Shown one piece after another: positions 1-64,000 of a stretch of DNA of 64,000 nucleotides. A program made the translations under genes and the position numbers. This stretch comes from Asterias amurensis (lineage: Eukaryota > Echinodermata > Asteroidea > Forcipulatida > Asteriidae). A model generated the notes under the pieces. It saw only the letters and a program-made list of their open reading frames with translations. It did not search any database and was not told the DNA's origin. Numbering within the stretch: the first letter of the stretch is position 1; every line of letters begins with the position of its first letter. The stretch spans positions 6,629,501 through 6,693,500 of the forward strand of contig NC_092665.1 in the NCBI RefSeq assembly GCF_032118995.1. Reading direction: 5' to 3'.

Positions 1-597
1 ACAACAAGCAAAACAACAGAGCTCTCGTACAACCAGATCTCGCATGAAACAATGGCATCATATTCTATAAATAGATCACTAAGTCTGCATACACTACAAT
101 ATTCAAATTTTATCTGTTGAAAAGTCAAATGGAGCTCTACTCTATGGTTCAAGCGAGAACCACTGGGCCTACTTACTTTGTGATAGCACATTGCCTCCTG
201 CAGTCAGCATACAGATCCAAATTAACCATCTTAAATCCAACATGTTGAAATCAAAGTAACAAAATCAGAGAGGGAAACAGTGTATACCGATCGTCACTGT
301 TGTTACCAGACTGAAGCCATAGTCAGTTTGTATTACAGACTTCATAACTATAGAACAGCAATAACTTATCATTTCATTCATTCTTTGGCTTTTGAACCTT
401 GGAAATAAATTATCGGTTCTTGAACTTTAATTTCATATTTCAAATGGCCATTATTTATATCGGTACTTGTACTATATCATCAACTTCACATCTGTATTTT
501 TTTAATACCAATTAATCTACTGTGAAGTTTTACAAAAAATGGGACTCCTTCAAAGTATTGTGCCGAGGTTAACTCTGCATTTTACTAAAGTGGTAAA
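1..597. other. Unique left flank, no gene seen
   Basis: This sequence lies before the tandem block. It has no counterpart before blocks 2 and 3, where the same boundary is preceded by a TAGCCTTG-type repeat. I see no convincing coding frame, RNA gene or terminal inverted repeat in it. Confidence 0.5.
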
Positions 598-1539
598 CTA
601 TGTCGGTCAATTTTATACTTTGTGTTACTGTAACGGTTTTTCAGCATAATTGTATGAGGAGTTGTAATAAGATTTGTAAAAAACAAAAATCCCCTCGAAA
701 AACTAATAGTTACAAAAGCCCTCCGGAAAAAAACGATGTTTAAATCTGGGATAAAGGCTTGATTCGTCATAATGGATTCACCAACGCCTCCCCTCCCATC
801 CCTACCCCCACCCCTCCCCGCGTAAATAGCGGATGGCGTATCAGCGATACAAATCCTTAACGATTGAATGTGCATACAATCTAATTACATACACGTTTTG
901 ATGATTCCGTAATGATGGACTGTAAATTGTGATAACCGAATCAAAATATCTTGGCGTTTTTTGTTTAGCACTATTCGAAATAGTTGATCCTCAATGTACA
1001 CGTTCTTAATAAATTGTAGGCCTCTCATTGACATGCATGGAGTATTTATTAAATTACTGGGCCCTCGACTTCTTCAATGCTATTTATTTATTCAACAATC
1101 TTCTCCTGCGTTTACAGATATTTGTTTGTTCATAACAATAAGTAAAACAATGGAAAAGGGGAGTGGTACGAGGTCTTAAGCGTTTGTCTAAAATCAACAG
1201 TATCTTAGGCCCCGTTCCCACTGGACCCCGCGTTAATTTGGCCGTAAACAAAAGACTAAGCCGAAGGCGCAGGCCGGGTCCTTCATCTACGACCACAACC
1301 CCGCCGGTTTAAAACAAATGTTCAAGACTATGACTTAGCACAATTTATTCTTACTAATATAGCAAAGCCATTTTCGGTTTACATGAATAGGCCCAAAACA
1401 ATTGGAATGGACTTGTAAGTTCAAACTTGTGTTAAATAAATCCTAATCAAAGTTTGTATAAATCTCTCATAATATGCATTTGCAACTTGTCTGTACTCTG
1501 AATGTAGCTGGGGGCAAATGTGTGTAAACACCTTTTGTA

Positions 1540-1800
1540 ATATTGTCAAAGACCAGTGTTCACTCTTGCTGTATCTCAACTATGCATAAAACAACAAACC
1601 TGTGAAAATTAGAGCTCAATTGGTCGACGAAGTTGCGAGATACTAATGACAGAAAAACACCCTTGTCACACGAAGTTGTGTGCTTTCAGATGCTTGATTT
1701 CGAGACTTCAAAATCTAATTCTGAGGTCTCGAAATCAAATTCGTGGAAAATTACTTCTTTCTCGAAAACTACGTCTCTTCAGAGGGAGTCGTTTCTCACA
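1540..1800. mobile_element. TTAA MITE (AGGCAGTGGACAC family), truncated
   Basis: This is one member of a MITE family found throughout the window. Its inner part has the family's central inverted repeat, TTTCGAGACCTC with TGAGGTCTCGAAA. The right end is missing here, but the block 3 counterpart (about 55442-55793) still has it. Block 2 lacks this copy. Confidence 0.75.
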
Positions 1801-2045
1801 GATTTCCATGAAACACCGGCCCAAGGCGGAATCCTGCCATAAGTGTTTTTTTAAAACAATCAAAATTACTTCAATCTCATCCAAAAGTTCATTTGATTGT
1901 TTTTGATTTTTGTTGTTTGTATTGATTGTTTTTGCTCCATTGAATATTCTTGTTTCCCAAAAGCATTTGTGCGTTTCGGTGGTAGTAGACTCTGAGAAAG
2001 CAAAGAATACCATTGACAATCAGTTTAAAAAATACCCTTTAAGGG

Positions 2046-2407
2046 CAAAGGCAGGACACATTAATAGATAACTTTCAACCACTAGTGAGTCTTTCCACTT
2101 GGTGTATTCAACATATTCTTAAATTAACAAACCCGTGAACATTAATTTGAGCTCAATTGGTCGACGAAATTGCGAGAGAATAATGGGAAAATCACCCCCG
2201 TCGCACAAGTTGTGTGCTTTCAGATGCCTTCAGTTTGAGACCTTAACAACTCGAGAAAATACTTCATTCTCAAAAACTAGGTTTCTTCAGAGAGAGCCGT
2301 TTCTAACAATGTTTTGTACTATTAACATCTCTCCATTGCTCATTACCAAGTAAGTCTTTATGCTAGCAATTCTGTTGAGTAATTACCTATGGTGTCCAGT
2401 GCCTTTA
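2046..2407. mobile_element. Diverged TTAA MITE, shared by all three blocks
   Basis: Degenerate ends AAAGGCAGGACAC and GTGTCCAGTGCCTTT flank the usual inner sequence. Equivalents are at about 28712-29073 and 56132-56493, so the insertion predates the block duplication. Confidence 0.7.
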
Positions 2408-2734
2408 ATGTTGCTCTGTTGGTGGCGCACTCTACTATAAATACATTGTCATTGCATTTCGATTTCGGCAAAAAACACACTGAGTTAGTGTTAGTAAACA
2501 TATACTTCAAAAGAGTGGAAGAACGAAAGAGATCCATCTGAACAGTATATATATTGCGTACGCAGTTCTTTCTTTGACAATAAACTTGCACTTTAACTCA
2601 CAATCATCAGGGAAATACATCAATTGAGCGGAAATAGAAGGAAACTGGCCAGGAACTTCAGGAAGCAATCACACAGTGCAACCCAGTAGGGTGGATATAC
2701 ATGTAAAAACACCATACCATTAAAGCGTGTACAA

Positions 2735-3205
2735 ATTGATCTCCATTGGTAACATCAGCCTCATCCAAACCAGTGATAGAGTAAGTCACTGCTTTCAATC
2801 AGTGACTTTACCACATACACAATGTAGTGTAGAGTTTTACACCATTGGTATCCATTCAACATACAGTATCATTCAAACCAATGATAGAGTAAGTCACTGT
2901 CATAAATCAGTGACTTTAACACGGTATTGACGCACAATTGTAACATACAGCCTCATCCAAACCAATGATAGAGTAAGTCACTGCTTCAATCAGTGACTTT
3001 ACCACATACACAATGTAGTGTAGAGTTTTACACCATTGTTATTCATTCAACATACAGTATCATTCAAACCAATGATAGAGTAAGTCACTGTCATAAATCA
3101 GTGACTTTAACACGGTATTGATCCACAATTGTAACATACAGCCTCGTCCAAGCCAATGGTATAGTAAGTCACTGCATTCAATCAGTGACTTTAACACGTA
3201 TCTAT
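2735..3205. repeat. Palindromic tandem repeats upstream of C1q-A (5 units)
   Basis: There are five units, roughly 80-110 bases apart. Each contains the hairpin AAGTCACTG, about 5-8 bases, then CAGTGACTTT. Two alternating unit types are visible, a 'cctcatccaaacc' type and a 'catacagtatcattcaaacc' type. The array ends about 75 bases before the TATA-like box, so it may be a cis-regulatory array; that role is inferred from position only. Confidence 0.85.
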
Positions 3206-3276
3206 GATTGGCTGCTCATCGAATGTCAATCAAACATCAAAGTAGACTGATGAGCACTTCAATGAAAATACAGCAG

Positions 3277-3377
3277 TATTTAAACGCGCTGCACCAGCAA
3301 CAGTGCTCATAACAACTTTGCATCTTATCGGAAGAGAGAAACTGAGAAAGCTTGCACTACAATAACACAACATCAAG
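3277..3377 (+). promoter_or_regulatory. C1q-A core promoter and 5' UTR exon
   Basis: A TATTTAAA box at 3277-3284 is followed by a short non-coding exon, probably starting near 3305-3310. The exon ends with CATCAAG at 3377 and a GTAAGTG splice donor at 3378. The matching acceptor is ATTACAG at 7094, directly before the coding ATG. The same arrangement is conserved in copies B and C, which supports it. No transcript evidence is available. Confidence 0.7.
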
Positions 3378-3518
3378 GTAAGTGTTTCTCGTTATACTGT
3401 CGGACCCGGACTTTGGCTTCTAGATGCATGCAGTGTATTTTAGGGTAGCCTATTATTTCAAGAAGATTGCAGTTTTGGTCCAAGAAGGGGCACCACTCTA
3501 CCCAATAAAGCAGTAACA

Positions 3519-3675
3519 TTTACGGTGCTTTACCTGGCAGCTGGTGCCAGGTAAAATGCAGTAAATTTCACAGTAGCAGTTTTGTAAATTGTGCCTTGAG
3601 TTTGCTAAACTCCACTTTGAAATTTACTGCACTTTTAATACCTAGCACCCTGGCTGCCAGGTATACAAAGCACCG
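3519..3675. mobile_element. Short palindromic MITE in C1q-A intron
   Basis: Arms CGGTGCTTTACCTGGCAG and its complement, plus inner arms around TGCAGTAAATTTCA, make a near-complete foldback of about 155 bases. It is present in block 3 (about 57611-57778). In block 2 it is gone together with flanking sequence. Confidence 0.7.
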
Positions 3676-3677
3676 TA

Positions 3678-4500
3678 ATTTTGACGGATTATTTTTAACA
3701 GCGTATTCAGCTGAAGTTCTCATGTGGTGTTTGGGTCACTTGCTCTCTGCCAACATTAGTGTACTGTGGTACTGTTTGGTGGTACAGACTGTAATGCCGT
3801 TGCATTTCCTTTTGAAACCACGATATATTGCGTTGTGTCGTTGGGGCTTTTATCACAATACTTGCAAGTGGTTTCCGTTTTGGAGCAGCAAGTTCCGCTG
3901 GTATTCTGTACATTGTCTTGTTCAAATAGTGGGCAATAAAAGTTTACCTAGACAGTTTCAGTTGAATGTGCTTGATATTCTGCTCGTTTTAATGTGTGTG
4001 TACTCTTCATCCAAAAGCTGTCAACAAAATTAACAACAAGTACTGATGAAATGGCATTGTGTGACATGACCACTTTGTTATTTTCTTTTATGTTGTGGGT
4101 AAAACAAAACAAGATTGAACATAATGCAACACTTTCACAATTATTATGGTGATCGGTGTTTTCTACAGCCGACGTGGAGAAGGGGCAACCGAGGTGAAGC
4201 CGAGTTTGCCTGTTTCCCCCAAAAGTTTATACAAAACCTGGACCCCGTCACGGCGGAGCATGCAACATTAATTGTTTTATTTTACCATGATAATCGATTC
4301 CTCTTGTTTGGGGACAAATTGTTACCATCCTCCATTATTGTTACGACAATAATAACACAGTTTAATACTATGACAGCATATTTTGTAAGCCAAAACATGG
4401 TGGCACACTGTCTTAAGGTGCTGTCACTTGACGTTTTAGCCAGCGTATGTCAACGTATGAAAATTTTAGCGAGTACGCTGGCGTACGTCGAATAATTATG
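3678..4500. other. C1q-A intron 1, no gene seen
   Basis: This intron sequence is conserved in the three blocks (about 29940-30660 in B, 57780-58590 in C). Open frames here shift and break between copies without keeping a protein sequence, so I read it as non-coding. Confidence 0.55.
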
Positions 4501-4668
4501 GGTAAAGGCCCCGTCACACCTTGACGTTTAAGCCAGCTTATAGCGACGTATGACAATATTGGCGACTACGCTGGTCTACGTCAAATAAGTTATGGATAAC
4601 TTTGTATAAGTGAGAGCACGATGAAACACGCTGATATACACGTCGATGTAAGGCGTGTGGCTCATAAA

Positions 4669-6366
4669 GGCCCTGTCACACCTTGACGTTTTAGTCAGCG
4701 TATGCCGACGTTTGCAAATTTCTCTAAAACGTTGGCATACGCTGAACTATCGATGGATTTTTCAATTTTGAGCGTATACGAAGCATATTCATAAGGAGGT
4801 GGACGGATGCATACCGTAGAAGTAACTTACACAGAGCGTTTCCATAACGAATGCTTAGTGTGTTGACGGCGTTCACAACTTATGTTCTACGACGGTCCAA
4901 CTACTGCATAGAGCGCGGGGGCAGCGTATTGCCGACGATCACATACAGTAGCCTATAAAGAGGGTGCCTCTCGACGATTGAAATAATAACTGCACTTGAC
5001 ATCGTATTAATCCTCATGCGAACCCAAATTGTATATACCGATTCACATAACTCTGCCAATACACCATTACATGGTAGCTGTAAGTTTAGAAACAAGTTTA
5101 GTAAGTTATGTGGTCATCCGGAACACGTCAAATACGTTCGACGTAAGTTCAAAGCACATTACTCATATAGGTTATAAGAAATACGTTTTTGGTTCTCTAG
5201 ACATTATATCGACGTATGTCGACTTCTGAAAACCTTACAAGTAACGTGTGTGAACGTGTGTCATCAATCGTATAACGCACCTACAACTTATGCGGAACTT
5301 TTGAACCACACGCTGGCACACTTAGATTTTGTTGTGCATGCACACAATTTCTCGACGACCTCGCCTTACTTACTACGTGTTTCAGCGTGCTCATAACTTA
5401 TACAAAACTTACCCATTAGTTATTCGACGTACGCCAGCGTATTCGCCCCAATTTTGTATACGTCGGCATACGCTTGCTAAAACGTCTAGGTGTGGCAGGG
5501 CCTTAAAGGAACACGTTGCCTTGGATCGGACGAGTTGGTCAAAACAAAAGCGTTTGTAACCGTTTTTTATAAAATGCATATGGTTGGAAAGATGTTTTAA
5601 AAGTAGAATACAATGATCCACACAAGTTTGCCTCGAAATTGCGTGGTTTTCCTTCTACTGTGCGAACTAACATGGTCGGCCATTTATGGGAGTCAAAATT
5701 CTGACCCCCATAAATGGCCGACGTGTTAAACGACAAGGTTAAAGGAAAACCACGCAATTTCGAGGCATGTTTGTGTGGATCATTGTATTCTACTTTTACA
5801 ACATCTTTCTACCCATATGCATTTTATAAAAAACGGTTACAAACGCTTTTCAAAGACCAACTCGACCGATCCAAGGCAACGTGTTCCTTTAACATTCAAT
5901 AGTAGTAACGTGCTTTGAACGTATTTGACGTGCTCCGGACGACCACAGAACTTAATGAACGTGATTATAACTTACAGCTACCGTATAATGGCGTATTGGC
6001 AGCGTTTATGTGAATCGAATACAAATTGGGTTCGCGGGAGGATACTACAATGTCAAGTGCAGTTATTATTTCAATCGTCGAGAGGCACCCTCTTTGAAGG
6101 CAACTGCATGTGATCGCCGGCAATACGCTGCCACGCGTTATGCAGTAGTTAGATTACCGTAGGACATAAGCTGTGAACGCTGTTAACAGGCTAAGCATTC
6201 GTTATTGAAACGTTCTAAGTAAGTTACTAATACGGTCTGCATACGTCCAACTCGTTATGAATAGGTTTTGTATACGCTCAAAATTGAAAAGTCCATCGAA
6301 AGTTCAGCGGATGCCAACGTTTAAGAGAAATTGTCATACGTCGGCATACGCTGACTAAAACGTCAG
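4669..6366. mobile_element. Large foldback element with about 450-500 bp arms (block 1)
   Basis: The left arm (about 4669-5160) starts GGCCCTGTCACACCTTGACG and is repeated inverted at about 5925-6366. A related smaller pair (4505-4620 against 5390-5503) is nested with it. The central part holds the TTAA MITE 5507-5888. I see no transposase frame, so it is a non-autonomous foldback or MITE cluster. Counterparts are at 30845-31483 (right arm mostly deleted) and about 58606-61984 (right arm kept, loop interrupted by another transposon). Confidence 0.7.
5507..5888. mobile_element. TTAA foldback MITE (AGGAACACGTTGCC ends)
   Basis: The element starts AGGAACACGTTGCCTTGGAT, ends with the complement, and is flanked by TTAA on both sides. 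Block 3 keeps the empty site GGCCTTAACATTC near 61480, so the TSD is exactly TTAA. The interior is itself almost wholly palindromic. A TTAA target suggests a piggyBac- or Kolobok-type parent; no transposase is present to decide. Confidence 0.88.
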
Positions 6367-6375
6367 GATTATGCT

Positions 6376-7094
6376 TTGAACCTATGTCGAAATTATTTGA
6401 CGTGTTCCGGACGACCACTTTTGATGAAATTAAGTAGTGGCAGCGTATTGGGAAATCGGTATACACTAATTGGGTTCGAAGGAGAATACTGTGATGCCAA
6501 GTGCAGTTATTATTTCAAACGTCGAGGTACCATGCAATACGCTGCTGCGCGCTATGCAGTAGTTAGACTATTCGTAGATATCGTATCTTTTTACACGAGG
6601 AGAAATCCTCACAATGTAGACAAGTTGAGGAATCTTTCTTGGATTTCAAAATGAGCGAAGTGATACGGACAGGAGCTCAATGTATAGGGTGTTCGTTTTA
6701 CCTCAAACAATCACTGTGTTGCACCTGCCGTAAATTAAGTAGATACTCAAGTGTGTAGCGGTAGCCACTTTGTTGTGTGGAGCGATTATTTAGCTCAACA
6801 CAACATAACACTTACGATCAATTCGGCCAGGTACATAATTTAACTACCACTTGCTCGTTCCCTTATGATCACTACGGCCAGGTACATAATTTAACTACCA
6901 CATGCTCATTCCAGCGAAACACAAATTGACTAAAACGTGGTTAATGTGGAAAGTAGCGATAAAGAACTTCCACAAACACATGGATAACGTGAATAAATTG
7001 GAGCTGACAAAAAACTGGTGGTCACCGCTAGAGCAGCGCTCCCTGTGGCTGCATGATTTTTATCGTTTGTTTTATGTATCCTATTAAATTACAG
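6376..7094. other. Rest of C1q-A intron
   Basis: More foldback-related sequence (6376-6620) is followed by AT-rich intron up to the acceptor at 7094. Short ORFs here are carried by the repeat and are not kept as protein between copies. Confidence 0.5.
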
Positions 7095-8093
7095 ATGAAG
7101 ATTACCATAGCAACAGTGACCCTTCTTCTTGGTATTTTGCGAGTTCCGTTCATGGTGGCTAAAACAGCAGTTTCACCTGATCCGGAGACGACGTGTAACT
7201 CCTGTTGCCAGGGCCCAGCCGGTATACCGGGAATTCCCGGGTCAAATGGGAACCATGGTCAAGGGCTTGTAGGGTCCCCTGGTGAGGTAGGTCAACCCGG
7301 GGCTAAAGGAGACAAGGGGTCAGATGGACTAGTTGGTGAGCCAGGCGCTAAAGGGGATACTGGACTTAAGGGAGATCAAGGAGTCGGTCAACCAGGGAAA
7401 CAAGGACCTCTAGGTCTGCCTGGGATGAATGGTCTGAATGGGGAGAGAGGTGAACCTGGACCAGCTGGACAAACCGGCGAAGCAGGTTAGCCCGGGGGTA
7501 AAGGAGACATCGGGTCAGATGGACTGGTTGGTGCGCCAGGCGCTAAAGGGGATCATGGTATGAAGGGAGAGCAAGGAGTCGGTCAACAGGGCAGAAAGGG
7601 ACTTCGAGGTCTGTCTGGGATGAATGGTCTGAAGGGAGAGAGAGGTGAACCTGGACCAGCTGGACAGACTGGTGAAGCAGGTGAATGTAGTACGCGACGG
7701 TCCGCCTTCACTGCAGTGAGGAATACCTACTTCAACCCTCCATCCCCCTATGATCCTCTGCCCTTTGACGAGTTATTGTTTTCAGAGGAAGGGACTGATT
7801 TCAAATTGAATAACGGCACGTTTACGTGTAATGTGCCTGGGGTATACGTATTGATGTTCTCAGTCCGGAAATCAAATAGTGAGCATTACCTATATGTCCA
7901 GCTTAGGAAGAACCGCGGTAACATCATTGTTACAGGGGGTGTAAGTGCCGCTCCAGGTTTTCATCTTGTGAGCAGCAGTGCAGTGATTCCCCTGCTCTAT
8001 GGAGATCAAGTTAACTTAGCTGTACACGGTAGAGTATATAGTGACGGTAAACGTTACGCGTCTTTTACTGGATTCCTGCTGTACGAAATCTAA
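7095..8093 (+). pseudogene. C1q-A: collagen-stalk C1q-domain protein with an in-frame stop
   Basis: The family comprises secreted, trimer-forming C1q/TNF-superfamily proteins that bind ligands through the globular head. The start is the ATG directly after the splice acceptor at 7094, giving [15 protein letters not shown], a clear signal peptide. A CNSCC cysteine cluster (possible interchain bonds) follows, then Gly-X-Y repeats, then a C-terminal C1q domain of about 135 aa with SAFTAVRNT, GTFTCNVPGVYV and the ending FTGFLLYEI. A TAG at 7488-7490 replaces the GAG found in copy B and cuts the stalk before the head. The frame stays open from there to 8093, so this is the only lesion. It could be a recent pseudogene, a null allele or an assembly error. 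The stalk has the basic section plus one 195-base module. Confidence 0.8.
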
Positions 8094-9100
8094 ATCAAAC
8101 ATAAAAACACACGGAAACGTTTGAATGTTTTAAACAACGCTTTATAAAAAGGACGATTGAATAGTGTTCCAAAATATAATAATCACTAGTTAATTGTGTT
8201 AAAATGGGACAGTTTGTTTAGATGATGTTTTAATGCATATAGGTCAATTAATTTGATAAAAGATGTTATGTTTTAAAGCGTGATTTTGCAAAGCGTGATT
8301 GTGACGAAAACTTTTTTTACGTTTAATAACAGTGCTCTAAATATCAGTTTACCCTTCTTTTTTTCTTTTCTTTTTATAGTTATAACACTTTTGGGAAAAT
8401 TGGTTATGTTCAATGTCAATTTCCAAGGGTGCTTTAATAAGTACTTGATGACAACTTTTAATCATTTATGTTCCCGAAAAAGAAGTACAAAATTGAAATT
8501 ATTAAAAATAAAACACAAAAAACTGGATAGTTTAGTAAGTAGTAAAGAAAAGCAAAGCAATTCACCTTCCTTGATACAGACCGAGACAGCCAAAAAAACA
8601 AAATTCATGATGAACATAAGTTATTTTGGTTTTCGAAATATTAAATTGGTGACTACAGCTGCACCCTGTTGAAGCAACAACATAGACATTTTTTACATAA
8701 AAACCGGTTACAGTTGTCTTCTGTTGATACATTTGTGAATACTTATGAATTTAAACTAATGATAACTTGTGATCAAAAGGATACAGCGTTGTCAAGTTAC
8801 CGGAAGATATTTGTATTGTGCCGTATTTTCCCGAACACGTCTCGATATAGTGAAGTATATAACTCGTCCTCGTAGTGTTGCGTTTGTTTGTTTTTACATG
8901 AGAGAGCACTTGTTTTTTTATAATGCAGATGAAATGTTTCGGTATTCGTTTTGACCAAACCAATCTTGCTATAAAAAGGTGTACTAACAAAACACACCAT
9001 CATTTTGATCGTAACTTAATCTTTCGGAATACGAGCTAGTTACACAATATTGCATTTCATCTTGATCCCCCTTACTACAGAAAAGTGTCGCTGACAGTAA
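8094..9100. other. C1q-A 3' flank, no gene seen
   Basis: This AT-rich sequence contains the probable 3' UTR. An open frame at 8280-8672 is low-complexity and is not preserved in the block 2 counterpart (33993-34960), so I do not call it. Confidence 0.5.
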
Positions 9101-9106
9101 AATTAA

Positions 9107-9497
9107 AGACAGTGGACACTATTGGTAAATTTCAAAGACTAGTCTTCTTACTTGGTGAATCTCCACATTATTATCTGCATAAAATAACAAACCTGTGAAA
9201 ATTTGAGCTCAACCGGGTGTCGAAGTTGCGAGATAATAAAAAAAAAAAAAAAAAAAAAAAACCTTTTCACTCGAGGTTGTGTACTTTCACATGCTTGATT
9301 TCGAGACCTCAAATTCTAGACTTGAGGTCTCGAAATCTAATTCGTGGAAAACTGCTTCTTTCTCGACAACTACGTCACTTCAGAGGAAGCCGTTTCTCAC
9401 AATGTTTTATACTATCGACCTCTCCCCATTACTCGTTACCAATTGAGGTTTTATGCTGATAATTATTTTGAGTAATTACCAATAGTGTCCACTGCCT
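9107..9497. mobile_element. TTAA MITE (AGGCAGTGGACAC family), complete
   Basis: Both ends are present, starting AGACAGTGGACACTATTGG and ending with the complement, flanked by TTAA at 9103-9106 and 9498-9501. It contains a poly-A run near 9238-9260. The block 2 copy (from 34964) is cut short near 35262. Confidence 0.85.
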
Positions 9498-9501
9498 TTA
9501 A

Positions 9502-10170
9502 ACATTAACGTTACAGGCCGTCAAAAACACATTATTGATGTGTGAATTAACATTAGAACACATAACATAATAATTGATACATATATTTAAATAAATAAAC
9601 TAATCTAAATACACTAGTATCCATTGTACCAGAAGTTAAGATCTATGTCATAGTTTTAGAAATAGTCAGATGTCACTTGAATGTTTTAAAAACATTGAAG
9701 GAATGAACATTGACGCCGTATCAGTTGATTGTTTTGGTTTTTGTGTTTTAAGCATTGAATGGATATTAAACTACAATTATTGGTTAATACATTTTTTTTC
9801 CTGACACTGTTTTACTCTTTTTGTAAAAAGCTACAGCACCTCTGCAAGTAATAATTTAAGGGAAACTTAACGTTATATCTTCAACCAGTGCAAGTTTAAT
9901 GAAAAACAGTGAACATTGTGTTTGTGTCATTCTACAAAAAATATCCGAACCCTTAAGTTTGAAACCATCAGACTCAAGTTGCTATGTCAAATAGTTCAGA
10001 GCACGTTTTTTTAAATGGCACAATGGTATAAACAACCGTTTGCCCCGCACAATTAAGTAAAGTTCAGCATAATGTTATTATAGTCTAATAATCTCGAATT
10101 CAACTTGCTCTCTTTTTATAGACCAGTAGTGACCCTCATGAATGATATAAGTTGTACAAGCTCATCAGCC
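9502..10170. other. Spacer between MITE and hairpin element, no gene seen
   Basis: AT-rich sequence shared with block 2 (about 35265-35673 and 36378-36490). At position 10055 it holds the empty site (AGTAAAGTT) for the 704-base element of block 2. Confidence 0.5.
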
Positions 10171-10319
10171 CTTCCCAGTGATGCTAGTGAGACCGGTGGG
10201 GTCGAGCGAATCGGTCCAAAAGCCTCATTCAAAAGCACATGGAATGACTGACCTACGGGCATGCTCATTGGGCCTAAACCTTGAACAAATAAACCCCGGT
10301 CACCTCTCCCTGTACACCA

Positions 10320-10660
10320 AGTGGCGTATTTTTTATTTTATTTTTCCAGGACGACGAACGTGGGTAGATAATTACCTCACGTTCGTCCTGGAAAAGTGGG
10401 ACACTTGGGGCTGACCCGAAGTGCACTGACGTCACCACGAGAAGGGTCACTTGATGATGCGTATTTTCTTCCAGGTGGAACGTGGGTAAGAATCTCCACA
10501 CGTTCGTCCTGGGAAAAAAATAATATAAAATAGGCGACTTTTCCAGGACGAACGTTGGGGTTATTATCTGCCCACGTTCGTCCTGGAAAAAAATACGCCA
10601 GCCGGATGAGCTCACCGGGGTCGACCCGGGGAAGCTAATCGAACGCACGCACCCACAGTA
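10320..10660. mobile_element. Non-autonomous element with three GGACGAACGTG hairpins
   Basis: Three successive hairpins (about 10344-10392, 10465-10512, 10540-10590) each pair CCAGGACGAACGTGGG with its complement across a 10-15 base loop. The right end reads GGGAAGCTAATCGAACGCA. In block 2 (36665-36930) the left end TGCGTTCGATTAGCTTCCC is kept and the right end is eroded. The two copies therefore show both terminal inverted repeats of one family. Confidence 0.7.
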
Positions 10661-11975
10661 GCCTGAACATCTGACGTCACACTTCGAGGCTCGTGAATAA
10701 CACCAGAGACCGGCCTCCAAACCTGCGTGTATTTTCACCCTTGACCTACACTCATTTTACATACAGATATGCGGTCAAACTTACCTTAGGTTACCTTAGA
10801 CAAATTAAAACAAACCCAGGTAAATTTGGTCACTGCATTTATCGAATGATACCATTGTATCCAATGGAGTCTCTGGATCTGGATAAAGACAGTAACACAG
10901 TCAGCAATTGTAGACGGCAAACTGTAAGAAAATATACGTAGAGGGCGCTGTGGTGTTGTGTTATTTTCCCTAAGGACATCCTAATTAGGAATATATTTAA
11001 CAAACGCCCTCTATGTATAAATTTATCAAAAATATACAATGTGAGGTGTGTACAGATCCGAACGGTGGTGTTCTGGCAAACACCATTCTCTTGGAAACAA
11101 GGGGATGGGAATTAAAAAGCGCCCTCTTCTGCTTATATTATTTCCTACAAACGTACAGTGTGCGGTGTTGATACCCAGACTACAATCCCGGCCATATCTC
11201 TTTGGGGCCTCCTGCCCCCTTTCATTGATGGTTCCGGCTGCCGGTCTCCTGCGTTACATTCAACATTGAGAGGGGTGGGGACGGGGAGACAATGTTTATT
11301 GTCAGTGGGAAGTGGACAGGGAATGATTTTATATAACGTAGGAATGGGTGACCCAAGCATTTTGGCCGGGATTGTAGGCCACGTTACCGGAGGAACACAA
11401 CTCGTCTTATTTGACTGGCGACCAACAATGCTATTTTCTTTTTGCTTCCGAAAAACTGCAAACAAACGAAATGACCTGGCCCGTCTTGCCTTCCCCTGGC
11501 TGGTAGGGGCCGCAGTTAACGAATTAAGAATTAAGAAACGACCATGGTCACCGCTCTCTGTAAAAAGAGGAAACTATCTCCAAAGGACAAAATATCCTGC
11601 CACTCGCAATTCAAAGGCCGCGCGCAGTTCTCCAGGACTAGGCGCCCGGATGGGTTGCCGGCGTCTCAGTGGAATCAGTGCTGCCGAAGATTCTTTCCCC
11701 TGTTTGAAAAACTAACATGGGCTGAGTGAGGGTGATTTAACAGATTGCCATTAAAAACACCGGCCCAAGGCGGAATCCTGCCTTACGTGTTAAACAATCA
11801 AAATGACTTCAATCTCATCCAAAAGTTGTAAAATAGTAAATACATTTTGTTCGCAATGTGTTCATTTGATTTGTTTTTTGCTCCATTGAACATTGTTGTT
11901 TTCCAAAAAGCATTTGGGCGTTTCTGAGAATCAAGGGATACAATTGAAAATCAGTTTAAAAAAACCTTTTAAGGG
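10661..11975. other. Spacer with short inverted repeat, no gene called
   Basis: A MITE-like pair TACGTAGAGGGCG / CGCCCTCTATGTA spans about 10934-11026. Open frame 11158-11715 (185 codons) overlaps an open frame in block 2 (37576-37965), but the frame is shared only over the middle 60 residues or so, and no domain is recognised. I treat the region as non-coding. Confidence 0.45.
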
Positions 11976-12320
11976 CAAAGGCAGGACACATTAGGACACT
12001 TTCAAGCACTAGTGAATCTTTCCACTTGGTGTTTCTCAACATATTCTTAAATTAACAAACCCGTGAACATTAATTTGAGCTCAATTGACCGTCGAAGTTG
12101 CAAGAGAATAATGGGAAGACACCCCTTGTCGCACAAGTTGTGTGCTTTCAGATGCCTTGAATTTGAGACCTCAACAATTCGAGAAAGTACTTCTTCTCAA
12201 AAACTAGTTTTCTTCTGAGAGAGTCGTTACTCACAATTTTGTTTATACTATAAACATCTCTCCATTGCTAATTACCAAGTAAGGTTTTTTTGCTTACAAT
12301 TATTTGTTGAATTTTGAAAG
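11976..12320. mobile_element. TTAA MITE, right end lost, block 1
   Basis: The left-end relic AAAGGCAGGACAC and inner MITE sequence are present, as in block 2 (about 43040-43345). The copy predates the duplication. Confidence 0.65.
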
Positions 12321-12517
12321 GCATTAGAAAATGCTTCAAAACAACAGAATTTAGCCATTAACTTATGGTTTGGTGTAACGTACCCCAGAAAAGGTGTCTT
12401 CAAATTAAAATTCTCAGTTTGTTGAAAAAAAGCTTGACTTGAGTAGTAAAACGTTCGTGTAATGTAGACCTAAGCAATACACAACTGGCCTTATGTTGCT
12501 GTATGTGCTTGCAAATT

Positions 12518-12708
12518 AGCCGTAGAGTAAACCCAATTGCAAACGGACCAAGTCGTGAGTTTGTACGTTTCAAAAAAAGAAAAAAAAAGTTTTTTTCCGT
12601 CAATGCCGACCAGGTGTATTGCTGCTGAATGCAGAAAAACACTTTTTGAAATGTACCAACTCACGACTTGGACGTACATGTACTTTGCACGTGTGTTTAC
12701 TATACGCA
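12518..12708. mobile_element. Inverted-repeat element holding a THAP-like start
   Basis: Imperfect arms of about 60-70 bases surround a central stretch; the best-matching part is CCAAGTCGTGAGTT with its complement. Within it, ATG at 12602 begins MPTRCIAAECRKT, which resembles the N terminus of a THAP zinc finger (M-P-x-x-C-x-x-x-x-C). Block 2 lacks it at the matching site near 43567. It may be a P-element-type non-autonomous copy; the protein similarity is short. Confidence 0.4.
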
Positions 12709-12734
12709 TTGCAGGCAAAGTCTGCCTAGATTGA

Positions 12735-13481
12735 CGTCACAAAAGGGGTATGCGGAGTCAGCCCCCAAACAACTTTATATATTTTTTATACATATAAATC
12801 GTGACAAACAATTACTAAACAAAATGTTTTATTGTACGTAAGCATTATACTCTTATGTTTGAAAAAAATATATATATTTCCAGGTGACTTTAACAAAATC
12901 ATGATTTTTATAGCTTCATGACTAAAATTAAGTTATCTGAATATTGACAATGAAAATGTAGATCCTAAAGAACTAGAACAAAAAATTATTGTTACAAAAA
13001 AGAATCTCTCCACAACGACCCTTTCTACATCCCATGTAACCGTCCATTGCACGCTTAAGCATTGCGCGAAATTTTACTCATTTTCACAGAGCGGGTCACT
13101 GGTCTCTGGCTACCACGGCGAACAAGTATATTGACAAGGCAAGGAAACACCAGGGCAACGTTAATATAAAGATCACAGGTTCATAAATGTCCAAGTAAAT
13201 TGTTTTTGTGATTTGTTTTCATCAAACATTAATCTAAAATGTATCCAGTCAGTTTCACATTAAGGCCGGGCGTTTTTTTTTTTTTTTTGAAAATTGAAAA
13301 CTGTATGATTCAAAAGTGATATTACTGGAAAAAAAGTCGGTATGATTTAAGCGGTTGTAAAAAAAAGTTAACAGACGTCATGGTTTGGGTTGTTTGTTTA
13401 ACTGTTTGCAAACACTATTAAACTATAATATTGGCTGTCTTTGCTATAAACTGGACAAAATACATTCATTGAATTTCTTTT
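12735..13481. other. Spacer downstream of alkaline phosphatase A, no gene seen
   Basis: AT-rich sequence with homopolymer runs, collinear with 44430-44970 in block 2. It probably includes the 3' UTR of the phosphatase gene. Confidence 0.45.
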
Positions 13482-16400
13482 TCAATCTATAAACTTCCGT
13501 ACGAAAGAAAACAACAGTAAAGCCCAAATGGAATTTGGTCCAGTAGAGGGCGCCCCATTGTGGCAGTTTAACCCGGAAGCATATCTGACCACGTGGGCAG
13601 TGTAGTGCTGTTCATGGACCCCGTGAAAAAGATGCGACATTGGTCCATTGGCGTAAATAGTGACGTCCTCTCCACCATGAGTCTCTGAATCAATTGGGAC
13701 AAGCGCTGGATGGTGAAAATCGGCAGCCTCTGCACAAACAAAATAATAAAACAATGTTTATCACAATACAAGTAAAATAATTGTTTACACAAGTTAATGA
13801 TTAACTCTATGAAATTGCAAAGGGGCACTTTCCCTTGGCAAAATCGTGGTTGCAAAAACTTCCCTGTATTACACTTTGCCAAGTTATCATATGTTTAAGA
13901 TTTAAAATATTTCAAAAAGTCTGCATATACTCGGATTTAATTTTACTGAGTGGTGTACCTGAGTGGTATAAACCAATACTCAAAGTAATCAATTGAAGCT
14001 TTACCTGTGTTGGTATCCGTCAGATTCCGTCTCGAACCAGTACTTTTGAAGCTGTCTAACTCCTCAATTCCTCCAGGGCCGTTTGCATATGAGAGTGTTG
14101 TAAATGGCAAACCGTCATTCATCAGACCTTGACGTTTATGCAAAACCATTTTGTTGTAATTAGAATTTAAATATAAATGGTTTGACGATGAATCACCATT
14201 TACTTATAGAAAACTGAGAAGCTTGCACAACTTGTCAATTCGGGTAACTTAACGGAGTTTACTTTTTGTTTCAAAACATAATCCAGCTGCAGTCTACAAA
14301 CAATTGGATTTATCGAAAGATATCGCCCTTTGAAAAAAAGGAAGTAAATAAATAATAATAGTTAGAAACAGTCTCTCTTTAAATTCATCGTATACTATTT
14401 TGCATACAAATGATATTTGGAAAGATATAGCTTTTAATAATTCAAAGACACTAGCACTATCGGTAATTGTCAAAGACAATCAAATATCAAACTTCGAAGT
14501 TGCGAGATAATAATAAAAGAAAAAACGCCCTTGTCACACGAAGTTGTGTGCTCTTAGATGCTTGATTTCGATACATCAAACTCTAAGTCTCAGGTCTCGA
14601 AATCAAATTCGTGAAAAATTACTTCTCGAAAACTACGTTACTTCAGAGTGAGCCGTTTCTCACAATGTTTTACCCTATCAACAGCTCTCCATTACTCGTT
14701 ACCAAGTAAGGTTTTATGCTAATAATTAATTTGAGTAATTACCAATAACAATAACATAACATAACCATTAATATTTATAAGGCGCTATTCCATCAAGATC
14801 ATAGTGCACTAGAAAGAAATTAACTTGGAAAAAGGTGAGTCTTAAGGACATTATGAAAAGCAGACAGAGTATTAGATTCCCTAATGGCAGTTGGGAGATT
14901 GTTCCAAATCATGGGCCCAGCCACACTGAAAGCCTTCTGACCTAAAACTTTGTTTGCTCGGGGAACATTCAAGCGAGTGATGTCAAGTGTGGACCGAAGA
15001 AATCGTGGAGGAGTGTAATGTGACAGTTAAGTGGTAATAATGAGGTGTAGTTTTGTTAAAGCATAAAAACGAGAAGAGCAATCTTAAAATGGATTCGTTC
15101 TCTAACTGGTAGCCAATGAAGTTCCCTAAGTGATGGGGTAATAATATGTTCTCTCAAGGGTGTGGAACATATTAAACAACCTGCACTATTTTGTAGTCTT
15201 TGAACTCTGTCCAATTCATATGACGTTGCACCAAATAAAAGGAGATTGCCATAGTCAATACGAGAGAGGACTAAAGCTCTGACAACATGATGGAGAGTAT
15301 CCTTATCCAGGTACCGTTTGATTCTCCTTAAGTTACGTAATTGAAAATTTATTGATTGGCAGAGGCTAGAAACTTGCTTGCTCATTGTCATATGAGAATC
15401 AAATGTTATTCCTAAGTTGCTGACAGAATCAGTAGGGTCAATCGATGTATCGCCCATATGCAAAGATATCTTCGGCAGTTACTTAAGGTTTTGGGGAGTA
15501 CCAAGCACAATGAACTCAGTTTTATTTTCATTGAGCTTAAGCATGTTAGAAGTCATAGTGTCCACTGCCTTTAAAGTTATAATTGTGGATGAAACTTACC
15601 TCCTCTGCCGAGTATTGGACTACCACGAACAGCTGCTCCTCCTGTAGAGAGTACATGGCTATGGTCGGCAGTTACAATAAATAAAGTCTCCATTTCATTG
15701 GTCATTGACATCGCCTTGGCTACAGCCTTATCCATTGCAATGGTATCATGCAGGGCGTGGTAGGCTAACCCGTCATGATGCGCATGGTCAATTCGGCCAC
15801 CTTCGTGTATAAAACCAAGATAGTATGATTTATTTGTGTTTGAATTATTGAAATTTGATGAAAAATCTGGTAGTGTGTGTCTTGTTCGTGAAGATTGTTG
15901 TATACCTTTATCACGCTGTCACCACCTTGGTCATGTTCCCTGTTTCCATAATTACAGTAATGAATGCTAATATTCATTGCGCAAACATGGCACGAGGCTA
16001 TTATTTCGTCCAGCCTCAGTTTGGTTACAATGAGTTTGAATGGAGTAAAATCGGGATGGCCACACCGTGACAAAGCAACATCATAGACGGAGTTTTTGTC
16101 AACCAAGATTTTAAAACTAGGAAAATACATGAATACAAAGATAACAAACGTTGGCCCTAGTTTTTAAGAATGTTCGTTTGCAACCAATTGGGATGTATTC
16201 ATTTTTAATTACAAGTTTGCAGCAATGTCTACTTTGGTGTCAAAATCTAGTAGGTCGGTTGATGTTTTGCTATTATTCGGCCGTCCATGCCAACCTGCGT
16301 GGTCTTGTTAGCAACAATGAAAATACATACAATCTGTGACTGAACAATGCCATCAAAGAGACAATGCAACTACTCCATAAAACGAGGTTTCAGATTGTCA

Positions 16401-19400
16401 ATGATTTTCTTAGCCACATAAGTAAGAGGTAGGGCCTAACGACAATCTCTTGCGAAACAGCAGCAATGACACAAATAGCTCATGTAACCTTGTACAAGGC
16501 TCTTTACGCAAGCACCGACCCGCTCTGAATTCACGAACTGCATAGATACTATACTGCACGGTATATAACAGTACTTAATACCGCGGGGTCGAAGCATGGT
16601 TTTTCGAGGTTGTTGTACCTCATACAACGAGGCTGCAACTAGACTCGTTGTAACCTCGTTGATACATCGAAAAGCCATGCTTCGACCCCACGGTATCAGG
16701 TATTGTTATGTATACCGTGCGGTATAGTATCTATGCAGTTCGTGAATTCAGAGCGGGTTGGTGCTAACGATAGAGCCTTGGACAAGGCTAGGGCTCATGA
16801 AACCAATTAACCAACACTCTACAAAAACCAGAAACCTGTATGTTGTAATAATAACTTACCCTCAACCATAAGGAAGAACCCGTCTTTGTCCTTCTGAAGT
16901 ATCTCAATGGCCTTTTCTACCATCTCAGACAATGAGGGCTCACCCCCTACGTCATTCATTCGGTTACCTTCAAATTGCATATGACTGGGCTCAAACAAAC
17001 CTGAAAGGTAAGCAAAGTTAATACAACTGTCAAATATAAGTTTCTATATTAAATCGTCCTGGTTAGTTATAAAGTTGAAACTTACGCATTTTTACTTGTT
17101 CCGTTTATATAAATTAGATAGTCAAAGGTTTCTTCCGTGGTTGACAGCTCCCTATTAGAGAGGTTCCGCAGAGTCACACATACTCTTACGTAAACGGATA
17201 CGTCATAATACGTCATCACTTTTTGAGGTCCATGGGGATGTGACGTATAACCGTTGTACACAAGTTAGAATAGTCGCTCAAAACGGGAATCTGTCGCCAT
17301 ACACTTAAGTAAGAACGATTATATTTTGTTTATGTTTTTGGAGCGGATTGTTTTTTTTAAATGCACCAGGTTTTCACCATGTCTTTTAGAGGTATCATAC
17401 ATGGATGTAGTTGGACATTGTTCCACCATGCTTCAGAAAAAGAGAAATGGACTAAAAAGTTAGGCGACGGATGTCAGTTTAGCCTGTGGAGTTTTTTATG
17501 TACTGTACATTTGGTTAATAGCGCCCTCTTGAGCCTCACGTAGAGGGTATTCGTTAGAATTTTGCACAACAAAACTACACAGCTCACTTGACGCGAACGC
17601 GTACGGTTCGATATCTGTATGCGTATTCGTATCCGCGACTCTGCGAAACCTCTCTAATAAGACGGACACAGATTGTACGTAATATTGTGATACAAAAAAT
17701 AAAAATAAAATAAAGTGTAAACAAACAAAGTAATGTAATGGGGTAAAACCAAATCAGGTTTGCTGGAATATAAAACTTAACTCTCATTATACGGCAATTA
17801 TGGTTACCTACGTCTATGTCACCGCAGTTTGTAATGACGACGTGGGGCATCTAGCCTAAAGCCCGTGCCAATAAGTGAAACAACCCCACATCATGTACGT
17901 ACATGTACATTTAACTCAGTATAGATGTGGCGCAAGGGTTGTAGGCAAAATCATGTTCCAAACGACATACCTTGGTAACATTGGCTGTGCCATACAGACG
18001 ATAGATTGTACTTGTTCAAATTGGTACATGAAGCAACAACTCACCTAAAAGATTGTCAGTTTCAAGTGGATTGACGTCTTTAAATTGTTTAAAATTCCAC
18101 ACGTACTTGCTGTTTGTCTTGTCTTTACCTGCTTGCCATTCGTCTTAAACAAAACATAATATTGTAAAACATTTAGTGAAATAAATCCTTTACTTGATTG
18201 TTAAGAGCTTCATGTGACCGAAAGAAAACTAAATGCTGTGGAACTTTAACTATCTTGAAAACATCTATAAAGTCAAGGTTTGATCAAGTGCAACTATTTC
18301 GATGAGAGATACTTCTACAAGAAAACAAACTTATCTATCTTCTATAACTACGCACCATGCTGTCTCTGTGGTAATGTCAGCGTCTTGTGGCTCATGGACA
18401 GTTATCGATTCACCATTATCGACTTACCAATATTGATTTACCATTGCCGTTTCAACATTATCTTTTCCCAGTATCGATTCTCCATTTCTGATTCACAGTT
18501 ATCTTTTTACGACTATCGGTTCACCGTTATTGATTCACAAATATTATCGAATCACCATTATCGATTCACCAACATCGATAAGTCGTTATTGGTTTACAAA
18601 TATCGACTCACCAATATCGACTAATTATTATCGATCAAATTATTGTTTCACCATTATCAATTCAGCATTATTGATTTCAGTAGCTCGGTTTCTATGGAAT
18701 CTGGGGGGTGTTTCATAAAGCTTAACAATTAATCTTATCTCCCAATAATCAATCTTATCTCCCAACAATTAATCTTAAACTACTCAAATTTACAATCAAT
18801 CTTATCTCCGTTTTATAAAGAAAGTTAAGATCAATATCAAACTTAACTTCACTCTGAATCAATCTTGGCCTCACACATGGTCCTAGATCAATTGTAGGAG
18901 TAAGACAATTAACCTTAAGTGATATGTGACAATTTGGCGGGAAAATAAACACAGAGAGTTGCAATATTGGTGCTGCCTTTTACATCATTCATTTGCTAAA
19001 TACATCATGGCGCTTCAACTCCTCTTGATGAACAATCGTCGCGCTTTGCGTAGGGAGAGAGTGTTTAGAGATAGAAAGAACCCTCTTGATGTATATGATG
19101 ATGTTGAAATGTACAAGAAGTATAGATTCACTCGGTTTGGATGCATCCATATTATCGACATGATAGAGGACCGCCTGCAACATCCCACAAGGAGAAATCA
19201 TGCATTGCCAGCCAGTTTGCAAGTCTTCATTGCCCTGCGTTTTTATGCAACTGGTTGCTTGTTCGATTGTGCAAGTGAAATGCACGGGTGTAGTATTGCC
19301 ACTTGTTCTCGAGTATTAAGGAGAGTGACCCCTGAATTATGTCGTCTTCGAAATGACATTGTCAAATTCCCGACAACACCAGCAGCAGTGCAAGGGACGC

Positions 19401-22400
19401 AGAGGGATTTTTTTGCCAAAGCAGGCTTCCCCCAAATAGTAGGGGCCGTTGATGGAACACATGTATGTCTACATGGATGCAATCTTGGAGAAAATGAGCA
19501 CATATTTGTCAATAGGAAGGGCAAACATAGCATCAACATCCAGCTCATATGTGATGTGAAATTCATGATAACAAATGTAGTCGCGAGGTGGCCTGGCAGC
19601 ACACACGACAGCCGGATATTGCAGGAAAGCCGCATCGGGCAATTATTTGAACGTGGCCAGTTACAAGGCATCCTCCTTGGTGATTCAGGGTACCCAGTTC
19701 GACCATGGTTGATGACCCCATTGGCGAATCCTGCTACCAATGGAGAAAGAGCTTACAACAGGTAAATATTATAAACAAGCCCCCAAACAAAGGTGGCTGT
19801 CATCAGAGCTACAGGCCCTAGTAGAGGCATTGCTGGGTCATGTGGGGTGTGGGGCACTCGGCAAAATGCACCGCTTCAAATTTGATGGTTGAGGGGCATA
19901 CAAAGTTTTAAGCCGTACTGTAACACCAAAAATAATAAAAAGTAATTGATCAATGAAAAATCAAGGCAATAAGCTATGCAATCAGTGACACTTGCTTGGT
20001 TTCTCCCGAACGTTTTTTGCTGCTGAATCATTACATTTTTCATTTTTTTAAATTATTATTATTATTATTTATTTATTTATTGAAAAACTACCTTACTTCA
20101 GAGGGTGCAGTTTCTCACAATGTTTTATACTATCAAGGCTCTCCATTACATGTTTTCAAGTAAGGTTTTATAATAATAATTATTTTGAGTAATTACCGAT
20201 AGTGTCAACTGCCTTTAAAATGCTTGTTTTATTTTTAGTTTTGTTTTTATTTATGTCATGCAGATCTCAAACTACCACAAGAGCAGTAATAGAGCAAGTT
20301 AACGGGCAGCTGAAAAACAAATTCCGGTGTCTGCTTGGCCATGGCATGCAAATTATACCCGAGAGAGCATGTGATGTTATTGTTGCCTGCTGTGTGCTCT
20401 TTAACATTAGCAAGGAATTGAGAGAACCTCATCTTGATCCTGAAAATGATCAGGAAGACGGCGCCGAAGACAATGAAGACAATGAAGATAATGACAATGC
20501 TGCTGCGGTAACAGGGGCTGCTGCCAGGGAAGAAATCATCAACAATTTCTTTGGCTAAATATGAAGCTTTGTTCCATTAAAGGCAGTGGACACTATTGGT
20601 AATTACTCAAAATATTTATTAGCATCAAACCTTTCTTGGTAACTAGTAATGGGGAGAGGTTGATAGTGTAAAACATTGTGAGAAACAGCTCCCTCTGAAG
20701 TAATGTAGTTTTCGAGAAAGAAGTAATTTTTCCTGAATTTGATTTCGAGACCTCAGGTTTAGAATTTGAGGTCTCGAAATCAACCATCTAGAAGCACACA
20801 ACTACGTGTGACAAAGGTGTTTTTTTCTTTCATTAATATTTCGCAATTTCGACGACCGATTGAGCTCAAATTTTCACAGGTTTGTTATTTTATGTATATG
20901 TTGAGATACACCAACTGAGAAGACTAGTCTTCGACAATTACCAATAGTGTCCACTGTCTTTAAGAACCTTAACTATCCTTCGAAAACCAGTGTACATTAG
21001 GTGCATCGCCTGTATTTTACAAGCAATTTCCAGAATTTATTTCTCATTTGAACTTTGTAAAATTATCAGTCTTGTTTAGTCCCAATTCATTTAGTGATAA
21101 TAAGGTTGTTAATTTTTGGTTTGTCAAACTTTGCCTTTAATGCCTTCATAATATGAGTCAAAAGGGAGGAAAGACTATTATTGCAAGGGGATAGAACACC
21201 CACACACTTGCTCAATTTCACCACCGACATCACCGTTGCGTAATTTATTCATGCGCTATTCATGGACATTTCAAAGGTCATTTACCTCTTAACAGTTAAA
21301 TCAGTTTACCAACCCTTGTAAGCACATGACATTGGTGGTGGAATCGAGCAAATTGCCTGTTTTTATGAGCTTCTCTAAAAAACAAAAAACAAACCAATAA
21401 CACAAATAATATAGTAGGCTGTAAGATGTTTCATATTTAATATTAACAAGCTTTAAAGTAAAACAATTGAGAACATCACACATCCTTTAAATTTTAAATA
21501 TATTGCTGGCATCTTGGAGTAAACAGTTAAACCCACATATGTACATCTTTAAATTAATTTGAATTAGTTGTCATTCTAATTTATAAAGCTATTGACAATA
21601 GCACCTGAGATAGAGCAAAAAACTTAATAAAATGGGAACTTGTGAAATTGCTTAACTTTTGGCCTCAACCTCAGCACTAAAGGCTACATCCAAACCTACC
21701 TTTTTCAAATGTTCGTTTTTATATTTGAAGATGTTTTATTTTTATCGTGAGGCGGTTTTTACCTGTGTCAAATCTGAGACAAATACAACAATATTTCCTG
21801 TGGTACTCAATTTTCTTTATTATTAAAATCTGTTATAAAAGCACTGAGCTTTATACTGTGTAATTTTCTGTATTATTTGTGGTTTATAATAAGACGTATT
21901 GGATCGGGTTGTAACAAATTTTATTTGCACAAATCTATCAGGATACTGAAACTTCCTGAAAGTACAAGTGAAAAGCACAGTTGGCTGCCTAAAAGCTTTA
22001 GAGCAAGGCCTGAATACAACTATTATAACAAATGTATCTGTGCACAAGTAAAACGAGTGTTTAAAAACTTGTGATTAAAACTCAACAATCTTTGGAAAAA
22101 CCAGAAACACTTAGTTTTAAATTAGGCCTCCTGCATGGAATGAAACATTGTTGATGATGTCAAACACTGAAGGCATTCCAACATGCCTTTCTGCACCTCC
22201 AGATTTTGTCTCATAACATCTAATTTCAAATGCTCGACTCTCAACAGCTCTTCGTGAATTTCATGGTCTCGTACATGTACTGCTGATTTTGTTTTAACTA
22301 CATGTATGTTGTTGCTGCTGCTCTTGGTGTTACTGTTGCTGCTGCTCTTGGTGTTACTGTTGCTGCTGCTCTTGGTGTTACTGTTGCTGCTGCTCTTGGT

Positions 22401-22952
22401 GTTACTGTTGCTGCTGCTCTTGGTGTTACTGTTGTTGGAACTCGTAGTGTTACTGTTGTTGCTGCTCATGGTGTTACCGTTGTTGCTGCTCATGGTGTTA
22501 CCGTTGTTGCTGCTCATGGTGTTACCGTTGTTGCTACTAATGTTGCTGGTGCTGTTCTCTTGAGAAGACCCGTCCTCCGTTGATTCTGAACACTGAAGTA
22601 AACAGACAATACAGTTATGTATACAATAGGACACAAACAAGCAAGCAAGCAAACAAGCAAGCGAGCAAGACAAAGCTTAAATAGTATAACATCCAGTACC
22701 ATCCTTTCTTAGGTTGCCAAACTTACCTCACTGTCAACTGGTGGTATTGGATCAGTCTCAGTGTCCTGCCCATGGATCCCCATTTTGGATTGTTCAGCCA
22801 AGGCATCCAATACATGTTCATATGTGTCATTCCTGGCTGGCATTGATCCACCTCCTGAAAATTTTGATAAGTTCATGCCTATTAATTATTTAAATGCCAC
22901 TATTTAAATGAATGTTTGTTAATTTACTTTATATGAGTCCAATTTGAATGAC

Positions 22953-22987
<35 letters not shown>

Positions 22988-25900
22988 TAACAATAACAAT
23001 AACAATAACAATAGCAATAACAATAACAATAACAATAACAATAACAATAACAATAACAATAACAATAACAATAACAATAATAATAATAATAACAACAATA
23101 ATTATCTTCAAGTACATGTACGAGCTAATCCTCCAATCAGATTCGCAGAATGGAGTGGTGATAAAAACCTATAATTTTTATTCATGGCTAATATCACTAC
23201 CTGCGTATTGTGTGTTCTATGTTCTGCGCTAAGTTTGCTTGAAGATAAATACGATATTTCATGCGCGCTCATGGAAATACAGAAAATATAGCGCTTCTGC
23301 ATCAAATATCCAACTCGGCCTTCGGCCTCGTTGGATATGGGACGCAGAAGCGCTATATTTTTCCGTATTCCACTCGGGCTTGTGCGATAACTTGTTATTA
23401 TTAATACTTGGTACATGTACATGTAAGTCTATTTGCTGTTAAAAACAAAGCAAATAAAACAGTGCATAGTAAATCCAATTAATTAACAAAATGAGTCAAG
23501 TTAGGACAATTTTTAATACACAATTTGTCATTCATAATGTAGTTGTAAAACTCACTTATATCCTGGCTTAATTTGAGGTTTTAACTTACCGGTAATATTC
23601 TTCTCATTGTTGTATTTGAGTGCATGTACTTTTAACTCATTCCACTTCTTTCTCACATCTACCCATTCCCTCTGCTGAGGTCCCCCAGCCATCCTTAAGG
23701 TGTCGGCAGCCATTCTCCAACACTTCTGTCTCCTAGCTTCGACCTGAATTTTAATAAAAAACATTATACACCTAGTAGTTTTTAAAAATGTGACCCGTGA
23801 ATCACAAGTCCACAGTGGCAAGTCCATGTCATGATTGTAGAGTAAAAAAACTCTCAAGTCCCACAATTTTACTCCTCCATGCATGTATAGTAGCCAAATA
23901 GTTCCTAGCAATCCTTACCTGCAAGAATGCATGCTTAAAGCTTACCTTTTGGGAGCAATGGCCTGCCTTCCCATACAGCTCAGCTGTGTTTGCTTTTACA
24001 AACCCTGAAAGTACTCGCATCTCTGTGGTAGTGAAGTTTTTGTTTCTGGGCTTTGTGCCCTTTTTTTTGCCCTGAAAAAAAAACAAAAACAAAAACGTAT
24101 GTTTTGTTCAAAAGGTTTACCTTTGTTTTTTTCAGTTCCTCACATATACGGCTGTATATGTTGCAAAAATGTTGTTGTCATAAAATGTGCTTATTATCTT
24201 TCCTGCTAGGAAAGATAAATAAGATCATGTTAAAACCAAGTTGCTCAATAACAGCATCTTGCAATATTGTTTGCACCAACTTTGCTCTGGAGTGAGCTGT
24301 CAGATTAAAAGCAAAAATAAAATTCATCTTTATATAATCTTATGATAATCTCTTTTTATTAAGTAATTATTGGAAAGTGCATGTAAATGTATTTATCTTA
24401 AGCAAGATCAATTTATTTATTTATTGATTTCTTTTTGTTTACCATTTTTTCTGTGTTTCTGTCTTGGAATCTGAAACAAAAACATGGCAACAGATATTAT
24501 TAACCCAAATCAATCAGTAAGAACTACAGTGAGGATACTGCAAATACATGGCAGTGTACTTAATTATGTGCAACTCAATAATTTGGAGTACGTCAAAGTA
24601 ACATACATTTAAAAAAACATACGGTACACAATTATTTATTAAAACAAATTTATGTTAGTGGTCATGATAAAACATGAACACTCAATACTTTTTCCATTAT
24701 TGAATGACATTTTAGTATTTTACCTTAAAATATATTGATAAGAGTAGGCCTACAAATCAGACTTTTAACCAGACTAACTAATGTGACTATGGATCAAATT
24801 AAATAAACCATGACTACTGAATTTATAAAGTATAAAAGTACAACTAAGTGATAAAAATATCAACCACATGAGGTAAAATTTGAATGCTATGCATATGACA
24901 GCATACCAATTCAAAACCATAGAGTAGACAATTTTGAAGAAATATTTTTGTCAATAGACCACTTGATTGAATGGTATTACCATTCAATCAAGTGATCCAT
25001 TGACAAAAATATTTCTTCAAAATTGTCTACTCTATGGTTTTGAATTGGTATAAATCAGTTGTAATCACGTAAGTACATCAACATTGAACCCAATTTATGT
25101 ACTAAACTGCCTGAAAATTAATATAATGAAGTCAAACCAACTTAACAAATTTCATAGCTAATAAAACTATAGCCACACCCCCTCCAGTGTGCACCGTAAT
25201 TAGCAGTGTGTTTTGATGGGTCACTATGCACCGCTAGCCCCCACGCCGTCACTGGCGATTCACGCTGAAAAACAGCAGTTTTTAAGTCGGTAAAAACCAC
25301 ACATGTGCTTGGTTTATTTTCATTCAAGAACACTTAAGTGAGCCCTGTGAACATAAACTATAAAATAGCAAACTATCAACGTTCTAATCCAACAACAAAT
25401 CATAAAAGAATCGAATTTATTTTCTACTTACCACGGTTCCACCACTCACGATGAAAACAAGATGGCCGACTTCAAAAAGTTTTGAGAGCCCAAAAGTGTG
25501 TTTTGGGTCAAAGGTCGCGCTTTAGGCTCTGTCAATAAAATTGAAGTCTTAAGATACAATTGATATCAATCTTTTCGTACGGTCGATTGATCTTACGCTA
25601 AGATTGATTTTATGAAACAGATTTTTACAATTAATTGTAGACTAAGATTGATTCAGACTTAAGATTGATAGTTAAGATTAATTGTATTATGTTCTTTATG
25701 AAACACCCCCCTGGATGGGATCAGAAGCTGTTCAAGCAAAATGGTGCAATAGTCATCAATAATTGGGTTTAAGTTTGATCAGGTTTACATACCGATGAGA
25801 TTTCGTCCATCATTTCTAGATCCAGCTTTAGAACAGTCTTCAGGATACTCTGGGTCGGCAGCTTCTCTCGGTAACATTTTCATCCTTCCCCCACCCATTA

Positions 25901-27236
25901 TAACCTGGCATAGATTAATGAAGAATTAGTATAAAAATGACCGCATCATGAAGTTGGTGGTCGGCATGCAGCAATGACTAGCAGGAAGGGTATTCTAGGA
26001 AGCTGCTTCTTAAATAGACACCATGCATGAAGTGATACTGACAAGTTTAAAACAGTGACATTTGCCAGCCTTTCATTATATGAGCACGCTTCAAAAAAAT
26101 TCTAAAAAATTATTAACTGTTTAAATTGATTAACTATCGAATGCTTCCAGCTACCTGTTTCATTGCCGGTCAGTTTGTGAGATACTTTGATTCAAAAACC
26201 AAAATAACCCATGATATTGATGAGGGTGGCGAATAATCAAACGGTACATTCAGAATAGTGAACGCAAACACTGGTTCGTGTCAATGTTGCAGATTGTACC
26301 TGTGTATCCTGTCCGAGTGTTATGAGTTGCTGAGCGATGTCAATGCAACCGATGTCAGATTCCTTCTGCGGTATATCAGAGTCACACTCCCAGTCTCGAT
26401 GGGGCGAATGTGCGTAAAGTGCGGCAGGGGTAGCGTGTGTCACACGGGCAGTGCTGACGAGTCCCGTTGCCTTGCCTTTAGAAAGCACACAAAGCAACGA
26501 AAACCTAATTTATTAGCTATATTATAATCGATCGATACAATTTCAAGAACACAATATTAAAATTATTACAAAACACTTGACAACAAATCAATGAAAGTAA
26601 ATCATATTTATTATACACACATTGACTGGCAATGAGGTAATTGTACGTCTACCCCCGAGGGACTTTGAGTGACCAGAAGAGGGACCTATTTCCCGAGGCT
26701 GAAGGCCAAGGGAAATAGGCACCTCTTATGGTCACTAACAGGCCCGAGGGGGGAATAGACGTACACTAGTACCGAATTGTGCCAGTCAATATTGTGTATT
26801 ATTATACAGCTCGGTCTTAAATGTGAAATAAGAACAACACGTGGAAAAGAAAGGAAGTTTTGTAGTTGCTGTTCACGGTTCAAGTCAAGAGAGGACGCTG
26901 TAACCGGGCACTATTTTCAAAGAACTAGTTCCCGCAAGACACATGCGCCCGATCACTAGACTAAGCTCATCCCACGAGACCGTGTTTCAGCCAACCAGAA
27001 TACAGAAAGGGCAAGAGGTGTGTTATAAAACATGAATATGTTGACGTTCTTTTAAACTTACCAGACTTTTGAGCAGATATCATAACAGACTCCACATTAG
27101 CATTGAGACTAGATTTACAATCTCCGTTAATAGCAGAATCGTCTAGCCCTATCACTGCTGTCTTGGTTTTAACACCACTAAAATAAGCAGTAGCCGTACC
27201 AGCCGAGTCCGGTACTTGCCTATCGGTATTGTAGGT
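13482..27236 (-). CDS. Alkaline phosphatase A, eight 3' exons (N-terminal exons not in view)
   Basis: Alkaline phosphatases are Zn/Mg ectoenzymes that hydrolyse phosphate monoesters. Exons on the minus strand are 27236-27062, 26475-26300, 25904-25793, 18143-18045, 17000-16860, 15800-15600, 14127-14005 and 13729-13482. All have GT/AG boundaries and matching phases, giving 424 aa. In order they show [12 protein letters not shown] (catalytic Ser), THATP, HRDW (phosphate-binding Arg), [19 protein letters not shown] (metal ligands), TADHSH and ETHGGEDV (zinc His). The hydrophobic tail suggests a GPI-anchor signal. About 90 N-terminal residues, including the GDGMG metal site, are missing from the model. 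I found no matching exon upstream, so the copy may be 5'-truncated. The Harbinger element 18704-25710 sits in the intron between exons 3 and 4. Confidence 0.88.
14487..15575. mobile_element. TTAA MITE split by a CR1-like LINE tail, block 1
   Basis: MITE sequence runs from about 14487 to 14749 and resumes with AGTGTCCACTGCCTTTAA near 15557-15575. The LINE piece lies between. The same nesting is present in block 2 (about 45988-47025), so both insertions predate the duplication. Confidence 0.75.
14750..15550 (-). mobile_element. CR1/L2-group LINE, 3' fragment
   Basis: The open minus-strand frame 15463-15056 encodes the end of a reverse transcriptase [34 protein letters not shown]-like and [20 protein letters not shown]. 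This C-terminal signature is typical of CR1/Rex/Crack-type LINEs. A short ACAATAACATAACAT tail marks the 3' end near 14750. It is a fragment of about 0.8 kb without polymerase motifs. Confidence 0.8.
16490..16787. repeat. Long inverted repeat in alkaline phosphatase A intron
   Basis: The arms, each nearly 130 bases, pair from CCTTGTACAAGGCTC on the left to GAGCCTTGGACAAGG on the right. They include CTATACTGCACGGTATA and GGTCGAAGCATGG. Block 2 (about 48035-48296) has lost much of the central right arm. It is probably a foldback MITE. Confidence 0.75.
17155..17657. mobile_element. TA-flanked non-autonomous element, block 1
   Basis: Terminal repeats TTAGAGAGGTT and AACCTCTCTAA continue to CCGCAGAGTC/GACTCTGCG with few mismatches and are flanked by TA. 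That suggests a Tc1/mariner-type parent, but TTA is also a possible TSD. There is no transposase. The block 2 copy (48667-49540) carries a TTAA MITE inside. Confidence 0.7.
18396..18682. repeat. Degenerate minisatellite (TTATCGATTCACCA), block 1
   Basis: About 18 diverged units of roughly 15-18 bases have the core ATTATCGATTCACCA. It is also present in block 2 at 50582-50858. The Harbinger element is inserted about 20 bases after its end. Confidence 0.8.
19007..20558 (+). CDS. Harbinger transposase (HARBI1-like nuclease), two exons
   Basis: This is a DDE nuclease that cuts and joins transposon ends in the nucleus together with a Myb-like partner. Exon 1 is 19007-19761 and exon 2 is 20264-20558, joined by a 502-base GT-AG intron. 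The splice gives [15 protein letters not shown] in frame and a 349-aa protein. Residues visible are GAVDGTHV (first Asp), GSTHDSRIL (second Asp), [15 protein letters not shown], and [12 protein letters not shown] with the expected Glu in exon 2. I chose the ATG at 19007 because it begins MALQLLL close to the conserved region; an upstream in-frame ATG at 18926 would add 27 residues without obvious homology. An acidic tail (DNEDNEDND) ends the protein. A truncated MITE (about 20088-20217) lies in the intron. Confidence 0.9.
20088..20217. mobile_element. Truncated TTAA MITE in the transposase intron
   Basis: The right half of the AGGCAGTGGACAC family ends GTGTCAACTGCCTTTAA close to the 3' splice site of the intron. 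It may supply part of the polypyrimidine-rich context before exon 2. Confidence 0.7.
20581..20959. mobile_element. TTAA MITE (AGGCAGTGGACAC family), best-preserved copy
   Basis: This 379-base copy lies between the two Harbinger genes, with TTAA on both sides (20577-20580, 20960-20963). It starts AGGCAGTGGACACTATTGG and has matching terminal repeats and the central TTTCGAGACCTC palindrome. It inserted into the Harbinger element or one of its ancestors. Confidence 0.9.
20964..22121. other. Harbinger intergenic sequence, no gene seen
   Basis: AT-rich sequence between the converging transposase and Myb/SANT genes. It probably carries both 3' UTRs. Confidence 0.5.
22122..24445 (-). CDS. Harbinger Myb/SANT-like DNA-binding protein, five coding exons
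   Basis: This is the second Harbinger gene; such proteins bind the transposon ends and bring the transposase to them. Exons on the minus strand are 24445-24443 (only the ATG), 24071-23946, 23743-23590, 22854-22727 and 22592-22122. All phases agree, giving 293 aa. A 28-base exon starts at 24470, and a 5' UTR exon probably ends with a GTAAGTAG donor at 25432. Residues about 8-90 form the Myb/SANT-like fold: [42 protein letters not shown]. Next come a linker and about 65 residues of Asn/Ser/Thr repeats ([15 protein letters not shown]). The C terminus is probably coiled coil ([20 protein letters not shown]). The ATG split from the rest by a 371-base intron is unusual but fits in frame. Confidence 0.82.
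22958..23103. repeat. (AAC/AAT)n microsatellite
   Basis: About 145 bases of AATAAC/AAT repeats lie in an intron of the Myb/SANT gene. Confidence 0.95.
23273..23372. mobile_element. Foldback with CGGCCTTCGGCC loop
   Basis: A stem of about 42 base pairs from GGAAATACAGAAAATATAGC to its complement closes on a GGCCTTCGGCC core. It lies in a Myb/SANT gene intron and looks like a short palindromic MITE. Confidence 0.7.
24471..25432. other. Intron and 5' part of the Myb/SANT gene; contains a palindrome
   Basis: AT-rich sequence. A near-perfect inverted repeat at 24905-25049 has arms of about 70 bases starting ACCAATTCAAAACCATAG and a loop of only a few bases. No other coding is seen. Confidence 0.6.
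26643..26764. mobile_element. Foldback MITE in phosphatase intron, shared
   Basis: The 122-base hairpin starts GTACGTCTACCCCCGAGG and ends with the complement; inside it TATTTCCCGAGGC faces the complementary arm. Block 2 has the same at about 53407-53528, so it is old. Confidence 0.7.
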
Positions 27237-27240
27237 CTAG

Positions 27241-27635
27241 GGGATGAAAGAGTGCAGGAAATATTCTCAGACTAAATGCTCCGTATGTTTGACCACGTGG
27301 GGCGCACTCAATATAGTGCCGGAAATAGTCAAAGACTGATTTTTTGCGCCGTATTTTTGACCACGTGGGCGCACTCAATACAGTGGGTGCGTTCGTTTAG
27401 CTTCCCTAGGTCGACCCCGATCTGCCCGGTACGTTCGAATAGCTTTGACGGGGCTCATCCGGGTCAGTCCCCATCCCCCCCCCCAATGCCCTGCTTGTGG
27501 AGTGGGTCACTTGGGGTGACCTGAGGTACATGCCATCACCACGAGAGGGCGAGTGTGTTCGTTCGATTAGCTGTTGTCAGGGGTTCACCCGAGCGAGCAC
27601 GACGGGGTCGACCCAGGGAAGCTTATCAGGCACAC
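27241..27635. other. Junction region with a GTGCGTTCG MITE relic
   Basis: A stretch of about 80 bases (GACCACGTGGGGCGCACTC type) is tandemly repeated here but single in block 2 (54010-54055). A MITE-like part follows (about 27382-27630) with TGCGTTCGTTTAGCTTCCC and a matching GGGTCGACCC arm. No phosphatase exon was found. Confidence 0.5.
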
Positions 27636-27837
27636 TAGCCTTGCTCAAGGCAGTCGCGTTATTCGCTCCGAAAAGACGCCGCTGTAAACCCACCCGTATA
27701 CCCAGTGCGTGGTGCGTGCGATTACACCGCATGACTCACCCGTATACACACTGTCACATCGTACGACTACTGTGCACATAAGTCATCCGCACTCGTACCA
27801 CTAACCGCAAGCAGAGGCCGTCAGGCCGACAGCCTTG
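27636..27837. mobile_element. Solo TAGCCTTG terminal repeat at block 1/2 junction
   Basis: About 200 bases closely match the left terminal repeat of the 704-base element at 35674. They start TAGCCTTGCTCAAGGC and end GCCGACAGCCTTG. It abuts the start of block 2 exactly, and an equal copy (54306-54507) abuts block 3. Confidence 0.8.
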
Positions 27838-28197
27838 TATGTCGGTATACTTTGTTTTGCTGTTACGGTTTTTCAGCATAATTGTATGAGGAGTTGTAAT
27901 AAGATTTGTTTAAAAAAAAATCACCTCGTAAAACTAATAGTAACGAAAGCCCTCCAGAAAAAAACAACGATGTTTAAATCTGTGACAACGGCTTGATTCG
28001 TCAAAATGGATTCACCAACGCCTCCCCTCCCATCCCTACCCCCACCCCTCCCCGCGTAAATAGCGGATGGCGTATCAGCGTTACAAATCCTTAACGATTG
28101 AATGTGCATACAATCTAATTACATACAAGTTTTGATGATTCCGTAATGACGAACTGTAAATTGTGATAACCGAATCAAAATATCTTGGCGGTTTTTT

Positions 28198-28672
28198 TTT
28201 TCGAGGGCAGCAGACCTACCAGGTAAGGGTGCACAACTCCTAAAGCAAACAATGGTAAATGCTAAAAATTCAAAAATACTCAAAAAATATTTAGAAGTCT
28301 CTCAGCCTCTTGAAAATTAAATCAGATACATTGTCATACAACTAAACTTCAGATTTCTTCTCAATTTTTGGTAGGTCAGCATTTCGGAATTTTTGCTAAT
28401 TACCCTAGAAGAAACACCCCCAAAAACTCACCCACACCGCTTGTTATCCTTGGGGAACTCGTGTCCAGTACGTCCTGTTCCAGAACAGTTTGGTTTTTGC
28501 TGGCAATGTGTTATGAATAACAAAATACAGTTTGGCTAAATCTAAAATACAAAATCAAAAACACGCAAAACACAAGGTATTTGCTGTCAGTGACCGTCAC
28601 TCGTGCTTCTCCTATTCCTAAGTTGTTGACATTACAGCGCCCTCTCTTGGTGATTGACAGATAGTCTAAAGT
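28198..28672. other. Block 2-specific segment, no gene seen
   Basis: This replaces about 1 kb present in blocks 1 and 3. It has no terminal repeats or coding frame I can recognise. Confidence 0.45.
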
Positions 28673-29409
28673 TTCCCATTGAAAATCAGTTTAAAAATAC
28701 CCTTTAAGGGCAAAGGCAGGACACTTTAATAGGTAACTCTCAACCACTAGTGAGTCTTTCCACTTGGTGTATCTCAACATATTCTTAAATTAACAAACCC
28801 GTGAACATTAATTTGAGCTCAATTGGTTGTCGAAATTGCGAGAGAATAATGGGAAAATCACCCCCGTCGCACAAGTTTTGTGCTTTCAGATGCCTTCAGT
28901 TTGAGACCTTAACAACTCGAGAAAATACTTCTTTCTCAAAAACTAGGTTTCTTCAGAGAGAGCCGTTTTATTACAATGTTTTATACTATTAACATCTCTC
29001 CATTGCTCATTACCAAGTAAGTCTTTATGCTAGCAATTCTGTTGAGTAATTACCTATGGTGTCCAGTGCCTTTAATGTTGCTCTGTTGGTGGCGCACTCT
29101 ACTATAAATACATTGTCATTGCATTTCCATTTCGGAAAAAAACATACTGAGTTAGTGTTAGTAAACATATACTTCAAAAGAGTGGAAGCACGAAAGAGAT
29201 CCATCTGAACAGTATATATATTGCGTACACAGTTCTTTCTTTGATAATAAACTTGCACTTTAACTCACAATCATCAGGGAAATACATCAATTGAGCGGAA
29301 ATAGAAGGAAAACGGCCAGGAACTTCAGGAAGCAATCACACAGTGCAACCCAGTAGGGCGGATATACATGTAAAAATACCATACCATTAAAGCATGTATA
29401 AATTGAGCT

Positions 29410-29690
29410 CCATTGGTAACATACAGCCTCATCCAAACCAGTGATAGAGTAAGTCACTGCTTTCAATCAGTGACTTTAACACATACATAATGTAGTGTAG
29501 AGTTTTACACCATTGGTATCCTTTCAACATACAGTATCATTCAAACCAATGACAGAGTAAGTCACTGTCATAAATCAGTGACTTTAACACGGTATTGATC
29601 CACAATTGCAACATACAGTCTCATCCAAACCAATGGTAGAGTAAGTCACTGCATTCAATCAGTGACTTTAACACGTATCTATGATTGGCT
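29410..29690. repeat. Palindromic tandem repeats upstream of C1q-B (3 units)
   Basis: Same AAGTCACTG...CAGTGACTTT units as upstream of C1q-A, but only three. Confidence 0.85.
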
Positions 29691-29753
29691 GCTCATCGAT
29701 TGTCAATCAAACATCGAAGTAGACTGATGAGCACTTCAATGAAAATACAGCAG

Positions 29754-29854
29754 TATTTAAACGCGCTGCACCAGCAGCAGTGCTCATAACAACTTCGTAT
29801 CTTATCGGAAGAGAGACACTGAGAAAGTTTGGACTACAAGAACACATCATCAAG
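29754..29854 (+). promoter_or_regulatory. C1q-B core promoter and 5' UTR exon
   Basis: TATTTAAA at 29754-29761, with a non-coding exon ending CATCAAG at 29854 and a GTAAGTG donor. The intron runs to the acceptor at 32609 (2755 bases), the shortest of the three because of deletions. Confidence 0.7.
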
Positions 29855-32609
29855 GTAAGTGTTTCTTGTTATACTGTCGGACCCGGACTTTGGCTTCTAG
29901 ATGCATGCCGTGTATTTTAGGGTAGCCTATTATTTCAAGAAGGTTGCAGTACTGTTTGGTGGTACAGACTGTAATGCCGTTGCATTTCCCTTTGAAACCA
30001 CGATACATAGCGTTGTGTCGTTGGAGCTTTTATCACCATACTTGCAAGTGGTTTCCGTTTTGGAGCAGCAAGTTCCGCTGGTATTCTGTACATTGTCTTG
30101 TTCAAATAGTGGGCAATAAAAGTTTACCTAGACAGTTTCAGTTGAATGTGTTTGATATTCTGCTCGTTTTAATGTGTGTGTACTATGCATCCAAAAGCTG
30201 TCAACAAAATTAACAACAAGTACTGATGAAATGGCATTGTGTGACATGACCACTTTGTTATTTTCTTTTATGTTGTGGGTAAAACAACACAAGATTGAAC
30301 ATAATGCAACACTTTCACAATTATTATGGTGATCGGTGTGTTGTACAGCCGACGTGGGGAGGGGCAACCGAGGTAAAGCCGAGTTTGGCTGTTTGCCCCA
30401 AAAGTTTATTCAAAACCTGGACCCCGTCACGGAGCATGCAACATTAATTGTTTTATTTTACCATGATAATCGATTCCTCTTGTTTGGGGACAAATTGTTA
30501 CCATCCTCCATTATTGTTACGACAATAATGACACAGTTTAAAACTAAGACAGCATATTTTGTAAGCCAAAACATGGTGGCACACTGTTTAAGGTGTTGTC
30601 ACTTGACGTTTTAGCCATCGTATGTCAACGTATGAAAATTTTAGCGAGTACGCTGGCGTACGTCGATTAATTATGGGTGAAGGCCCCGTCACACCTTGAC
30701 GTTTAAGCCAGCGTATAGCGACGTATGACAATGTTGGCGACTACCCTGGTGTACGTCAAATAAGTTATGGATAACTTTGTATAAGTTAAGAGCACGATGA
30801 AACACGCTGATATACACGTCGATGTAAGTCGTGTGGCTCATGAAGGCCCTGTCACACCTTGACGTTTTAGTCAGCGTATGCCGACGTTTGCAAATTTCTC
30901 TAAAACGTTGGCATACGCTGAACTATCGATGGATTTTTCAATTTTGAGCGTATACGAAGCGTATTCATAAGGAGGTGGACGGATGCATACCGTAGAAGTA
31001 ACTTACACAGAGCGTTTTCATAACGAATGCTTAGCGTGTTGACGGCGTTAACAACTTATGTTCTACGATGGTCCAACTACTGCATAGAGCGCGGGGGCAG
31101 CGTTTTGCCGACGATCACATACAGTAGCCTATAAAGAGGGTGCCTCTCAACGATTGAAATAATAACTGCACTTGACATCGTATTAATCCTCATGCGAATC
31201 CAAATTGTATATACCGATTCACATAACTCTGCCAATACACCATTACATGGTAGCTGTAAGTTTAGAAACAAGTTTAGTAACTAGTTATGTGGTCATCCGG
31301 AACACGTCAAATACGTTCGACGTAAGTTACTAATACGGTCTGGATACGTCCAACTCGTTATCAATAGGCTTTGTATACGCTCAAACTTGAAAAGTCCATC
31401 GAAAGTTCAGCGGATGCCAACGTTTAAGAGAAATTGTCATACGTCGGCATACGCTGACTAAAACGTCAAGGTGTGACAGGGCCGTAAGTTAAGATCACGC
31501 CTAAATACGCCGATATACGTCTTTGTATTATGCTTTGAACCTATGTTTCAAATTATTTGACGTGTTCCGGACGACCACTTTTGATGAAATTAAGTAGTGG
31601 CAGCGTATTGGGAAATCGGTATACACTAATTGGGTTCGAAGGAGAATACAGTGATGCCAAGTGCAGTTATTATTTCAAACGTCGAGGTACCATGCAATAC
31701 GCTGCTGCGCGCTATGCAGTAGTTAGACTATTCGTAGATATCGTATCTTTTTACACGAGGAGAAATCCTCACAATGTAGACAAGTTGAGGAATCTTTCTT
31801 GGATTATAAAATGAGCGAAGTGATACGGACAGGAGCTCAATGTATAGGGTGTTGGTTTTATCTCAAACAATCACTGTGTTGCACCATCTCTTGTTGATAT
31901 AGAGGCATACGCGCCCCACCCTGTATCTTCCCTGTAATTTTGTAATCTCTGTCAAGTCGAATCCGAGATCCAAAGCCGTCTATATGGAGATCATTACTCT
32001 GGGTTGTATTGTCTAACAATGTCTCGGTGAAGGATACCAGAGTCTCTGTGTTTACGAATGTGATTAAACGAGCTCATCCATTTTGGGGCATAGGGAACGG
32101 CAATGGACAATACCATTGTTGTGAGAAAGATTATACCGGTCTGATTAAATTTCTTTCTCCTCACCACCCATATTTCCTCTTTTTCTCCTTTTAAAGTTGT
32201 TTATAATTGTCTGACAGTTGTTCGGGTGTCATTGGGGAGCATTTCAACACGATATTCAGTATGTTAAAGATCAAACGAGCCAACGGCACCCTGCCGTAAG
32301 CTAAGTAGGTACTCAAGTGTGTCGCGGTAGCCACTTTGTTGTGTGGAGCGATTATTTAGCTCAACACAACAGAACACTTACGATCAATACGGCCAGGTAC
32401 ATAATTTAACACACACATGCTCATTCCAGCGAAACACAAATTGACTAAAACGTGGTTAATGTGGAAACTAGCGATAAAGAACTTCCACAAACACATGGAT
32501 AACGTGAATAAATTGGAGCTGACAAAAAACTGGTGGTCACCGCTAGAGCAGCGCCCCCTGTGGCTGCATGATTTTTATCGTTTGTTTTATGTATCCTATT
32601 AAATTACAG
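29855..32609. other. C1q-B first intron
   Basis: It holds the eroded large foldback (30845-31483) and the conserved intron sequence. No independent gene is seen. Confidence 0.55.
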
Positions 32610-33992
32610 ATGAAGATTACCATAGCAACAGTGACCCTTCTTCTTGGTATTTTGCAAGTTCCGTTCATGGTGGCTAAAACAGCCGTTTCACCTGATCCGG
32701 AGATAACGTGTAACTCCTGCTGCCGTGGCCCGGCCGGTATACCGGGAATTCCCGGGTCAAATGGGAACCATGGTCAAGGGCTTGTAGGGTCCCCTGGTGA
32801 GGTAGGTCAACCCGGGGCTAAAGGAGACATGGGGTCAGATGGACTAGTTGGTGAGCCAGGCGCTAAAGGGGATACTGGACTTAAGGGTGATCAAGGAGTC
32901 GGTCAACCAGGGAAACAAGGACCTCTAGGTCTGCCTGGGATGAATGGTCTGAATGGGGAGAGAGTTAAACCTGGACCAGCTGGACAGACCGGCGAAGCAG
33001 GTGAGCCCGGGGGAAATGGAGACATCGGGTCAGATGGACTGGTTGGGGCGCCAGGCGCTAAAGGGGATCATGGACTGAAGGGAGAGCAAGGAGTCGGTCA
33101 ACAGGGCAGAAAGGGACTTCGAGGTCTGTCTGGGATGAATGGTCTGAAGGGGGAGAGAGGTGAACCTGGACCAGCTGGACAGACCGGCGAAGCAGGTGAG
33201 CCCGGGGGAAATGGAGACATCGGGTCAGATGGACTGGTTGGTGCGCCAGGCGCTAAAGGGGATCATGGACTGAAGGGAGAGCAAGGAGTCGGTCAACAGG
33301 GCAGAAAGGGACTTCGAGGTCTGTCTGGGATGAATGGTCTGAAGGGGGAGAGAGGTGAACCTGGACCAGCTGGACAGACCGGCGAAGCAGGTGAGCCCGG
33401 GGGAAATGGAGACATCGGGTCAGATGGACTGGTTGGTGCGCCAGGCGCTAAAGGGGATCATGGACTGAAGGGAGAGCAAGGAGTCGGTCAACAGGGCAGA
33501 AAGGGACTTCGAGGTCTGTCTGGGATGAATGGTCTAAAGGGAGAGAGAGGTGAACCTGGACCAGCTGGACAGACTGGTGAAGCAGGTGAATGTAGTACGC
33601 GACGGTCCGCCTTCACTGCAGTGAGGAATACCGCCTTCAACCCTCTATCCGACTATGATCCTCTGCCCTTTGAAGAGTTACTGTTTTCAGAGGAAGGGAC
33701 TGATTTCAACTTGAATAACGGCGCGTTTACGTGTAATGTGCCTGGGGTATACGTATTTATGTTCTCAGTCCGGAAACCACCAATTGGGTCTTACCTATAT
33801 GTCATGCTGAGGAAGAACGATAACACCATTGTCATAGGGTATGTAAACGATACAGATTATCATCAAGTGAGCAGCAGTGCAGTAATTCCCCTGCACTATG
33901 GAGATCAAGTTCACTTAGCTGTACGCGGTTCAGTACATAGTAACTCTGACCATCACACGTCTTTTACTGGGTTCCTGCTGTACGAAATCTAA
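32610..33992 (+). CDS. C1q-B: secreted collagen-stalk C1q-domain protein, 460 aa
   Basis: Start chosen as the ATG immediately after the splice acceptor; it opens the signal peptide [17 protein letters not shown]. Order: signal peptide (about 1-22), CNSCC cluster near residue 33, collagen-like Gly-X-Y stalk (about 38-325), C1q head to the C terminus with SAFTAVRNT, PFEELLFSEEGTDF, CNVPGVYVFMFSV and FTGFLLYEI. The stalk has a basic section plus three nearly identical 195-base (65-residue) modules at 33001-33195, 33196-33390 and 33391-33585. Each module is 21 Gly-X-Y triplets plus one GV dyad. At codon 119 a Gly is replaced by Val (GERVKPG for GERGEPG). C1q-domain proteins act as pattern-recognition or adhesive molecules; the ligand is unknown here. 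Confidence 0.92.
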   Translation: MKITIATVTLLLGILQVPFMVAKTAVSPDPEITCNSCCRGPAGIPGIPGSNGNHGQGLVGSPGEVGQPGAKGDMGSDGLVGEPGAKGDTGLKGDQGVGQPGKQGPLGLPGMNGLNGERVKPGPAGQTGEAGEPGGNGDIGSDGLVGAPGAKGDHGLKGEQGVGQQGRKGLRGLSGMNGLKGERGEPGPAGQTGEAGEPGGNGDIGSDGLVGAPGAKGDHGLKGEQGVGQQGRKGLRGLSGMNGLKGERGEPGPAGQTGEAGEPGGNGDIGSDGLVGAPGAKGDHGLKGEQGVGQQGRKGLRGLSGMNGLKGERGEPGPAGQTGEAGECSTRRSAFTAVRNTAFNPLSDYDPLPFEELLFSEEGTDFNLNNGAFTCNVPGVYVFMFSVRKPPIGSYLYVMLRKNDNTIVIGYVNDTDYHQVSSSAVIPLHYGDQVHLAVRGSVHSNSDHHTSFTGFLLYEI

Positions 33993-34959
33993 ATCAAACA
34001 TAAAAACACATGGAAACGTTTTACTGTTTTATATAACGCTTTATGTGTTTCGAAATACAATAATCACCTAGTTAATTGTGTTTAGATGGGGCAGTTTGTT
34101 TAGATGAATATAATAAATTAACAGTTGTCTTAATGCATGTAGGCAATTAGTTTGATTAAAAACGTTATGTTTTAGAGCGTGGTATTGCAAATGTGTTTAT
34201 TGTGACGAAAACATTAAAATGTGTTGTTTTTTCTGTCACGTTAATAGTGCGATAAATATCAGTTCATTTTTTTTGTTTTTTTTTTTTATCACATCTTCGG
34301 GAAAATTTTATATTTCTACTGTAATTCCGAGGGTGCAATGATGAGTCCTTGAAACGACTCTACTACATTCATTTTCCAAAATTAATATGCAAAATGAAAC
34401 TACGCAATAAAAAACCGACAGTTTAGTTAATAGTAGACAAAAACAACTGTAACTTTATACTCCTTGATGGAATTCATTATGGCCGCCGGTTATGCCGGCA
34501 ATTTTTATTCAAACATTTTAAATTGGTGGAAAAGGCTGTACCCTGTTGAAGCAACAAAATACAAATAATTCACCTAACAACTGGTAACAGTTGTCTTATG
34601 TTGATATCTTATGATATTAAACAAAATAATGATAACTTCTGATCAAAAGGGCATAGCGTTTTAAAGTTCCTGGAAAACATTTCTTTTGTGTCTTCTTTTC
34701 CCGAACACGTCTCGATATTGTGAAATATATAACTCTTCCTCGTAGTTTTGGGTGAGTTTGTTTTTAAAAGAGAGAGCACTTTTTTAATGCAGATGAAACA
34801 TAGGGTATTCGTTTTGAACCACCTCTGTATAAAACGTTTGATGATGTCACAATAACTTGTTATCATTTTGATCGTGACTTAATCTTTCGGAATACGAGGT
34901 AGTTACACAATATTTATCTTGATCTCCCTTACTACAGAAAAGTGCCTTTGACAGTCAAA
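33993..34959. other. C1q-B 3' flank, no gene seen
   Basis: AT-rich, collinear with 8094-9100, including the probable 3' UTR. Confidence 0.5.
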
Positions 34960-34963
34960 TTAA

Positions 34964-35262
34964 AGACAGTGGACACTATTGGTAATTTTCAAAGACTAGT
35001 CTTTTCACTTGGTGATTCTCCACATATCTGCATAAAACAACAAACCTGTGAAAATTTGAGCTAAATCGGTCGTCGAAGTTGCGAGATAATAATAAAAAGA
35101 AAAAAACACCCTTTTCACTCGAAGTTGTGTGCTTTCAGATGCTTGATTTCGAGACCTCCAATTCTAAACTTGAGGTCTCGAAATCAAATCCGTGGAAAAT
35201 TACTTCTTTCTCGACAACTACGCCACTTCAGAGGGAGCCGTTTCTCACAATGGTTTATACTA
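34964..35262. mobile_element. TTAA MITE, truncated right end, block 2
   Basis: Counterpart of 9107-9497. The left TTAA (34960-34963) and AGACAGTGGACACTATTGG end are present; the right part is lost. Confidence 0.75.
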
Positions 35263-35673
35263 TCGATGTCACTTAAATGTTTTAAAATCTTTGAAGGAAT
35301 GAACATTGACGCCATATTAGTTGATTGTTTTGGTTTTTGTGTTTTGAGTATTTATTGGATATTAAACTACAATTATTGGTCAATACAATTTACAATCTGA
35401 TTTTTTTTCCTGACACTGTTTTACTCTTTTTGTCAAAAGCTACAGCACCTCTGCAAGTAATAATTTAAAGGAAAATTAACGTTATATCTTCAACCAGTGC
35501 AAGTTTAATGAAAAACAGTGAACATTGTGTTTGTGTCATTCTACAAAAAATATCCGAACCCTTAAGTTTGAAACCATCAGACTCAAGTTGCTATGTCAAA
35601 TAGTTCAGAGCACGCTTTTTTAAATGGCACAATGGTATAAACAGCCGTTTGCCCCGCACAATTAAGTAAAGTT

Positions 35674-36377
35674 TAGCCTTGCTCAAGGCAGTCGCATTAT
35701 TCGCTCCGAAAAGACGCCGCTGTAAACCTACCCGTATACCCTGGGCGCGTGGTGCGTGCGATCACACCGCATGACCCACCCGTATACACACTGTCACATC
35801 GTACGAATACTGTTCACACAAGTCATCGCACCCGTACCACTAACCGCATGCGGATGCCGTCAGGCCGACAGCCTTGTCGGGTCTGTATCTTCCGGGTTTA
35901 ATGTGTTGTATTGAACAAATTCCACTAGTGGAAAAAATTGGGGGCTCTCGGATATGCTAGTATGCAGCCCATGAATATGTATATCTTTCGTCAGACCTAT
36001 CAGACAACACAGGATGTGAGGCAAATGAATTATTCATTTTGACGTCCAATCACGCACTTCCCTTATCACGACCTTTGGACCCTATCATGCTCGTGTGTGA
36101 TGTAAACATGTCTCGTCTTTCGCGGGCATTATGGTAATGAGCTGACCGTGGGAACTGTTTGCTTATTATAGTAATGAGGTAAGTGGCTTCAACACAGACC
36201 CTACAAGGCTGTCGGCCTTACGGCCTCCGCATGCGGATAGTGTACGGGGGCATCGTGTCGTGCGATGTTACGCACAGTGAATACGGGTGGGTTTTACGCA
36301 CAGTGAATACGGGTGGGTTTTTATACAGCGGCGGTCTTTTTTCGGAGTGACTAATTCGACTGCCTTGAGCAAGGCTA
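35674..36377. mobile_element. TAGCCTTG element, 704 bases, 9-bp TSD
   Basis: It starts TAGCCTTGCTCAAGGC and ends GCCTTGAGCAAGGCTA, with terminal inverted repeats of roughly 180-200 bases. It is flanked by AGTAAAGTT on both sides; block 1 has a single AGTAAAGTT at the empty site near 10055. A 9-base TSD with long TIRs suggests a Mutator-type parent. About 325 bases of interior sequence show no coding frame. Confidence 0.85.
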
Positions 36378-36664
36378 AGTAAAGTTCAGCATAATTTCCT
36401 TATAGTCTAATAATCTCGAATTCAACTTGCTCTCTTTTTATAGACCAGTAGTGACCCTCATGAATGATATAAGTTGTACAAGCTCATCAGCCCTTCCCAG
36501 TGATGCTAGATGAGACCGGTGGGGTCGAGCAGTGTCGGTCCCAGTGCCTCATTCAAAAGCACATGGATTGACAGACCTATGCGCATGCTCATTGGACCTA
36601 AACCCTGAACAAATAAACCCCGGTCACCTCTCTCTGTACACAACCAACAATCTATGGATGCGTT

Positions 36665-36930
36665 CGATTAGCTTCCCTGTAATGGGTCGACCCCGGTGTG
36701 CTCATCCAAGTGGCGTATATTTTATTTTATTCTTCCAGGACGACGAACGTGAGTAGATAATTACCTCACCACGAGAAGGGTCATTTGATGATGCGTATTT
36801 TCTTCCAGGTTGAACGTGGGTAAGAATCTCCACACGTTCGTCCCGGGAAAAAAAAATAGGCGATTTTTCCAGGACGAACGTGGGGGTTATTATCTGCCCA
36901 CGTTCGTCCTGGAAAAAAAAAATAATCGAA
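36665..36930. mobile_element. GGACGAACGTG hairpin element, block 2
   Basis: It keeps the left end TGCGTTCGATTAGCTTCCC and three degenerate hairpins; the right end is eroded to ATCGAACGCA. Same insertion as 10320-10660. Confidence 0.65.
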
Positions 36931-38086
36931 CGCACCCACAGTAGCCTGAACATCTGACGTCACACTTCGAGGCTCGTGAATAACACCAGAGACCGGCCTC
37001 CAAACCTGCGTGTATTTTCACCCTTGACCTACACTCATTTTACATAAAGATATGCGGTCAAACTCTACACCAACACTACATGCAAGTTCATGCGCATTGT
37101 ATGTTTAGTATACATACACCACACACGTGGACACATAGCATGCGGGTTGCCGAAAGTAAGCTTTCCATATCTGTGTTTTGATTGGTCGACTGAGGTTACC
37201 TCAGACAAATCAAAACAAACCCAGATACGGTAGCATTCGGTCACTGCATTTATCGAATGATACTATTGTATCCAATAAAATCTCTGGGTCTGGATAAAGA
37301 CAAGAAACCCAGTCTGCAATCTATGTAGACGGCAAACTGTAAGGAAATATACGTAGAGGGCGCTGTGGCTCTGTGGTGTTATTTTCCCTAAGGACATCCT
37401 AATTAGGAATATATTTAAAACACGCCCTCTATGTATATATTTATCAAAAATATGCAATGTGAGGTGTGTACATATCCAAACGTTGGTTTTCTCGCAAACA
37501 CCATCGTCTTTGAAACAAGGGGATGAGAATTAAAAAGCGCCCTCTTTTGCTTATATTATTTCATACAAACGTACAGTGTGCGGTGTTGATACCCAGACTA
37601 CGATCCCGGCCATATCTCTTTGGGCCCCTGCCCCCTTTCAATGTTGGTTCCGACTGCCGGCCTTCTGCGTTACATTCAACATTGAGAGGGGTGGGGGACG
37701 AAGGCAGGGAATACCATGTTTATTGTCAGTGGGAAGTGGACAGGGAATGATTTTATATAACGTAGGAATGGGTGGCCCGAGCGTTTCGGCCGGGATTGTA
37801 GGCCCCGTTGTCGGAGGAACACAACTCGTCTTATTTGACTGGCGACCAACAATGTTGTTTTCTTTTTGCTTCCGAAAAACTGCAAACAAACGAAAAGACC
37901 TGGCCCCTCTTGCCTTCCCCAGGCTGGTAGGGGCCGCAGTTAGCGAAGAGCCGGAGTGCTATTGAGTGTTCCTCGGATATTCTGATACCAATACGGTCTA
38001 AAGCAGATTGAATCAAAAGAGGGTGCTTTCAGAATTAAGAAACGACCATGGTCACCGTTTACTGTAAAAGGAGGAAACTATCTCTA
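36931..38086. other. Block 2 spacer before LINE, no gene called
   Basis: Collinear with 10661-11585. Open frames here are not conserved in frame between blocks. Confidence 0.45.
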
Positions 38087-38096
38087 AGGGACAGAA

Positions 38097-38100
<4 letters not shown>

Positions 38101-38142
<42 letters not shown>

Positions 38143-41100
38143 CCCTGGAGGGGGAAATTTATTCAAGTTTCTTCAATGTACAAAGCTACACAAACTACTG
38201 GTAAAACCAACTACTTATAGAACGATACTAAGAGAGAAATGGCAAATGGCAAAAACAGGAAGTTTGATGATTATGCAAGGCATTTAGTTGGTACATAGCA
38301 AAACAAAAGGCTCCCATTTGGTATTGAACTTATCTAAGTTGTTATTCTTAACAAAGATCATTTTTTCCATTACAAAATAGTGATTTATTTCCTTTTTGAT
38401 AAGAACAAATGAAGGCTTTCTGTCGTTCATCTTCATCCGATAAATATGAAAACGGCAAAGAATGAGAATTAAATTGAGAGCAGACCATTTTCTATTAAGG
38501 ACACCAAACAGCTTAGTCGTGTTGTCAAAATTAATGTCAATGTTCAGTGTATTAGTCAACCAGTGTTTTATCTGACGCCAAAAATACAGAGACACCTTGC
38601 AATTACAAAACAAGTGGACTAGTGTCTCTTCTTCCCTTTTACAAAAAGTACACAGATTAAAATTCTTCCGACCAATTTTAGAAAGAAAGGAATTTACACC
38701 CAGAATTCTATGCACCAATCTAAACTGGAACCAACGTAACTTGGTGTCACATGTACAGTTAAAGGGTAAACCACAGAAAATGTGGAATCGGAAAAATCAC
38801 GCCAATTTTTTCTTCCCATTTAACAATAAACTTGTACACAACTTTTTTGCTGGAGGTGAAAACACTGTACAGACGGGTGGAGCCCTTTATATCCATCAAC
38901 AAAGTCTCAAAATTAAATGGTAAAAAAGGGCGAGCAATTTCTGTGGTTTCTCCATTCAGTACATTACGGAAGGAATGTTTGATTGCATTGACCACGCCCC
39001 CGTACTCTAAAAAAAATTTTCTGACCCTGAATTTCCTTTGAAATGCCACAAGAGAAAGAGCCACACCTTGCGTGTCAAAAATGTCACACACGAAGTTCAC
39101 ACCCTTTTTGGCCCAGTGTTTATAGTTAATGTTTTTGTTACCGACCATAATATTCTGATTATGCCACAACACATTTTTCAAAGCGTCAATTTGACTGGCA
39201 GGTACATGACACTTAACAAAGCTGCATCAAGCATTAAGAACATCAATCCAAAAATGGTTTTGATTTGCGGCCCCTTTTAAATAGATCAGCAATGCCTGGT
39301 GGCCTCCCTCGAGTGCTAGAGGATCATGAATGTTCGAAATCTTCAAAAAAAGAGTGACCCAACCCAAGTTATTTGAACTTAGAAATCTGCGGATCCAGGT
39401 GACCTTAAGGCCTTTTATATACGAATGCATGTCAATCATTTTAACTCCTCCATGACTATAGCCTTGAATCATCTGGTTCCTGGACACACGGTCATTCCCT
39501 TTCCATATAAAGTTATAGAACATACAGTCTAATTCTTTGATAACATTGCTAGGCGGGTTGGGAAGAGTTAAAATAAGAAAAGTAAGCTTAGATAAAAGGA
39601 GCGACTTTGTTACAGTAACTCTCCCCAGCACCGTTAGGTTACGTTTAGACCACTGCTCGATTAAACTTTTAATAGCAGAAATGACCTTGGTGTAGTTCAA
39701 ATTCACCATACTAGCAAGATTAGTGTTAAAGTCTATACCAAGGGCTCTGAAAGAGTTTTCAGCCAAAACCCAGTTGACTTTGATGTGCTCACAAATCCCT
39801 TTCTTACGCCCTTTGTTGCTACCAATCCAAACCGCATTAGTTTTGTCAATGTTGACTTTTAAGCCAGACATTCTAGCAAAGGCCGCAAGTATTTCAAAGG
39901 ACTTTTCAAAGGAGCCTTCTGAGCCGTCTAAAAAAAGAACTGTATCATCAGCATACTGGGAAAGTCTGAATTCACAACCGCTAGCCATTATGCCTTTAAG
40001 CACTTTGTCTTTTCGGATCAACATTCCGAACACTTCTGCACATAAAAGGAATAGGTAGGGGCTCAAACCGTCACCCTGTCTACAACCTCTTTCAATCTTA
40101 AAAGATTCGGAAAGAAAACCATTCACAAAAACGGAAGCTTTCGCCCCGCTATAAAAAACACTGAACCATTTCTGAATGGAAGGGCCAAAATTAAATTGTT
40201 CAAGAACCTTCAAAATGAAACTGTGTGAAACTGAATCATAGGTTTTTTCAAAATCAATTAACAAAAACATACCGGGAATATTATTGTTTTCTGTAAAATT
40301 AAGCAGGTCGTACATCAGCCTAATGTTTTTCTCCAATATACCGGCCACTAAGAAAACCCTTTTGTTCTTCATGAATAATGAAAGGAAGAGCTTTTTTAAG
40401 TCTATCAGAAATGCAAGAAGAGGCTAGTTTATATGAGGTATTCAAAAGTGAAATAGGTCTCCAATTTTTAAGAAATTGGCGTGGCTTGTCCCCCTTAGGC
40501 AACATCGTAACAATACCATACTGTTGCGTAATTGAAAGACTCCCTGAGGAGTATGCATAATTTAAAGAACGCAACAGGTACCAGAGAAGAAAAACTTATA
40601 AAACTCGAAGCTGAAACCATCAGAACCTGGAGATTTGTCATTTTTGCTCCCCTTTAGAGCATTTAGGAGTTCATGGTATGACAAAGGACCTTCCAGACTC
40701 TCCCGCAGTTTATCCGAGAGAACTGGAACTCCAGTAAAAACAGAGCTCAAATTGCTGTCGTTCAAGTTTTCAGCCTCGGAATAAAGTTTTTTATAGAAAA
40801 GCCTAGACTCATTTAGGATTTCACAGGAGGACCTAGCATAAGTGTTGTCATCTCTGACAACAGAACTGATAGTTTTATTAATCATCTTGCGTTTTTCCAT
40901 GTTCAAAAAATACCGTGATGGTTTTTCACCCTCTTCTATCCAGCGGGTCTTAGATCGAATAAGAACACCCTCCATTTTCTTTTTACGCAGATCAATAAGC
41001 TCAGTTTGTTTTGACTTAAGCTCTTCAGTGACTGTTAAGTCCCCCTGAGAAATTTAATAAGGAAGATTTTGAATCGCTGTCTCAATGTGGGACTCTCTCT

Positions 41101-42533
41101 TATTATTGCTTGTCTTTTTCCACGAAGCGTAAGAGATTGTTTTTGATCTAATCTCCAACAATAGCATTTCGAAAAAGAGCTGATCATTAACAGTAAAATG
41201 GATGTCATTTGGATGGATGTGAACCAAGTTGGAATGCAGATAGGGAAAGGCTGCATAAGTTTCTACAACCTTTTTAATAGCATTTTTAATTTGATCAACG
41301 TACACCGTATCAGAAAGAAGGGAATTGTTAAATTTCCAGTAACCTGGCCCTCTATCCATTTGATTGAAGTCAAACTGAATGTCTATTAAGGAGTGATCTG
41401 TACGATACCCTGGCTTAATATCGCAACCGGTGACTTTAGAGTTCATTTCTGAAGAAATGAGAAAAAAGTCTAATCTAGACTGCTTCACTGAATCATGCCG
41501 CCTCCAAGTGTAACTAGCAGTAGTAGGATTCTGAATACGCCAGGGGTCAGTAAGATCGTGCTCACCACAAAGACTGAGAACTCTTTTCTTTGCTAACGGG
41601 TTATTGATATTTACGTAGTTAATACAATCAATACTATCGTTCAAAACCAAGTTCCAGTCCCCACAAATAACCGTGTGGGGGTTATCAAAAGTATTAATAG
41701 TATTGCTAATAACATCGTAGAAAAAAGGCTCATCCTTATTTGGACCATAAATATTAATCAAGGTGATGTTCATCTCTACTCTCAATATTTTTGTCCCAAT
41801 GGACGTCCTGCAAACAATAAATGGAATGTTTCTTGGATTTCAAAAAATGCAGAACATCCCTCCTTTTTGTGTGATCAGCCAAACCACGGCAATTCATAGA
41901 GGCTATGGATAGGAGCTGTCGTTGCTTTATATAAGTACTTTGACCGTTAATCATCTACAATCCTTTGAAACAGTAGAGGCAACTCAATAATAGAAAGAAA
42001 GCTGACATTCCATGTAACCAACACAATAGCCTTAACATTCTCTACATATCGTATACACGAAAGCTTTGACTGTACAGAAAAAAAAGGTTTTACTAGTACT
42101 GAATATTTCCTCCTCCAGGGTTTTTACATTACCAAACCCCCCCCCCCCCAAACCAGCAAAAAAAGGGCCACTGGCAGAAAAAAACAAAAACAAGGTTGGA
42201 CAAAAAACCCTCCCCCCAAACCACTAACCCAAACCCAACCCCACCCCCCATGGACCAAAAAGGACCCGTGACGTAACTGATGAACCCGTCCAAAAACCAA
42301 AGCTAGATGGAATTTAGCCATAGAAAAGACCCCTGGGAACTCCGCAAATAAAAAAAATAATAACAAAGGGTAGCAATACGGACTGAAACCCACGTTTAAC
42401 GCAAACCAGGCAGATAGGTAGAAAAACGAGGGAAAACAAACTACCCTAACCAGATTATAAGAAAAACCAAAGCAAAAAGAGATTATATTATAAACCAAAC
42501 GTGAACGTCAAATGAATATATAACTTGTAACTT
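38101..42533 (-). mobile_element. L1/Tx1-like LINE, defective, with 14-bp TSD
   Basis: The 4433-base insertion reads on the minus strand, with its poly-A tail (poly-T near 38111-38141) at the left. It is flanked by AGGGACAGAAATAT (38087-38100 and 42534-42547), which is nearly single in block 1 near 11583. In 5' to 3' order: apurinic endonuclease parts (41954-41054: ASMNCRGL, INIYGPN, CGDWN, SRLDFFLIS, RTDHSLI); reverse transcriptase (40975-39227: SPGSDGFSFEFYK, NWRPISLLN, GCRQGDGLSPYLF, YADDTVLFLD); and a C-terminal zinc knuckle (CTFCKREEETLVHLFCNC, 38718-38284). The ORF is broken by frameshifts near 41770 and 40570 and lacks part of the endonuclease, so it is inactive. No ORF1 is recognised. 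Confidence 0.88.
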
Positions 42534-42547
42534 AGGGACAGAAATAT

Positions 42548-43039
42548 CCTGCCACTCGCAATTCAAAGGCCGCGCGCAGTTCTCCAGGACTAGGCGCCCG
42601 GATGGGTTGCCGGTGTCTCAGAGAAATCAGTGCTGCCGGAGATTCTTTCCCCTGTTTGAGAAACTAACATGGGCTGAGTGAGGGTGATTTAACAGAGGGC
42701 GCGATCACAAGTAGTTTGTCACAAGTTTGCCGTATAAGGCGGGCAGGGAACTTTGGGAGAACAGAATCTCCTGACACACCTGCCCAAAATGGGTACAGAA
42801 TCACCGGGGACAGATTTCCATTAAAAACACCGGGCCAAGGCGGAATCCTGCGTTACGTGTTAAACAATCAAAATGACTTCAATCTCATCCAAAAGTTGTA
42901 ATAATAGTAAATACATTATGTTCGCAATGTGTTCATTTAATTTTTTTTTTTTGCTCCATTGAACATTCTTGTTTCCAAAAAAGCAGTGGTAGTAGACTCT
43001 GAGAAAACAAAGGATACAAATGAAAATCAGTTTAAAATA
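42548..43039. other. Block 2 spacer after LINE, no gene seen
   Basis: Collinear with block 1 sequence at about 11600-11975, with a block 2-specific stretch of about 100 bases near 42700-42815. Confidence 0.45.
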
Positions 43040-43345
43040 ACACTTTCAAGCACTAGTGAGTCTTTCCACTTGGTGTATCTCAACATATTCTGAAATTAAC
43101 AAACCCGTGAACATTAATTTGAGCTCAATTGGTCGTCGAAGTTGCGAGAGAATAATGGGAAGACACCCCTTGTCGCACAAGTTGTGTGCTTTCAGATGCC
43201 TTGAATTTGAGACCTCAACAATTCCAGAAAGTACTTCTTCTCAAAAACTAGTTTTCTTCAGAGAGAGCCGTTACTCACAATGTTTTATATTATTAACATC
43301 TCTCCATTGCTCATTACCAAGTAAGATTTTTATGCTTACAATTAT
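43040..43345. mobile_element. TTAA MITE, right end lost, block 2
   Basis: Counterpart of 11976-12320 with the same inner MITE sequence. Confidence 0.65.
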
Positions 43346-43559
43346 TTGTAGAATTTTGAAAGGTATTAGAAAATGCTTTAAAACAACAGAATTTAGCCAT
43401 TAACTTATGGTTTGGTGTAACGTACCCCAGAAAAGGTGTCTTCAAATCAAAATCCTCAGTTTGTTGAAAAAAAAGTTGTTAAAGCTTGACTTGAGTAGTA
43501 AAGTAAAACGTTCGTGTAAAAAGCAATACACAACTGGCCTTATGTCGCTTTATGTGCTT

Positions 43560-44971
43560 GCAAATTAGTCTGTTCTGACGAAATACATTAATATTGACAA
43601 TGTATTTTCTTGTTGTTTGACCTCGTTTGAGGTAACAATTTAATTTAAAATTTAATCAATGTCTGTTTAATGATAAAAAGCGAAACTACCGTTGGAGTTT
43701 CGAGCCAAGGGGGCAATGATGTGTCATAGAAACAATTAGGTGAATATTTTTGCTCGAATAAGATGAAAATGTTATGTTTATTTAAACAAAACTAACTTCG
43801 ATGTGCTAGTGTAGTCAACACATTCACTTTGTTAACCAATCGGGCACTTCGAGCCGGATGGTGGCGCAATACTTCTTCCTTTTAATTTGTTTAAGTTTAC
43901 AGATTTTAGTGATGGTAATTGTTAATGTAATCATGTGATCAATATGTTTTTTGGATTGACAAAAAGTGATCAGACAGAAACAAAATCACACTACAATTGC
44001 ACGCACGTTAATCTCCCCAGCTGATGGCTCTGTGGTGCCCGGAAGCTCAGTGGTGACCTTATCATCATGAGACTTACACGGTCTATTGTAGGGAAATGGT
44101 TGATCACTCTGGGGAGACCCATGTGATATTGACGTCACATTTGAAATAATATTTACAAACTGGGGGGGGGGGGGGGGGTCGAACACACACACTAAGCCCA
44201 CAATAACATCCGAGTATTATAAGAAACGCCCTCTGTTGGTCTAACAATTTTGCAGCCTTAGTTTTAACCATAGCTTTAATCTCCTATAATTAGGAAAGGC
44301 GAGAGTCAAAGGTTTCCGATGATACCATAATGTACGTAGGGGTGTACCGAACGACAAAACTGCGAGGAATACAAATCAGCGATACTTCGCGCTATGTAGA
44401 AATAAAAGGGGCACAAATGAAACAAAAGTACGTTTACTTAACAAAATCATGTTTTGTTTATAGCTTCATGACTAAAATTAAGTTATCTGAATATTGACCA
44501 TGAAAATATAGATCCTAAAGAAGTAGAACAAAAAACATTGTTACAAAAAAAATCTATCCACAACGACCCCTTCCACATGTAACCGTCCCTTGCACGCTAA
44601 TGCATTGCGCGAAACTTTACTCATTTTCACATAGCGGGTTACCTCTGGCTACCACGGCGAACAAGTATATGGACAAGGCAAGGAAACACCAGGGCTACGT
44701 TAATATAAAGATCGCAGGTTCCTAATTGTCCAAGTAATTTGTTACAGTGATTTGTTTCATCAAACATTAAACTAAAATGTATCCAGTCAGTTTCTCGTTT
44801 AGGCCTGGCGTTGTTGTTTTCTTTTTTTTTATTTTTTTTTTATCTGTATTTTTTATCTGTACAGATGTCATGTTTTGGGTTGTTTGTTTTACTGTTTGCA
44901 AACACGATTAAACTATAATCTTGGCTGACTTTGCTACAAACTCGACAAAATACATTCATTGAATTTCTTTT
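43560..44971. other. Spacer downstream of alkaline phosphatase B, no gene seen
   Basis: The 43570-44430 part has no clear match in block 1. It contains a G run near 44161-44178. From about 44430 it is collinear with the phosphatase 3' flank in block 1. Confidence 0.45.
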
Positions 44972-45987
44972 TCAATCTATAAACTTCCGTACGAAAGAAA
45001 ACAACAGTAAAGCCAAAATGGAATTTGGTCCATTAGAGGGCGCCCCATTGTGGCAGTTTAACCCGGAAGCATATCTGACCACGTGGGCAATGTAGTGCTG
45101 TTCATGTACCCCGTGAAAAAGATTCGACATTGGTCCATTGGCGTAAATAGTGACGTCCTCTCCACCATGAGTCTCTGAATCAATTGGGACAAGCGCTGGA
45201 TGGTGAAAATCGGCAGCCTCTGCACAAACAAAATAATAAAACAATGTTTATCACAATAAAATGATTGTTTACACAAGTTAATGATTAACTTCATGAAATG
45301 GCAAAGGGGCACTTTCCCTTGGCAAAATCGTGTTTGCAAAAACTTCCCTGTAACTTTGCCAAGTTATATGTTTAACATTTAAAATATTTCAAAAAGTCTG
45401 CATATACTCGGATTTAATTTTACTGAGTGGTGTACCTGAGTGGTATAAACCAATACTCAAAGTAATCAATTGAAGCTTTACCTGTGTTGGTATCCGTCAG
45501 ATTCCGTCTCGAACCAGTACTTTTGAAGCTGTTTAACTCCTCAATTCCTCCAGGGCCGTTTGCATATGAGAGTGTTGTAAATGGCAAACCGTCATTCATC
45601 AGACCTTGACGTTTATGCAAAACCATTTTGTTGTAGTTAGAATTTAAATATGAATGGTTTGACGATGAATCACCATTCACTTATAGAAAACTGAGAAGCT
45701 TGCACAACTTGTTAACATTACTTACTGGTCAGAATTCAGTCTGAATTCGGGTAACTTAACGGAGTTTACTTTTTGTTTCAAAACATAATCAAGCTGCAGT
45801 CTACAAACAATTGGATTTATCGAGAAATATCGCCCTTTGAAAAAAGGGGAAGTAAATAAATTATAATAGTTAGAAACAGTCTCTCTTTAAATTCATTGTA
45901 TACTATTTTGCATACAAATGATATTTTGAAAGATAAAGCTTTTAATTGTTCAAAGACACTGGCACTATTGGTAATTGTCAAAGACAA

Positions 45988-47025
45988 TAAAATATCAAAC
46001 GTCGAAGTTGCGAGATAATAATGAAAGAAAAACACCCTTGTCACACGAAAGTTGTGTGCTTTTAGATGCTTGGTTTATATACATCAAACTCTAAGTCAGA
46101 GGTCTAGAAATCAAATTCGTGAAAAATTATTTCTTTCTCGAAAACTACGTTACTTCAGAGGGAGCCGTTTCTCACAATGTTTTACACTATCAACAGCTCT
46201 CCATTACTCGTTACCAAGTAAGGTTTTATGCTAATAATTATTTTGAGTAATTATCAATAACAATAACATAACATAACAATTAATATTTATAAGGCGCTAT
46301 TCCATCAAGATCATAGCGCACTAGAAAGAAATTAACTTGGAAAAAGGTGAGTCTTAAGGACTTTACGAAAAGCAGAAAGAGTATTAGATTCCCTAATGGC
46401 AGTTGGGAGATTGTTCCAAATCATGGGCCCAGCCACACTGAAAGCCTTCTGACCTAAAACTTTGTTTGCTCGGGGAACATTCAAGCGAGTGATGTCAATT
46501 GTGGACCGGAGAAATCGTGGAGGAGTGTAATGTTACAGTTAAGTGGTAATAATGAGGTGTAGTTTTGTTAAAGCATTAAAACGAGAAGAGCAATCTTAAA
46601 ATGGATTCGTTCTCTAATTGGTAGCCAATGAAGTTCCCTAAGTGATGGGGTAATAATATGTTCTCTCAAGGGTGTGGAACATATTAAACGACCTGCACTA
46701 TTTTGTAGTCTTTGAACTCTGTCCAATTCATATGACGTTGCACCAAATAAAAGGAGATTGCCATAGTCAATACGAGAGCGGACTAAAGCTCTGACAACAT
46801 GATGGAGAGTATCCTTATCCAGGTACCGTTTGATTCTCCTTAAGTTACGTAATTGAAAATTTGTTGATTGGCAGAGGCTGGAAACTTGCTTGCTCATTGT
46901 CATATTATGAGAATCAAATTTTATTTATAAGTTGCTGACAGAACCAGTAGGGTCAATCGATGTATCAGTTTTATTTTCATTGAGCTTAAGCTTGTTAGAA
47001 GTTATAGTGTCCACTGCCTTTAAAG
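45988..47025. mobile_element. TTAA MITE split by CR1-like LINE tail, block 2
   Basis: Same nested structure as 14487-15575. The LINE minus-strand frame 46903-46568 keeps the [10 protein letters not shown] and LRELHWLP motifs but has lost the first part. Confidence 0.72.
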
Positions 47026-47329
47026 TTATATTTGTGGATGAAACTTACCTCCTCTGCCGAGTATTGGACTACCACGATCAGCTGCTCCTCCTATAGATAG
47101 TACATGGCTATGGTCGGCAGTTACAATAAATAAAGTCTCCATTTCATTGGTCATTGACATCGCCTTGGCTGCAGCCTTATCCATTGCAATGGTATCATGC
47201 AGGGCGTGGTAGGCTAACCCGTCATGATGCGCATGGTCAATTCGGCCACCTTGGTGTATCAATTCAAGATAGTATGATTTATTTGTGTTTGAATTATTGA
47301 AATTTGATGAAAAATCTGGTAGTGTGTCT

Positions 47330-47655
47330 TGTTCGTGAAGAATGTTCACGCTGTCACCATCTTGGTCATGTTCCCTGTTTTCATAATAGTCATGAATGCT
47401 AACATTCATTGCGCAAACATGGCACCAGCCTCAGTTTGGTTACAATGGAGTATAAAGTCAAGATGGCCACACCGTGATAAAGGTTTATAATCACGCTGTC
47501 ACCATCTCGGTCATGTTCCCTGTTTCCATAACAGTAATGAATGCTAACATTCATTGCGCAAACATGGCACCAGACTATTATTTTGTCCAGCCTCAGTTTT
47601 GTTACAATGAGTTTGAATGGAGTAAAATCAAGATGGCCACACCGTGATAAAGCAA
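47330..47655. repeat. Intronic tandem duplication in alkaline phosphatase B
   Basis: A segment of about 145 bases (CACGCTGTCACCATC to CACACCGTGATAAAG) occurs twice in a row. Block 1 has it once (about 15905-16080). Confidence 0.75.
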
Positions 47656-48666
47656 CATCATAGACGGAGTTTTTGTCAACCAAGATTCGAAAACTAGGAA
47701 TACATAGATAACAAACGATAGCCCTAGTTTTTAAAAATGTTTGTTTACAACCAAATTACAAGTTTGCAGAAAAGTCTACTTTGGTGACAAAATCTAGTAG
47801 GTCGGTTGCATGTTTGCTATATTATTTGGCCGTCCATGCCAACCTGCGTGGTCTTGTTATCAACAATGAACATACATACAATCTGTGACTGGACAATGGC
47901 ATCAAAGAGACAATGTAAATACTCCATATAACGAGGTTTCAGATTGTCAATGATTTCCTAAGCCTCAAATATAAGAGGTAGGGCCTATAACGATAACCTC
48001 TTGTGAAACAGCAGCAATGACACAATAGGCTCCTGTAGTCTTGTCCAAGGTCTTTTACGCAAGCACCGGCTCGCTACTATGAATTCAAGAACTGCATAGC
48101 TACTATACTGCACGGTATATAACAGTACTTAATACCGTGGGGTCGAAGCATGGTTTTTCGAGGTTGTTGTACCTCATACAACGAGGCTGCAACTAGACTC
48201 GGTATCTTGTACTGTTATGTACCGTGCGGTATAGTATCTATGCAGTTCGTGAATTCAGAGCGGGTCGGTGCTAACGTATAGAGCCTTGGACAAGGCTAGG
48301 GCGCATGAAACCAATTAACCAACACTCTACAAAAACCAGAAACCTGTATGTTGTAATAATAACTTACCCTCAACCATAAGGAAGAACCCGTCTTTGTCCT
48401 TCTGAAGTATCTCAATGGCCTTTTTTACCATCTCAGACAATGAGGGCTCACCCCCTACGTCATTCATTCGGTTGCCTTCAAATTGCATATGACTGGGCTC
48501 AAACAAACCTAAAAGGTAAGCAAAGTTAATACAACTGTCAAATAAAAGTTTCTATATTAAATCGTCCTGGTTAGTTATAAAGTTCAAACTTATGCCTTTT
48601 CACTTGTTCTGTGTATATAAATAAATTAGATAGTCAAAAGTTTCTTCCGTGGTTGACAGCTCCCTA

Positions 48667-49540
48667 TTAGAGAGGTTCCGCAGAGTCACCGATACTCTTT
48701 ACGTGAACGGATACGTCATAATACGTCATCACTTTTTGAGGTCCATGGGGATGTGACGTATAACCGTTGTACACAAGTTAGAATAGTCGCTCAAAACGGA
48801 AACCTGTCGCCATACACTTAAAGGAACACGTTGCCTTGGATCGGTCGAGTTGGTCTTTGAAAAGCGTTTGTAACCGTTTTTTATAAAATGCATATGGGTA
48901 GAAAGATGTTGTAAAAGTAGAATACAATGATCCACACAAACATGCCTCGAAGTTGCGTGGTTTTCCTTTTATCTTGTCGACTAACACGGGGGGTCAAAAT
49001 TTTGACTCCCATAAATGGCCGACCATGTTAATTCGCACAGTAGAAGGAAAACCACGCAATTTCGAGGCAAACTTGTGTGGATCATATTCTACTTTTAAAA
49101 CATCTTTCCAATCATATGCATTTTATAAAAAACGGTTACAAACGCTTTTGTTTTGACCAACTCTTCCGATCCAAGGCAACGTGTTCCTTTAAGTAAGAAC
49201 GATTATATTTTGTTCATGTTTTTGGAGCGGATTGTTATTTTTTAATGCACCAGGTTTTCACCATGTCTTTTAGAGGTATCATACATGGATGTAATTGGAC
49301 ATTGTTCCACCATGCTTCAAAAAAATAACAATGGACTAAAAAGTTAAGCGACGTATCTCACTTTAGCCTGTGGAGTTTTTATGTACTGTACATTTGGTTA
49401 ATAGCGCCCTCTTGAGCCTCAAGTTGAGGGTATTCGTTAGAATTTTGCAAAACAAAACTACACAGCTCACTTGACGCGAACGCGTACGATTCGATATCTG
49501 TATGCGTATTCGTATCCGCGACTCTGCGAAACCTCTCTAA
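48667..49540. mobile_element. TA-flanked non-autonomous element, block 2
   Basis: Counterpart of 17155-17657 with the same TTAGAGAGGTT ends, interrupted by the TTAA MITE at 48822-49188. Confidence 0.7.
48822..49188. mobile_element. TTAA foldback MITE (AGGAACACGTTGCC ends), second insertion
   Basis: Same family as 5507-5888. The site CACTTAAGTAAG is empty in block 1 (near 17307), here flanked by TTAA on both sides. The insertion therefore postdates the block duplication. Confidence 0.88.
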
Positions 49541-50215
49541 TAAGACGGACACAGATTGTACGTAATATTGTGATATACAAAATAAAAAAATAAAAAAGTG
49601 CTAACAAAAGTTATGTAATGGGGTAAAACCGAATTAGGTTTGCTGGAATATAAAACTTAACTCTCATTATACGGCAATTATGGTAGCCTACGTCTATGTC
49701 ACCGCAGTTTGTAAATGACGACGTGTGGCATCTAACCTAAAGCCCGTGCCAATAAGTGACACAACCCCACATCATGTACGTACATGTACATTTAGCTCAG
49801 TATAGATGCGGCGCAAGGGTTGTAGGCAAAATCATGTTCCAAACGACATACCTTGGTTACATTGGCTGTGCCATACAGACGATAGATTGTACTTGTTCAA
49901 ATTGGTACATAAAGCAACAACTCACCTAAAAGATTGTCAGTTTCAAGTGGATTGACGTCTTTAAATTGTTCCAAATTCCACACGTACTTGCTGTTTGTCT
50001 TGTCTTTACCTGCTTGCCATTCGTCTTAAACAAAACATAATATTGTAATACATTTATTGAAATAAATCCTTTACTTGATTGTTATTAAGAGCTTCATGTG
50101 ACCGAAAGAAAACTAAATGCTGTGGAACTATAACTATCTTGAAAACATCTATAAAGTCAAGGTTTGATCAAGTGCAACTATTTCGATGAGAGATACTTCT
50201 ACAAGAAAACAAACT

Positions 50216-50517
50216 TTAAACAGAACAAAAAATTAAAAAAAAAATAAATAAAAAAATAAGACGAATAGATTCATTACCATTAAATAAGTTCATCTGGATT
50301 GCGGAAGTATATTAAATTAAAGATTCCTTTTTACAAATCCAAAATTATGTATGATGTTACTTACATATAATTTACAAAGGCTCCTAGCTTAGGAGTGAAA
50401 CGTAACTAATAGTACTAAATTATATGTAAAGTATACATCATACATAATTTTGGATTTGTAAAAACGAATCTTTTATTTCAGATTCATTACCACTTTATAT
50501 TCAAGTACATTCCTCCT
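50216..50517. mobile_element. AT-rich foldback insertion, block 2
   Basis: Absent from block 1 (junction near 18330). The core 50328-50466 is an inverted repeat, with TTTTTACAAATCCAAAATTA facing its complement. TSD not resolved. Confidence 0.6.
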
Positions 50518-50581
50518 ATCTTCTATAACTACGCACCATGCTGTCTCTATGGTAATGTCAGCGTCTTGTGGCTCATGGACA

Positions 50582-50858
50582 GTTATCGATTCACCATTAT
50601 CGACTTACCAATATTGATTTACCATGGTCGTTTCAACATTATCTTTTCCCATTATCGATTCTCCATTTCTGATACACAGTTATATTTTTACGACTATCGG
50701 TTCACCGTTATTGATTCACAAATATTATCGAATCACCATTCTCGATTCACCAACATCGAGTAGTCGTTATTGGTTTACAAATATCGACTCACCAATATCG
50801 ACTAATTATTATCGATCAAATTATTGATTCACCATTATCAATTCAGCATTTTTGATTT
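50582..50858. repeat. Degenerate minisatellite (TTATCGATTCACCA), block 2
   Basis: Same array as 18396-18682, continuing directly into phosphatase intron without the Harbinger element. Confidence 0.8.
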
Positions 50859-51197
50859 CAGTAGCTCGGTTTCTATGGAATCCGGATGGGATCAGAAGCT
50901 GTTAAAGCAAAATGGTGCAATAGTCATCAATAATTGGGTTTAAGTTTTATCAGGTATACAAACCAATGAGATTTCGTCCATCATTTCTAGATCCAGCTTT
51001 AGAAGAGTCTTTAGGATACTCTGGGTCGGCAGCTTCTCTCGGTAACATTTCCATCCTTCCCCCACCCATTATAACCTGGCATAGATTAATGAAGAATTAG
51101 TATAAAAATGACCGTACCATGAAGTTGGTGGTCGGCATGCAGCAATGACTAGCAGGAAGGGTATTCTAAGAATCTGCTTCTTAAATAGACGGACACC

Positions 51198-52761
51198 TAG
51201 CCTTGACTCAAGGCTGTTGGCGTAGTGTGCCCCGGCCCGGCGCGATTCGGCAGTCTGCACGCTGTGCATACACGAACAATGTACATGTATACAGTACATT
51301 GTATGTACAGTACATTGTACAGTGAGAACTGTATAGCGAAGTCGTGAGTACGGTCGTGTCTTTCTACTTTCAACCTCGCACACGTGGCTCAAACAACAGC
51401 CTTGATGGGTCTGTAACAGCTTTATCGGAATTCCGATAAAAGGGCGTGCATGATCTGGGCATGTCATTCTAAACATTGGCCAATCACAAGCGCGATTGAG
51501 AATGACGTATTACTGCTAGCAATCATGCCACGTCCATGTGTGTATGTTTGTGTGTGTAACGCTGTACGCTAGCTAGCTGTATGGACATGAGCGTGGTGTC
51601 ACTATGGTGTATAATGGGTCTGAATGCGCTGCCGGACGGTACTCGGGCTACCGATGTGAGCCGGACAAGCCTCGCTCGGTCGGTACGGTGTCAAAAAACT
51701 TCAAAGTGAGGAGGGGTTCCTTGGCCCCGTTGTCTTGTGTTTCATTATAACACGAGGACTAGCATCAGTACAATGTAGCTGGTAGATTTGTCCCTGAATG
51801 GGAAGCTGCTTTACTATAAGTGTAACGTTGTTGTAGTAGTATGGCAAGAGTTAGTTTATGAAATTGATCTTTACTTGTAGTTGTTGTTCAGCCACACGCC
51901 ATCTTCTACCGTCTGGTATGTTTTTGACCAACACATAATTTATTTTCGATCCCCAACTTTGATTTACTGCGAGAAACGTAACGCATAGTATGTGTAGACA
52001 AAATAAACAGCTGGGTTTCTTATCTAATCTGGTCTGAAATGGGGAAAACAGAATCTTATTAAATGTTAGTGCTTCAAGGGGATGGGGTATGCCCAACATA
52101 ATTCTAACCAAGTAGCCATTGCCGGAAACCCATGACACCTTGATACTTTTTGAACTTTTCTCAAACACACTTCACACACTGTATGGTCCCATTTTCTTCC
52201 TTCGTATTTTTAAATCCATGATTGGTGCATTAAACTTGGTTGTTTTATCTTGTTGAAAGCTTCTGCAGTTGTGCCACGATGTAGGCTACTGTTGCAAATT
52301 ATACACCATTGATTTACACAACTTTGTTTTAGGGTAGGGATTTCTTCCTCTCGCCCGCCGCCATTGCATTTTTTTGCACAGCAGCCACGGCTTGTTGTTT
52401 ACGTCGGAGCACGTGCGTGTGCTTGCAGAACGTTGTGATTGACATCGCAGCAAGAGTTTATAGGTCAACCAACAACCAATGAGAACGGGTTGTTAGTAAA
52501 TATTACCATAATGAGCTCCGCCCTAAATTTTGGCAGTTACAAAACCATCAAGGCGCTACTTAGAAAGTACTCATGATGTACCTTACGTGTACCATACAGA
52601 TGGTACATGTAATGTACATACATACAGTAGGTATGTGTGTGTACATACGCTGTACACGTATTATATGCACTGTGTTATGTATGGGGTGCGCTGGCGGAAC
52701 TCAGTGACGGGGACTGGGATTTTGCAGGTCGCGGCTGGCTGTAGCGCCTTGATCAAGGCTA
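51198..52761. mobile_element. TAGCCTTG element, 1564 bases, 9-bp TSD
   Basis: It starts TAGCCTTGACTCAAGGC and ends GCCTTGATCAAGGCTA, flanked by ACGGACACC (51189-51197, 52762-52770). Block 1 has a single, shortened GACACC at about 26017. Subterminal parts are rich in GTACATGTA-type palindromes. No transposase frame seen. Same family as 35674-36377 by its ends and TSD length. Confidence 0.82.
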
Positions 52762-54305
52762 ACGGACACCATGCATAAGGTGATACTGACAAGTTTGAAA
52801 TAATGGCTTTCGCCAACCTTTCATTATGTAGCACGCTTGAAAAATTCTATAAATTGATTAACTGTTCTATATCGTTCTAATTTAACATCTATTATGTTCT
52901 ATATCGAGTGCTTCCAGCTACCTGTTTCAGTGCCGGTCAGTTTGTGAGATACTTTGATTCAAAAACCATAACACCCATGACAGAGGGTGGCGAATAATCA
53001 AACGGTACATTCAGAATAGTGAACGCAAACACTGGTTTGTGTCAATGTTGCAGATTGTACCTGTGTATCCTGTCCGAGTGTTATGAGTTGCTGTGAGCGA
53101 TGTCAATGCAACCGATGTCAGTTTCCTTCTGCGGTATATCAGAGTCACACACCCAGTCTCGATGGGGCGAATGTGCGTAAAGTGCGGCAGGGGTAGCGTG
53201 TGTCACATGGGCAGTGCTGACGAATCCCGTTGCCTTGCCTTTAGAAAGCACACAAAGCAACGAAAACCTAATTTATTAGCTATATTATATTCGATCGATA
53301 CAATTTCAAGAACACAAGATTAAAATTATTACAAAACACTTGACAACAAATCAATGAAAGTAAATCATAATTATTATACACATATTGACTGGCAATGAGG
53401 TAATTGTACGTCTACCCCCGAGGGACTTTGAGTGACCAGAAGAGGGACCTATTTCCCGAGGCTGAAGGCCAAGGGAAATAGGCACCTCTTCTGGTCACTA
53501 ACATGCCCGAGGGGGGAATAGACGTACACTAGTACCGAATTGTGTCGGTCTTAAATGTGAAATAAGAACAACACGTGGAAAAGAAAGGATGTTTTGTAGT
53601 TGCTGTTCACGGTTCAAGTCAAGAGAGGGCGCTGTAACCGGGCACTATTTTCAAAGAGCTAGTTCCCGCAAAACACATGCGCCGATCACTAGACTAAGCT
53701 CATCCCACGAGACCGTGTTCAGCCAACCAGAATACAGAAAAGGCAAGAGGTGTGTTATAAAACATTATATGAATATGTTGACGTTCTTTTAAACTTACCA
53801 GACTTTTGAGCAGATATCATAACAGACTCCACATTAGCATTGAGACTAGATTTACAATCTCCTTTAATAGCAGAATCGTCTAGCCCTATCACTGCTGTCT
53901 TGGTTTTAACACCACTAAAATAAGCAGTAGCCGTACCAGCCGAGTCCGGTACTTGCCTATCGGTATTGTACGTCTAGAGGATGAAAGAGTGCAGGAAATA
54001 TTCTCAGACTAAATGCTCCGTATGTTTGACCACGTGGGGCGCACTCAATATAGTGGGTGCGTTCGTTTAGCTTCCCTGGGTCGACCCCGATCTGCCCGGT
54101 ACGTTCGAATAGCTTTGACGGGGCTCATCCGGGTCAGCCCCCATCCCCCCCCCCCATGCCCTGCTTGTGGAGTGGGTCACTTGGGGTGACCTGAGGTACA
54201 TGCCATCACCACGAGAGGGTGAGTGTGTTCGTTCGATTAGCTCTTGTCAGGGGTTCACCCGAGTGAGCACCACGGGGTCGACCCAGGGAAGCTTATCAGG
54301 CACAC

Positions 54306-54507
54306 TAGCCTTGCTAAAGGCAGTCGCGTTATTCGCTCCGAAAAGACGCCGCTGTAAGCCCACCCGTATACCCTGTGCGTGGTGCGTGCGATTAGACCGC
54401 ATGACCCACCCGTATACACACTGTCACATCGTACGACTACTGTGCACATAAGTCATCCGCACTCATACCACTAACCGCATGCGGAGGCCGTCAGGCCGAC
54501 AGCCTTG
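54306..54507. mobile_element. Solo TAGCCTTG terminal repeat at block 2/3 junction
   Basis: Nearly identical to 27636-27837 and placed identically against the next block's start. Confidence 0.8.
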
Positions 54508-55441
54508 TATGTCGGTATACTTTGTTTTGCTGTTACGGTTTTTCAGCATAATTGTATGAGGAGTTGTAATAAGATTTGTTTAAAAAAAATCTCCTCGAAA
54601 ACCTAATAGTTACGAAAGCCCTCCAGAAAAAACAACGATGTTTAAATCTGTGATAACGGCTTGATTCGTCATAATGGATTCACCAACGCCTCCCCTCCCA
54701 TCCCTACCCCCACCCCTCCCCGCGTAAATAGCGGATGGCGTATCAGCGTTACAAATCCTTAACGATTGAATGTGCATACAATCTAATTACATACACGTTT
54801 TGATGATTCCGTAATGATGGACTGTAAATTGTGATAACCAAATCAAAATATCTTGGCGTTTTTTTTTAGCACTATTCGAAATAGTTGATCCTCAATGTAC
54901 ACGTTCTTAATAAATTGTAGGCCTCTCATTGACATGCTTGGAGTATTTATCAAATTACTGGGCCCTCAACTTCTTCAATGCTATTTATTTATTCAACAAT
55001 CTTCTCCTGCATTTACAGATATTTGTTTGTTCATAACAATAAGTAAAACAATGAAAAAGGGGAGTGGTACGAGGTCTTAAGCGTTTGTCTAAAATCAACA
55101 GTATCTTAGGCCCCGTTCCCACTGGACCCCGCGTTAATTTGGCCGTAAACAAAAGACTAAGCCGAAGGCGGGCCGGGTCCTTTATCTACGACCACGACCC
55201 CGCCAGTTTGAAACGAATGTTCAAGACTATGACTTAGCACAATTTATTCTTACTAATATAGCAAAGCCATTTTTGGTTTACATGAATAGGCCCAAAACAA
55301 TTGGAATGGACTTGTAAGTTCAAACTTGTGTTAAATAAATCCTGATCAAAGTTTGTATAAATCTCTCATAATATGCATTTGCAACTTGTCTGTAATCTGA
55401 ATGTAGCTGGGGGCAAATGTGTGTAAACACCGTTTGTAATG

Positions 55442-55793
55442 TTGTCAAAGACCAGTGTTCACTCTTGCCGTATCTCAACTATGCATAAAATAACAAACCG
55501 GTGAAAATTAGAGCTCAATTGGTCGTCGAAGTTGCGAGATAATAATGAAAGAAAAAACACCCTTGTAACACGAAGTTGTGTGCTTTCAGATGCTTGATTT
55601 CGAGACCCTCAAAATCTAATTCTGAGGTCTCGAAACCAAATTCGTTGAAAACTACTTCTTTTTCGAAAACTACGTCTCTTCAGAGAAAGTCGTTTCTCAC
55701 AGTCTTTCATAACTGCCAACAGCTCCCCATTATTCGTTACCAAGTAAGGTTTTATGCTAATTTGAGTAATTAACCAATAGTGTACACTGCCTT
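55442..55793. mobile_element. TTAA MITE, block 3
   Basis: Fuller counterpart of 1540-1800. It ends CCAATAGTGTACACTGCCT followed by TTAA. Confidence 0.78.
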
Positions 55794-56131
55794 TAAGCAC
55801 ATGTTGACGATTTTGAGATTTTCAAAATATGAACGAGTCCTTTATGTCAAAGAAGTTGCCCAAGATGGGGACAGAATCTCCGGGGACAGATTTCCATGAG
55901 ACACCGGCCCAAGGCGGAATCCTGCCTTACGTGATTTTTAAAACAATCAAAATGACTTCAATCTCATCCAAAAGTTCATTTGATTGTTTTTGATTTTTGT
56001 GCTTTGTATTGATTGTTTTTGCTCCATTGAATATTCTTGTTTTCCAAAAGCATTTTTGCGTTTCGGTGGTAGTAGACCCTGAGAAAACAAAGAATACAAT
56101 TGAAAATCAGTTTAAAAATACCCTTTAAGGG

Positions 56132-56493
56132 CAAAGGCAGGACACATTAATAGGTAACTTTCAACCACTAGTGAGTCTTTCCACTTGGTGTATCTCAACA
56201 TATTCTTAAATTAACAAACCCGTGAACATTAATTTGAGCTCAATTGGTCGTCGAAATTGCGAGAGAATAATGAGAAAATCACCCCGTCGCACAAGTTGTG
56301 TGCTTTCAGATGCCTTCAGTTTGAGACCTTAACAACTCGAGAAAATACTTCTTTCTCAAAAACTATGTTTCTTCAGAGAGAGCCGTTTCTAACAATGTTT
56401 TATACTATTAACATCTCTCCATTGCTCATTACCAAGTAAGTCTTTATGCTAGCAATTCTGTTGAGTAATTACCTATGGTGTCCAGTGCCTTTA
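56132..56493. mobile_element. Diverged TTAA MITE, block 3
   Basis: Counterpart of 2046-2407. Confidence 0.7.
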
Positions 56494-56834
56494 ATGTTGC
56501 TCTGTTGGTGGCGCACTGTACTATAAATACATTGTCATTGCATTTCGATTTCGGAAAAAAAAACCACTGAGTTAGTGTAAGTAAACATATACTTCAAAAG
56601 AGTGGAAGCACGAAAGAGATCCATCTGAACAGTATATATATTGCGTACACAGTTCTTTCTTTGATAATAAACTTGCACTTTAACTCACAATCATCAGGGA
56701 AATACATCAATTGAGCGGAAATAGAAGGAAAACGGCCAGGAACTTCAGGAAGCAATCACACAGTGCAACCCAGTAGGGCGGATATACATGTAAAAACACC
56801 ATACCATTAAAGCATGTACAAATTGATCTCCATT

Positions 56835-57290
56835 GGTAACATACAGCCTCATCCAAACCAGTGATAGAGTAAGTCACTGCTTTCAATCAGTGACTTTACC
56901 ACATACACAATGTAGTGTAGAGTTTTACACCATTAGTATCCATTCAATATACAGTATCATTCAAACCAATGATAGAGTAAGTCACTGTCATAAATCAGTG
57001 ACTTTAACACGGTATTGACGCACAATTGTAACATACAGCCTCATCCAAACCAATGATAGAGTAAGTCACTGCTTTCAATCAGTGACTTTACCACATACAC
57101 AATGTAGTGTAAAGTTTTACACCATCGGTATCCATTCAACATACAGTATCATTCAAACCAATGGTAGAGTAAGTCACTGTCATAAATCAGTGACTTTAAC
57201 ACGGTATTGATCCACAATTGTAACATACAGCCTCGTCCAAACCAATGGTAGAGTAAGTCACTGCATTCAATCAGTGACTTTAACACGTAT
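56835..57290. repeat. Palindromic tandem repeats upstream of C1q-C (5 units)
   Basis: Five AAGTCACTG...CAGTGACTTT units, as in block 1. Confidence 0.85.
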
Positions 57291-57365
57291 CTATGATTGG
57301 CTGCTCATCGATTGTCAATCAAACATCGAAGTAGACTGATGGGCACTTCAATGAAAATACAACAG

Positions 57366-57469
57366 TATTTAAACGCGCTGCACCAGCAGCAGTGTTCATA
57401 ACAACTTTGCATCTTCTCGGAAAAGAGAAACTGAGAAAGTTTGGACTACAAGAACACAACATCATCAAG
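57366..57469 (+). promoter_or_regulatory. C1q-C core promoter and 5' UTR exon
   Basis: TATTTAAA at 57366-57373; the exon ends CATCAAG at 57469 before GTAAGTG. The intron to 62975 is 5506 bases, lengthened by the 2.0 kb transposon. Confidence 0.7.
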
Positions 57470-59245
57470 GTAAGTGTTCTCGTTATACTGTCGGACCCGG
57501 ACTTTGGCTTCTAGATGCATGCAGTGTATTTTAGGGTAGCCTCTTATTTCAAGAATGTTGCAGTTTTGGTCAAGAAGGGGCACCACTCTACCCAATAAAG
57601 CAGTAACATTAAGGTGCTTTACCTGGCAGCTGGTGCCAGGTAAAATGCAGTAAATTTCACAGTAGCAGTTTTGTAAATTGTGCCTTGAAAGGGTAGTTTG
57701 CTAAACTCCACTTTGAAATTTACTGCACTTTTAATACCTAGCACCCTGGCTGCCAGGTATACAAAGCACCGTAATTTTGACGGATTATTTTGTATAGCGT
57801 ATTCAGCTGAAGTTCTCATGTAGTGTTTGGGTCACTTGCTCTCTGCCAACATTAGTGTACTGTGGTACTGTTTGGTGGTACAGATTGTAATGCCGTTGCA
57901 TTTCCCTTTGAAACCACGATACATAGTGTTGTGTCGTTGGGGCTTTTATCACCATACTTGCAAGTGGTTTCCGTTTTGGAGCAGCAAGTTCCGCTGGTAT
58001 TCTGTACATTGTCTTGTTCAAATAGTGGGCAATAAAAGTTTACCTAGACAGTTTCAGTTGAATGTGCTTGATATTCTGCTCGTTTTAATGTGTGTGTACT
58101 CTTCATCCAAAAGCTGTCAACAAAATTAACAACAAGTACTGATTAAATGGCATTGTGTGACATGACCACTTTGTTATTTTCTTTTATGTTGTGGGTAAAA
58201 CAAAACGAGATTGAACATAATGCAACACTTTCACAATTATTATGGTGATCGGTGTTTTGTACAGCCGACGTGGGGAGGGGCAACCGAGGTAAAGCCGAGT
58301 TTGGCTGTTTTCCCCAAAAGTTTATTCAAAACCTGGACCCCGTCACGGAGCATGCAACATTAATTGTTTTATTTTACCATGATAATCGATTCCTCTTGTT
58401 TGGGGACAAATTGTTACCATCCTCCATTATTGTTACGACAATAATGACACAGTTTAAAACTAAGACAGCATATTTTGTAAGCCAAAACATGGTGGCACAC
58501 TGTCTTAAGGTGCTGTCACTTGACGTTTTAGCCACCGTATGTCAACGTATGAAAATTTTAGCGAGTACGCTGGCGTACGTCGAATAATTATGAGTAAAGG
58601 CCCCGTCACACCTTTAAGCCAGCGTATGCCGACGTTTGCAAATTTCTCTAAAACGTTGGCATACGCTGAACTATCGATGGATTTTTCAATTTCTAGCGTA
58701 TACGAAGCGTATTCATAACGAGGTGGACGGATGCATACCGTAGAAGTAACTTACACAGAGCGTTTCCATAACGAATGCTTAGCGTGCTGACGGCGTTCAC
58801 AACTTATGTTCTACGATGGTCCAACTACTGCATAGAGCGTGGGGGCAGCGTATTGCCGACGATCACATGCAGTAGCCTATAAAGAGGGTGCCTCTCGACG
58901 ATTGAAATAATAACTGCACTTGACATCGTATTAATCCTTATGCGAACCCAAATTGTATATACCGATTCACATAACTCTGCCAATACACCATTACATGGTA
59001 GCTGTAAGTTTAGAAACAAGTTTAGTAAGTTATGTGGTCATCCGGAACACGTCAAATACGTTCGACGTAAGTTCAAAGCACATTACTCATATAGGTTATA
59101 AGAAATACGTTTTTGGTACGCTAGACATTATATCGACGTATGTCGACTTCTGATAACCTTACAAGTAACGTGTGTGAACGTGCGTCATCGATTGTATAAC
59201 GCACCTACAACTTATGCGGAACTTATGAACCACACGCTGGCACAC
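57470..59245. other. C1q-C intron, 5' part
   Basis: It has the palindromic MITE (about 57611-57778) and the left arm of the large foldback (about 58606-59090). No gene is seen. Confidence 0.55.
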
Positions 59246-59248
59246 TTA

Positions 59249-61282
59249 AGCCCTTTTCACACTACAGGTATTTCCCGGGAAACTCCCGGGAAATGTTAGT
59301 CGATCTGTTCAAACTACAAAAAAAAAAATCCCGGGAAATAACATTTTCCCGGGAAATAATTTACCCAGTTAAGGGGTAGGGTTAAAGGAGTTAACCCCGG
59401 GGAAAAACGTTTTTCCCGGGAAAAGCAGCTAGTGAGAACGAAAGCGGGTCTAACTTACCCCACATTTTTCTTCCAATGTGTTGAGACGTCATTAATCTCG
59501 AAAGGTCACAGACGTCAAAAATAGCGCGCCAATCAATTCGCGTGGTAACAATAACCCTTTTTTGTTTTTTCCTTCTGAAAGTGTTTACGTTCAGGTACGA
59601 AAATAAAAGTGAATAACATCTGTAATTTACAAATAAATATATGAATTAAAAAAATTGACCACGTGAATGGAATAGGAATAGAATAAATAGTTGGCGTGAA
59701 CAAGCTTCCTTCTAGTACACACGCCATGTGTGTATGGTAGTTCGTATTTTTACATGTACTTGGCCGTTGGTGGACTTGTGTTGTCCAGAGTCAGATTTGA
59801 GTTCATCGATCGACATTGCTGTCTACAACCTGACAGTAAATATTTTAAGTCAATTTGTTGCTCAATTTCTTACGATGGGTAGAAGTGACCGATGGAGTGA
59901 TGATGAAATTTTGAAACTAGTTGCATTTTGGGCCAACGATGCAGTCCAAAAACAGCTAGATGGGCATAGGCCTACAAGACACGGGAAAGTTTTCTCAAAA
60001 TTTGCTGACTGCCTGCGTGGTGCTGGGTATGAACGGACCCCTGCCCATTGCAAAAAAAACCGAAAACCTTGGGTAAAAAAGACTTTAGGTCGGTAGGATA
60101 CTAGTTTTGTTTTTCAAGGCCTAAATATTTTCTATTGCATAAGTGTTCTATTGCAAACATTTCTTTTTAGAAGAAATATACATTTAAAAGTCGTTATGAA
60201 GCCATGAAAAAGCCTATTCAGTGTTCTTTCCTTGCACGATGGGAAAACAGCACTGTTGATGTTGGAAGGGAAGAATGCTTCTTTTGCTTTCTAATTCTAT
60301 TGTCAGATTGCGCAAAATCGACCGTGCGGTATTTTTTTTCTATAAAATCTTTAATTATCTTGGCCCTTACATCATGGACATTATTATGCAATCCTTCGAA
60401 AAATGCCATTCAGAGAATTTCTAGGCCTTACCTCAGGGTTGATTCCCTTAACCCTGCCCCTGAGCAGGGTGAATTATTTCCTGGGAAAACATCATTTCCC
60501 GGGAAATTCCCGGGAGTATTTTTGTAGTGTGAACAGATCAACCAAAAGTTCCCGGGAATTTCCCGGGAAATAACTATAGTGTGAACAGGCAAAAATTGAG
60601 ATGAACGCCAACACAAAACCTCGGGGTAAAACACGGACACAAAAGTCCATTCAATTACAGTTCTCAAAAGAAAGAAAAAAACTGTCGCAGAGTAGAAAGC
60701 TCCCTTTCGCTTTTTCTAATAGCAACTTGCTCCCACCACCAGTGGCCGCTCTTCATGGTAGACCAGATTGACCTTTGACCAATACTTCAGCAAGTGCCAT
60801 GAAACCCGTCAATCGCACGACAAATTCCATACGATTGTTATACCGCATGTCTTTAAAACACTGTCACAGCAATCGTCTTCTCCTGACAAGACGCCAGCGA
60901 CGTCTTCCCCGAACTGCAAGACTTCTTCTCCGCCGTAATCACACAATATATTGGTATAACAACACGCAAATACACAATTTATGTGCAGCCATTTTGGGTC
61001 GCATGTGGTAAGGATTTTGCAGCCGGCCGCGTGGCATTATGGGAACGGACTTCCGTCCACAAAACATTGTAACTTCCGCATGGGCTGACCTGTTTACCAC
61101 ATTTCCTGGGGTTTGATCGTAAGTGTGAAACGACCTTGCATATTCCTGGGAAATAGTACTCCCGGGAGTTACCAAATTGGGATAGTGAGAACGGTTGCTG
61201 GGGTGGCGGTGGGGTTAAAAACTCCCGGGATTTTCCCGGGACTTTATTTCCCGGGAAATGGCTCTGTAGTGTGAAAAGGGCT
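59249..61282. mobile_element. Harbinger-like element with CCCGGG arrays and a Myb/SANT frame
   Basis: This 2034-base insertion has the ends AGCCCTTTTCACACTACAG and CTGTAGTGTGAAAAGGGCT and TTA on both sides (59246-59248, 61283-61285). Block 1 has the empty site CACTTAGATTTTG near 5320. Both subterminal regions, and an inner patch at about 60470-60590, are packed with TTTCCCGGGAAA palindromes. The inner patch also repeats the terminal TAGTGTGAACAGG motif, suggesting a nested or composite structure. The TTA target and Myb/SANT frame point to PIF/Harbinger; no transposase was found. Confidence 0.85.
59875..60096 (+). CDS. Myb/SANT-like protein fragment of the CCCGGG element, 73 aa
   Basis: An open frame from ATG 59875 encodes a single Myb/SANT-like domain: RWSDDEILKLVAFW, VFSKFADCLRGAGYERTPAHC. 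The spacing fits the trihelix/Myb type used by Harbinger elements to bind their ends. The reading frame degrades in an A-run near 60052, where a related family motif (C-x-x-K-x-x-N-L) would be in another frame. The protein is therefore probably truncated by a one-base change, or the exon ends there. The ATG at 59728 is in frame but adds residues without similarity. Confidence 0.65.
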   Translation: MGRSDRWSDDEILKLVAFWANDAVQKQLDGHRPTRHGKVFSKFADCLRGAGYERTPAHCKKNRKPWVKKTLGR

Positions 61283-61285
61283 TTA

Positions 61286-62975
61286 GATTTTGTTGTGCAT
61301 GCACACAATTTCTCGACGACCTCGCCTTACTACGACGTACACGGCGTGTTTCAGCGTGCTCATAACTTATACAAAACTTACCCATAACTTATTCGACGTA
61401 CGCCAGCGTATTCGCCCCAATTTTGTATACGTCGGCATACGCTTGCTAAAATTGCTAAAACGTCTAGGTGTGACAGGGCCTTAACATTCAATAGTAGTAA
61501 CGTGCTTTGAACCTACCTCGAACGTATTTGACGTGCTCCGGACGACCAAAGAACTTAATGAACGTGATTCTAACTTGCATCTACCGTATAATGGCGTAAT
61601 GGCAGCGTTTATGTGAATCGGATACAAATTGGGTTCGCGGGAGGATACTACATTGTCAAGTGCAGTTATTATTTCAATCGTCGAGAGGCACCCTCTTTGT
61701 AGGCAACTGCATGTGATCGCAGGCAATACGCTGCCGCGCGTTATGCAGTAGTTAGATTACCGTAGGACATAAGCTGTGAATGCTGTGAACAGGCTAAGCA
61801 TTCGTTATTGAAACGTTCTAAGTAAGTTACTAATACGGTCTGCATACGTCCAACTCGTTATGAATAGGCTTTGTATACGCTCAAAATTGAAAAGTCCATC
61901 GAAAGTTCAGCGGATGCCAACGTTTAAGAGAAATTGCCATACGTCGGCATACGCTGACTAAAACGTCAAGGTGTGACAGTGCCGTAAGTTAAGATCACGG
62001 CTAAATACGCCGATATACGTCTTTGGATTATGCTTTGAACCTATGTCGAAATTATTTGACGTGTTCCGGACGACCACTTTTGATGAAATTAAGTAGTGGC
62101 AGCGTATTGGGAAATCGGTATACACTAATTGGGTTCGAAGGAGAATACAGTGACGCCAAGTGCAGTTATTATTTCAAACGTCGAGGTACCATGCAATACG
62201 CTGCCGCGCGCTATGCAGTAGTTAGACTATTTGTAGATATCGTGTCTTTTTACACGAGGAGAAATCCTCACAATGTAGACAAGTTGAGGAATCTTTCTTG
62301 GATTAAAAATGAGCGAAGTGATACGGACAGGAGCTCAATGTATAGGGTGTTGGTTTTATCTCAAACAATCACTGTGTTGCACCATCTCTTGTTGATATAG
62401 AGGCATACGCGCCCCACCCTGTCTCTTCACTGTAATTTTTTAATCTCTGTCAAGTCGAATCCGAGATCCAAAGCCGTCTATATGGAGATCGTTACTATGG
62501 GTTGTATTGTCTAACAATGTCTCGGTGAAGGATACCAGAGTCTCTGTGTTTACGCATGTGATTAAACGAGCTCATCCTTTTGGGGGCATAGGGAACGGCA
62601 ATGGACAGTACCATTGTTGGGAGAAAGATTCTACCGGTCTGATTAAATTTCTTTCTCCTCAACACCCATATTTCCTCGTTTTCTCCTTTTAAAGTTGTTT
62701 ATTATTGTCTGACAGTTGTTTGGGTGTCATTGGGGAGCATTTCAACACGATATTCAATATGTTAAAGATCAAACGAGCCAACGGCACCCTGCCGTAAGCT
62801 AAGTAGGTACTCAAGTGTGTAGCGGTAGCCACTTTGTTGTGTGGAGCGATTATTTAGCTCAACACAAGGGAACACTTACGATCAATACGGCCAGGTACAT
62901 AATTTAACACACACATGCTAGAGAAGCGCCTTCTATGTTTTTATCGTTTGTTTTATGTATTCTATTAAATTACAG
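61286..62975. other. C1q-C intron, 3' part
   Basis: Right arm of the large foldback to about 61984, then conserved intron up to the acceptor. About 150 bases present in copies A and B before the coding exon are deleted here near 62920. Confidence 0.55.
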
Positions 62976-63773
62976 ATGAAGATTACCATAGCAACAGTGA
63001 CCTTTCTTCTTTGTATTTTGCAAGTTCCGTTCATGGTGGCTAAAACAACAGTTTCACCTGACCCGGAGACGACGTGTAACTCCTGCTGCCAGGGCCCAGC
63101 CGGTATACCTGGAATTCCCGGGTCAAATGGGAACCATGGTCAAGGGCTTGTAGGGTCCCCTGGTGAGGTAGGTCAACCCGGGGCTAAAGGAGACATGGGG
63201 TCAGATGGATTAGTTGGTGAGCCAGGCGCTAAAGGGGATATTGGACTTACGGGAGAGCAAGGAGTCGGTCAACCAGGGAAACAAGGACCTCGAGGTCTGC
63301 CCGGGATGAATGGTTTGAAGGGGGAGAGAGGTGAACCTGGACCAGCTGGACAGACTGGTGAAGCAGGTGAATATAGTACGCGACGGTCCGCCTTCACTGC
63401 AGTGAGGAATACCACCTTCAGTCCTCCATCCATATGGGATCATCTGCCCTTTGAAGAGTTATTGTTTTCAGAGGAAGGGACTGATTTCAACTTGAATAAT
63501 GGCACGTTTACGTGTAACGTGCCTGGGGTATACGTATTTATGTTCTCAGTCAATGAACTATCAAGTGGGCGTTTACTATGGGTCAAGCTGATGAAGAACG
63601 GTAACGCCATTGTTGCAGGGGGTGTACACGATGCAGATCATCATCAAGTGAGCAGCAGTGCAGTGATTCCCCTGCACCGTGGAGATCAAGTTCACTTAGC
63701 TGTATACGGTCACGTACATAGTACCTCTAACCATCACACGTCTTTTACTGGATTCCTGTTGTACGAAATCTAA
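62976..63773 (+). CDS. C1q-C: secreted collagen-stalk C1q-domain protein, 265 aa
   Basis: Open frame from the ATG after the splice acceptor: signal peptide [22 protein letters not shown], then a short Gly-X-Y stalk with two short breaks (HGQGLVG and GVGQPG), then the C1q head (SAFTAVRNT, CNVPGVYVFMFSV, FTGFLLYEI). The stalk has only the basic section and none of the 195-base modules, so it is the shortest of the three. The Cys just before the head in copies A and B (GECSTRR) is Tyr here (GEYSTRR), which may alter a disulfide. No lesion is visible, so this and copy B are the likely functional genes. An AATAAA near 63827 may be the polyadenylation signal. Confidence 0.92.
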   Translation: MKITIATVTFLLCILQVPFMVAKTTVSPDPETTCNSCCQGPAGIPGIPGSNGNHGQGLVGSPGEVGQPGAKGDMGSDGLVGEPGAKGDIGLTGEQGVGQPGKQGPRGLPGMNGLKGERGEPGPAGQTGEAGEYSTRRSAFTAVRNTTFSPPSIWDHLPFEELLFSEEGTDFNLNNGTFTCNVPGVYVFMFSVNELSSGRLLWVKLMKNGNAIVAGGVHDADHHQVSSSAVIPLHRGDQVHLAVYGHVHSTSNHHTSFTGFLLYEI

Positions 63774-63868
63774 ATCAAACATAAAAACACACGGAAACGT
63801 TTTAATGTTTTAGACAACGATTTAAATAAACTAATATGCAACTATATAGTTTTTAAAAATGGGGTCAG

Positions 63869-63943
63869 TTTGCAAAGTGGTTCGGTCCGACGTCTTTTTC
63901 AGCGCTGTGCAGCAAACACTTTGAGCCGTCCTGCTTCAAATAA
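63869..63943 (+). pseudogene. THAP zinc-finger fragment (C-terminal half)
   Basis: A 24-codon stretch reads KWFGPTSFSALCSKHFEPSC, matching the second half of a THAP domain (W..PT..S.LCS.HF...CF). It begins at a possible splice acceptor (GTCAG) and ends at TAA. The first zinc ligands are not upstream, so it is a relic exon or part of a P-element-like transposon lying beyond the window. It starts exactly where block similarity ends. Confidence 0.55.
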
Positions 63944-64000
63944 AGCGCCTTGATTGATGTCACGAACAGCGCCCTCTCGGGTCGGGCCTACTTTTAAATT

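What the first reader, a model, noticed from the sequence alone, without database searches (positions are those of the whole stretch)
598..63870. Alternating C1q / alkaline phosphatase block duplicated in tandem
Two unrelated gene families on opposite strands are repeated together as a block of about 27 kb, two and a half times in view. Exon lengths are conserved exactly, and older nested repeats are shared. Co-amplification of a collagen-C1q recognition protein with a phosphatase ectoenzyme may point to a co-inherited, perhaps immune or biomineral-related, cassette. That role is inference.
Basis: partly seen in the sequence, partly recalled or inferred. Interest (0 to 1): 0.72.

Follow-up and report, generated by a model that had tools for sequence, protein, structure and literature searches.

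The report
Starfish mega-array of hypervariable C1q genes
The repeated block in this window is a small slice of a 2.6-million-base array in what looks like a starfish chromosome, holding about 80 collagen-C1q genes whose heads vary strongly at a few sites as if tuned to recognise many different targets, with alkaline phosphatase genes copied along between them and mostly incomplete.

Summary
The window is C18:6,629,501-6,693,500 of a 491.5 Mb genome with 22 nuclear contigs and the echinoderm mitochondrial code (very likely a starfish, perhaps Asterias amurensis). It lies inside a 2.6 Mb array with 80 C1q-domain hits (76 on +, 4 on - in one inverted segment) and 76 alkaline phosphatase (ALP) blocks or fragments by my chaining rule, almost always on the opposite strand with ALP and C1q head-to-head. 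About 71 of 80 C1q genes look intact: one coding exon with signal-like N-terminus, a collagen stalk of 1-4 modules of 65 residues in the copies read, and a gC1q head. All 20 heads analysed differ, 17 codons carry a dN/dS of about 8, and heads and stalks have conflicting trees, so they have been reshuffled. Stalks show no positive selection on their own tree. ALP is the weaker partner: only 13 of 76 blocks have all six tested exons, and both window ALP copies lack the exon with the metal-binding Asp. My reading: a diversifying recognition array (probably humoral immune lectins) with ALP mainly a hitchhiker. Tandem C1q expansions under diversifying selection are known in bivalves; this is a collagen-bearing echinoderm variant.

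The parts
7095..8093 (+). C1q gene copy 1: signal-like N-terminus, collagen stalk, gC1q head (7704-8081); in-frame stop at 7488-7490 inside the stalk
32610..33992 (+). C1q gene copy 2: open 460-aa single-exon CDS, stalk with four 65-aa modules, gC1q head at 33609-33980
62976..63773 (+). C1q gene copy 3: open 265-aa single-exon CDS, one stalk module, gC1q head at 63390-63761
7289..7682 (+). 195-bp collagen module, 2 copies
32804..33589 (+). 195-bp collagen module, 4 copies (each 10 Gly-X-Y triplets + GVGQQ interruption + 10 triplets, read from the translation)
13548..27236 (-). ALP copy 1, seven exon cores found (13548-13730, 13961-14128, 15607-15804, 16858-17010, 25794-25904, 26318-26476, 27057-27236; ends approximate); catalytic-Ser exon present, N-terminal GDGMG exon not found
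45038..53973 (-). ALP copy 2, the same seven exon cores (45038-45220, 45438-45605, 47056-47262, 48366-48518, 50965-51075, 53096-53239, 53794-53973; ends approximate); N-terminal exon not found
27345..32609 (.). spacer between the 5' part of ALP copy 1 and C1q copy 2, with stretches repeated within 614-7094 and 54014-62975
54014..62975 (.). spacer between the 5' part of ALP copy 2 and C1q copy 3

Best explanation
A starfish germline array of about 80 secreted collagen-C1q genes that works as a diversified recognition repertoire. SHOWN: the array, its size and polarity; single-exon genes with a signal-like N-terminus, paired cysteines, collagen stalk and gC1q head; all 20 heads analysed differ; about 18% of head codons fit dN/dS about 8 while the stalk fits no positive selection on its own tree; head and stalk trees reject each other; stalk length changes in 65-residue modules; ALP exons co-amplified on the opposite strand and mostly incomplete. 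INFERRED: copies arise by unequal crossing over and gene conversion between long repeats; most of the variable residues (15 of 17) sit at the tip of the head, away from the stalk; stalks trimerise and bundle heads into multivalent bouquets that bind varied microbial surfaces in coelomic fluid, acting as opsonins or agglutinins; ALP is mainly carried along because it lies between C1q genes, with at most a handful of copies still working.
For: Array: 80 C1q hits at C18:4.696-7.293 Mb; C1q and ALP keep opposite strands in 72 of 74 blocks with a 5' C1q neighbour, both exceptions at the edge of the inverted segment. Intactness: 71 of 80 C1q against 13 of 76 six-exon ALP blocks. Head against stalk: head pN 0.112, pS 0.102; stalk pN 0.061, pS 0.125; within the two signal types separately head ratio 0.93 and 1.32, stalk 0.41 and 0.47. 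Site models on 20 heads: M8 v M8a 2dlnL 219, 18.6% of codons at omega 7.7, 17 of 130 codons with P>0.95; M1a v M2a on 19 stalks 2dlnL 0.9, p 0.63, against 220 for the heads. Shuffling: AU p 2e-9 and 3e-12. Fold: Foldseek to Caprin-2 C1q E 1.5e-10; phmmer 74 bits to Caprin-2.
Against: No expression, binding or infection data. Recombination inflates site-model tests: on a deliberately wrong star tree the stalk also rejects the null (2dlnL 101, omega 3.9; head 338), and the head on the stalk tree gives 253, so the size of the head statistic is not to be trusted. Whole-head pairwise pN/pS is only 1.09, bootstrap 0.78-1.54; the signal plus N-terminal part of the stalk also gives 1.09, and the one-ratio model gives omega 1.00 for the stalk against 1.61 for the head, so the stalk is not as constrained as its pairwise ratio suggests. 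Only 22 of 80 array copies were read as letters, 3 of them broken. The tip location is argued from strand order on a model of mean pLDDT 65.6; 2 of the 17 codons do not lie there. Non-immune roles of invertebrate C1q proteins exist (shell, byssus, embryonic development; PMC10672478 passages). Diversifying selection fits mate or self recognition as well.
Confidence: 0.6

Rival explanations
1. Diversifying recognition array, but for self, mate or gamete recognition (or prey/partner surface recognition) and not for microbes.
For: Same selection pattern; nothing in the sequence names the ligand. Sequence alone cannot separate the two.
Against: Bivalve C1q-domain proteins are described as microbe-pattern-binding lectins (PMC6835236, abstract and passages).
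Confidence: 0.17
2. Co-selected cassette: ALP (an ectoenzyme) and C1q form one functional unit driven from the shared 5' spacer, which is why they were amplified together.
For: 72 of 74 ALP blocks with a 5' C1q neighbour are head-to-head with it; 13 blocks keep all six tested exons, 8 of these without a stop flagged in a matched stretch; 20 of 51 exon S matches share one score at 98% identity to the query, i.e. are nearly the same protein.
Against: 63 of 76 ALP blocks incomplete; 21 of 80 C1q hits have no ALP exon before them; neither window ALP copy has the GDGMG exon; their pN/pS is 0.99; in the window the nearest ALP exon and the C1q start are more than 5 kb apart.
Confidence: 0.1
3. Neutral repeat-driven amplification: unequal crossing over inflates the copy number and the genes are largely redundant.
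For: Long repeats, transposon remnants and modules that change in number; ALP incompleteness; 9 of 80 C1q copies apparently broken.
Against: Most C1q genes open; the excess of nonsynonymous change is concentrated on some head codons and absent from the stalk on its own tree.
Confidence: 0.08
4. Assembly artefact or uncollapsed haplotypes.
For: Published heterozygosity of the presumed species is 0.96% (PMC11090083 passages), so a few nearly identical pairs could be affected, e.g. L032/L041 at 97.9% over 10 kb.
Against: Window C1q blocks are 89-94% identical by pair and the median of 231 pairs is 87%; all 20 heads analysed are distinct; no N in the window; two haplotypes cannot give 80 places.
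Confidence: 0.03

Closest known systems
C1qDC gene expansion of bivalves (Crassostrea virginica, 476 genes; Gerdol et al. 2019, PMC6835236; passages and one section read)
   Same: Lineage-specific tandem arrays of secreted C1q-domain proteins, attributed there to unequal crossing over, with positive selection on a limited set of head codons and purifying selection on most others.
   Different: No collagen-bearing (type I) member in that oyster; 4-11 selected sites per cluster there, by other methods, against 17 here; the example described there has two exons; a phosphatase partner is not among the passages I saw. Here: echinoderm, collagen stalk of variable module number, single-exon CDS, one 2.6 Mb array, head/stalk tree conflict.
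Vertebrate complement C1q and other soluble defence collagens (recalled)
   Same: Secreted chain with N-terminal cysteines, collagen stalk with interruption, trimer-forming gC1q head; sequence and fold matches to C1q chains.
   Different: About 80 genes in place of three (recalled); hypervariable heads; protease recruitment by the stalk is untested.
Sea urchin Sp185/333 (SpTransformer) array (PMC5103432; search listing and abstract start only)
   Same: Echinoderm, clustered repeat-rich family described as a highly diverse immune family with segmental duplications.
   Different: Unrelated protein family (recalled); here the fold is gC1q and the units are co-amplified with ALP.
Animal alkaline phosphatase family (PF00245)
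   Same: Catalytic motif [14 protein letters not shown] and ADHSH motifs in both window copies.
   Different: Amplified inside an unrelated array; most blocks incomplete; the GDGMG exon is not found in the window.

Membership tests
C1q-like type I (secreted collagen-C1q) proteins | gC1q domain at the C-terminus | tested here: met
   PF00386 74.5, 78.4 and 82.1 bits (cut-off 23.7) in the three window copies; fold match
C1q-like type I (secreted collagen-C1q) proteins | Gly-X-Y collagen stalk before the head | tested here: met
   PF01391 34.7-129.7 bits (cut-off 27.2); sequences
C1q-like type I (secreted collagen-C1q) proteins | Signal peptide | tested here: inconclusive
   Hydrophobic MKIT... 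N-terminus seen; no signal-peptide predictor run
C1q-like type I (secreted collagen-C1q) proteins | Trimer and bouquet assembly | not testable with these tools
   needs biochemistry
Complement C1q (classical pathway) | Recruits C1r/C1s-type or MASP proteases | not testable with these tools
   no assay; stalk site not examined
Rapidly diversifying immune gene array (bivalve C1qDC type) | Tandem, mostly same-strand paralogues | tested here: met
   76 of 80 on one strand, 4 in one inverted segment
Rapidly diversifying immune gene array (bivalve C1qDC type) | Positive selection on a set of head codons | tested here: met
   head M1a v M2a 2dlnL 220, stalk 0.9 on its own tree but 101 on a star tree; recombination not modelled
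Rapidly diversifying immune gene array (bivalve C1qDC type) | Expression or induction in immune cells | not testable with these tools
   no expression data
Functional alkaline phosphatase (window copies) | Catalytic Ser exon | tested here: met
   [17 protein letters not shown] in both copies
Functional alkaline phosphatase (window copies) | N-terminal exon with the metal-binding Asp (GDGMG; role recalled) | tested here: not met
   not found in the window by tblastn, motif scan or frame reading nor by the genome search that found it at 36 other array places, 29 strong and 7 weak
Co-selected C1q/ALP cassette | Both genes kept intact at similar rates | tested here: not met
   71 of 80 against 13 of 76

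The most novel reading that the evidence does not exclude
An echinoderm 'modular antibody-like' system encoded in the germline: about 80 C1q heads with a hypervariable tip are exchanged between stalks of different length by gene conversion within one 2.6 Mb array, so that individuals carry different combinations and mixed trimers multiply the number of binding faces; a handful of complete head-to-head ALP genes are co-expressed partners.
Probability: 0.12. Interest if true: 0.88.

Novelty: new variant of a known kind. Interest (0 to 1): 0.62.

Why it matters
Starfish have no antibodies (recalled), and how they recognise many microbes is open. One array with about 80 collagen-C1q genes, a constant fold, a small hypervariable set of residues and shuffled heads and stalks would be a compact and testable repertoire, comparable with the sea urchin and bivalve arrays and built from the same parts as our own complement C1q. 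It also suggests how an unrelated gene (ALP) can be multiplied to dozens of mostly incomplete copies simply by lying between selected ones. In the listings of my searches I saw no description of such a starfish array; the main texts of two Asterias amurensis genome papers do not contain the word C1q. The library holds open-licence papers only, and most listed papers were not opened.

Tried and rejected
Amphioxus as the source was my first guess; dropped because the GFP family gave no match (weak, as no control rang either) and the mitochondrial COX1 reads AAA at conserved Asn sites, the echinoderm code. Asterias amurensis is a good fit (22 chromosomes, 491.53 Mb; PMC10625585 passages) but the total length differs by about 30 kb and I could not prove it. 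Sea-star adhesive footprint proteins as a role: the main text of the footprint paper does not contain C1q or phosphatase (word search only). A paper search on '491.5' led nowhere. The star-tree control showed that tree error alone inflates the site test. ARAGORN found no tRNA in the window. One search failed for a file name and was redone. Rows dropped before counts: of 24 C1q copies handled (19 array loci, 3 window, L022, L004) the head set uses 20 (dropped L022, L004 and the broken L035, L038) and the stalk set 19 (dropped L022, L004, L035, W1, and L040 by a motif miss). L004 gave no usable reading frame in my script. ALP counts use six of at least eight coding exons; exon N was sought with a human probe, so its absence elsewhere may be under-detection. 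The 76 ALP blocks depend on my chaining rule: the commonest exon was found 56 times and the 3' exon 48 times, so some blocks may be pieces of one gene. The site models were fitted with a short Nelder-Mead run on a fixed FastTree tree; values are approximate.
Full report
What the window is. The window is G000:C18:6,629,501-6,693,500 in a genome of 491,506,623 bases and 23 contigs. Contig C23 is a 16,427-base mitochondrial genome, leaving 22 nuclear contigs, presumably chromosomes. In the COX1 stretch read there are 8 AAA codons, several at positions where Asn is conserved in animals (GFG-N-W, M-NN-MSFW; conservation recalled), and 11 TGA codons read as Trp. That is the echinoderm code (recalled; flatworms share it). 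With 22 chromosomes a starfish is by far the likeliest; Asterias amurensis (22 chromosomes, 491.53 Mb; PMC10625585, passages) fits best but is not proven.

The observation. Self-BLAST confirms the direct repeats, Pfam confirms the two gene families, and the strands are opposite. The window holds three C1q copies on + and two ALP copies on -. Each C1q coding region is one exon. Copy 1 (7095-8093) is broken by an in-frame stop at 7488-7490. Copy 2 (32610-33992) encodes 460 residues with four collagen modules; copy 3 (62976-63773) encodes 265 residues with one. ALP exons were found with a human probe at 13548-27236 and 45038-53973, with the motifs [15 protein letters not shown] and ADHSH; several boundaries show plausible GT/AG sites (read by eye). 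The intron of about 8.8 kb in ALP copy 1 (2.4 kb in copy 2) holds a transposase frame of the DDE_Tnp_4 type at 18923-19762 and a SANT-like frame at 23555-23914 just under the Pfam cut-off, so an inserted Harbinger-like element probably accounts for much of the difference.

The real scale. A genome-wide C1q search gave 116 matches, 80 of them between 4,695,575 and 7,293,546 on C18. 76 are on +, 4 on - at 5.648-5.729 Mb. ALP exons were mapped with six exon queries. Merged, the fullest units read T-E-G-V-S-N-C1q: the ALP gene on - has its 5' end towards the 5' end of the next C1q on +. In the inverted segment both are flipped. Chaining gave 76 ALP blocks or fragments; 74 have a C1q on their 5' side and in 72 of 74 it lies on the opposite strand; the two exceptions lie at the left edge of the inverted segment. 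The exon counts in the array are T 48, E 44, G 46, V 56, S 47, N 36, so the number of real ALP genes may well be smaller than 76. Outside the array, related ALP genes lie at C18 0.35 and 12.71-12.72 Mb and C3 5.70 Mb, and C1q genes at C18 3.09 and 10.70-10.76 Mb, in a second cluster at C9 22.47-22.52 Mb, and at a few other places.

Two partners, two fates. Of 80 C1q hits 78 have no stop inside the matched domain and 72 of these lie in frames of at least 265 residues; one of the 72 (5193056) has lost the end of the domain, leaving 71 of 80 apparently intact by frame length (from the table). Among the 22 array copies read as letters 3 are broken (L035, L038, W1). Of 76 ALP blocks 13 have all six tested exons and 28 at least five. 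Five of the 13 have a stop flagged in a matched stretch (N at 5.662, G at 6.053, T and N at 6.108-6.117, G at 7.074, G at 7.313 Mb), and one of the other eight (5.226 Mb) has exons T and E abutting and a weak N match, so it is probably rearranged. Fisher tests for C1q against ALP give p 1e-20 (13 of 76) and 7e-12 (28 of 76); units are not independent and blocks may be split genes, so these numbers are descriptive. For both window ALP copies exon N, which bears the metal-binding GDGMG motif (role recalled), was not found by tblastn, motif scan or frame reading, while the same probe found it at 36 places elsewhere in the array, 29 with E below 1e-6 and 7 weak ones with E 0.03-0.4. Between the two window ALP copies there are 17 nonsynonymous and 5 synonymous differences over 379 codons, pN/pS 0.99, as for unconstrained sequence, although 22 changes are few. 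Against a pure hitchhiker reading: many ALP exons are nearly identical in protein (20 of 51 exon S matches with one and the same score), so a handful of working ALP genes is plausible.

Heads diversify, stalks less. I handled 24 copies (19 consecutive array copies and L022, three in the window, L004). Twenty heads could be aligned; all 20 proteins differ, with pairwise identity 71-98%, median 80%. Head pN 0.112 and pS 0.102, ratio 1.09 (bootstrap 0.78-1.54); stalk (19 copies) pN 0.061, pS 0.125, ratio 0.48 (0.33-0.74); collagen part alone 0.29, signal plus N-terminal part 1.09. Within the two signal types taken apart the head ratio is 0.93 and 1.32, the stalk ratio 0.41 and 0.47. Variation is concentrated: many codons never change while 24 show four or more states, a gap counted as a state. 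A codon site model that I coded (F3x4, FastTree topology with one scale factor) gives M1a v M2a 2dlnL 220, M7 v M8 229, M8a v M8 219, with 18.6% of head codons at omega 7.7 and 17 of 130 codons with posterior above 0.95; one-ratio omega is 1.61. The same kind of fit on the stalk gives M1a v M2a 0.9, p 0.63, one-ratio omega 1.00. On the stalk's tree the head gives 253; on a star tree 338, but there the stalk also gives 101, so tree error, and hence recombination, inflates the test and its size should not be trusted. The tree-free contrast of head and stalk points the same way.

Shuffling. Head and stalk trees of the same 18 copies reject each other (AU p 2e-9 for the head data on the stalk tree, 3e-12 for the reverse). 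Mixed genes are visible: L026 joins a signal of one type with a stalk module of the other, and L029 and L033 are close in the head (pS 0.044) but far apart in the stalk (pS 0.158). Together with module number changes (1, 2, 3 and 4 modules in read copies; one frame of 611 residues in the table would fit six) this indicates unequal crossing over and gene conversion, as inference. Some pairs are recent: L032/L041 are 97.9% identical over 10 kb although 237 kb apart.

Where the variable residues lie. The head finds Caprin-2, adiponectin, cerebellin and C1q in the PDB by sequence; an AlphaFold model from the three window heads has mean pLDDT 65.6 and matches Caprin-2 C1q at Foldseek E 1.5e-10, TM 0.78. 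Placed by me on its strands, 15 of the 17 codons fall at residues 18-24 (before the long strands), at the end of strand 55-66, the start of 72-78, the end of 81-88, the start of 93-104 and the end and sequel of 109-115. By strand order in the C1q/TNF jelly roll (recalled) those are the AA', CD, EF and GH connections, which lie at one end; since the chain ends lie at the stalk side, that end is the tip. The other two (residues 98 and 106) lie within a strand and in the FG connection and do not fit. This is inference: no coordinates could be measured.

What it most likely is. A diversifying recognition array of secreted collagen-C1q proteins, most likely humoral immune lectins of a starfish, in which ALP has been copied along. 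Immune use is inferred from the selection pattern and from what C1q-domain proteins do in bivalves (PMC6835236, abstract, passages and one section); other roles of invertebrate C1q proteins are on record (PMC10672478, passages). The oyster family is the nearest published parallel that I found: tandem duplication plus selection on 4-11 head sites per cluster, but without collagen. Hence 'new variant of a known kind'.

Limits. No expression, no population data, no relatives' genomes, 22 of 80 array copies read. The species is inferred. Whether the array is fully and correctly assembled cannot be tested here, but 80 separate places, distinct heads and consistent polarity make a haplotype artefact an unlikely explanation of the whole.

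Noticed in passing
G000 C5:658874-660214 and C5:675294-676634: Two nuclear copies of mitochondrial COX1 about 16.4 kb apart, the length of the whole mitochondrial genome: likely a tandem nuclear insertion of mtDNA (or an assembly join).
   Followed up: no
window 18923-23914: Transposase frame (DDE_Tnp_4) on + and a SANT-like frame on - (just under the Pfam cut-off) inside the long ALP intron of copy 1.
   Followed up: partly
window 39227-41839 (-): LINE-like frames with reverse transcriptase and (weakly) endonuclease between C1q copy 2 and ALP copy 2.
   Followed up: no
window 18402-18676 and 50583-50850: The same 14-bp minisatellite (TTATCGATTCACCA, about 19 copies) in the same intron of both ALP copies.
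   Followed up: no
G000 C18 5.385-5.604 Mb: A 219-kb stretch inside the array without a C1q hit; of what I searched for, only a few ALP exons were found there.
   Followed up: no
G000 C18 4.964, 6.498, 7.026 and 7.311 Mb: A second, more distant ALP subtype (58-73% to the window exons) found four times inside the array.
   Followed up: partly
G000 C9:22.466-22.523 Mb: A second, tighter cluster of C1q genes on one strand, 12 matches at spacings of 1.4-8.2 kb.
   Followed up: no
collagen modules, e.g. window 32804-33589: Each 65-residue module breaks the Gly-X-Y register once (GVGQQ and the like), so every added module would add a possible kink to the stalk.
   Followed up: partly
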